Positions 1 to 43,118 of a stretch of DNA of 43,118 bases are shown piece by piece; positions within the stretch are counted from its first letter, which is position 1, and the number at the start of each line of letters is the position of its first letter. Below the pieces are notes generated by a model. It was not told the DNA's origin. It searched no databases and saw only the letters and a program-made list of their open reading frames with translations. The stretch spans positions 1 to 43,118 of the IMG/VR virus record IMGVR_UViG_3300010885_005968; one strand, 5' to 3'. The position numbers were made by a program, and so were the translations under genes. The stretch comes from a virus.

Positions 1-80
1 CTGTGGCACCCGAGCATCTGAACGCAAGATATTGCGCCCTCAACGGGGATCGAGTAACTCGATCAAACTGGGCCTAGAGC
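1..80. other. Gene-free, GC-richer left edge with three adjacent small hairpins
   Basis: No gene start or clear coding frame is visible here. The stretch is visibly richer in G+C than the rest of the window. It can fold into three adjacent stems: CGCAA/TTGCG at 23-36 (loop GATA), CCC/GGG at 37-47, and GATCGAG/CTCGATC at 48-64 (loop TAA). No T-run follows the stems on either strand, so a standard intrinsic terminator is not supported. It lies just downstream of the GIY-YIG gene on the minus strand. It may be a 3' structure for that transcript or part of a feature cut by the window edge. Confidence 0.3.
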
Positions 81-509
81 CTATTTTTTGCCTAAAATAT
101 GTGACCCATGGACTCGAACTGATATCTGTCCATTATAATAGTCTGTTGATTCTAAAACTTTATGAGTAAACTGTTCTCGTGCCTCTATATATGAACACTG
201 TGCCTTTGAATTGCAATAGAATAAAATTTCTCTAGTAAACTTATCTTTGCCTAACGTGTTTACATCTTCGTTTAATACATCATTTGATCCGTAGTATGTT
301 TGCCAGTCTGATTCAACTTTGCTTTTAATTTTCTTCTTTTTCTTAATGCCATTCTTTTGTTTTACAACTTTGTATGACGTTTTAGAAAACTTTGCTAACT
401 TTTTGCCTATATATTTCCTACCAGTGACTGTATTTGTTATGAGATAAACAAAACCAATACAGTCCTCTGGTAGTATTTCTACTATAGCACCATTATGCGT
501 CCAGGACAA
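81..509 (-). CDS. GIY-YIG nuclease-like protein (SegE-like)
   Basis: This 142-residue protein resembles the short GIY-YIG proteins common in marine T4-like phages, often called SegE-like. The N-terminal motif runs FVYLITN...GRKYIGKK (about residues 20-38), where FVY stands for GIY and YIG is intact. A Lys-rich stretch (KKKKKIKSK) follows, then a DWQTYYGSN segment and FTREILFYC. In the family the domain cuts DNA, and Seg proteins are free-standing homing endonucleases. Whether this one is active is not shown. The start is a TTG at 507-509 directly after the TAA of the upstream gene (510-512); no ATG precedes the conserved region in frame, and AAGAAG lies just upstream. It is the last gene of the minus-strand block. 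Confidence 0.75.
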   Translation of the reverse strand: MSWTHNGAIVEILPEDCIGFVYLITNTVTGRKYIGKKLAKFSKTSYKVVKQKNGIKKKKKIKSKVESDWQTYYGSNDVLNEDVNTLGKDKFTREILFYCNSKAQCSYIEAREQFTHKVLESTDYYNGQISVRVHGSHILGKK

Positions 510-701
510 TTACTTCTTGGCAGCCTTACGTGCATTCTTTTCTGCTGTGATTTCATTACGACGAGCCTTGATAGCCTTTGACATTTCGCTCAAAGCCTTA
601 CGTGCGCGAGCACCAGCTGCGGCATTACCGTTGATAAACTTAGCGTCTTCGACCTTCCAAGCTGCAAACTGATCTTCGATTGTTGTTACTGCTTCACTCA
701 T
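510..701 (-). CDS. Small basic protein, possibly DNA-binding
   Basis: The product has 63 residues and no named domain that I can assign. The N-terminal third is acidic to neutral and the C-terminal half is rich in Ala, Lys and Arg (KAIKARRNEI, ARKAAKK), probably helical. Similar short Lys/Ala-rich proteins occur in marine T4-like phages and are sometimes labelled histone-like; that role is a guess here. GAAAGGAA upstream of the ATG is a good ribosome binding site. Its first 8 bases overlap the end of the upstream gene, and its stop abuts the TTG start of the GIY-YIG gene, so the three are probably co-translated. Its C-terminal half aligns with that of the upstream neighbour, suggesting an old tandem duplication. 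Confidence 0.65.
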   Translation of the reverse strand: MSEAVTTIEDQFAAWKVEDAKFINGNAAAGARARKALSEMSKAIKARRNEITAEKNARKAAKK

Positions 702-936
702 TTTCTTTTCCTTTCAGACGTTTCTTACGTTCTTTACGTTCTTTACGTTGCTGTTGTATTTCCATACGTCGTTTTCGTGCGAGGATTCGTATAACTCCTA
801 AAGCATTTCGAGCATCTATCCCCGGACGATCCGCAGTTCCAGTTTCCCAACGTTCGTTTGCTTTGAAATATTTTATTATCTCTAGCATCAACTGTTCGTT
901 TAAGTCACCTGGACCAAATACAATCTTGTTACTCAT
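694..936 (-). CDS. Small basic hypothetical protein, paralogue of the next gene
   Basis: This 80-residue protein of unknown function has a normal N-terminal half (LNEQLMLEIIKYFKANERW) and a very basic tail (RRMEIQQQRKERKERKKR). The segment ARNALGVIRILARKRRMEI lines up without gaps with ARKALSEMSKAIKARRNEI of the following gene, and both end in an R-K-x-x-K-K tail, so the two look paralogous. AACGGG sits upstream of the ATG. It starts 12 bases after the gp46 stop and overlaps the next gene by 8 bases. The basic tail suggests nucleic-acid contact, but nothing in the sequence proves this. Confidence 0.65.
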   Translation of the reverse strand: MSNKIVFGPGDLNEQLMLEIIKYFKANERWETGTADRPGIDARNALGVIRILARKRRMEIQQQRKERKERKKRLKGKENE

Positions 937-948
937 TATATACCCGTT

Positions 949-2724
949 TTAATTGTAAACATCTATAGAATTGGCGTATGACGTGTATCCGTTCTCTTTA
1001 ATGACACGTAAAACATTATTCACACGACCAATTAACTCATCTTTATGAGAAATGAGATAGATATTCTTATTACTTTCTCTAGCCATCTTCTTTAGGATAG
1101 CCAAACTATTCTCAACTCCAGCTGTATCCATTCCACTATCAATAAGTTCGTCAATGAATAACAAATTGATTGGCTGATATAGATTCTCCCACATATCTCG
1201 GAAGCTCCAACTTAACGAAAGTATGAGTCTATTACGCTCACCACGAGAAAGATTATCAAAATCAAGATCTTGACCAAGCTGTGTTATCTCCACTTGTAAA
1301 TCATTTTGGAATGTAACCTGATGAGGTAGACCAGTCTTGTCTAAGTAATAGGTCAACCTTTGATTGAGATAGCTGAGATTTTGATCAATGATCTTCTTTC
1401 TAATAAAGGAATCTTTATTAGTTAGGAGCTTTAACAAAAATTCTTGATGCTCACGTAGCGAAGTTAGAGCATTTACTAACGACCAATCAATTTCTTGAAT
1501 AGCAGTGCTTTCTAATTCATCAATCTGTTCTTGATAAGGATCAGTTTTGTCTTTGTTGGAGAGATATTGTGAAGTTAGATTGTCAAGATTGTTCTTATGT
1601 TCATAAGCATCCTCAACTTTATCATAAAACGTGTTAGGTTTTGGAGCTAATTCACCAATCTCATCTATCTTAGCAACTACATCTTTGAGTTTTTCCTGTA
1701 TAGAATCGTAATAATCTTCGCTTTCTTTAAGATCTTTAGTAAGTTTTTCAATCATCATTCCTAAATCAGCATCGTGTAGGAGTGTTCCGCAAGCATAGCA
1801 GGTATGATCTTCAGAATCTTTTAATTGTTTTTGAAGTTTTTGTACCGCTTTAGCTGCTTGGTTGATACTGCTCTCAATGGAAGCTTTTTCCCTGACAAGG
1901 CCCTTAACCACTTCATTTGTCTCGCGCCATATTTTGAGCGCCTTCTGAGCTTCAATTTCTGAAATGATGTCAACCGATTGAAGAGACCTGATAGCGGTTT
2001 CGATAGTTTTAATCTCTTCTTCTTGACGGACATACCAAGCTTTTTTCTTGAGGACAAGCGAATCAATCGTATTTTTAATCCTATCATTGCTTGCTTTCGT
2101 AGCTTCAATGTTTGCAGTCTCCTGTGTTATCTGATCTTTAGTAGATTTTATCTGTTCCTTCAATAGATCGGCTTTTTCACTAAGTGCAGTTATGCCTAAG
2201 AGCTGTTCAATAACTTCTCTTTGATCATTTGCCTTCATTCCTAGGAAAGGTTCAGTGTATGTGTTCAAAGCAAGTATGTGTTTGAACATCATATGGCTCA
2301 TACCAAGTAAAGATTGGATAGCTTCCTGTGTTTTACGGCTATCTCCCTGACTTTCATCTAGATCTGCTTCTTGTTCCTGGTTATTAATGTAGAATTTTAG
2401 GATATTAGGCTTACGCCCACGCTCGATGCGGTATTCTAACCCATCTCTTTCAAATACAACAGTAACTAACATATTTTTTTGGTTAATATTGTTAATTAGG
2501 TTGTCTCTCTTGATATTTGTTAGTGCTTGTCCAAACAAACTATAGCTAAGAGCATTGATAATAGTAGTTTTACCAGTACCGTTCCTATTACCACTATCAT
2601 CTCCGCCCATATCTAGATTTTCACCTAGTACAAGCGTGAGTTGTTCTTTTTCAAAGTCTACAGCCTGGGTTTGATTGCCCACGCTCATAAAATTCTTTAC
2701 TGTAAGGCTCTTTATCTTAATCAT
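949..2724 (-). CDS. gp46: gp46 recombination endonuclease subunit (Rad50/SbcC-like ATPase)
   Basis: In T4, gp46 with gp47 resects DNA ends for recombination-dependent replication and host DNA breakdown. This protein has 591 residues against 560 in T4. Seen in the sequence are a Walker A loop GNRNGTGKTT (residues 45-54), long coiled-coil arms in the middle, a zinc-hook CYAC (309-312), an ABC signature LSRGERN (about 488-494), and a Walker B LLFIDE followed by a D-loop (about 520-530). All key SMC/Rad50 elements are present, so it should be functional. Its ATG overlaps the gp47 stop by four bases (ATGA), implying coupled translation of the two subunits. A conserved His near SHKDE (residues around 570) fits the switch motif. 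Confidence 0.95.
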   Translation of the reverse strand: MIKIKSLTVKNFMSVGNQTQAVDFEKEQLTLVLGENLDMGGDDSGNRNGTGKTTIINALSYSLFGQALTNIKRDNLINNINQKNMLVTVVFERDGLEYRIERGRKPNILKFYINNQEQEADLDESQGDSRKTQEAIQSLLGMSHMMFKHILALNTYTEPFLGMKANDQREVIEQLLGITALSEKADLLKEQIKSTKDQITQETANIEATKASNDRIKNTIDSLVLKKKAWYVRQEEEIKTIETAIRSLQSVDIISEIEAQKALKIWRETNEVVKGLVREKASIESSINQAAKAVQKLQKQLKDSEDHTCYACGTLLHDADLGMMIEKLTKDLKESEDYYDSIQEKLKDVVAKIDEIGELAPKPNTFYDKVEDAYEHKNNLDNLTSQYLSNKDKTDPYQEQIDELESTAIQEIDWSLVNALTSLREHQEFLLKLLTNKDSFIRKKIIDQNLSYLNQRLTYYLDKTGLPHQVTFQNDLQVEITQLGQDLDFDNLSRGERNRLILSLSWSFRDMWENLYQPINLLFIDELIDSGMDTAGVENSLAILKKMARESNKNIYLISHKDELIGRVNNVLRVIKENGYTSYANSIDVYN

Positions 2725-3734
2725 AGGCCGTTATAAATCTCCAATAATAGCTTTGGATCATAACTATCGCTTTCAATTGTGATAATTTGATTGGTTACAA
2801 TCTGATCAACGCTCTCAAATTTGGTAATTTCTAGATTGCTAGTGTTACCATCTAGGTCTTTTTTCTCGGGAATTAGTGTACATTCACGTATATTATACTT
2901 TGCCATTACTGTTTCTTTAATGAAATTAGCTTCTTCAAAGCTGATATCAATATCTAAACCAACTCTCAAATGCATTTTTGGCTTGCAAAGATTGTCCATG
3001 TCGTCAATTAGCTTGCTTAATTTAGTAGTTCTATATAGAGGAGCATTGGGCCAATCGATATATTGTGGCTTATCTCCCCAATTTAATATCATCATACCAC
3101 GCTCATTGTCCCAAGCATCGGCAAAATTATGTGGAAAAGCATTTCCGATATAGTGGATATTGCCTTTATTTTGTCTTTTATGGAAGTGACCAGTAAAAAC
3201 ATATTCGTTATTTGCTAGATCTTCAGCTTTCATATCGCCGTGATCGGGCATTTGTACCATTGCGTTCATCATAAACATTGGTAATTCAAAGTGTCCAAAC
3301 ATATAACGGCTTTTCATTTTAGCGATTTTCTTCCATTCGTCGCCAACTAGCCAAGGAATAAATGCAACTTCGTCCATAACAACAGGTTCTGTTATCATTT
3401 TTATACCTGGAACGTGCTTTCCAAATGCTACAGAGTTCATATCTCTACGATCTTTATAGTAAAGATCGTGATTTCCAGGAAAGAAAATCACTTGATTAAA
3501 TGATTTTCCCAGCTTTTCTAAGCACTCTAACCCGCTATTCATAGTAACGATGTTGATAGAATTACGATTGTGATTCCAATCTCCGCAGAAAATTGCAGTT
3601 TCACAATCGTTTTTTTTGGCAGTTTCTATAAACCAATCAACAAACTCAACGCAATCATCAGTGTGAGACCTTGAATTTGACTTTAATCCAAAATGGATGT
3701 CTGTAAAGACAGCGGCTTTCTTAAAAAACTCCAT
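2721..3734 (-). CDS. gp47: gp47 recombination nuclease (Mre11/SbcD-like)
   Basis: The 337-residue length matches T4 gp47 (339). It is the metallophosphoesterase partner of gp46. All metal-binding motifs are visible: DIH (residues 12-14), GDWNH (51-55), GNHD (87-90), GHFE (147-150) and GHFHKR (182-187). The motif order is that of Mre11/SbcD. The C-terminal third would contact the gp46 coiled coil. A strong ribosome binding site AAGGAG (3740-3745 on the minus strand) lies five bases from the ATG. The gene sits 44 bases downstream of gp55 and overlaps gp46 by four bases, so gp55-gp47-gp46 probably form one transcript. Confidence 0.95.
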   Translation of the reverse strand: MEFFKKAAVFTDIHFGLKSNSRSHTDDCVEFVDWFIETAKKNDCETAIFCGDWNHNRNSINIVTMNSGLECLEKLGKSFNQVIFFPGNHDLYYKDRRDMNSVAFGKHVPGIKMITEPVVMDEVAFIPWLVGDEWKKIAKMKSRYMFGHFELPMFMMNAMVQMPDHGDMKAEDLANNEYVFTGHFHKRQNKGNIHYIGNAFPHNFADAWDNERGMMILNWGDKPQYIDWPNAPLYRTTKLSKLIDDMDNLCKPKMHLRVGLDIDISFEEANFIKETVMAKYNIRECTLIPEKKDLDGNTSNLEITKFESVDQIVTNQIITIESDSYDPKLLLEIYNGL

Positions 3735-3778
3735 ATAAACTCCTTATTATAATATAATAACAGATTTTATATTAAACG
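3735..3778 (-). promoter_or_regulatory. gp55-gp47 spacer with strong ribosome binding site
   Basis: This AT-rich 44-base spacer holds a perfect AAGGAG (3740-3745) that sets the gp47 start. On the minus strand TATAAT-like sequence (TATTATAAT) comes immediately before it and could be a secondary -10 box. No matching -35 is evident, so an internal promoter is only possible. Confidence 0.45.
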
Positions 3779-4609
3779 TCAATCACTACTTCCGCCGCTG
3801 TTACGATCTTTAGCTAACTGCCATTCGTGATTGCCCTGTCTTGTATAACTAGGACTAAAGTTATTCATTTCTAAAATATCGTCACGTATATTTTGATTAC
3901 GCTTCTCGATATTAATAACTCTTGTAAAACTATTTGTTACAGCAGCAGTATAATACGCAAACGGATTTTGACTCTTTGATTCGTCAAACTGTAAACCTAT
4001 TTGTGTTAATTGTAGGATAGCTTGTCCTCGCATTTCGTCGTTATACGTATATCCTCGGACATTTCCTCTCGTAGCATAACGTTCGCATAGTTTCATAAAC
4101 ATTTTTGCTAGTTTATTTGTAAATTGTCCTTGGTCTTTACGGAAATATCCGTTTTCCATACCGCCAGTCCAGTGACTTTTACCTACACACGATAGATTTC
4201 CAACATCATCATACTTCCAATGTTGGAAAGGGGGAAAATTTACCTTGTCATGTGCGTCTGCTACTGTCTTTGTTTTCTTTTTTCTACCAGGAGCTAATGG
4301 AATATGATCAAAAGTCATTATGCGGAATACTAAATTACTCTTTTCAACCTTGCGATAATCTACTTCGCAATCACTTAGCTTGCTTTTCTTATCCCCGGCA
4401 AGCTTTCTTTTTTCATATTCTTGTGCTGTTAATTTCTTAGCACGGGTCCTTTTGGCTTCGGCTATAGTCCTGATGTTGATCTTGTCTAAGCTAGGTAGTA
4501 TCATGTCGTAATCACAATACGTTGGATCTATATAACTACAATAACTGTTTTTGCTTTTATGTATTTCATCAAGTAAGTCTTTGTTATTTAAATAGTTTAC
4601 TTTTGCCAT
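3779..4609 (-). CDS. gp55: gp55 late-transcription sigma factor
   Basis: gp55 is the phage sigma factor that directs host RNA polymerase to late promoters. The N-terminus VNYLNNKDLLDEI matches T4 gp55 (YNYVNNKELL). The conserved sigma-region-2-like core spans about residues 161-245 and includes RGYTYNDEMRGQAI and SQNPFAYYTAAVTNSF. At 276 residues it is much longer than T4 gp55 (185). The extra length is mostly an insert at about residues 22-158 with Lys/Arg-rich parts and DHIPLAPGRKKK. The C-terminus (AKDRNSGGSSD) shows no obvious hydrophobic clamp-binding tail like that of T4. The upstream TTGGAG and a sigma70-like promoter (4630-4658) suggest early or middle expression by the unmodified host polymerase. 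Divergent late promoters lie next to it. Confidence 0.92.
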   Translation of the reverse strand: MAKVNYLNNKDLLDEIHKSKNSYCSYIDPTYCDYDMILPSLDKINIRTIAEAKRTRAKKLTAQEYEKRKLAGDKKSKLSDCEVDYRKVEKSNLVFRIMTFDHIPLAPGRKKKTKTVADAHDKVNFPPFQHWKYDDVGNLSCVGKSHWTGGMENGYFRKDQGQFTNKLAKMFMKLCERYATRGNVRGYTYNDEMRGQAILQLTQIGLQFDESKSQNPFAYYTAAVTNSFTRVINIEKRNQNIRDDILEMNNFSPSYTRQGNHEWQLAKDRNSGGSSD

Positions 4610-4629
4610 TATTATTATTCTCCAATCTT

Positions 4630-4658
4630 ATTATAATATACGCATATTATAAATGCAA
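4630..4658 (-). promoter_or_regulatory. Sigma70-like promoter for the gp55-gp47-gp46 block
   Basis: On the minus strand a perfect TATAAT (-10; plus positions 4630-4635) lies 17 bases from TTGCAT (-35; 4653-4658, which keeps TTG of TTGACA). The spacing is ideal and the -35 is weak. It points into gp55, with TTGGAG as ribosome binding site before the ATG. The -35 box overlaps the divergent late element TATAAATG, so the two directions may exclude one another. Confidence 0.55.
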
Positions 4659-4664
4659 TAAATA
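4648..4664 (+). promoter_or_regulatory. Late promoter elements (TATAAATG and AATAAATA) before the tail genes
   Basis: T4 late promoters carry TATAAATA, and marine relatives use a looser NATAAATA. Two overlapping candidates lie here: TATAAATG at 4648-4655 and AATAAATA at 4657-4664, 24 and 15 bases before the ATG at 4680. The first leaves more room for a leader containing the AGGGGG ribosome binding site (4668-4673). This would be the start of the baseplate operon read by gp55-bound polymerase. Confidence 0.55.
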
Positions 4665-4679
4665 TCTAGGGGGTTTCCT

Positions 4680-5582
4680 ATGGAAGATGATTTTTTTGGT
4701 GGTGTATCAGACGCAGTTTCAGAAGTTACTGATTCAATCGGTGATACGATTAGTGATATAGGTGGATCTTTAGGTGATCTTGTAAGTGATGGTCTAAGCG
4801 GGCTAGCAGATGTTGCAGTCGGCGCCCTTACTGGTGCTGCATTAGGTGCGATTGGTAGTATGCTCGGTGGTCTCAATTCTTTAGATCCTAATGATGTTCT
4901 AAGTTCTTACAGACGCCAAGGAATACCGTTTGGTGCTGAGTTTGATTATGATTCAAGTCCGTCTTGCACAAGATTTACTAGTTCTCCTGGACAAAAAGAT
5001 TGGCGTGTAAATATTGACAGCCCAATAATACTTCAAAGTGCTGCATTAGCTCCTCTAGCACGTACTAATGGAATGGTATTTCCATATTTACCAAGCATTA
5101 CTTTCAGTAGTACTGCGCATTATGATGCTATGCCAGTAACACATAATAATTATCCCTTTTATGCCTATAGAAACTCCCAAGTTGATGACATATCTATCAC
5201 AGGAAGTTTTACAGTACAAGATCAAAAAGAAGGACAATATTGGTTAGCAGTTATGCATTTTTTAAGGACTGTAACAAAAATGTATGCTGGTACAGGTCCT
5301 AATTTAGGAAATCCTCCACCAATCTGTACATTAAATGGTTATGGTGACTTTGTTTTCAACAATGTTAGTTGTGTAGTTAAGCAGTTTAATATATTTTTCC
5401 AGAAAGACGTTGATTATATTTCAGTAAAAGGCCCAATGGGACTAAGTTATGTTCCGTCAAGGAGCGAAATCACTGTTATATTAACTCCGGTATTCAGTAG
5501 AGACAAGATAAAGACATTCAATCTTAGCAGTTTTGCTAATGGAAACTTAGTATCTGGCAGAGATGGGAAAGGATGGTTATGA
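4680..5582 (+). CDS. gp48: Baseplate tail-tube cap protein, gp48-like (gp48/gp54 family)
   Basis: The 300-residue protein resembles the marine T4-like baseplate protein usually called gp48, which caps the baseplate hub and starts the tail tube. The conserved middle runs from about residue 75 (YRRQGIPFGAEFDY) and includes KDWRVNI, NNYPFYAYRNSQVDDISITG, QYWLAVMHFLRTVTKM and LNGYGDFVFNNV. Tube-domain folds are shared by gp48 and gp54, so gp54 is the alternative. Residues about 3-65 form an unusual Gly/Ala/Ser-rich, mostly hydrophobic or amphipathic segment (GALTGAALGAIGSMLGG). AGGGGG precedes the ATG. Its TGA overlaps the preferred gp53 ATG (ATGA). Confidence 0.8.
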   Translation: MEDDFFGGVSDAVSEVTDSIGDTISDIGGSLGDLVSDGLSGLADVAVGALTGAALGAIGSMLGGLNSLDPNDVLSSYRRQGIPFGAEFDYDSSPSCTRFTSSPGQKDWRVNIDSPIILQSAALAPLARTNGMVFPYLPSITFSSTAHYDAMPVTHNNYPFYAYRNSQVDDISITGSFTVQDQKEGQYWLAVMHFLRTVTKMYAGTGPNLGNPPPICTLNGYGDFVFNNVSCVVKQFNIFFQKDVDYISVKGPMGLSYVPSRSEITVILTPVFSRDKIKTFNLSSFANGNLVSGRDGKGWL

Positions 5583-5884
5583 CAGCAAAATATTCTGTAA
5601 GCAGTCCATGGTATTCAACTAAAATAAAAAATAATTCTCTAGGCGTTTGGGTTCCCCGTACGATTCCTGCTCGCGATGATGATTTTGAATATACTATATT
5701 ACCGCAGTATAATTATAGACCAGATCTTTTAGCTTATGACTTATATGGCAATCCTAGACTTTGGTGGGTGTTTATGCAACGAAACACCGATGTTCTTTTT
5801 GATCCCATATTTGATTTCCGAGCAGGTACTACGATAAAGTTACCTAAGAAATCGGCACTATTAGCGGCACTAGGGATTAATTAA
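5579..5884 (+). CDS. gp53: gp53 baseplate wedge subunit
   Basis: The core YNYRPDLLAYDLYGNPRLWW is typical of gp53, which joins baseplate wedges and has a LysM-like fold. Two in-frame ATGs exist, at 5573 and 5579. The second is preferred because AAAGGA ends at 5572, leaving six bases to it but none to the first, and because it makes an ATGA overlap with the gp48 stop. This gives 101 residues, about half of T4 gp53 (196), which is usual for the short marine version. The TAA overlaps the next ATG (TAATG). Confidence 0.88.
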   Translation: MTAKYSVSSPWYSTKIKNNSLGVWVPRTIPARDDDFEYTILPQYNYRPDLLAYDLYGNPRLWWVFMQRNTDVLFDPIFDFRAGTTIKLPKKSALLAALGIN

Positions 5885-8079
5885 TGGCAACTGAAACAAA
5901 TCCAACTAACTCTTCGGTTCAGCAGCCCGGAAATCCAACTTCAACCGCAGATAGTATAGCCGCAGCTACAGCAGCAGAAAATGATTATATATTTAACAAT
6001 CAACCTGAAGGAGAAGATAATCCTCTTAATGCTTATAAATCTTTTAACTATCTTTTTACATTAGCTGTAATACCACAAAGTATGTATAATTCTGGAAATT
6101 ATCCGCCGCCAAATCGATTACCAAATATTGTAATAAGATCTCAAGGAGATTGGGGAAATTGTCAACGAGTTGTTACTGAGTTTGGTGCTTTTGATTATTT
6201 TATAGATAATCTAATTATGACTGGCTCTTTAGCTCCTGATAAAGATGTTGGTATGACAGTAAATTCTATAAACTTTACATTTACAGTTACTGAACCGTAT
6301 AGTATGGGATTATTTTTAGAAACATTAAATATGGGATCAATACAAGCGGGTTATAAACATATAGGAGATGCAACATTTGTTCTTGCAATAGAATTTGCAG
6401 GTTATATGGATGACGATGTTCCTAGAATTAACTCCTCTCTAACAAAATATATAACTTTTGGTTTTGCCGGAAACGGTATTGTTATGAGTGTAACAAATGC
6501 CGGAGCAGTATATCAATGTGACGCCCGCGCCCAATCTAATAGAACAATAGACGATAGTAACAGTCGAGTTCCTCATAATTTTCAAACACACGGAATCACA
6601 GTAGAAGATCATTTATCAAAAAATTTAAAAGGAAGTCTTCAATTTGCTCTTAACAGGGCATTAAAAGAACAAATAACTGATAAAACTTTAGACGCGACAG
6701 ATACAGTTGAAATAAATTTTCCACCTAATCCAAATTTACCTGGTGTACCAAATAATATAGGTAAAGCTGTATTATTTGATAATTTTAATTCAGCCGGAGC
6801 TCAACCTCAACCTGATTTAGTTAAATTATACAACAAGTCAACTAAAATTTATGATGAAAAATATCCTGTTAAGGAAGATCGTGTATTTCCTATACCTAAA
6901 GGTACTCCGATAACTTCTGCAATAACTGAAATCATATTGCGTAGTGACTATATAACTAAACAAATGGACGGCGGACAGTTTAACACTGACAGCAACGGAA
7001 TGATAAATTGGTTTATTATTAGACCTAGAAATGAATATGGTGCTTTTAATCCACAACTGAATAGGAATAATATGAAGTGGATATATGATGTTATGCCATG
7101 GAAAATTACTATTGATAAATTTTTACCACCAGGTACACAACCGCCAGGATATGATCAACTAACACGTTACATACCAAAAGTATACAACTACATCTATACT
7201 GGAAAAAATACTGAAGTACTTTCTTGGAAAATAACATATGATGCAGCATTTACTCAAATGCTTCCTACAGATTTAGGTACTAATACAGGATCATCGATAT
7301 CTAATCAAAGAGGCGATAGTGATATATTTCAATTAGGAAAAAAACTAGCAAGTGCAATTAGTGTAGGATCGGGCGAACCGTCTCCAATAGTGGCATTGCA
7401 CGGAATAAAGGAATTATTAACTACAGGTAATGTAGGTAGCGGTACAGATACTAATCCAATTATAACTAACAGGATATTAGATAGTATTATTAGAGGCGGC
7501 AGCAAGGCCCAACAACGATTAGACATGGTTATTAGAGGAGATCCTTTTTGGTTACCAAATGATCCTTGGGCAAATAAGAAATTCCAATCTACTAATTTTT
7601 TTAAAAATAGTGACGATACTAATAATGTATTTTCTGGAGGTACTTATATAATAGCAAATTTTAGAACTCCTATTGATTTAGATCCTGTATCGGGAAATTA
7701 CAAATTTGCCGTAACATTAGATACAGTCAGTGGTATTTACCAAGTATTAAAAATCATAAGCAGATTTGAAAAAGGAAAATTTACACAATCTTTTGAAACA
7801 ACACGATTAGCTGCTCAACTTACTACAAGTGGTCAAGGTTCGGGATTTGGAATTGGACCAGGAATTGGCGGTGGTTTTCAACAAGCAGGTGCGACCTTTT
7901 TACTATCTGCTCTCGGCGGACTTTTTGGAGGAAGTGGTGTGTTTGGGTCGGGCCTATCTCTTCCAGGAATGGTTGGAGGGTTGCTTGGATCAGCGGTTGG
8001 TGGATTAGTTGATGAAATATCTTCAGGTATCGGTGAAGTTGTTGGAGATTTTGGATCAGGTTCTGAAGAAGAAGAATAA
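5884..8079 (+). CDS. Virion structural protein, candidate baseplate hub component
   Basis: This 731-residue protein cannot be given a firm T4 name. It resembles large structural proteins found between gp53 and gp5 in marine T4-like phages. The position next to the spike gp5, and the absence of a recognisable gp27, suggest the hub role, but that is inference. Visible parts are a low-complexity N-terminus, a domain with NPLNAYKSFNYLFTLAVIP and TEPYSMGLFLETL (about 45-230), a region with PITSAITEIILRSDYI, a conserved VYNYIYTGKNTEVLSWKITYD (about 437-457), and a C-terminal Gly-rich hydrophobic tail (about 650-725) ending in SEEEE. The tail (LLSALGGLFGG, MVGGLLGSAVGGLV) recalls the N-terminus of the gp48-like protein. 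The start overlaps the gp53 stop. Confidence 0.75.
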   Translation: MATETNPTNSSVQQPGNPTSTADSIAAATAAENDYIFNNQPEGEDNPLNAYKSFNYLFTLAVIPQSMYNSGNYPPPNRLPNIVIRSQGDWGNCQRVVTEFGAFDYFIDNLIMTGSLAPDKDVGMTVNSINFTFTVTEPYSMGLFLETLNMGSIQAGYKHIGDATFVLAIEFAGYMDDDVPRINSSLTKYITFGFAGNGIVMSVTNAGAVYQCDARAQSNRTIDDSNSRVPHNFQTHGITVEDHLSKNLKGSLQFALNRALKEQITDKTLDATDTVEINFPPNPNLPGVPNNIGKAVLFDNFNSAGAQPQPDLVKLYNKSTKIYDEKYPVKEDRVFPIPKGTPITSAITEIILRSDYITKQMDGGQFNTDSNGMINWFIIRPRNEYGAFNPQLNRNNMKWIYDVMPWKITIDKFLPPGTQPPGYDQLTRYIPKVYNYIYTGKNTEVLSWKITYDAAFTQMLPTDLGTNTGSSISNQRGDSDIFQLGKKLASAISVGSGEPSPIVALHGIKELLTTGNVGSGTDTNPIITNRILDSIIRGGSKAQQRLDMVIRGDPFWLPNDPWANKKFQSTNFFKNSDDTNNVFSGGTYIIANFRTPIDLDPVSGNYKFAVTLDTVSGIYQVLKIISRFEKGKFTQSFETTRLAAQLTTSGQGSGFGIGPGIGGGFQQAGATFLLSALGGLFGGSGVFGSGLSLPGMVGGLLGSAVGGLVDEISSGIGEVVGDFGSGSEEEE

Positions 8080-8098
8080 TCTATAAGGAAATTTAAAA

Positions 8099-11000
8099 AT
8101 GACAAGATCGTCGGAACAATCAATATCAGCACTTAGGATGGATGCTGGCCCCCATATCGGCAGAATCGTTAGTAATGTAGATCCTCATAGGCAAGGTGCA
8201 GTACAAGTAGAGTTATTAGGTAGTGTTGGCGACCAGCGCGGTATGGATCAACAGGTTTTTACTGTTAGATACGCTAGTCCTAGCTTTGGATCTACAGACG
8301 TCGAACACGATGCTACTAACACACAAGACTATCATGGCACCCAACAGAGTCACGGTTTTTGGTCACCTCCGCCTAATACTGGCTCTCTAGTAATGTGTGT
8401 CTTCATTGGTGGTGATCCTGGACAAGGATATTATTTTAGTTGTATACAAGATCAACATATGAATCAAAGTGTTCCTGGTATAGCTTCAACTAAACAGGTT
8501 AAGAAACAATATAAATCTTACGATCCCGATAGTGGAGATTGGTCCAAGACTACAGATACTGAAAGCCTAACAGACAAAGGATCGCAGTTACCAGTTAGTG
8601 AAATAAATCGTCCTAGTGCAAAAGGTATGCAACCTGACACTAGTAAAATGGAAAAACCAGTTAATAGTGCTAGAGTTAGTCAATTAGCAGCACAGGGACT
8701 ACTTGATGATCCGTATAGAGGTACACATACGAGCAGTGCTAGAAGAGAAAGTCCAAGCAATGTACACGGATGGTCTACTCCAGGACCGTTAGACAAAACT
8801 CCAGGTGCACCAACAAGAGCAGTAGGTCCTAGAGATACACAAGCTACTAAACATACAGCACGTCGGCCAGGTCATTCTTTCATAATGGATGATGGTGACG
8901 AAACACATCTTAGAAAAAGCAAACCAGGAAGCGGTCCAGCAGAATATGCTAACCTACAAGCAGGCGAAACTGGTGGTGATGTTATGCTACCAAAGGATCA
9001 ACAGATAAGGATAACAGCAGCCAATGGTGCGCAATTTATTATGCACTCTTCGGAAGATTTTATCCATATACATAACTCAAAAGGAACTGCTTGGGTTGAA
9101 ATGACCAGCAACGGAAAGATCGATATCTATACTGCGGATTGTGTAAGTGTCCACACTGAAGCAGATTATAATATTACTTCAGATAGAGATATTAATTTAC
9201 ACGCTGGTCGAACAGTTAACATTTATGCCGATCACGATGTTAATTTACATTCAAAAACTGAAACACATATCAAAGCTGACACCAACATACATATGAGTGC
9301 TAGTACCCATATAGCTGTCAATGCCGAAGGTGGTTCTCTTACTTTAATGTCTGATGACGTTGCTAATATCGTATCAAAAGATGTTAGAGTCGATACTAAC
9401 AATTTAGAAGTCTTATCAAAAGGCCATATACATATGACCAGTGATGAAGATACTAACATAACCGCTGTACAGATGTTTTTGAAATCAATGGCTGATATGC
9501 ACGTAACTGCTTCAGGTGCTATATTGCATACATCTGCACAATCACATTTAGTAACTTATAGCAAAGCTATCATACATTCGTACGGCACTATTGATATGAG
9601 ATCAGATGATATGTTCAGTGCATCAGGTAGTGATATGGCATTTACTTCCGATGGGCCTGTGTCAGTTACAGCATCTGGTGGTAACATGGATTTGTTCTCT
9701 AGTGCTCAAACTAATTTAATAAACAGTGATTACGCACTAACATCTAGCGGTGCGATATCTCTTACGTCATCAGGTGGGGATATAAAATTACAAGGATCTC
9801 CAAACGTTCAACTTAACAGCGGAGCTGGTAGAACAACAACCGATCCAGGAAGAAAGAAAGGTCCTGTTGAAGCCGCAACTGACGCATTTAATCTAAGATT
9901 AGCTGCCGAAAACCCAGAAGCAACAAGTCCAATAACCGCAGTACAGGCTGGTGAAGCACACGAAGCAACTGGACATAAACCGCATCCTACTAAAGTTACA
10001 GCCAGTACAGTTAAACAAGTTCCACATACTGGATATGGTAGAGCTGCTACAACACGAGTTCCTGGACCACAACCGTATGATGGACATGAACATCTCAATC
10101 CTCCGGGACATACGCAAGACCTCACAGACAAACATAATTCAGATCAACCATATAATAAAGATGAAGAAAAGAAGCAAATTTCTCATCCAGATGACATGGA
10201 AAATCTTCCAAACGGTAATCGCAAGCAAGGTGCAAATGTACACGGCAATCGACGCAATCCTTACCCCCATCATCCGTCGCCCGGCAGTGATCCAAGCACA
10301 AACGTTACCAGTCACGAAAGCCAAATTAGTAATAGAGGTACTCCAACTGACTGGGTACAGGATCAAGAATTTATGGGAGATGTAGCATCGCTATCAGGAA
10401 AACTAGGTATTACTGTATCCGAATTGTTGGCTATATTTGCTGCGGAAACGGGTTCAGGAACATTAGATCCTAGCAAGACTAACGGCGATGGTTGTGTTGG
10501 TCTTGTGCAGATTTGTAAATCTACAAATCCACAAACAGGAAAAACTAGCTATGATGAATTAGCAGCACGTAGTCCTAAGGAAGCTGCTGATGATAATCTA
10601 AGTCCAGAAGGATTAAGGAAGCTAACTAGACATCGACAGATGTTTTGGATTGACAAGTATTTTGATCTCATACTACCAAGCGGGCCTGGGATATTTCCAA
10701 CTGAAGATAGGGTTTGTTATATCTGGATGGCGTTGTCAGCAGGTACTGATTCAAGCAAATTGATCACAAAGAATACCATTTATCCCTTCTCCGACAGTCG
10801 CTGTAAACGCAATTCAGGTTGGCAAGATCCAACACAGAATAATGATTGTACTGTTAAAAAAGCCTGCACTTGGTTAAGATGGTATGAGAAGCAATACATT
10901 ACTCCCAAGCTTGGTTCAAAGAGTTTCAGTCCAGATTTATCATCTGGGCCAGGATCAACTATACAACCCGGACCGTCAGCAGGTGCTCCGTCTCCGGGTA

Positions 11001-11380
11001 GTGTTGATAGCAACTTTCCTGGTAAAGTACAAGAAAGTACTATGCCAGCAGGAGCTCCAGGAGTACCAAACAGTGCCCGTTGGTCTTGGTATAACGACAA
11101 ATATATCGCAGTCGATATTACTGGACAGCCTGTTGATTCGTCTGGAGCACAAGTTTCTCCTGATGCAGCGTTTAGCAAGCCTCAAGATTTAAGTCCACCA
11201 TCTCCGCCGTCAATACCATCTACTGGTGGATTACCGGCTAATTTGATGTCAGGATTAAATCCAAATGGTACAGAAATACTAGGCAAGGATTTACTATCAA
11301 CTGCTAGCGGATTAGCAAAAACAGCCACTTCGACTGTGAAAAAGACTATATCTTCTAAATTGCCTAAATTATTAGGATAA
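8099..11380 (+). CDS. gp5: gp5 baseplate central spike with lysozyme-like domain
   Basis: gp5 is the trimeric membrane-piercing spike of the tail. This version has 1093 residues (T4 575). An OB-fold-like N-terminus spans about 15-120 (IGRIVSNVDPHRQGAVQV, then TGSLVMCVFIGGDPGQGYYF). A linker follows with SSARRESPSNVHG. From about 261 (FIMDDGDETHLRK) to about 576 the repeating D-I-x-L-x-A pattern indicates a triple-stranded beta-helix of VgrG/gp5 type. A His/Pro-rich linker leads to a C-terminal region (about 751-938) with IFAAETGSGTLDPS and GLVQI, which looks like a lytic transglycosylase or lysozyme with Glu783 as candidate catalytic residue. In T4 the lysozyme lies before the helix, so the order differs. 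The tail is Pro/Ser-rich and ends in an amphipathic segment. AAGGAA precedes the ATG. Confidence 0.88.
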   Translation: MTRSSEQSISALRMDAGPHIGRIVSNVDPHRQGAVQVELLGSVGDQRGMDQQVFTVRYASPSFGSTDVEHDATNTQDYHGTQQSHGFWSPPPNTGSLVMCVFIGGDPGQGYYFSCIQDQHMNQSVPGIASTKQVKKQYKSYDPDSGDWSKTTDTESLTDKGSQLPVSEINRPSAKGMQPDTSKMEKPVNSARVSQLAAQGLLDDPYRGTHTSSARRESPSNVHGWSTPGPLDKTPGAPTRAVGPRDTQATKHTARRPGHSFIMDDGDETHLRKSKPGSGPAEYANLQAGETGGDVMLPKDQQIRITAANGAQFIMHSSEDFIHIHNSKGTAWVEMTSNGKIDIYTADCVSVHTEADYNITSDRDINLHAGRTVNIYADHDVNLHSKTETHIKADTNIHMSASTHIAVNAEGGSLTLMSDDVANIVSKDVRVDTNNLEVLSKGHIHMTSDEDTNITAVQMFLKSMADMHVTASGAILHTSAQSHLVTYSKAIIHSYGTIDMRSDDMFSASGSDMAFTSDGPVSVTASGGNMDLFSSAQTNLINSDYALTSSGAISLTSSGGDIKLQGSPNVQLNSGAGRTTTDPGRKKGPVEAATDAFNLRLAAENPEATSPITAVQAGEAHEATGHKPHPTKVTASTVKQVPHTGYGRAATTRVPGPQPYDGHEHLNPPGHTQDLTDKHNSDQPYNKDEEKKQISHPDDMENLPNGNRKQGANVHGNRRNPYPHHPSPGSDPSTNVTSHESQISNRGTPTDWVQDQEFMGDVASLSGKLGITVSELLAIFAAETGSGTLDPSKTNGDGCVGLVQICKSTNPQTGKTSYDELAARSPKEAADDNLSPEGLRKLTRHRQMFWIDKYFDLILPSGPGIFPTEDRVCYIWMALSAGTDSSKLITKNTIYPFSDSRCKRNSGWQDPTQNNDCTVKKACTWLRWYEKQYITPKLGSKSFSPDLSSGPGSTIQPGPSAGAPSPGSVDSNFPGKVQESTMPAGAPGVPNSARWSWYNDKYIAVDITGQPVDSSGAQVSPDAAFSKPQDLSPPSPPSIPSTGGLPANLMSGLNPNGTEILGKDLLSTASGLAKTATSTVKKTISSKLPKLLG

Positions 11381-11399
11381 GTAATGAAGGGGGTAAAAA

Positions 11400-11840
11400 A
11401 TGGCAGTACAAGGTTATAACAATTTAGTTGTAGGCAAAGTTAATGCTGACCCCTATCATAAAAATTTCCAACCTAAAACTTATAAAGGTTTTAGTACTAT
11501 TAGTCCAGCAGCCAATAATGGTGCTTTATATGATTTAGAATTGATCAAACAAGATTTGATCAATCACTTCCATATAAAGAAAGGCGAGAAGCTAGAAAAT
11601 CCAACATTTGGAACTATCATATGGGATATGCTTTTTGAACCCCTTACTGATCAGCTTAAACAATTAATAACTAATGATGTTAATGTTATCATTAATAGCG
11701 ATCCTAGGATTAAAGTATTATCCAGCGTTATTACACAGGTAGATAAAGGTATACAACTAGAATTCACACTGTTATATGTACCTTATAATATACAACAAAG
11801 TATGCAGTTTACATTCGATCAAAACAATGGTTTGATTTAA
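11400..11840 (+). CDS. gp25: gp25 baseplate wedge subunit
   Basis: The 146-residue protein (T4 132) shows the gp25/GpW family signature: LENPTFGTIIWDMLFEP, then QLKQLITNDVNVII and DPRIKVLSS. gp25 is the sheath-initiating wedge protein conserved in phages and type VI secretion (TssE). EKLENPTFGT contains the conserved helix-turn before the EPR-like FEP. The strong ribosome binding site GAAGGGGG lies before the ATG. It is followed by a 53-base gap containing a late promoter candidate. Confidence 0.92.
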   Translation: MAVQGYNNLVVGKVNADPYHKNFQPKTYKGFSTISPAANNGALYDLELIKQDLINHFHIKKGEKLENPTFGTIIWDMLFEPLTDQLKQLITNDVNVIINSDPRIKVLSSVITQVDKGIQLEFTLLYVPYNIQQSMQFTFDQNNGLI

Positions 11841-11863
11841 TTAAACTAGCACTTTATAGTTAA

Positions 11864-11871
11864 AATAAATA
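11864..11871 (+). promoter_or_regulatory. Late promoter candidate before gp6
   Basis: AATAAATA, a match to the marine NATAAATA late element, ends 22 bases before the gp6 ATG. It lies in one of the few real intergenic gaps of the plus-strand block (11841-11893). The spacing allows a short leader, although the ribosome binding site (CAGGATG) is modest. Confidence 0.45.
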
Positions 11872-11893
11872 AAGTAAACAGGATGTGTGATCT

Positions 11894-14800
11894 ATGTCAG
11901 TAACTAGCCGCCAAAACAAATTATTTTTATCTGAAGATTGGACCAAGATCTATCAGACATTTACTAATGCTGATTTTACTAGTTATGATTTTGAAAACAT
12001 ACGCAGAGTAATGATAACCTATCTCAGGGAGAATTTTCCCGAGAGTTTCAATGATTATATTGAATCTAGTGAATATCTTGCTCTAATTGATTTGATCGCT
12101 TTTTTTGGACAGAGCCTTGCATATCGTTTAGATTTTAATGCTAGAGAAAATTTCCTAGAATTAGCTGAACGCCGTGAGAGCGTGTTAAGACTTGCTAATT
12201 TAATAAGCTATAATCCCAGCCGAACGACCGCAGCTAGCGGACTTTTAAAAATACAAAGTTTAACAACTAGTGAAAACATCATTGATTCTAATGGTATTGG
12301 ATTAGGAAACGTACAAGTTTCTTGGAATGATTCTTCTAACACTAACTGGTTTGATCAATTTACTAAGATAATGAATGCCGCATTTATTGAAAACATAAAT
12401 TTCGGAAACCCACTATCTAGTGCAAATATTAATGGATTATATACAGAACAGTACAAACTAAACAGCTATATAACCGATCTCCCAATATTTCCATTTTCCG
12501 CAACAGTTGCAGGTAACGGATATAATTTTGAAGCTGTGAGTACTATCATATCTTATGATCCTGTATCTCAAAAGAGTGTTGTAAAAGAAGATATTCCACA
12601 AAACGGAAATCAAGTTTCTCTAATTTACACTGACGACGGTCAAGGTTATGGTAGTGTTAATACTGGGTTTTATATGCATTTTAGACAGGGTACACTGACA
12701 CAAAATACTTTCTCAATTAACAATCCGGTAAGCAATCAAATTGTCAATGTAGCAGCAACGAATATCAATAATGATGACGTTTGGTTATATCAGTTAGACA
12801 AAAATGGATTAGAATCGATAGCTAATCTATGGACACAAGTTCCCTCAGTTAACGGAAACAATGTGATTTATAACAGCATTGATAAGACTAAAAAGAATAT
12901 TTATTTTGTACAGACTACTGCTAATGACAGTGTAGCTTTAAACTTTGCTGATGGTATTTTTGGTAATCTACCAAAAGGAACATTTAGAGTATATTATAGG
13001 ACCAGCAATGGAATGAACTATACAATACATCCAGCAGATATGAGTACAATTATTGTAAACATACCTTATCTTTCTAAATCTAATACTATAGAAAAGTTAA
13101 AATTAATACTGTCATTAGAAGTATCAGTAACTAATTCGTCTGCGACTGAATCAAATGCTGAAATCAAACAAAATGCTCCAGCATCATTTTATACTCAAAA
13201 CAGGATGATAACCGGTGAAGATTACAATCTAGCACCACTTGCAGTAAGCCAGAATATTGCTAAGATCAAAGCAATCAACCGCACATCTAGCGGAATAAGC
13301 AGGAACTTTGATCTAATTGATGCTAGCGGCACTTATAGCAGTACTAGTATTTTCTGCACTGACGGAATACTCTATAGAGAGAAAACATTAAACTCATTTA
13401 AGTTTACATTTAATAGCACGATTGATATCCAAGAAATCATATTAAATCGGATCCAACCTCTAGCATCTCTTGCAACTATGCGAGATTTTTACTATTCTGA
13501 ATTTAACAAACAGACATTATACGATCCAAGTGATCCGTCGATATTTTGTCAAATAACTACAGGATATAATCAAAGCAATGGTTATATCGGAAAGACTAGC
13601 GATAGATCACCTCTTGCTGTTATATACACCCAAACTACACTAAGATTTTTACAGCCTGGAGCATTAGTAAAGTTTGTGCCGCCAGCCGGAAAGTATTTTA
13701 CTAATAAAGGTACTATAACTAGCACTCCAACTACAACAACAACTGATAGAATATGGGCAAATGTTGTTTCAGTTTCTGGAGATGGTACGGGTGTCAATAA
13801 TACGGGACGAGTTAATTCGAGTTCTAATAGTTTAGGTACGATAACATTTGGACAAAAGATACCTAACGGTGCAGTACTTTCACAAATAATTCCAATTTTC
13901 TTAAATTATCTATCTGATGATATAAAATCTGTAATGAATAATTTAATCTTTAATTATAGATATTTTGGTTTGAGATACGACATTGAATTGGGAATTTGGT
14001 CAATAATACAGGATAGGAATCTAAATCTCCTAGATAACTGGAGCAATGGTTATGCCGGAAACAATGATGGTCAAAAGTTAGATAGTAGCTGGTTAATAGC
14101 ATTTGAAACTGACGGAACTAACTATACTGTTTCATATAGAGGCATCGAATATTTCTTTGAATCAATAATGGAAAATCGATTTTATTTTGATGGAACTAGG
14201 AAAATATACGACACATCAACCGGAGCAATACAGCGAGATAAGATTTCTGTATTAAAAATTAATACGTTACCAAATACTAATTCACCATTGGCTACAGATT
14301 ATCCTTGGCAAATAATAGGCAACGTTTTAGAAAACAGCGGATACGCAAGTTCAAAAGTTGTTAAAGTTACATTCTATGACAATAACGATGACGGATTGCC
14401 TGACAATCCAGATGCATTTAGCATCATCGTTGATCCACCAACAGTAACTTCATCTGGTTTAACTAATTATAATTTTGTGTTTTTTGAAAAATACATCACT
14501 GACAATTATACAGAAGATTATCGTTATGTAAGTAACGACGATGATATGTTCTTGATATTCGTTGATGAAACTTATGCTTCAAATTTAAGCCAATATAATG
14601 ATGGTCAGCTATTTTATTTTTATAATGCTGATATGGTCAAGAAGTATAATAAAGCATCGGGTTTGTTAACTGTAACACTAGACTATTATGCTAATGTCGG
14701 AAGGACAGATCTATACTTCCATTACCTACACAACGCAGATTCTACAACTAGGATTGATCCTAGTTCAACTAATATAATTGATGTCTATCTATTAACAAAA

Positions 14801-15379
14801 GATTATGATGTACAGTATAGAAACTGGATCATAGGAAATACAGACGTAAAACCATTGCCTCCAACAAGCACTCAATTATTAACTACTTACGGTGTAACAT
14901 TAAATGCTATAAAAAGCATTAGTGACGAAGTAATTTATCACCCAGTTGAATACAAGTTGCTATTTGGTGAGAAATCTGATCTTAGATTACAGGCTAAATT
15001 TTTAGTGATCAAGAATACAGAACAGGTTATTACAGACAACAATGTCAAAGCTAGAGTGATACAACTCATAAATCAATTCTTTGCTCTAGGTAACTTTGAT
15101 TTTGGTGATACTTTCTATTTTACAGAATTATCGTCTTATATAATGAATCAGTTAACTCCGTATATTACTACTTTTGTGATAGTACCAACAGCGAGTGATC
15201 AGGTTTATGGAAGTTTACAAGAATTAACATCTAATCCAAACGAAATTTTTATTAGCTGTGCTACAGTTAATGATGTTGCTATCGTAGAATCAATAACAGC
15301 AACAAATCTAAAATCAGCTGGATACGTATTAACTACATCAAATGTTGACGTAACATCAACGAATTTAAAAAGCGGATAA
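11894..15379 (+). CDS. gp6: gp6 baseplate wedge protein
   Basis: gp6 forms the inner ring that links baseplate wedges. The N-terminus is diagnostic: NIRRVMITYLRENFPESFND, SSEYLALIDLIAFFGQSLAY and DFNARENFLELAERRESVLR (about residues 34-100), as in gp6/J-family proteins. The C-terminus with KARVIQLINQFFALGNFDFG and YFTELSSYIMNQL (about 1055-1095) also matches. The protein is 1161 residues against 660 in T4; the extra is a middle region (about 590-1000), typical of marine relatives. The DNDDGLPDNPDAF segment may bind calcium. It ends 20 bases before the giant gene. Confidence 0.93.
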   Translation: MSVTSRQNKLFLSEDWTKIYQTFTNADFTSYDFENIRRVMITYLRENFPESFNDYIESSEYLALIDLIAFFGQSLAYRLDFNARENFLELAERRESVLRLANLISYNPSRTTAASGLLKIQSLTTSENIIDSNGIGLGNVQVSWNDSSNTNWFDQFTKIMNAAFIENINFGNPLSSANINGLYTEQYKLNSYITDLPIFPFSATVAGNGYNFEAVSTIISYDPVSQKSVVKEDIPQNGNQVSLIYTDDGQGYGSVNTGFYMHFRQGTLTQNTFSINNPVSNQIVNVAATNINNDDVWLYQLDKNGLESIANLWTQVPSVNGNNVIYNSIDKTKKNIYFVQTTANDSVALNFADGIFGNLPKGTFRVYYRTSNGMNYTIHPADMSTIIVNIPYLSKSNTIEKLKLILSLEVSVTNSSATESNAEIKQNAPASFYTQNRMITGEDYNLAPLAVSQNIAKIKAINRTSSGISRNFDLIDASGTYSSTSIFCTDGILYREKTLNSFKFTFNSTIDIQEIILNRIQPLASLATMRDFYYSEFNKQTLYDPSDPSIFCQITTGYNQSNGYIGKTSDRSPLAVIYTQTTLRFLQPGALVKFVPPAGKYFTNKGTITSTPTTTTTDRIWANVVSVSGDGTGVNNTGRVNSSSNSLGTITFGQKIPNGAVLSQIIPIFLNYLSDDIKSVMNNLIFNYRYFGLRYDIELGIWSIIQDRNLNLLDNWSNGYAGNNDGQKLDSSWLIAFETDGTNYTVSYRGIEYFFESIMENRFYFDGTRKIYDTSTGAIQRDKISVLKINTLPNTNSPLATDYPWQIIGNVLENSGYASSKVVKVTFYDNNDDGLPDNPDAFSIIVDPPTVTSSGLTNYNFVFFEKYITDNYTEDYRYVSNDDDMFLIFVDETYASNLSQYNDGQLFYFYNADMVKKYNKASGLLTVTLDYYANVGRTDLYFHYLHNADSTTRIDPSSTNIIDVYLLTKDYDVQYRNWIIGNTDVKPLPPTSTQLLTTYGVTLNAIKSISDEVIYHPVEYKLLFGEKSDLRLQAKFLVIKNTEQVITDNNVKARVIQLINQFFALGNFDFGDTFYFTELSSYIMNQLTPYITTFVIVPTASDQVYGSLQELTSNPNEIFISCATVNDVAIVESITATNLKSAGYVLTTSNVDVTSTNLKSG

Positions 15380-15399
15380 TCTTGGAGTATTAACATATA

Positions 15400-18300
15400 A
15401 TGGCAAGCAACGACGAATACCCATTACCAGTTACTATAGACGATCAAAACAAGAGGCAGTCTGCTAGACATCTGCCTAGATTTTTTAGATCTGAGCAGAA
15501 TGAAAAATTTCTAGCTGGCGCACTTGATCCTCTATTGCAACCTGGAAAATTAAACAGAATAAATGCATATGTTGGTCGAAAAGATATTCCTAATTTCAAG
15601 ATTGATGACAACTATCTAAATGATCTCACAACAACTCGCCAATATTATCAATTAGAGCCTGGATTCGTATATGAAGATCCCAAGACAGGCGAACCTGTTT
15701 GGTTTAGTGATTATGCAGATTATATGAATAGGCTTGCATATTATGGTGCGAATACAAATAATCACGCAAAACTTAATTCTGAAGAAGCATATTCTTGGGA
15801 TCCAGGAATAGATTGGGATAAATTTGCTAATTTTAGAGAATACTATTGGTTACCAATAGGACCTGATCCTATAACTATCTATGGTAATCAATTAGCAACA
15901 GTTAGTACATTTACAGTAACAGCAATTAACGAGGGAGATAGATTTGATTATCTCTTCACTCCTGATGGATTAACAGCAAATCCAAGATTAACACTTTACA
16001 GAGGTAATACATATACCTTTAATATTAATGCAAAAAACAAGCCATTCTGCATCAAGGTAGAGCCAGTAATTGGCAACAGCTATATGTACGATGCCGGTGT
16101 GTCAAAGCAGAATGTAGATCTCGGAACTATCACATTTACTGTACCTTATGAAGCACCTGATTTACTCTATTATATTGACAATAAAGATATTAATTCTCAG
16201 GGATTTATTGACATAAAAGATATCGATGAAAATACATTCCTTGATATTGAAGCAGAAATATTGGGAAAAGTTCATTATACTAGTACTACAGGTATACGGT
16301 TCATTGACGGATTAAAATTAAAATTTATTGGAAATATTAGTCCAGCAAAATACTCAAAGGGATTTTGGTATGTAGAAGGCGTGGGCACTTCGATTAGCCT
16401 AGTAAATTATGCTGATCTAGAATCAACGCCACTTACTAATGATCCTACAGATCTTCCTTTTGACCTACAACCATTTGATAGTGTACCATTTGAAAATGCC
16501 AACAACTATCCAAATAAAAAAGAATACATAGTTATAAATCGAGCTAGCAAAGATAGAAATCCTTGGACAAGAAATAACCGTTGGTTCCACATACGAGTTA
16601 TAGAATTATCTGCTACAGCAAATAATACCGTAGCAGCACCTGATCAAACAGCAAGAGCTCATCGTCCTATCATAGAATTTTTACCAGATATAAAACTCTA
16701 TCAAAATGGATGGATAGCCAAACAGGATGTAGATTTAATTGATACTACTACAACTGATGTGTTTAGTAGCGTTGAAGGCACATTAGGCTATATTGTTGAC
16801 GGAAACCCATTGTTACCAGGCCAGAGAGTTTTGTTCACAGCAGACGTTGATCCTCTCGTTAATGGAAAGATATATACTGTTGGAACAATAACTGTAAATC
16901 ATATTGTTATTGATTTTATCTCTGCAATTTCAACAACTGAAGCTCCGTATAAAGTTACTTTTACTTTTGACAAGTTAGTAACACCACCTCCTGTAAATGT
17001 TCCATATACTATAACAGGAAATAGCAACAGCAATTATAACGGATTATATAATTCTATATCTAGCACAGTTTCTAGCATAACTTTAGTTTATCCAGTGAAC
17101 CCTGGAGTATTTGGAACCGGAATAACTAAAGGAACTTACGACAATTCAGGTAAGCGTCCACAGATAACACTAATACCAACTACTGATAGCGATCCGATCG
17201 AAGGCGAAGTTGTATATGCTAAGTTTGGTTCTAGTTACAGGGGCACGTCATTTTACTATGATGGATCTAGTTGGAAAGTATCACAGAAAAAAACCATATC
17301 AAATCAAGCACCGTTATTTGATATGTTTGATGAAAACAAGATTAGTTTTTCCGATACTATAACCTATCCAACTACATCCTTTTCAGGAAATAGGATATTT
17401 GGGTATAGGATTGGATTAGGCGCAAATGATACAGAATTAGGATTTCCTCTATACTATCGTTCGATAGATAATGTTGGAGATATTGAATTTGAATTTGATT
17501 TAGAAAACACTTCTTGGAATTATAAAAACGGAAATGTGTTATCTACAATAAATTCCTATCAGGGATTTGTGAGGAAATATAATCTAAACGGATCATTTAC
17601 ATATCTAAATGGCTGGACACAAACTCTAAGGCCTCTATATCAAAAGGCCGTAAGAGTATTAGAAATAACACAAACAACTAGCCAAATCGCTATCGACATC
17701 TTTGACAAGAGTGCATTATTGGGAGACATTAATGCACAAGTCTATGTTAATAATGTCAAGAGGAATGATATTTCTAGGGCCAACATCAATGGCGTTGCTT
17801 ATATAAAGTTTGCAACTGCTTTAAATCCGGGCGATCTAGTCGTTTATAAAGTACAAACTACCGCAGATAAAAATGCCAGAGGATATTATGAAATACCTTA
17901 TAACTGGCAGAATAATCCCTTTAACGAAACATTGGGATATTTTACATTGGGTGAAGCTATTGATCACGTCCGTACTATTGTTGAAAATAATCCAAGATTT
18001 TTAGGATCATTTCCAGGCGTAAGCAATTTACCATCACTCGGTAATGTTTCAAAATTTGGACATCGTTTCCTACAACATTCAGGATCATTTCCATTAGCAG
18101 CATATTTGATAACTGATAGACGAAACAATATAATAGATGCACTACAGTGGACTGCAACACAATATACACAATTTAAGAAAGAATTCTTGAGAATTGCAGG
18201 AGTTGGTGCATACGAAGGAACTATCTCTGAAAGAGTTGATCAGATATTATTAGAATTTTCAAAATCAAAATTTATTGATAGATCACCATTTTATTTTTCC

Positions 18301-21300
18301 GACATAGCTCCTTACAAAGGATTTACCCAGCGCGAGTATACAGTAGTTGATCCTAGATTACCAGTATTTGTTATTGACAGTATTTTCAATCCACAAACAC
18401 AAACTACACGTAGCGTATTGGTTTATGTCAATGAAGTACAGTTAGTACATCTAGTTGATTATACTTTTAGTAAAACTGATGCATTTGTTAGCATACTATT
18501 TCCTTTACATAAAAACGACAAAATTGTTATCAAAGATTACGCCAGCACTAACGGATCTTATATTCCATATACTCCTTCAGCATTAGGAATATACCCAAGT
18601 TATACTCCTACTGTATTCATTGACGACACATATCAAACGCCTGTAAAGGTAATACAAGGACACGATGGTAGTATCGTAGTTGCTTACAATGATTATAGAG
18701 ATGACCTCATTTTAGAACTTGAAAAGAGGATCTATAATACTAGGAGAGTAAACTATAATAACAGTATTTTCAATATACATAATGTAATAGGTGGATATTA
18801 CAGGAATAATGCTGTTTCAGCATTCTTTTCTAGAAGCGATATCAACAATGTATTATTACCAGAATTTTTAAAATGGAATTCTATCATAAGCCAAGATTAT
18901 AGCAGCAACTATTATTTTGATGAAGGCGATACTTTTACCTACAACTATAGTAATTTCTTTGCTCCTGATGGTGTTACGCATTTACCTGGTTGGTGGAGAG
19001 CAGTATACACATATGCTTACGACACTGATAGGCCACATACACATCCTTGGGAAATGCAAGGATTTACTATTAAACCAGTATGGTGGGATACGATATATGG
19101 TAAAGCTCCATATACTAGTGAAAACACAGTAATGTGGAATGCGATTGAAAAAGGTATAATTAACACTCCTGGATATAGGAGGACTGAATCTAGATATGCT
19201 CGTATGGGACTATCAAAGCATCTACCTGTAGATTCTAATGGTAATTTATTGAGCCCATTAGAAAGCAACTTTGTAAAAGATTTTGCTTTAATTAATGCTA
19301 AAGGAAATTATACATTTGGCGACAACGCACCAGTTGAAGCAGCGTGGAGACGTTCTAGCGAGTATCCATTCAGTGTAGTAAAAGCTATGTGTGTTCTTTG
19401 TGGCAGTGAATTTATTGGAAAAATGTGGGATAGATTTACAATAAAAAGAAATATAGCTGGACAGATTTATAATACCAATACGGGAAAAAGATTTAATACA
19501 GCAGATATAGTTTACCCAAATACACCATTAGGCAATCCCTTAGATCCAAATGTTGCTAGATCAATGAGTTGTGGGTTAGCTAATATTATTGATGATTATG
19601 TATTTTCAATTAATGCTGTAACCTTAGATACTTACAAAGAAGTAGTAAGCGGTCTCAATATTAAATTAAGCCATCGTTTAGGAGCATTTAGTGCTAAGGA
19701 CAAACTCAATGTCCTATTAGATAGTAGAAGTCCAAATGCTAGTGGCACAGTTTTCTTACCTCAAGACAATTATCAAATATTCTATAATCAAAGTTCTCCA
19801 GTAGCGAGCGTAGTTTATAGTGGTGTATTAGTTGAAAAGATCACCTATCAAAATACTTCATTAATAAATCCAATGGTAGGATATAAAATTTCTGGATATG
19901 ATAAGAAATACGGTGTTTTCCAGATATTTCCAGCTCTAGAAAATAAAAACGATTCTGTATTCAATGTAGGTGGTGTTACTGATACATTTTCTACTTGGAC
20001 ATCAGGACAGTATTATACCAAAGATTATGTTGTAAAAAATGAGAACAGTTATTATAAAGCTTTAGTAGCAAACACTGCGTCTGATAGTTTCACTACAGAT
20101 ATAAACAAGTGGGTTAAATTAAGCAGCTTACCTATTACTGGTGGTACTAGAGCGTTAAGAAGAACAAAGTTTTCAGATACTGTAAAAACAATTCCTTATG
20201 GAACTGTATTACCGAATATTCAAGCAGTTGTAGATTTCTTACTGGGATATCAGGAGAGATTAAAATCTGTAGGATTTAAATTTGACGATTTTAACAAAGA
20301 GCTCGGAGTAACTCTCGATTGGGAGACTAGTGCCAAGGAGTTTATGTTCTGGTCACTACAGAATTGGACACCAGGCGCTGTTATTACTTTAAGCCCTAGT
20401 GCAACCAATCTACAATTTACTCCTGTAATCACTGCATCAATTGATGATTTTAGTTCCACTGCGTTTGAATACAGTATGTTAAAAGCTGATGGTACTCCAT
20501 TAAGATTAAATGCGATTAATATACATAGGATCGGAAATGGATTCACTGCAAAGCCAACTAACGCTAGCGACGGTATATATTTTGTACGTGCTAATCTAAT
20601 ACAAAGAGAACACGTATTATTATTAGATAATGAATCTGATTTCCAAGATATCGTATATGAAAAAGTTAGTGGATATCGTCAAGGAAGAGTTAAATTAATA
20701 GGTTTTAAAACTAGTAACTGGGACGGAGGTTATACTACTCCAGGGTTTATGTATGATTCTGCTGTTATAAATCCTTGGCAGCCTTTTATTGATTATAATT
20801 TAGGAGATATCGTAAGTTATAAGAACAACAATTATGTTGCGATTACTAATGTAGCAGGATCTACTGAATTTGATTTCGTAAATTGGAAGCAGCAAGAAAA
20901 GGTACTACCTGCAGGATTGGTACCAAATTGGGATTACAGGATTGAACAGTTCCGTGATTTTTACGATCTAAATGCTAGTATTTTTGATGTAAACCAAAAG
21001 AAATTAGCACGACACCTCATTGGATATCAAGATCGACCCTATTTAGATAATATCATAATTGACGATGTAGCTCAATTTAAATTTTATCAAGGCTACATAA
21101 AGGAAAAAGGAACATTTAATAGTATCACCAAACTATTTGATGTTCTAAGGTCAAGCGGTTTTAGTACAGCAAACTTATATGAAGATTGGGCATTCAAAGT
21201 TGGAGATTATGGAGCATCTGCTGCTTATACTGAAATTGAATTTCCTCTAGACGAAAAGAAATTTTTACATAATCCACAAGATGTAGTTCTTACACCAGAT

Positions 21301-24300
21301 CTAGAATATCAAAATGATCTATCAATATACAATGTATCATCTGCAATGATACCTATAAAACCATATGATTATAATTCAAAACCATTTCCTGTACAAGATA
21401 TTGATAGCGACCAAACAAATTACGGAATCTTTAAGTATCAAGTAGCTGGATATGTTAGATCCGATGATGTTGATCACGTTATCTATAACAGGGCTGCATT
21501 ACTAAATTATGATATAACACAGTTCCGCAACGGTGATAAGATATGGTTAGGTTATACAGAAAATAATGATTGGGACGTTTTAGAATATATTGTTCTTGAT
21601 ATGTCTATCAAGACTTGGACAGTTGATTTTGTTACAAATTCCCACATATATCTATATTGCGACACTACTTTAGATCTTGCTAGAGGTGATATTATATCTG
21701 TATCAAATCTAGGATTAATTGACGGATCATACATAATACAAAATGTATCTGATAATATCATTACAATTTATACACTAAGCACATTAGCAACTATACCAAA
21801 TTTAGTTACTAGTGGTGTTGTACACATATTAAAATCAGTTAGATATAAAAATCTAACATCTGTTTCTACTAAGATTTACAATAAATTTGATATAGTTGGA
21901 GAAAAACTCTGGATTGATCAAGATTTATCTAAAAATTGGTTAGTCTTAGAAAATACTAATGCGTTCTTTAATATAAAAGGAACGGGTAAATCAGATGAGA
22001 TTCTTCCTTATAACAAATATGAAGGTCAGAAATATGGATACGATATTAAAATAAGCGCCGACAATCTATGCATGATAGTTAGTGCTCCATATGGAGACAT
22101 TAATAATCAAAATCTAGACAAGGGTAAAGGAATAGTTGTTGTATATCGTCGTCCTAATAATTTAAGCAGTTGGAATTTTTCCCAAATACTTAAAATTCCA
22201 AGAGACTATACAGTTGCTTCAGCTATACCTCCAAATGAGAAATTTGGTATTTCGTTAGCTATATCTGACGACGCAAAAATGATAGCAGTAGGAACAGCTT
22301 ACGCTAGTTATTTACAGAGTTTCTATAGGGGAGTATTCAACGAATATACTTCTTACTATAAGAATGATATAGTAAAATATAATGATGGAACAGCAACATT
22401 CTTGTTCAAAGCTAAAGTTAATATAGTTGGATCAGGATCTTCATTTATATATGAAAAGTGGGATCTTGTTGAATCTTATCTAGGTGATCCTGCTGGAGGA
22501 ATTAGACTTGAATTAAGTTATACTAGTAAAACTACACACGGTAGTGGATATTGGGTTACATTTAGTATACCTTTACAGACATTGGCACCACCTGCGAACG
22601 GTGCAAATTATACAGTATCAGGTAATACTAATAATAACTACAACGGGACATTTGTTGCAGTAGCAACTACTACTACGAGTTTAACATTAAATTATCCTAC
22701 AAACCCTGGTACATACGGTACTAGCACTATTACACAAGCAAAATACTCATCGGGTTTTGATAAACAGGGCATAGTTACTATATTCGAATATGACGAAACT
22801 GTTAGGAACTATGTATCATCAACTGTTATGGGATCTTACGATCCAAGTGAAAACGAATATTTTGGACACACATTAAAGTTTTCAAAAGATTCTGCAACAG
22901 GTGATGTATTACTATTTGCATCAAGTAATGATTACAGTTATGATAAATTTACTAAGCAAGTAATTGAAACTGCTATTAATTCAAAAGAGCTGCATCTAAA
23001 CAATGTTACCGGCATAAAGATTGGTCACGAAGTACATGGTTATAAAGATCCAGTAACTAAAGAATATGTTAATCTGTTAGTTACTCATATTAATACTAAT
23101 TCTAATAAAATAACTGTTGATCAATATGTAAAAATTACCAGCGGTCTTTCTCTAGATTTTATATTTGATAGAGTTGGAAGGATGCAAGTATTAAGGTTAA
23201 TAAACGATTCTAATCCTAGATGGGTATTTAACAGCATACAACCTTTTGTTGCCCTACCTTCAAACAGAGGATCATTCCCACTAAGCGCATTTAATATCAT
23301 TAGTAGAGCTCAATATGGATATAGTTTTGATTGTTCACCTGATTTAACAACTCTTGTTGTTTCTGCACCATTCTTAGGATCTGGTGTTGTTTACATATTT
23401 GAGATATCTAAACAAGAATATAAAACCAACTTAAATTTAGGTACAGTTGCATATTACTCATTTAGACTAACACAGGTAATTAACTCAGACACATTTATAG
23501 ATGATAACGTGAATAACTTAGTTGGAGGTTATCTTTCTAATGGTGACGGATTTGGATATCAGGTAGTATTGAACAATAATACACTGTTAGTATCTGCTCC
23601 CAATAACAGCTCAAAAGGCACACATAATGGCGCATTATTTAATTTTAAGTTAAACACTGAAACTAATCTTTATCAACTACAAGAAGTAATCATACCACCA
23701 ACAACAAATACATATGCATATGAAAGATTTGGTACTTCGTTATCAATTAATCCTCAAGGTAATGTTTTAGTTGTGGGTGCTAAGGGAGGTCCCTCTGTAC
23801 TTGATACAACTTTTGATTCTTATGCCAAGGGATTATACAATGATTATTTGATTAATCTAACAGCAGTAACATCAATTAGTGAAAATAATTATATTGAATT
23901 TAGTATACCTTTCCAAGATACTGCTCCATTAGTTGACATAATTTATTCTATTTCAGGAAATGATAATGAATGGTTCAATCATAATTTTATAGCTACTGAT
24001 AGTACACAAACATCTATAACATTTAAATTTGATTACGATCCTGGATCATTTGGAACTGGTAATACAGTAGCTACTAATCCTAATTTAGGTTATGTTTTAG
24101 ATCCTAATAGTACTTCAATTACTCCAACTACATTTGATAACAATTCAACAAAGTTTTACGATCAAATACCTTTCACTGGCGCAGTTTATGTTTATAATAG
24201 ATTTGATAATAACTTTATCTATGCTGATAGATTAACTCCAACTGACAGTTTATCAGCAAATGACGATTTTGGATTTAGTCTCTTTGCTTCGGAAAACTGT

Positions 24301-27300
24301 GTAGCAATAGGTACACCTAACAGGACATTTGCCGGAGTACCATACGGATCTGCATTTATTTTTAACTATGATACGACTAGCTGGCAGAAATTAAGAGAAG
24401 CAACTCCATTAGTAAGCATTGATAAATTTAAAAAATCTTTCTATTATAATACCGCTACAAACAAGCTGATAGGAAACTTAGATTTATATGATCCTGCTAA
24501 GGGAAGAATACCTGCTATCGCAGATCAAGAAATAAAATATCAAACTTATTATGATCCAGCAGTTTATCAATATCATGGCGATAATACTTTAGCAACAAAC
24601 ACTGACCAAGTTTGGACAGATACTCATATTGGCGAAGTTTGGTGGGATATATCAACGATCAAGTATACTTGGTACGAACAAGGAGATGCTACTTATAGGA
24701 ACCTACAATGGGGACAAATGTTCCCAGGATCAGTAGTTAATGTATACGAATGGGTCGAATCAAAATACCTACCTAGCAAATATGCAACTATAGCTGATAC
24801 AGGCGCTGGATTAGCTGCGGGTATAAGTGGAACACCTAAAGATACAACTGATGTTACATATAGCACTAAAACAAAATATGATAAGATTAGTGGTATTGTT
24901 ACCACACTCTATTATTTCTGGGTGAGCAATCGTACTATAGTTCCACCATTTATGAACAGGAAACTAAGTGCTAACGATATTGCTAATTTAATATCTGATC
25001 CAAAATCTCAAGGTTATAGAACAGTTAGCATAACAAGTGAAAACAGTTTATCTTTGACAAACGTTAAACCTAAACTCATTGGCAAAAATGTTTCATTGAA
25101 TCTTCAATTTTATGAAGTTGATAATACAGATTTAGCAATACATAGAGAATATGTTTTAATAACCAACGGTGATAAGAATACGGTCATTCCAGAACTATTA
25201 GAAAATAAATGGTTTGATAGTTTAATCGGATCTGACGTCGTTGGTAATTCAGTTCCTGATAGTAAATTAAGTCTAAGGCAGCGTTATGGCAATTTAATTA
25301 GCCCACGTCAGTCTTGGTTTGTTAATAGGGTAGAGGCATTAAAACAGAATATTGAATATATAAATTCTGTTTTACAGGATTATAATCTATCAAATAATGT
25401 CAATTTAACAAATCTTAAAAAACAAGATCTTCCACCTTCTCTAGAGTCCGGAGAAATTGATGTTATTATTGATACTGTAGAAGAATTAAAATATGTCGGA
25501 ACTAACGGATTAATAACTTCGCAATTATCATTAATACTTAAAGATGGAAAGTTACTAGATTGTTATATTGATAATCCAGGATATGGATACGGCAAAAACA
25601 GAGTTTATCAATCAGTTGAAGGCGCAAATGGCATTGAGCCCGTATTATGGTACGGCCCAACTTGTAAAATAGTAGGTACTACTGGCTCTGGAGGAGAGAT
25701 ACAAACAGTTATAGATTCATATGGTTCAATTGTTTCTGCAAAGATAACTAAAAGAGGTCAAGGTTACAATAGTATACTTGGTCCTACTGGTACTGATATT
25801 GGAACAACTGTTGTTGTTAGAGATTTTACAGTATTAGTATCGTCGGATTCGGAAGCAAATAACGGATGGAGTATACATACTTGGTCGTTTGTTAACGACG
25901 TTGAAGCAGAGAGATATCGTGTTGCAATACAGAGTAGTCTATCATTACTAAATCAAAATTTCTTAAAAAATTGGCTTAGGATTAAAACACAATCATATAA
26001 TGTTGCAAATTACTGGAAATTTGTTGATTGGTATGCATCAGGTTATACTGCACAATCAGATGTTAAGTATATCATAAATCATACAAGTGATTTAGCAACA
26101 TTAACATCTAATGTTGGAGATTTAATAAAAATAACAAATGCTGGTCTCGGTGCTTGGTTGTTAATGGTAAAAATAGCTAATACCGGCGATCCAGATTTTA
26201 CTATTGATTATCAAGTAGTAGGTCAACAGAATGCTACTATACAGCTTTTAAGTTCTCTTTACAATTATAACAGTGATCTTGGCTATGATGAAAATTATAG
26301 TTTTGATCTAGATTTATATGATTCTAATCCTACAACAGAATTAAGGATTATATTAGAATCTATAAGAGATGATATCTTTGTAGGAAATCTAAGAATTGAA
26401 TATGTAAATCTATTCTTCAACACTATACATTATATTTTAAGTGAGCAGCATTTTACTGATTGGTTTTTCAAAACCAGTTTCTTAAAAATGAGTCAAATTG
26501 TAGGAAACCTAAATCAAAATCCTACATTCCAAACAGATCCGTTAGCTGATTACGAATCATATATTGAAGAAGTTAAACCTTACAAGACTAAAGTGAGAGA
26601 ATTTATAAGTTCTTATCAAGGATATGATTATTCTCACAATACTGTTTCCGATTTTGACTTACCTAGCCATTATAATCCAGAAACTAAAAAGCTTGAAGCA
26701 GTTGATCAGTATTCAACTTATATAAACACATATCCTTGGGCTAATTGGTTAGAAAATCATACATATCAAGTAACAGATATTGTAATAAATCAAACCGGTT
26801 CAGGATACATTTATAGACCAGTGGTTGTTATAAGTCCACCTGTTGCAAATGCAATTGTTTGGATAAAAGCCACAGTTTTAAACGAGAATACATATATCTC
26901 ATTTAATCACAACTATTACATAACAACTTCAGCTGGAACTACTGGAACAGTTCCACCAACACACACTAAAGGTTCGGTGTTAAATGGAACTGTTATGTTT
27001 ACTTACGTAGCTACTGATGCAACAGCATCGGCATATATTGCTTCAGGTGTGCTGGCTGAAATCGTGTTAGATAATCCAGGATATGGATTCTTATCTTCAC
27101 CAATTGTAACTATACGTGGCGGAAATAACTCAGTCGGATTTGTTCCTGCAACTGCTACAGCATTTATTGGAAACAGTAAAGTTAGAAGCATGACGCTTAA
27201 AATGAAATTTGATAGATATCAAAAAAATTATTATGTTGAGAATTTTAGATACACTGACACATTTGAAGTTACAACATTGCAGTCGTCGTTTAAACTAACT

Positions 27301-30300
27301 TATGCTCCTGAGCTAGCAAAAACTAAATTTGCAATAACTGTTGATAACATCGAGTATTATGGATCTCAATTTTCTATATCTGTAACACAAGAGTTACACG
27401 ATACATATAGTTCTATGGTCGGAACTGTTAAATTCTCAGAAGCAATTGAGGGCATTAGATTATCTAACGGAGCAATACAACCTAGGACTGTTGTAATTTC
27501 TTATTACAAGAATATCGGAATCTATGGTGCAGCAGACAGGATCAATTACGCATACGCCCCAACTAGTGGTCAGTATGGTAAAGATTTATCACAACTTATG
27601 ACTGGTATAGATTACGGTGGAGTTGAATTTACTAGCATTGCGTTTGATATTGTTGGTGGTTGGGACGTATTACCTTGGGATATTAGTTCTTGGGATACGA
27701 TTGTTACTATGAATGACGATTACGTTATTAAATTTAATAATGATTCTGAACTGACTAATTCATTTATGTTACCGTATACTCCCGAATCTGGAGATATAAT
27801 AAACGTCTATATAATTCTTAAAGGACAAACAGATACTGTTAGGGTGGATACCACTGATTATCCAGTCGATTACGGAATAGCCATTTATGGACATCCATTC
27901 CATTCTATGACTGGCACGTTTGATAAAACAACCAGCATAGTGCTTAACAGTTTAGTTTATTCTGCAACAATCTCGTACCCAACAAGATATAATGCTATTA
28001 CTAATATTACTACTATCTATATAGACATATTCACTAATTATGGTATTGAAACTTATTATGAGTTTCCTCAACCATTAGCAGGGTGGTTTATAGATTCTAA
28101 TCCTATATCTTTTGATGCGATAAGACACAATTATAATACTTGGAGCATACAGTTACGGGGCAATTATGAATTAGATTTTGAATTAAACGCAACTTATGAT
28201 TTAGAACCTCCTGAGGAAGACTATATCGAAATAACAGATACTGAATCTAATCTATTCAATTTTGGTCACGATGATTTTACTATAGAATTTTTTGTTAAAC
28301 CCTTTAAAGAACCAACAGAAAATAATACTCCAATACTTTCTATTGGAGAAGCTCTCCCTGGAAAGCATATAGTGATAGGTCAAAATATAAATGGAAACGG
28401 TGTTGGATTTAATATTCCGTTCAATGACAATATTAGCGACGAATATACTGGGTTTACTAATTTACCTCTAGATACTTGGACACATCTAGCACTAGTTAGA
28501 AAAAATTCCGTTGTCTATTTCTTCATTGATGGGGTGTTACAAGAAACTATAGATCAACCTAGCTTTAATTTTACTGCGACTGATACATTATTGATAGGTA
28601 CCGGTATGCAAGATTCGGACGGATTCTTTAGGGGATCGATAAGCAATCTTAGGATATTAAAAGGAAACGGATTATATACTGTTAATTTTGCAGTTCCGCA
28701 TCTTCCGTTAACTGCGATTGCTAATAATACATCATTGTTAGTATTAAATTCTGAAATTTTAACAGCATCGTTCATTGGTGATGGTATTGAAAATACGATA
28801 AACCTTGAACTACTTGGATATTTAAATCCAGGTGATCAATTAATTTTCCGTAAGAGCACTAGCGATGGAACTATACTACCAAACGATCAGTCTCTCCTTG
28901 ATTCATTAATATCAGGCGGAGATCTAGGATACGCATCAGCAAGAGGCATTGATCCTGATGAAATAATCATTGATGGCGATGAATTTGTTTCTGCTGATAC
29001 TTCTGGCGGTCCTGAAGAATTAGTACAGGGACATATAGTTGATACTGTTGACATTAAAGTTTATGATGCGCCACCAACTGGCGGTCCAAAAATAACCATT
29101 AGTAATTACATTGGCGATGGCACTACATCTTCTTTCCCAATTGGAACATTACCTCCTACTAAAGATTCAGTTGTAGTATTTGTTAATAAATTGTATCAAA
29201 CATCAACAAGTGTTGATTTCTTAAATAAAACTGTTAGCATACTTGACGATGGTCAAAATCCAAACCCACCATCATTGAGTAGTAAAGTAACTATACTCAC
29301 AATAGATACTGCTGGATATGATATTCTATCAAGAGAAGTATATATCGGCGATGCTGAAACTACAGATTTTGTAACTAAAGCAAGATATACTGCAAATAAT
29401 GTAAGCGTTTATATATTAATAGATGGGATTGAATCACCTGCATCTGTTGTTACAAGTAATATAGATAATCCAAATGCTGGAAACGTTGTTGTTAGACTGA
29501 AAGAGCCACCAGCTGTTAACAGTCTTATACAAATAATGGTATTCAGAGGAATCATACAAAAATACAGTAAAACAAGTAATGAAATTATTCCGGTTAGTGC
29601 TTCTAATGTATATCGACTAACTAGAGTTCCAGGAAACGCATTGCCGCTATCGGCATATGTTTGGGTAATTGTTACATATAGCGTTAATGGTGTAAAGAAA
29701 CAGGATTTCTTAAGGGCTCCTGACTACGAGAACTTTACATATCCTAATCCTATAATATTAGATAGTTTACGTTATTCGGCACACACTCTCGAATTAGGTT
29801 CAGTAAATGTATACAAGAATAATATAAAATTATTAGAGATACGTGATTATATATTTGATAATATGAACAATCAAATACACCTAACAGCTGGAACTGCGGT
29901 TTCAGGTGATAAGATCATAATAGAAATATTAAGAGATCACGATTTTGAAATTAGTGATTCAACTTTGGTCATTACAAAAAATTATAACCTACTTAACAAA
30001 GATTCTATCATACTCACTACATTTACCAATCACGATCAATGGGATATCGTACGTGAAAACAAGGAATTTACATTTACTAATGGATACGAATCTGTGTCTT
30101 ACGATATAACTCAATACGATACTTTTGGCACTAGTATCAATACATCTGGTATATTTAATTTACCTCGCACAGTATCAGATAAGAGCGCAGTATTAGTTTC
30201 TATTACTAGAGAATTGTTAACTCCAGACGTTGATTATGTAGTTCTAGATAATATGAAACAGATTAAGGTTATACTTCCTGATATCTTAACCAAGAAAGAT

Positions 30301-32232
30301 TACATAGAAATTATAACTACTAATCCTAAAGTATCTCAAAATAGTTTTGGATTTAGGATCTTTAAAGATATGTTGAACAGGATCCAATACAAGAGGATGG
30401 ATAACAAGAAGACAGTAATCTTAACTAAAGATCTAAATTATTTCGATACTACGATTGAAGTTGATGACGGATCAATATTAGATTTACCCAATAGAAACAA
30501 TAACCTTCCTGGTGTAATCAACGTCAATTTTGAAAGAATTGAATATATGGTAAAAACTGGAAATGTATTAAGCCAATTACGTCGCGGCACATTAGGTACT
30601 GCTATTAATGTTCTAGTTCCTGCAGGAACAGCACTAACAAGTATGAGTTATAGTGACACTATTCCTTATACAGATAGTGAAATTAAAAATACATTTATCG
30701 CTGATACTGCAATATTAGAGAATATTGGAATACTATTAGGTACTAGCAGTGGAATAATATATGGTACAGAAATGATCGCTCCAGATCATGCTGTACCTGC
30801 TGTTATAACAATAAACAATATTGATATAGCATTTAATTTAGAAAGTGTCTATGCTGGTGGAATAGTTGCTAATAGGAATATAATTAAAAACGCCATTAAT
30901 TCATATACTAATATAACTGGAGTATCAGCTGATAGAGTTGTTAACATTGATCATCCTGCTGTTGACAATGATACAAAGGGTATTGATCTAATCCCAACAA
31001 AGATTAATATTTCTGTGATAGATTATGTAAGTACAACTAGCAATCATCCTTATCTAATTACATTCACTATCCCTGAACAGCCTATCGCATTATCTCTAGG
31101 CCAGGGTTATAGTATAACTGGTAGTTTAAACACGGATTATAACGGTACATATGAACTAGTTAGTTCAACAGTTAACGAAATAACATTGGCATATCCAATC
31201 GATCCAGGAACATACCTAAGTAAGATAAACATACGTTCATTTGCATCAAAAACTGGACAAGGTCCATATTTTGTTACATTTAACATACCTGTTTCTAACA
31301 CTGCTCCGACAACTGGTATAGCTTATAATATTGAAGGTAATATAAATCAGAAATATAATACTTCTTATTATTCTTCTACAATCATTGCTACTTCAAGCAC
31401 TGTTTCTACTATAACATTTAGATATCCAACAGATCCAGAAATTTATATCACAGATATAGTAGTAATTTCTAAACTTGATACAGTAGCAATGGGTCCTAAC
31501 AATACTGCACCATATCGTGTAACTTATAATATTACTCCTCAGGATATCGTTCCAGATACAGGAATCTATTATAATGTTGCTGGCGCTAAAGGTGTAACAG
31601 ATTATTCTATACAGTCAGAATTCCAAAATGTATCTTTCTACAACGGATTATATGTTGCAGTTGCTAGTACGCACACTACAATAACATTGGAATATCCAAC
31701 TGATCCTGGAATATTTGCAGGTGCTGCTACTGGTGCTGTAATTAGACTTAGTAGTTTAGGAAAAATAAGTTCAAATACTAAATTAAATAGAGATGCTCCT
31801 AGCACTATTATTGTAGGTAATTCATACATATTACCATTAAATTATGTACCAAGAGTTACTGAGTCAACTGTAGCTGTAGATAATACTTGGTACAGAGAAA
31901 CTATTCCTACATCATATGGTCAGAATGACGAAATGGAAGTATTTGTAAATGGCATTAGGATGAACAAAGCACCATTACTTGTGTACGACCAAACACTAGC
32001 ACAAGATAGTTACAATGGTGCAGGTGACCGACAAATTGAAGCAGACTATAGTGTTAATGGTGTTGATAGTGCAATACGATTTACAAATGTTCCAACTCCG
32101 GGTTCAACTATTAAAATAGTGGTTAGAAAAGGTACTACTTGGTATAAACTAGGTGAGACAGTACCTTTTGCATTTAGTGAAAGTAGGGTTGCTAAGTTCA
32201 TTACATCAACTTCGGTTGATTTACCTAAATAA
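15400..32232 (+). CDS. Giant modular baseplate wedge protein in the gp7 position (5610 residues)
   Basis: A single open frame of 16.8 kb encodes a protein of roughly 0.6 MDa. The N-terminus (ARHLPRFFRSEQNEKFLAG, LDPLLQPGKLNRINAYVGRK, YSWDPGIDWDKFANFREYYW) matches the large marine T4-like structural protein that follows gp6, the slot of T4 gp7 (1032 residues). The C-terminus (DEMEVFVNGIRM, QDSYNGAGDRQIEADYSV) also matches that family. Between them lie a cupredoxin-like segment (about 194-267), six copies of an unnamed ~70-residue module, three chitin-binding-like modules, a probable seven-bladed propeller (about 2205-2999), a conserved core with HIGEVWWDISTIKYTWYEQG (about 3070), GxGY motifs, a LamG-like domain (4272-4439) and SQLRRGTLGTA (about 5060). 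TTGGAG precedes the ATG. Role as wedge scaffold is family knowledge; host-surface binding is inferred. Confidence 0.85.
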   Translation: MASNDEYPLPVTIDDQNKRQSARHLPRFFRSEQNEKFLAGALDPLLQPGKLNRINAYVGRKDIPNFKIDDNYLNDLTTTRQYYQLEPGFVYEDPKTGEPVWFSDYADYMNRLAYYGANTNNHAKLNSEEAYSWDPGIDWDKFANFREYYWLPIGPDPITIYGNQLATVSTFTVTAINEGDRFDYLFTPDGLTANPRLTLYRGNTYTFNINAKNKPFCIKVEPVIGNSYMYDAGVSKQNVDLGTITFTVPYEAPDLLYYIDNKDINSQGFIDIKDIDENTFLDIEAEILGKVHYTSTTGIRFIDGLKLKFIGNISPAKYSKGFWYVEGVGTSISLVNYADLESTPLTNDPTDLPFDLQPFDSVPFENANNYPNKKEYIVINRASKDRNPWTRNNRWFHIRVIELSATANNTVAAPDQTARAHRPIIEFLPDIKLYQNGWIAKQDVDLIDTTTTDVFSSVEGTLGYIVDGNPLLPGQRVLFTADVDPLVNGKIYTVGTITVNHIVIDFISAISTTEAPYKVTFTFDKLVTPPPVNVPYTITGNSNSNYNGLYNSISSTVSSITLVYPVNPGVFGTGITKGTYDNSGKRPQITLIPTTDSDPIEGEVVYAKFGSSYRGTSFYYDGSSWKVSQKKTISNQAPLFDMFDENKISFSDTITYPTTSFSGNRIFGYRIGLGANDTELGFPLYYRSIDNVGDIEFEFDLENTSWNYKNGNVLSTINSYQGFVRKYNLNGSFTYLNGWTQTLRPLYQKAVRVLEITQTTSQIAIDIFDKSALLGDINAQVYVNNVKRNDISRANINGVAYIKFATALNPGDLVVYKVQTTADKNARGYYEIPYNWQNNPFNETLGYFTLGEAIDHVRTIVENNPRFLGSFPGVSNLPSLGNVSKFGHRFLQHSGSFPLAAYLITDRRNNIIDALQWTATQYTQFKKEFLRIAGVGAYEGTISERVDQILLEFSKSKFIDRSPFYFSDIAPYKGFTQREYTVVDPRLPVFVIDSIFNPQTQTTRSVLVYVNEVQLVHLVDYTFSKTDAFVSILFPLHKNDKIVIKDYASTNGSYIPYTPSALGIYPSYTPTVFIDDTYQTPVKVIQGHDGSIVVAYNDYRDDLILELEKRIYNTRRVNYNNSIFNIHNVIGGYYRNNAVSAFFSRSDINNVLLPEFLKWNSIISQDYSSNYYFDEGDTFTYNYSNFFAPDGVTHLPGWWRAVYTYAYDTDRPHTHPWEMQGFTIKPVWWDTIYGKAPYTSENTVMWNAIEKGIINTPGYRRTESRYARMGLSKHLPVDSNGNLLSPLESNFVKDFALINAKGNYTFGDNAPVEAAWRRSSEYPFSVVKAMCVLCGSEFIGKMWDRFTIKRNIAGQIYNTNTGKRFNTADIVYPNTPLGNPLDPNVARSMSCGLANIIDDYVFSINAVTLDTYKEVVSGLNIKLSHRLGAFSAKDKLNVLLDSRSPNASGTVFLPQDNYQIFYNQSSPVASVVYSGVLVEKITYQNTSLINPMVGYKISGYDKKYGVFQIFPALENKNDSVFNVGGVTDTFSTWTSGQYYTKDYVVKNENSYYKALVANTASDSFTTDINKWVKLSSLPITGGTRALRRTKFSDTVKTIPYGTVLPNIQAVVDFLLGYQERLKSVGFKFDDFNKELGVTLDWETSAKEFMFWSLQNWTPGAVITLSPSATNLQFTPVITASIDDFSSTAFEYSMLKADGTPLRLNAINIHRIGNGFTAKPTNASDGIYFVRANLIQREHVLLLDNESDFQDIVYEKVSGYRQGRVKLIGFKTSNWDGGYTTPGFMYDSAVINPWQPFIDYNLGDIVSYKNNNYVAITNVAGSTEFDFVNWKQQEKVLPAGLVPNWDYRIEQFRDFYDLNASIFDVNQKKLARHLIGYQDRPYLDNIIIDDVAQFKFYQGYIKEKGTFNSITKLFDVLRSSGFSTANLYEDWAFKVGDYGASAAYTEIEFPLDEKKFLHNPQDVVLTPDLEYQNDLSIYNVSSAMIPIKPYDYNSKPFPVQDIDSDQTNYGIFKYQVAGYVRSDDVDHVIYNRAALLNYDITQFRNGDKIWLGYTENNDWDVLEYIVLDMSIKTWTVDFVTNSHIYLYCDTTLDLARGDIISVSNLGLIDGSYIIQNVSDNIITIYTLSTLATIPNLVTSGVVHILKSVRYKNLTSVSTKIYNKFDIVGEKLWIDQDLSKNWLVLENTNAFFNIKGTGKSDEILPYNKYEGQKYGYDIKISADNLCMIVSAPYGDINNQNLDKGKGIVVVYRRPNNLSSWNFSQILKIPRDYTVASAIPPNEKFGISLAISDDAKMIAVGTAYASYLQSFYRGVFNEYTSYYKNDIVKYNDGTATFLFKAKVNIVGSGSSFIYEKWDLVESYLGDPAGGIRLELSYTSKTTHGSGYWVTFSIPLQTLAPPANGANYTVSGNTNNNYNGTFVAVATTTTSLTLNYPTNPGTYGTSTITQAKYSSGFDKQGIVTIFEYDETVRNYVSSTVMGSYDPSENEYFGHTLKFSKDSATGDVLLFASSNDYSYDKFTKQVIETAINSKELHLNNVTGIKIGHEVHGYKDPVTKEYVNLLVTHINTNSNKITVDQYVKITSGLSLDFIFDRVGRMQVLRLINDSNPRWVFNSIQPFVALPSNRGSFPLSAFNIISRAQYGYSFDCSPDLTTLVVSAPFLGSGVVYIFEISKQEYKTNLNLGTVAYYSFRLTQVINSDTFIDDNVNNLVGGYLSNGDGFGYQVVLNNNTLLVSAPNNSSKGTHNGALFNFKLNTETNLYQLQEVIIPPTTNTYAYERFGTSLSINPQGNVLVVGAKGGPSVLDTTFDSYAKGLYNDYLINLTAVTSISENNYIEFSIPFQDTAPLVDIIYSISGNDNEWFNHNFIATDSTQTSITFKFDYDPGSFGTGNTVATNPNLGYVLDPNSTSITPTTFDNNSTKFYDQIPFTGAVYVYNRFDNNFIYADRLTPTDSLSANDDFGFSLFASENCVAIGTPNRTFAGVPYGSAFIFNYDTTSWQKLREATPLVSIDKFKKSFYYNTATNKLIGNLDLYDPAKGRIPAIADQEIKYQTYYDPAVYQYHGDNTLATNTDQVWTDTHIGEVWWDISTIKYTWYEQGDATYRNLQWGQMFPGSVVNVYEWVESKYLPSKYATIADTGAGLAAGISGTPKDTTDVTYSTKTKYDKISGIVTTLYYFWVSNRTIVPPFMNRKLSANDIANLISDPKSQGYRTVSITSENSLSLTNVKPKLIGKNVSLNLQFYEVDNTDLAIHREYVLITNGDKNTVIPELLENKWFDSLIGSDVVGNSVPDSKLSLRQRYGNLISPRQSWFVNRVEALKQNIEYINSVLQDYNLSNNVNLTNLKKQDLPPSLESGEIDVIIDTVEELKYVGTNGLITSQLSLILKDGKLLDCYIDNPGYGYGKNRVYQSVEGANGIEPVLWYGPTCKIVGTTGSGGEIQTVIDSYGSIVSAKITKRGQGYNSILGPTGTDIGTTVVVRDFTVLVSSDSEANNGWSIHTWSFVNDVEAERYRVAIQSSLSLLNQNFLKNWLRIKTQSYNVANYWKFVDWYASGYTAQSDVKYIINHTSDLATLTSNVGDLIKITNAGLGAWLLMVKIANTGDPDFTIDYQVVGQQNATIQLLSSLYNYNSDLGYDENYSFDLDLYDSNPTTELRIILESIRDDIFVGNLRIEYVNLFFNTIHYILSEQHFTDWFFKTSFLKMSQIVGNLNQNPTFQTDPLADYESYIEEVKPYKTKVREFISSYQGYDYSHNTVSDFDLPSHYNPETKKLEAVDQYSTYINTYPWANWLENHTYQVTDIVINQTGSGYIYRPVVVISPPVANAIVWIKATVLNENTYISFNHNYYITTSAGTTGTVPPTHTKGSVLNGTVMFTYVATDATASAYIASGVLAEIVLDNPGYGFLSSPIVTIRGGNNSVGFVPATATAFIGNSKVRSMTLKMKFDRYQKNYYVENFRYTDTFEVTTLQSSFKLTYAPELAKTKFAITVDNIEYYGSQFSISVTQELHDTYSSMVGTVKFSEAIEGIRLSNGAIQPRTVVISYYKNIGIYGAADRINYAYAPTSGQYGKDLSQLMTGIDYGGVEFTSIAFDIVGGWDVLPWDISSWDTIVTMNDDYVIKFNNDSELTNSFMLPYTPESGDIINVYIILKGQTDTVRVDTTDYPVDYGIAIYGHPFHSMTGTFDKTTSIVLNSLVYSATISYPTRYNAITNITTIYIDIFTNYGIETYYEFPQPLAGWFIDSNPISFDAIRHNYNTWSIQLRGNYELDFELNATYDLEPPEEDYIEITDTESNLFNFGHDDFTIEFFVKPFKEPTENNTPILSIGEALPGKHIVIGQNINGNGVGFNIPFNDNISDEYTGFTNLPLDTWTHLALVRKNSVVYFFIDGVLQETIDQPSFNFTATDTLLIGTGMQDSDGFFRGSISNLRILKGNGLYTVNFAVPHLPLTAIANNTSLLVLNSEILTASFIGDGIENTINLELLGYLNPGDQLIFRKSTSDGTILPNDQSLLDSLISGGDLGYASARGIDPDEIIIDGDEFVSADTSGGPEELVQGHIVDTVDIKVYDAPPTGGPKITISNYIGDGTTSSFPIGTLPPTKDSVVVFVNKLYQTSTSVDFLNKTVSILDDGQNPNPPSLSSKVTILTIDTAGYDILSREVYIGDAETTDFVTKARYTANNVSVYILIDGIESPASVVTSNIDNPNAGNVVVRLKEPPAVNSLIQIMVFRGIIQKYSKTSNEIIPVSASNVYRLTRVPGNALPLSAYVWVIVTYSVNGVKKQDFLRAPDYENFTYPNPIILDSLRYSAHTLELGSVNVYKNNIKLLEIRDYIFDNMNNQIHLTAGTAVSGDKIIIEILRDHDFEISDSTLVITKNYNLLNKDSIILTTFTNHDQWDIVRENKEFTFTNGYESVSYDITQYDTFGTSINTSGIFNLPRTVSDKSAVLVSITRELLTPDVDYVVLDNMKQIKVILPDILTKKDYIEIITTNPKVSQNSFGFRIFKDMLNRIQYKRMDNKKTVILTKDLNYFDTTIEVDDGSILDLPNRNNNLPGVINVNFERIEYMVKTGNVLSQLRRGTLGTAINVLVPAGTALTSMSYSDTIPYTDSEIKNTFIADTAILENIGILLGTSSGIIYGTEMIAPDHAVPAVITINNIDIAFNLESVYAGGIVANRNIIKNAINSYTNITGVSADRVVNIDHPAVDNDTKGIDLIPTKINISVIDYVSTTSNHPYLITFTIPEQPIALSLGQGYSITGSLNTDYNGTYELVSSTVNEITLAYPIDPGTYLSKINIRSFASKTGQGPYFVTFNIPVSNTAPTTGIAYNIEGNINQKYNTSYYSSTIIATSSTVSTITFRYPTDPEIYITDIVVISKLDTVAMGPNNTAPYRVTYNITPQDIVPDTGIYYNVAGAKGVTDYSIQSEFQNVSFYNGLYVAVASTHTTITLEYPTDPGIFAGAATGAVIRLSSLGKISSNTKLNRDAPSTIIVGNSYILPLNYVPRVTESTVAVDNTWYRETIPTSYGQNDEMEVFVNGIRMNKAPLLVYDQTLAQDSYNGAGDRQIEADYSVNGVDSAIRFTNVPTPGSTIKIVVRKGTTWYKLGETVPFAFSESRVAKFITSTSVDLPK
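15979..16200 (+). other. Cupredoxin-like segment in the giant protein
   Basis: Residues about 194-267 read LTLYRGNTYTFNIN, then KPFCIKVE, YDAGVSKQNVDLGTITFTVP and PDLLYYID. This is the layout of a domain common in marine phage tail proteins that looks like a cupredoxin fold. The Cys/His copper ligands of true cupredoxins are not evident. The fold assignment is from pattern only. Confidence 0.4.
16942..17142 (+). repeat. Module copy 1 (residues 515-581)
   Basis: First copy of a roughly 70-residue module with the pattern (P)YxVTF...P, YxIxGNxNxxYNGxY, then S-T/I-T-L-x-YPxxPGxxG. Here it reads APYKVTFTFD, YTITGNSNSNYNGLY, TLVYPVNPGVFGTG. It looks like a small beta-rich domain that I cannot name. 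It precedes a conserved segment with QAPLFDMFDENKISFSD. Confidence 0.75.
19981..20136 (+). other. Chitin-binding-like module 1 in the giant protein
   Basis: Residues 1528-1579 follow the CBM5/12-type pattern of Trp, Y-x-x-x-D-x-V, Y-Y-K-A and a final W: STWTSGQYYTKDYVVK, then SYYKALVANT and NKWVKL. Such modules bind polysaccharide in bacterial enzymes and occur in phage tails. Binding here is inferred from pattern only. Confidence 0.5.
20761..20910 (+). other. Chitin-binding-like module 2 in the giant protein
   Basis: Residues 1788-1837 show NPWQPFIDYNLGDIVSYKNN, NYVAITNV and NWKQQ, the clearest match to the W...Y..GDIV.Y...Y.A....W pattern of CBM5/12. Aromatic residues expected on the binding face are present. 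Confidence 0.55.
22321..22485 (+). other. Chitin-binding-like module 3, inserted in propeller blade 2
   Basis: Residues 2308-2362 read FNEYTSYYKNDIVKYNDG, FLFKAKVNIV and YEKWDLVE, again the Y-x-x-x-D-I-V-x-Y ... K-A ... W pattern. It sits between the inner and outer strands of blade 2, just before module copy 2. Confidence 0.45.
22537..22752 (+). repeat. Module copy 2 (residues 2380-2451), inserted in propeller blade 2
   Basis: It reads GSGYWVTFSIP, YTVSGNTNNNYNGTF and SLTLNYPTNPGTYGTS. Blade 2 strands FGISLAIS...IAVG lie before it and GIVTIFEY after it, so the module decorates a propeller loop. Confidence 0.75.
23869..24075 (+). repeat. Module copy 3 (residues 2824-2892), inserted in propeller blade 6
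   Basis: This is a more diverged copy: NNYIEFSIPFQDTAP, YSISGNDNEWFNHNF and SITFKFDYDPGSFGTG. It falls between LVVGAKGG and GAVYVYNR of blade 6. The YNG core is changed to FNH. Confidence 0.65.
25570..27120 (+). repeat. GxGY-type motifs in the giant protein (four copies)
   Basis: Four segments share a G-x-G-Y/F turn followed by a P-x-V-x-I-type strand or an equivalent: DNPGYGYGKNRVY (about 25570), KRGQGYNS (about 25750), TGSGYIYRPVVVIS (about 26794) and DNPGYGFLSSPIVTIRGG (27070-27120). The motif recurs widely in phage tail and fibre proteins, probably as short beta-repeats. Function is unknown. Confidence 0.5.
28213..28716 (+). other. LamG-like (concanavalin-type jelly-roll) domain in the giant protein
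   Basis: Residues 4272-4439 show the pattern of phage LamG/concanavalin domains: FNFGHDDFTIEFFVKP, then TWTHLALVRKNSVVYFFIDG, LLIGTG, and FFRGSISNLRILKG. Such domains often bind glycans or stabilise fibres. The W-T-H-x-A-L-x-R and F-x-G-x-I-S-N-L-R-I motifs make this the most confident sub-domain call. Confidence 0.8.
31036..31245 (+). repeat. Module copy 4 (residues 5213-5282)
   Basis: It reads HPYLITFTIPEQP, YSITGSLNTDYNGTY and EITLAYPIDPGTY. It is the first of three back-to-back copies just before the conserved C-terminus. Confidence 0.75.
31246..31479 (+). repeat. Module copy 5 (residues 5283-5360)
   Basis: It reads SKTGQGPYFVTFNIP, YNIEGNINQKYNTSY and TITFRYPTDPEIY. Its opening is very close to copy 7 in the tail fibre at 34321 (SKTGSGPYFVTF), the closest pairing between the two genes. 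Confidence 0.75.
31480..31758 (+). repeat. Module copy 6 (residues 5361-5453)
   Basis: It reads TAPYRVTYNITPQ, YYNVAGAKGVTDY, then SFYNGLYVAVAST and TTITLEYPTDPGIF. It is longer than the others owing to about 15 extra residues between the G and YNG elements. Confidence 0.7.
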
Positions 32233-32235
32233 ATA
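32228..32235 (+). promoter_or_regulatory. Weak late promoter candidate before the 217-aa gene
   Basis: AATAAATA matches the NATAAATA pattern and overlaps the end of the giant gene. Only 13 bases separate it from the next ATG (32249), so a transcript starting here would have almost no leader and might lose the GAGAG ribosome binding site. The match may simply be chance in lysine-stop codons. Confidence 0.25.
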
Positions 32236-32248
32236 AAGAGAGTGATAA

Positions 32249-32902
32249 ATGGATAAGAAAAAAGTTAATCAACAGGATCAGGACAAGAAAATGACCAGGA
32301 AACCAGATGAAAAAGGCGCCTTTAATATTGAAGGACATATCAAGATTTTCGATCCCGAAAGTGGTCAGGTCTTTGTTAACAAGAGAAATGCTATCCATTA
32401 TGAAAATATAAGCATAGCTCTAGCAGCAAGCCTGTCTAATCAGGGCACGAGTTATATCTATCAAATGGCATTTGGTAATGGTGGAACATATGTTGATCCG
32501 ACTGGAATTATAACTTATCTCACACCGAATACTGTTGGTGCTAACAGCAGTCTTTATAATCAAACCTTTGTTAAAGTTGTTGACGGTAACAGCGTTGCAA
32601 ATTTAGATCCATTGAGAAATAACATACAAACAATGCATACTACAGGTAATAACTATACTGATTTGATAGTATCTTGTTTACTAGATTACGGCGAGCCTAC
32701 TGGACAAGGAGCATTTGATAATGCAACTGGTCTAAATGATTTGTATACTTTTGATGAACTAGGACTAGTAGGATACAATCCTAACGGTGATGGAAAATTA
32801 TTAACTCACGTTCTATTTCATCCAGTGCAAAAAAGTTTGAATAGGTTATTACAGATTGATTATACTGTTCGTATACAAAGCTTATCGGGGTATAGTGCAT
32901 AA
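32249..32902 (+). CDS. Conserved marine T4-like virion protein in the gp8 position
   Basis: This 217-residue protein resembles a structural protein that follows the large gp7-slot protein in marine T4-like phages. Hallmarks are EGHIKIFDPESGQVFVNKRN, AIHYENISIALA, QMAFGNGGTYVDPTGIITYL, DLIVSCLLDYGEP, FDELGL and LLTHVLFHPVQKSLNRLLQI. No clear similarity to T4 gp8 (334 residues) is visible, so only the position suggests that role; it could also connect the fibres. The first 25 residues are highly charged and probably disordered. The TAA overlaps the next ATG (TAATG), coupling it to the first fibre gene. Confidence 0.75.
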   Translation: MDKKKVNQQDQDKKMTRKPDEKGAFNIEGHIKIFDPESGQVFVNKRNAIHYENISIALAASLSNQGTSYIYQMAFGNGGTYVDPTGIITYLTPNTVGANSSLYNQTFVKVVDGNSVANLDPLRNNIQTMHTTGNNYTDLIVSCLLDYGEPTGQGAFDNATGLNDLYTFDELGLVGYNPNGDGKLLTHVLFHPVQKSLNRLLQIDYTVRIQSLSGYSA

Positions 32903-35310
32903 TGGCTTACAAAATACAATTTACTAACAATACTAACAATGCACCATTAGTAGTCAATGATAATACTATTAATACACAGACGAGTTTAGCATTTCCTGGC
33001 AGGAACGTTGTTGGATTCTCAACGATTATTGGTGAGGATTTTTTACACCTCCTAGAAAACTTTGCTGATTCAGCTTCTCCAAGCAATCCAGTTGAAGGTC
33101 AGTTATGGTACGATAATAGTGAAGGAAGCACACAGCTACGTATATATGATGGACTCAATTGGATCCCAGCAGGATCAGTTAATAAATCAACTAAAGCTCC
33201 AAATTCCGGTTCGGTTGGAGATTTGTGGATAGATACTTTACATCAACAATTATATCTATATTCTGGTACTAACTGGGTACTAGTTGGACCAACATTTAGT
33301 TCGGGTTTAAAAAGTGGATTACAAGTTGAAATTATTTTAGATTCGTTAGGAATTGAAAAAACAATCCTATCAACATATCTAAATGATCAGATTATTTCTA
33401 TATATTCTACGGCAGCATTTATACCAAAGACAACTATAAGTGGTTTTACTACTATTAAACCCGGAATAAACATTAGTACTAATAGTTTTTCTGATGGATC
33501 AATTGGTACTAAACTCTGGGGTACTGCCGAAAAAGCAGAATCATTAATTGTTAACGGTACCACAATATCAGCAGCAAGTTTTTTAAGATCAGATTCAGAA
33601 GGATTAACAACATATCCATTATCTGTTAAGACAGATACTGGTATCAGCGTTGGAACAGAAAATCAGCTTAAACTACAATTATCAGGTTCTGTAGGTACAC
33701 TTTATCATAGTACTTCTCAATCAGCTTTAGATTTAAAACTAAACATTAGTGGACAAGCAACTACTATTATGAGATTAGATGCAACAACCGGAAACGTTGG
33801 TATTAACAATTTAAATCCTCAAGCAAAATTAGATGTTGCCGGAACCGCAAAGATTAGTGGTGATGTGCATATTACTAGTGTAACAGACTCTCTCACATCA
33901 TCAACAGGCGCACTAATTGTTGATGGCGGAGTAACTATTCAAGGTAATGTTAATTTAAACAGCGACACATATAATTCAGGTACACTTTATCTAAATTACG
34001 GTGAAGGATTATCTCAGAGTGGAGGACCGTATCCAGGAATGATGCCAACTACAGATAGCAATATAGATTTAGGTGGCACTAATTCATCAATGGGATATTA
34101 TCCGTTTGGTACTATTTACGCCAACAAGTTTGTTGCTGCTAATCAGGGATCTTTTGTTGGTAATTTAACTGGTAATATTTCTGGAAATAGTATATCAACA
34201 ACTAGATTACAAGCAAGCACTCGATTTACTATGGACGGTGATGTTACTTCGTCAGGATTTAGTTTTGATGGTCTAACTGGCGGAACTGCTTATGCGATTG
34301 ACACAACAGTTGGAACTTTAGGATTTGTAAGCAAGACCGGTAGCGGACCTTATTTTGTTACTTTTGCTATCGTAATACAACCTGTTAAACCGCCTGTAGG
34401 AAATAGTTATATCGTATCTGGAAATAATAATCCATCTTACAATGGAAGTTATACAGCTACAGGAAGCACAACAACAACTATTACTCTACAATACAATACT
34501 AATCCAGGAGTATATGGTGCTGGAACTACAACAATAACTGCGGGAACTGGTCTAGTAAAAACATTTACTACAAAATTAGGTTCTGATTTGATTGCTTCAA
34601 AGGAAGAAGTAACCGATTCAAGTGATTCAGATGTATTGTTAATTTATAGACCAAGTGCTGGACTTAGGAAGACATCAAAACCAAATTTTGTAAAAACTCT
34701 ACCTCTAGTTCCAGTTGGGAGCATTTTTCCTTTTGCTGGACTGAGAGAAAAAGTCCCAACTGGATATCTCTTATGTGACGGTAGTGAGCAAGAACAAGCA
34801 AAATATTTAGATTTATTTTCTGTCATAGGATATACATACGGTGATCCTTTAAAATTAAAAGGTAGGTATAGCTTTAAAATTCCAGACCTTAGAGGTAGAT
34901 TTGCTTTAGGTCTAGATAATATGGACAACGGAAATACAGTTAGTACTATTAATGGTGCTCAAAAAACTATTACTACTCCAGCAAATGTTGTTACTGATCC
35001 CGCAGCAAAAACAATTGGAAATGTTAGCGGAAGCCAAACATATACTTTAGATATTAACAATGTACCGCCACACCAACATAAACTTGTTGGCGATAAAGGA
35101 ACTCAGTTTTATGCTCTAAATACAACTACAACTACACCAACAGACAGTGGTTCTAGTAAAAATTTAGGAGCTGCATCTTCGGGAGGTCAGCGTATTGATA
35201 GGACTGGAGATATATTATTTGGACCTACAGCAGCACAGCCGCTAACTGTTATGAATCCTTTTATGAGTATTAATTACATAATATATGCAGGAAAGGTTTA
35301 CACAACATAA
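32902..35310 (+). CDS. Tail fibre protein with phage tail-collar (gp12-like) C-terminus
   Basis: The 802-residue protein starts with a head domain shared by the next two genes: LLENFADSASPSNPVEGQLW, then GDLWIDTLHQQLYLYSGTNW and LVGP (about residues 50-135). A shaft-like middle includes GNVGINNLNPQAKLDVAG. Residues 474-550 are module copy 7. The C-terminus from about 604 (PVGSIFPFAG, VPTGYLLCDGSE) is the collar domain of short tail fibres such as T4 gp12. IPDLRGRFALG and PPHQHKL follow, the HQH (724-726) matching the metal-binding HxH pair of gp12. It is probably a receptor-binding fibre. Start and stop both form TAATG overlaps with neighbours. Confidence 0.85.
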   Translation: MAYKIQFTNNTNNAPLVVNDNTINTQTSLAFPGRNVVGFSTIIGEDFLHLLENFADSASPSNPVEGQLWYDNSEGSTQLRIYDGLNWIPAGSVNKSTKAPNSGSVGDLWIDTLHQQLYLYSGTNWVLVGPTFSSGLKSGLQVEIILDSLGIEKTILSTYLNDQIISIYSTAAFIPKTTISGFTTIKPGINISTNSFSDGSIGTKLWGTAEKAESLIVNGTTISAASFLRSDSEGLTTYPLSVKTDTGISVGTENQLKLQLSGSVGTLYHSTSQSALDLKLNISGQATTIMRLDATTGNVGINNLNPQAKLDVAGTAKISGDVHITSVTDSLTSSTGALIVDGGVTIQGNVNLNSDTYNSGTLYLNYGEGLSQSGGPYPGMMPTTDSNIDLGGTNSSMGYYPFGTIYANKFVAANQGSFVGNLTGNISGNSISTTRLQASTRFTMDGDVTSSGFSFDGLTGGTAYAIDTTVGTLGFVSKTGSGPYFVTFAIVIQPVKPPVGNSYIVSGNNNPSYNGSYTATGSTTTTITLQYNTNPGVYGAGTTTITAGTGLVKTFTTKLGSDLIASKEEVTDSSDSDVLLIYRPSAGLRKTSKPNFVKTLPLVPVGSIFPFAGLREKVPTGYLLCDGSEQEQAKYLDLFSVIGYTYGDPLKLKGRYSFKIPDLRGRFALGLDNMDNGNTVSTINGAQKTITTPANVVTDPAAKTIGNVSGSQTYTLDINNVPPHQHKLVGDKGTQFYALNTTTTTPTDSGSSKNLGAASSGGQRIDRTGDILFGPTAAQPLTVMNPFMSINYIIYAGKVYTT
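34321..34551 (+). repeat. Module copy 7, in the collar fibre (residues 474-550)
   Basis: Same module as in the giant protein: SKTGSGPYFVTFAI, YIVSGNNNPSYNGSY and TTTTITLQYNTNPGVYGAG. It lies between the fibre shaft and the collar domain. The DNA differs clearly from the other copies, so this is not a recent exact duplication. Confidence 0.8.
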
Positions 35311-36674
35311 TGGCATACACAATTAATTTAACAAATGGCGATACAAAAACTACTATTTTAGATGGAAGTATCAATAATTCAACAGATCTTACTTTAATAG
35401 GAAGAAATTACACCGGATTTGGTGAGGTACTTAATGAAAATTTAATTAAACTTCTAGAAAATTTTGCCAATAAAACTCCCCCAACTAAGCCGTTACTTGG
35501 ACAAATATGGTTTAATTCACTAACTTCAGCTATAGAAGTTTATACAACAATAGGATGGAGATCTGCATCCGGACCAATAGTCAGTGATACACAGCCGTTA
35601 AATCTTACTACTGGAGATTTTTGGATTGATAGTAGAGAAGATCAGTTATATTTTTATGATGGCACTAATTTAGTACTAGTTGGACCCACTTGGGGAAAAA
35701 GCCAAGGAGTTACCGGTCTTAAATCTGAAACAGTTTTTGATGAATTAGGCAATCCTAAATCAATACTAGTACAATATATAAACGATAATATATATTCGGT
35801 ATTATCTAATGCAGCGTTTACCCCATCTCCTGCTATAACAGGATTTACTTCAATACAGGTAGGTTTCCAGATTAGCAGTGCGTATAGTTCAAATTTCTAT
35901 GCTACTGTATCTAATTCTACAAAGTTTGATGGGCTTACTAGCGATCAGTTTATGAGATTGGATAGAAATCAAATTACAACTGGGTCTCTATCTATAATGA
36001 ACAACGGTGGATTAGTATTTGGTGCTAGGAGCATTGGTAATTTATATGTTCCGGAATCTACTAATAAAGTAGCTCTTAAAAATAATACAAATGGCGGAGT
36101 AGTGTCTCTGCAAACTACCGATAATTCTGGTAATATTAATGATGCAGTTTATGTAGACGGAACTCATAACCGAGTAGGAATATTTAACACTTCTCCAACT
36201 GTAGAATTAGAAATAACTGGTACTTCAAAAACTACTAATTTAACTGTAACTACTTCTGCTACAGTTGGCGGGTTAACGTTATCAACAAATTATATTTCTA
36301 GCGCATCAGACATACATTTATCACCGTCTGTAACAGGAAATATAGTTTTATCAAACACTCCTAAAATTACTGGATTAGCAGCTCCTACATCTGGCACAGA
36401 TGCAGCTAATAAAACTTATGTTGATAACAACATCAAATTATCAACACTATCTCTTACATTTATTGATAATGGCTACGAAGCTGATGTTACTGGAACTATT
36501 ATACTGTTATTAAATGATATTGCAAAACCTACCGAATATTATACTGGAAGACTAGCATACGTACACGTACAACACATTGATTTTACAAGTAGAGCAGTAA
36601 CAAGATCTCTCAAAAAATTCCAGATTAGTGGATCTGCGTGGCAATTCGTATCAAATTTAACTAGCAGTATATGA
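35310..36674 (+). CDS. Tail fibre protein, paralogue 2
   Basis: 454 residues. The head domain matches those of the flanking fibres: LTLIGRNYTGFGEVLNEN, LIKLLENFANKTPPTKPLLG, QIWFN, GDFWIDSREDQLYFYDGTN and LVGPTWG. The middle includes FDGLTSDQFMRLDRN and NRVGIFNTSPTVELEITG, a shaft motif common to tail fibres. TSGTDAANKTYVDNN (about 370-385) is another widespread fibre motif. The C-terminal 75 residues are distinct from the paralogues and may carry the tip. Its ATG overlaps the previous stop (TAATG). No chaperone-cleavage domain is seen. Confidence 0.8.
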   Translation: MAYTINLTNGDTKTTILDGSINNSTDLTLIGRNYTGFGEVLNENLIKLLENFANKTPPTKPLLGQIWFNSLTSAIEVYTTIGWRSASGPIVSDTQPLNLTTGDFWIDSREDQLYFYDGTNLVLVGPTWGKSQGVTGLKSETVFDELGNPKSILVQYINDNIYSVLSNAAFTPSPAITGFTSIQVGFQISSAYSSNFYATVSNSTKFDGLTSDQFMRLDRNQITTGSLSIMNNGGLVFGARSIGNLYVPESTNKVALKNNTNGGVVSLQTTDNSGNINDAVYVDGTHNRVGIFNTSPTVELEITGTSKTTNLTVTTSATVGGLTLSTNYISSASDIHLSPSVTGNIVLSNTPKITGLAAPTSGTDAANKTYVDNNIKLSTLSLTFIDNGYEADVTGTIILLLNDIAKPTEYYTGRLAYVHVQHIDFTSRAVTRSLKKFQISGSAWQFVSNLTSSI

Positions 36675-36680
36675 TAAATA
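36673..36680 (+). promoter_or_regulatory. Late promoter candidate before the third fibre gene
   Basis: GATAAATA fits the NATAAATA late pattern and lies 29 bases before the ATG at 36710, overlapping the stop region of the previous gene. The spacing leaves room for a start site and the CGGGAG ribosome binding site (36697-36702). This is one of the better-placed late elements in the window. Confidence 0.5.
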
Positions 36681-36709
36681 TCTTAAACATATGATTCGGG
36701 AGTCTTAGA

Positions 36710-38431
36710 ATGCCATATCAAATTACCCACTTTTCTGGTGTACCATTAGTAACTGTGGATGACGGCACCATCGATCAAACAACTGACCTTAGATTAGTCG
36801 GTAAAAATTATGCTGGATATGGTGCGATACAGAATGACAATTACGTTTATCTATTAGAAAATTTTGCAAATTCTACCAGCCCACCAAAGGCAATACCTGG
36901 ACAATTGTGGTATGATAACGGTACTAATAAGTTAAAATTCTATGATAAGAACCTTAATTGGAGGACAACAGGCGGCACTACTACATCAACTTCAGCTAGC
37001 CCTCCAACAGGGTTAACTGCTGGAGATCTTTGGTATACAACTGATAAAAAGCAGCTTTATGTATTCAATGCTGATCAAAGCACTACATTAATTGGACCAC
37101 AATCAGTAACTGGAGCTGGTCAAGCAGGTCTAGAAACTGTTAATGTTCTCGGAACTGATGCACTAACACATACTATAATTTTAGGTTATATTAACGGTGC
37201 CGTAGATTTTATAATGAGCGGAGACGCATTTACATTAAACAGCGTTTCTAATCCAATTTTAGGTTTCACTGATATTGCCCAAGGTATAACTTTAGTAGAT
37301 AGTGCTACTGGCATCACTACTAGTGGTTTTAGATTTAGAGGCACTGCTTCAAACGCAGAATCATTAAATGGTGTTTCAGGCAACAACTACGCCACTAAAA
37401 ATTCACCAACATTTACCGGAACAGCACATTTTCCAAATACAGGTTTAACAGTTGGTACTGACAGTAACGATCTATTAGTTTACATTGATACTGGTAATAA
37501 CAGACTAGCAACTATACAAAATCAAGTATCTTCTAAAATAGCATTTAAGGTTAAAGACACAACAAGTTCTACAGTAAGAATACCATTAGTACTTGATTCG
37601 ATGACTGTTGTTCCAGGTGTTGATTCTGTATACGATCTAGGAACTAGTTTATTAAAATGGAATAATGTTTGGGTTGGAACAGTACATTCAAACGATCTTT
37701 ATGGCACAGTACACGGAACACTAAGTGGTACAGCAGATAAATCTAATACTTTACTATTAAATGGCATCTACGTATCTGCTGTAGCAACTGCTACTGCTAA
37801 TACTATAATGGCAAGAGATAGTAATGCTAGTACAGCAGTAAACGTATTAACAGCATCAAATCTTAATGCTACTAATATTTCAGCTACAACAATAACAGCA
37901 ACTACTATAACTGGTACAGCAACTAAAGCAGATACATTAAAGTACGGAACTATCTATGTCTCAGCAACAGATACTGCTACTGTTAGTTCAATAGTAGCCA
38001 GAGATTCAAGCGGTAATTTTGCAGCTAATATTATAACTGGAACAGCAACTAGGGCAAAGTACGCTGACTTGGCGGAAAAATATATTGGAGATACAGATTA
38101 TGAGCCAGGCACAGTTGTAGTGTTTGGTGGCGAATTTGAAATTACTACAACCTCAACAGTTGGTGATACTAGAGTAGCTGGTGCTATATCAACAGCGCCA
38201 GCATATTTAATGAATGATGATTCAGACGGACTTCCGGTAGCATTGAGAGGTAAAATTCCAGTAAAAGTTATAGGTAAAGTTTCCAAAGGAGACTGTCTGA
38301 TTACAAGTAATGTTCCTGGTTATGCTATGGTTGCAGATTTAGATAACATATCAAAAGTTTCTATTTTTGCTAAAAGTTTAGAGGATAAGAATGATACTGA
38401 TTTAGGCACCATAATGGCAGTTGTATTATAA
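36710..38431 (+). CDS. Tail fibre protein, paralogue 3, with possible self-chaperone C-terminus
   Basis: 573 residues. The shared head domain reads DLRLVGKNYAGYGAIQND, LLENFANSTSPPKAIPGQLW, GDLWYTTDKKQLYVFN and LIGPQ. The shaft has YDLGTSLLKWNNVWVGT and two related stretches near 345-405 and 407-450 (GIYVSAVATAT / TIYVSATDTAT, each followed by I-x-ARDS). The C-terminal 120 residues (AKYADLAEKYIGDTDYEPGT, VVVFGGEFEI, VAGAISTAPAYLMN, KGDCLITS, PGYAMV) resemble the phage fibre C-terminal domain related to Peptidase_G2-type intramolecular chaperones. Self-cleavage is not shown. CGGGAG precedes the ATG and a late promoter candidate lies upstream. Confidence 0.8.
   Translation: MPYQITHFSGVPLVTVDDGTIDQTTDLRLVGKNYAGYGAIQNDNYVYLLENFANSTSPPKAIPGQLWYDNGTNKLKFYDKNLNWRTTGGTTTSTSASPPTGLTAGDLWYTTDKKQLYVFNADQSTTLIGPQSVTGAGQAGLETVNVLGTDALTHTIILGYINGAVDFIMSGDAFTLNSVSNPILGFTDIAQGITLVDSATGITTSGFRFRGTASNAESLNGVSGNNYATKNSPTFTGTAHFPNTGLTVGTDSNDLLVYIDTGNNRLATIQNQVSSKIAFKVKDTTSSTVRIPLVLDSMTVVPGVDSVYDLGTSLLKWNNVWVGTVHSNDLYGTVHGTLSGTADKSNTLLLNGIYVSAVATATANTIMARDSNASTAVNVLTASNLNATNISATTITATTITGTATKADTLKYGTIYVSATDTATVSSIVARDSSGNFAANIITGTATRAKYADLAEKYIGDTDYEPGTVVVFGGEFEITTTSTVGDTRVAGAISTAPAYLMNDDSDGLPVALRGKIPVKVIGKVSKGDCLITSNVPGYAMVADLDNISKVSIFAKSLEDKNDTDLGTIMAVVL
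37742..38059 (+). repeat. Two tandem shaft repeats in fibre paralogue 3
   Basis: Two units of about 55 residues each contain T-L-x-x-x-x-I-Y-V-S-A, a T-A-T block, I-x-ARDS, and a Thr/Ala-rich stretch ending in GTAT. The second begins near 37928. Such units are typical of elongating trimeric fibre shafts. Confidence 0.55.
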
Positions 38432-38453
38432 GATAGAAGTTGGAGATATTTAA

Positions 38454-39413
38454 ATGCCAGTAGTTGGTGATATTATAACTGCCGATAGTTATAACAGTTT
38501 ACAATCAGCTGTTTATAATATTTTAGGTGCAGGAACAGGACAGTTTGGATACGGTAAAAATTTAAACAGTATACCTGTTACTGCTGGTTCTGATATCTTA
38601 GCATCACAGTGGGCAAGTCTAAAGGTTGATATCTTAACTGCTGCATATCATCAAGGTACTGTATCAGTAGAAAATATACAAAATTTACCTACAGCCAATT
38701 TAAATAATGATTTCTATCTAACAAATGAAGATTATACATTTTTCCAACTTGCTATATCAACAATACAGGCTAATTCTTTTGCATTAGGAGCAGGTCAATA
38801 TAGTGATGAAAGTATGCTTACTCCAGCTGGCGGACCAGTAACTAGTGTTAGGACTACAAGTTGGGCAAATCTTAGTAAACCAACTGTATCTCATAATTTT
38901 ACAGTATCTTTTAATAATTCCGCGGATGCTAGATACTTTTTTAATGCAGGCGGATCTATACGTTTAACACCTAGCATAACTGGTAGCTCAAATACTAGTC
39001 AAAATAGGGCATGGACTCGTTTGCTTACTGCTATAGGAACCGTTATATTTGATCATAGCACTACTACTGCAAGTGCTGGATCTGGGTCTGCGATAGGATT
39101 TTATAATTTAACAACAACTCCAAAGACAGTTTTTACTGCCCAAGGATCAGGAAGTTATGCTGTTGCAGCATATGCATCATCTACATATGTAGTTAAAATG
39201 AGTTGTGATGTTGCAAATAATTCTAACGGTGGTGCTACTCAAATATTTGTAACTATCAATTTTAATGATAATCATACCAATGCTCATAGCATTAATTATA
39301 GTGATTCAGTAAATGGAACATTAACCTCTGCTGTAAATATTAGAAGAGCATCTGGATCCTATGTAAGTGTAGTTGCACCTAAAGGCACAAACACTACATT
39401 ACTAAGTGCTTAA
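38454..39413 (+). CDS. Tail-associated structural protein A
   Basis: 319 residues, function not known. The N-terminus (PVVGDIITADSYNSLQSAVY, ILGAGTGQFGYG) and the C-terminal part (VRTTSWANLSKPTVSHNFTV, ADARYFFNAGGSIRLTP, AIGFYNLTTT, SVNGTLTSA) recur in the following gene and in other marine T4-like phages within tail regions. Two domains are evident: an N-terminal helical part of about 75 residues and a beta-rich C-terminal domain of about 210. TTGGAG precedes the ATG. It is probably a fibre or fibre-accessory subunit. Confidence 0.7.
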   Translation: MPVVGDIITADSYNSLQSAVYNILGAGTGQFGYGKNLNSIPVTAGSDILASQWASLKVDILTAAYHQGTVSVENIQNLPTANLNNDFYLTNEDYTFFQLAISTIQANSFALGAGQYSDESMLTPAGGPVTSVRTTSWANLSKPTVSHNFTVSFNNSADARYFFNAGGSIRLTPSITGSSNTSQNRAWTRLLTAIGTVIFDHSTTTASAGSGSAIGFYNLTTTPKTVFTAQGSGSYAVAAYASSTYVVKMSCDVANNSNGGATQIFVTINFNDNHTNAHSINYSDSVNGTLTSAVNIRRASGSYVSVVAPKGTNTTLLSA

Positions 39414-39470
39414 TTTTTTAAGTATCGTCGATTTTTCTTTATGATAAATATGATAAGGGATTAATTTATA
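39414..39470 (+). promoter_or_regulatory. Spacer with late promoter candidate GATAAATA (39443-39450)
   Basis: The 57-base gap holds GATAAATA 20 bases before the next ATG, and AAGGGA (39455-39460) as ribosome binding site. A weak AT stem CTTAA/TTAAG with T loop spans the preceding stop (39409-39422), and a T-rich run follows. Together they could be a weak terminator followed by a new late start, but the stem is only five A/T-rich pairs. Confidence 0.45.
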
Positions 39471-40607
39471 ATGACGATAGCTGCTGGCTCAAAAATATTA
39501 GCAACTGATTATAACACTATACAATCAAATATAGTTAATATTATTGGTGCAGGTTCTGCTCAATCTGGATACGGATTAACATATTCTGCAACACCGGTTG
39601 CTGGATCAAATTATAGTAGCATAGCTCTTAGCAATGTTAAAATAACAGCAGCACATTGGGCTACTCTCAAAGCTGATATACTCTTAGCAGCGTATCACCA
39701 AGGTATAACTTCAAATACATCAATACTATCCTTAGTTGGTGCAAGTTTTACTGGTGTTATTTCTTCAACAACTTTAACTGTTTCGTCTGTAACTGGAACG
39801 ATTGCTATTGGTGATCCAGTATGGGGAGCTAATGTTACTCCAGGAACTTATATAACAGCCGGCAGTGGAACAACTTGGACTATAACCCCATCTCAAACTG
39901 CTGCATCTTCTGCTATGCGTTCGGGAGGAAATATACAAGCTGGTGATAGGATTACAGCAAAAGAAACAACTATTTTTCCAACTGCGGTTACGGCGATCAC
40001 TACAAATCAGTTTCTTAATGCTGAATATAGTGATGAATCATTTAGCCCAACACTCACAAACTCTAGGACAACTTCTTGGGGAAGCGCAGTAAATCCCACA
40101 GTGACCCATGCATTTACTATAGATTTTACTACAAGCGCCAATGCACGATATTATTTCAATTCTGGTGGTAATATACAAATGAGTGCTTCTAGATCAGGTG
40201 GCACAGTTTCTACACAGAATACTAATTGGTCAACTTTATTAAGTTCAATTGGTACTATATCTTTTAACTATAACAGTACTGTGCGTAGCGGAACTGGCGG
40301 TACGGGATCTTCAATTGGTTTTTATAATTTAACTACTACTAATCAAACAGTGTTTACTGGATCCGGTACGGGATCGTATTCTACTAATACGTATACAGTC
40401 TTAATGCGCTGCGATGTAGCATCAAACACTACTGGTACAGCTCGATACGTATATGTAACAATAAATTTTACCGATACACATAATAATACATTTAGTGATT
40501 CAGTTGATGGCACATTAACATCTACGATCGCACGACGCAGAGCAACTGGAACTCACGTCGTTGCTACTGCTCCAACAGCATCCAATACTACGTTGCTAAC
40601 AGCGTAA
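39471..40607 (+). CDS. Tail-associated structural protein B, paralogue of A with an inserted domain
   Basis: 378 residues. The N-terminus (AAGSKILATDYNTIQSNIVN, IIGAGSAQSGYG) and the C-terminal domain (SRTTSWGSAVNPTVTHAF, ANARYYFNSGGNIQMSAS, SIGFYNLTTT, SVDGTLTST) align with protein A along their length. The main difference is an insert at about residues 85-155: ASFTGVISSTTLTVSSV, AIGDPVWGANVTPGTYI and PSQTAASSAMRSGG. This matches a small module often seen in phage tail proteins (GxxVxGxGVxxGTxI ... SQTxAST). The pair is a tandem duplication with later domain gain. Function unknown. Confidence 0.72.
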   Translation: MTIAAGSKILATDYNTIQSNIVNIIGAGSAQSGYGLTYSATPVAGSNYSSIALSNVKITAAHWATLKADILLAAYHQGITSNTSILSLVGASFTGVISSTTLTVSSVTGTIAIGDPVWGANVTPGTYITAGSGTTWTITPSQTAASSAMRSGGNIQAGDRITAKETTIFPTAVTAITTNQFLNAEYSDESFSPTLTNSRTTSWGSAVNPTVTHAFTIDFTTSANARYYFNSGGNIQMSASRSGGTVSTQNTNWSTLLSSIGTISFNYNSTVRSGTGGTGSSIGFYNLTTTNQTVFTGSGTGSYSTNTYTVLMRCDVASNTTGTARYVYVTINFTDTHNNTFSDSVDGTLTSTIARRRATGTHVVATAPTASNTTLLTA

Positions 40608-40613
40608 CCAATA

Positions 40614-40661
40614 TCTCCTCTCTGTAATTTAGAATATTATAATTACTCTTATAAGAGGAGA
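40614..40661 (+). promoter_or_regulatory. Inverted repeat covering the ribosome binding site of the 116-aa gene
   Basis: TCTCCTCT (40614-40621) is complementary to AGAGGAGA (40654-40661), which contains the AGGAG ribosome binding site of the ATG at 40669. A competing perfect 12-base palindrome CTCTTATAAGAG (40646-40657) overlaps it. TATAAT (40638-40643) lies between the arms. Two alternative stems could hide or expose the ribosome binding site. Regulation is inferred from base pairing only. Confidence 0.45.
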
Positions 40662-40668
40662 ACGCCGT

Positions 40669-41019
40669 ATGGACGAACGTTTAAAAGCAGCACTCGATTC
40701 TGCTAACTTTATGATTACTTTCAGTAATCAAAGAGAATTGATTAAGCAAACATTTAAAGAGAATTGTCTTTATCACGAAGGCGGTCGTCGATTTACTATC
40801 AATAGAGAACTTATTAATTTCCTATCTACTTTACGATCTCGTGGACTAATTGAAGATGTAGTAATAATGGATGATATGGAAATGCCCTATATGATCAAAG
40901 ATGTAGAAAAATTCTTAGATAAGATTTTTGATATCTACATGGAAAGTTCAAACCAATATTATGTCAGTAACACGGAGCTTATGAAGAATAGATCAACAAA
41001 TAAGATAGTAGGACTATAA
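40669..41019 (+). CDS. Conserved hypothetical protein of marine T4-like phages
   Basis: 116 residues, mostly helical and charged. Features are DERLKAALDSANFMITFSNQ, INRELINFLSTL, IMDDMEMPYMIKDVEKFLD, KIFDIYMESSNQYY and a C-terminal KNRSTNKIVGL. Similar short proteins occur next to tail and glycosyltransferase-like genes in cyanophages, with no known function. AAGAGGAG is a strong ribosome binding site. The stop is followed directly by the ATG of the next gene (TAA-ATG). Confidence 0.75.
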   Translation: MDERLKAALDSANFMITFSNQRELIKQTFKENCLYHEGGRRFTINRELINFLSTLRSRGLIEDVVIMDDMEMPYMIKDVEKFLDKIFDIYMESSNQYYVSNTELMKNRSTNKIVGL

Positions 41020-41907
41020 ATGGAAAAAACTAAGGGAATTTTACTATTTGCCCATAATAATTCAGAAATGGATTATATTAGGTTTGCATTAATTTCTGGA
41101 ATGTTTGCCCAACATTACCTAGATGTTCCTGTCAGTTTAGTTACTAATGTCGGGTCAATTAAATGGTTAGAAGATACTATTCCAGATTCATTTAAGTTTT
41201 TTGATAAGATTATTTTTACTGACGAAATACCAACATATACGAATCAAAAAAGACAATTTAAAGATGGATCTCAGACTTATAAAATTAGTAATTTTAATAA
41301 CGGTTATAGGACACGTTGTTATGAATTTTCTCCCTACGATAAAACACTAGTAATAGACACAGATTTATTAATAATGAATGATAAACTAAAAGATGTATGG
41401 AATACTAATGTTGATTTTATGATAAATTCGATACACTATGATTTGTCTCTTGATAGAAATAAAGATGAATTTAAAAGAGTCAGTGATACCAGTATAGATT
41501 TTTATTGGGCCACAGCATTTTATTTTGAAAAAACTAAAAAAACAAAAATATTTTTTGATCTTTGTCAACATATTTTAGAAAATTATGATTATTACAGTTT
41601 TATGTATCAAATTGATAGCTCACTCATACGTAATGATTATATTTTTAGTATTGCGATCCATATAATGAATGGATTTACTAATCAAAATCCTCCAGTAACA
41701 TTACCTTGCAATATATATTATACTTTAGACACTGATGAATTGTTGCAAATTACTGACGACAAAAATCTGTTATTTTTAATAGAAAAATCAAATTGTTTAG
41801 GAGAATATACTTTAGCGAAAACATCTAATCAAAATGTGCATATAATGAACAAATATAGTTTTTTTAGGAATTCTAAAGAATTATTAAGGATGATACATAG
41901 TGACTAA
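41020..41907 (+). CDS. Glycosyltransferase-like protein 1
   Basis: 295 residues. The N-terminal beta strand (KGILLFAHNNSEMDYIRFAL) and the DTD motif in YDKTLVIDTDLLI (113-115) fit a GT-A fold nucleotide-sugar transferase resembling GT8-type enzymes. Downstream are FYWATAFYFEKTKKTKIFFD (a YFEK acceptor-side motif) and NYDYYSFMYQID. It shares KG-(I/Y)-L-(L/I)-FA-(H/Q)NN, SPYD-(K/E)T, and D-x-D with the next gene, so the two are paralogues. Donor and acceptor sugars are unknown; modification of tail, fibre or host surface is possible. Its TAA overlaps the GTG start of the next gene by eight bases. Confidence 0.7.
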   Translation: MEKTKGILLFAHNNSEMDYIRFALISGMFAQHYLDVPVSLVTNVGSIKWLEDTIPDSFKFFDKIIFTDEIPTYTNQKRQFKDGSQTYKISNFNNGYRTRCYEFSPYDKTLVIDTDLLIMNDKLKDVWNTNVDFMINSIHYDLSLDRNKDEFKRVSDTSIDFYWATAFYFEKTKKTKIFFDLCQHILENYDYYSFMYQIDSSLIRNDYIFSIAIHIMNGFTNQNPPVTLPCNIYYTLDTDELLQITDDKNLLFLIEKSNCLGEYTLAKTSNQNVHIMNKYSFFRNSKELLRMIHSD

Positions 41908-42757
41908 GGGTTATTTAATATTTGCACAAAATAATAAATCGGATGATTATGTTAAGATGGCGTATGTACTTGCTATGAGCATAAAGCTTACCCAAAAAAC
42001 GATAGCTAATGTTACCTTAGTAACAGATATTCCAGACGCTGTGCAAGAACATTGGAAAGATGTATTTGATGAAGTAATTGCTAATCCCTGGAGTGATGAT
42101 GCTTGGTTTTCTACTTGGAAGATAGAAAACAGATGGAAATTATATACCGTTTCTCCATATGATGAAACAGTGATACTTGATGCTGATATGTTATTTTTAT
42201 CTGATGTCAGCTATTGGTGGGATTATCTATCAAATCATAATATGTGCTTTGTTACAAAATCTAGAACATATCGAGGTGAAGTAGCTGACGATTCATTTTA
42301 CCGACGCACATTTATAGAAAATAATCTACCAAATCTCTATAGCGCATTTTTTTATTTTAAGAAATCTGATGAGACATCTGAATATTGGAACACGGTTAAA
42401 ACTATAACTCTTAATTGGAAGTTATTTTATAAAAAATTCTTACCCCAAGAAACTCCAAAACGTTTGTCAATGGATGTTGTGTTTGCACTTGCTGCTAAGA
42501 TGCATGGAATATCAGATGATGTTACTAGTAGCTTTGATTATCCAACTATAACACATATGAAAGCACACGCACAAAATTGGAAATCAGCGGAGTCTAAGTG
42601 GAACACACAAATTGGATCATATATGAATAATAATGGATCTTTAAAAATTGGGAATTATCAACAATCGGGTATATTCCATTATACTGAAAAAGATTTCTTA
42701 ACACCCCATATTTTCAAAGTTTATGAAACCTTATATAGGAAATCAATAGATGGATGA
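41900..42757 (+). CDS. Glycosyltransferase-like protein 2
   Basis: 285 residues, closer to the family found in cyanophages and pelagiphages than its neighbour. Motifs are KGYLIFAQNNKSDDYVKMAY, VTLVTD, WSDDAWFSTWKIENRWKLY, YDETVILDADMLFL (DAD 94-96 for metal/nucleotide binding), NLYSAFFYFKKSDE and LSMDVVFALAAKMHGISDDV. The start is a GTG at 41900 with AAGGA nine bases upstream; no suitable ATG lies nearby. It overlaps the previous gene by eight bases and the next by eight bases, so the three are one translation unit. The substrate is unknown. Confidence 0.78.
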   Translation: MTKGYLIFAQNNKSDDYVKMAYVLAMSIKLTQKTIANVTLVTDIPDAVQEHWKDVFDEVIANPWSDDAWFSTWKIENRWKLYTVSPYDETVILDADMLFLSDVSYWWDYLSNHNMCFVTKSRTYRGEVADDSFYRRTFIENNLPNLYSAFFYFKKSDETSEYWNTVKTITLNWKLFYKKFLPQETPKRLSMDVVFALAAKMHGISDDVTSSFDYPTITHMKAHAQNWKSAESKWNTQIGSYMNNNGSLKIGNYQQSGIFHYTEKDFLTPHIFKVYETLYRKSIDG

Positions 42758-43118
42758 TATCTTTAAAAGATTAAAAGAATTAGAAGAAGGCAATTCTAAT
42801 AACAGGCTATATGTCTATTATGAACCATCTAACGGAAAAGTAATCCATATAAGGAATTATGAAGAAATTGATATTTTTCCATACATATCAGTCCTTGAAA
42901 CAGAATTTGGTGAAGAAAATCGAGATTTAAACAATTATCGAGTGATTGAAAAACAAGGTGAATTTAAGTTAGTAAAAAAAGATAATATCATAATTAAATA
43001 TGACGTTGATAATGATATACATTTGATCAAGAAAATTTCCAAAGAAGAATTTGAGAAAGATACAGATTTTGACATATTGATTAGACAAGAACGGAAATTA
43101 AAAAAACTTAAAAAAATA
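42750..43118 (+). CDS. Partial hypothetical protein running off the window
   Basis: An open frame starts at ATG 42750, inside the end of the previous gene, and stays open for 123 codons to the window edge. It begins MDDIFKRLKELEEGNSNNRL, then YVYYEPSNGKVIHI, and ends in a Lys-rich stretch (RQERKLKKLKK). AGGA lies about ten bases upstream. Similar short proteins follow glycosyltransferase-like genes in marine T4-like phages. No function is known and the C-terminus is not visible. Confidence 0.65.
   Translation, partial: MDDIFKRLKELEEGNSNNRLYVYYEPSNGKVIHIRNYEEIDIFPYISVLETEFGEENRDLNNYRVIEKQGEFKLVKKDNIIIKYDVDNDIHLIKKISKEEFEKDTDFDILIRQERKLKKLKKI

Follow-up and report, generated by a model that had tools for sequence, protein, structure and literature searches.

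Here, we describe a protein module that occurs seven times, in two different genes, within a virus record of 43,118 bases (the whole stretch analysed, hereafter the window). The copies are homologous, several of their sites are cleanly empty in related phages, and at one loop the module alternates with unrelated cassettes. The reading which we hold to be slightly better than an even bet is that the module would be a self-contained beta-barrel of about 70 to 75 residues, from a family outside the public domain libraries searched. In uncultured phages, largely of the jumbo type, it would have entered surface loops of tail-fibre and baseplate proteins repeatedly and in frame, as a displayed accessory with passive binding of the glycan type. 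That tail proteins are mosaics of domains is already known and well documented (PMC10684548). Our observations agree with this picture in that domains are common to otherwise unrelated tail proteins, and differ from it in following one new module family through the individual loops of a giant baseplate-region gene. The module family, its extent and this insertion history are new; the literature searched yielded general precedents only, and no published description of the module.

Both host genes are encoded on the plus strand within a tail/baseplate cluster. The cluster comprises a baseplate hub and tail lysozyme (8099), a gp25-like wedge protein (11400) and a wedge subunit (11894), followed by the giant gene, a small gene, the Collar-domain fibre and more fibres. 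The giant gene (15400-32232) encodes a virion structural protein of the baseplate region with 5610 aa (phrog_10938, E 9e-222). Homology and synteny link it to virion structural proteins of the jumbo phages Atu_ph07 of Agrobacterium and PA5oct of Pseudomonas, where the annotation of the latter protein, gp355, cites ESI-MS/MS. The fibre gene (32902-35310, 802 aa) matches the Pfam family Collar (E 3e-14) and tail families of the PHROGs. Upstream of the tail cluster, on the minus strand at 949-3734, the window carries AAA/SMC-like and calcineurin-like phosphoesterase genes of the SbcC/SbcD type, a pair that has the same order in PA5oct.

The initial annotation had claimed seven copies, and all of them are present, each within about 30 nt of the start given there; a six-frame search of the window found no eighth. 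Each copy was recovered by a profile HMM built from the other six with 54 to 81 bits (E 8e-19 to 3e-27), far above the decoy ceilings of 5.9 bits for shuffled and 5.6 bits for reversed sequence (full model). Copies 1 to 6 lie in the giant gene and copy 7 in the collar fibre, all on the plus strand. Copy 1 (16933-17145; 66 bits) occupies a hairpin loop, site A. Copies 2 (22507-22755, site B) and 3 (23866-24093, site C) are found in a propeller, as had been proposed for two copies; the propeller gives FG-GAP_2 Pfam matches and is of the integrin-alpha type in the predicted structure. Copy 3 is diverged and has FNH in place of the YNG signature. The three copies described as back to back are copies 4 (31033-31242, site D), 5 (31243-31473) and 6 (31483-31749), which form a tandem trio; copy 5 carries an insertion of 5 residues and copy 6 one of 13. 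Copy 7 (34321-34557) precedes the Pfam Collar domain, in line with the single copy placed before a fibre collar. Pairwise identities among the seven range from 30 to 51% for protein and from 48 to 56% for DNA, and the third positions of identical four-fold codons mostly differ. The claim that the DNA is well diverged while the protein pattern is held is therefore correct.

A widespread domain has been missed entirely by the libraries searched. Among 70 members scanned, the module is covered by no family of Pfam, NCBIfam or PDB sequences: the best Pfam score is that of MBG_3 (E 6e-4, two members), NCBIfam gives single sporadic matches, and phrog_9998, of unknown function, touches five of the 70 with a best E of 6e-6. 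From copy 7 and 69 relatives, AlphaFold2 predicts a single confident domain of six strands (pLDDT 91.6, pTM 0.82), which speaks against the copies being unrelated beta-repeats. Its fold is predicted to be a closed beta-barrel, as read from the strand order and from Foldseek matches. By Foldseek, many predicted tail proteins of uncultured phages and cyanophages share this fold (best E 7e-4, most of the listed matches with probability 1.00). The near-invariant residues, G, Y-N-G and P-G, are consistent with turns. Conservation extends to no acidic, basic or histidine residue other than the D/N of the D-P-G turn, and the composition is rich in Thr, Ser, Gly and Asn with about 5% charged residues. 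This lack of conserved charged or catalytic residues led us to reject an enzymatic role.

Matches to PDB structures are weak and led by the phi92 endosialidase and by E1 enzymes. The endosialidase (PDB 4hiz) is the best fold match of the module, with an E of 0.23 (probability 0.90-0.92) which is not significant, and the module has no sequence match to it. The same chain also matches the propeller region of the giant protein (E 2.6e-6). Copies 2 and 3 interrupt the FG-GAP propeller, and a kinship with an endosialidase-type barrel set in a propeller is putative at the E-value of the module. Chains of UBA1 and UBA6 also rank among the top fold matches, weakly (E 0.37-1.1, probability 0.4-0.75). 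This match presumably falls on FCCH, a domain of the ubiquitin E1 enzymes whose family (Pfam E1_FCCH) is absent among the 25 of 35 Pfam families listed for the 70 members. Phage Ig-like domains are promiscuous accessory domains of virion proteins, and the module resembles them as a small beta-domain spread across unrelated structural genes, often as an accessory. It differs from them in that no Ig family of Pfam scores above its cut-off (Ig_7 reaches E 0.024 in one of 70 members), and in that its top PDB fold matches are barrels.

A search of viral contigs by two degenerate DNA patterns, encoding TLxYPT[DN]PG and GNxNxxYNGxY, gave at least 177 loci. With an iterated profile we obtained at least 322 matches in 136 ORFs at 125 loci including the window, while reversed sequence reached 11.8 bits at most; all these module counts are lower bounds because the scans are limited by the DNA patterns. 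The loci are environmental viral contigs nearly throughout. After masking of the module, the ORFs fall into about ten gene clusters (six by a looser criterion), mostly of tail and fibre genes. The clusters include giant tail-like proteins of up to 4,813 aa, ORFs of 201-285 aa, the collar fibre, tail fibres bearing CBM_5_12 and others. The small module-bearing ORFs look virion-like, and the module takes variable positions across proteins. Hence the profile is not confined to two genes at fixed positions; such confinement is what the initial annotation had named as speaking against mobility. Among 84,980 cellular genomes searched with the first pattern, none of 36 pattern matches was a module, the best being a short fragment of 11.5 bits. 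A tblastn search of plasmids gave no module match, and a single-protein scan for the module found nothing. A tblastn search of cultured phages, in which copy 7 and three copies from other phages served as queries, gave nothing significant, which makes a weak case for absence from isolates, as the low-complexity filter of BLAST may hide Thr-rich copies.

This distribution bears on whether the copies are ordinary internal repeats that were multiplied locally in one lineage. The tandem arrangement of copies 4 to 6 and the presence of six of the seven copies in one gene would fit such duplication. Against it stand the gene families of other phages that carry the module at variable positions, a clean empty site in the collar gene of a relative, and copy 2, whose nearest relatives are not among the copies of its own genome. 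Local duplication alone is largely refuted and we regard it as very improbable.

The comparison of insertion sites proposed earlier was carried out on about 170 ORFs homologous to the giant gene, aligned with all modules masked, and homologous genes do show empty and filled sites. Site A (window aa ~505-588) is a loop flanked by two short stretches of conserved sequence. Among 92 relatives of the first scan that cover it, 80 have 0-24 residues there and four carry the module (L188, L189 and, more distant, L191 and L192). Six others hold a cassette of the HGL..G type (89-104 residues), one a third type, and the loop of PA5oct is 303 residues long. The second scan, whose contigs overlap the first in part, adds L314 with the module, 64 empty loci and five with other inserts. 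The HGL-type cassette (L235, L257, L259, L262, L268, L269) has about 95 residues with the pattern HGLTTGxQVxYxNxGN...GLxNRxxYYVxV; no Pfam family matches it, and no sequence relation to the module was found (hhalign probability 0.1). Site C is filled in the window, L188, L189 and L314, and empty in 30 relatives of the second scan. In L321, an unrelated insert of about 95 residues stands in place of copy 3 (between window aa 2820 and 2899). The window, L188 and L189 carry the module in their collar fibres, with a clean empty junction in L193, and three further fibres (L125, L173, L017) align across the site without it. Conversely, other clades (L190/L194/L195, L193, L196, L197) carry the module where the window has none. 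Copies 1, 3, 5, 6 and 7 are closest to the same-site copies of relatives, and copy 4 scores about equally with its own orthologue and with unrelated modules.

One could also suppose that all sites were filled in an ancestor and emptied by repeated loss, with insertion not being the main process. The module at site A of L191 and L192, shared with the window clade in spite of their distance, fits this supposition. It has to account for the empty site A of 80 of the 92 relatives and for the unrelated cassettes found in others, and for copy 2 it needs three independent losses among four close phages. We consider it improbable, though not to the same degree as local duplication.

Site B is filled in the window only; its sister L188 as well as L314 and L189 lack copy 2 and have 7-13 residues there. 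Where the window has GDPAGG-module-KYSS, the sequence of L189 is GDPGGYSS. In a maximum-likelihood tree built from sequence without the modules, the phages group as (((window, L188) 100/99, L314) 93/90, L189) 100/100, so by parsimony a single gain on the window branch suffices where the alternative takes three losses. The nearest relatives of copy 2 are modules in tail proteins of other phages (57-65% identity), and the other copies of its own genome reach at most 49%, with the caveat that the modules are short and that consensus-like copies score well against everything. With L184, the similarity spans the module from edge to edge (65% protein, 63.5% DNA). Since copy 2 is nearest to foreign modules, acquisition from outside is indicated rather than local duplication, and this probably took place on the branch of the window itself. 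Direct repeats at the junctions of site B do not exceed chance (longest 5 nt). A CBM_5_12-like motif suspected by eye just before copy 2 was not confirmed.

The initial annotation had proposed a mobile module shared among tail genes. The presence in many genes and the empty and filled sites support it. Module pairs with at least 55% identity and unrelated flanks number 443, and since the best of them are 72% identical, no recent transfer event was caught and the copies are old. The data thus speak for recurrent insertion over evolutionary time and do not demonstrate very recent shuttling. Movement probably occurs by ordinary low-homology recombination between co-infecting phages.

From the empty states we derive how the module may be carried. 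As the empty loops are short, its termini must be close together, and as addition to a loop leaves the host protein undisturbed, the module is likely an accessory displayed outside the tail tip. In the propeller-context model the inserted modules have low confidence, and we therefore make no claim on the exposure and orientation of the propeller copies.

By analogy, the function is most likely displayed adhesion, perhaps to sugars, with a spacer as the main rival. As a spacer or stabiliser, the modules would be inert beads without a ligand that lengthen or stiffen loops, tandems and the shafts of fibres, or that are packed between subunits. The tandem trio, the insertion of copy 7 just before the fibre collar and a very low-charge sequence rich in Thr, Ser, Gly and Asn with conserved turns only are compatible with this. 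Single insertions in tight propeller loops lengthen no axis, however, and the replacement of the module by unrelated cassettes at site A suggests more than a length requirement there. Several copies also diverge somewhat faster than their flanks, which goes against a spacer and lends circumstantial support to adhesion. We hold a spacer role to be possible but the less likely reading.

In the adhesion reading, which we prefer, the module would be a passive, binding-type domain rather than an enzyme, making weak, multivalent contacts with host-surface polymers such as glycans. The context agrees with this: the giant protein contains Laminin_G_3, and two fibres bearing close relatives of copy 2 (L020 and L122) contain CBM_5_12, whose match in the giant protein of the window stays below its cut-off. 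The Laminin_G_3 or concanavalin-A-like lectin domain is located at aa ~4274-4420 (E 3e-15). Counting against adhesion, no binding site or ligand was identified in the module, the conserved residues look structural, and copies 5 and 6 diverge no faster than their flanks.

The closest known parallel is evolved Dit, i.e. the insertion of carbohydrate-binding modules into distal tail proteins of siphophages; such inserts restore infection of exopolysaccharide-bearing hosts (PMC10688798). The window is similar in that small foreign domains of several insert types sit inside a conserved baseplate protein and vary among relatives; internal insertion variable among relatives is observed at sites A, B and C and at the collar. 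It differs in its hosts, a giant jumbo-phage-type virion protein of phrog_10938 and a Collar-domain fibre instead of Dit, and in the module, which is of a different, uncatalogued family with carbohydrate binding only putative.

At one loop, natural phages display the empty, the filled and the alternative state, so that the exchange of domains in a baseplate-region protein can be observed directly, and the family illustrates how the tails of phages might be reassembled from exchangeable units. With the module profile, many giant tail proteins of environmental phages now labelled "hypothetical" can be annotated. Should the modules bind host glycans, knowing whether a phage has them could be of use in predicting the hosts of uncultured jumbo phages.

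A broader view, which we put forward tentatively as the less expected outcome, is that the giant protein would have dedicated docking loops, site A foremost, that exchange at least four unrelated small cassettes, the module being one of them, and thereby retune host adhesion of the tail tip. Further along the window, the adjacent ORFs 39471-40607 and 38454-39413 are paralogous (38% identity), and the second has an extra stretch at residues ~92-173 (SFTGVISSTTLTVSSVTGTIAIGD...). In L319, a relative of this stretch (37% identity, pairwise E 9e-6) occupies site A of the giant gene. Judged by this similarity, the stretch and its relative appear to form a second family of cassettes that tail genes have in common. 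Another adjacent pair of homologous ORFs, 41020-41907 and 41900-42757 (27% identity), has no Pfam match and looks glycosyltransferase-like by eye.
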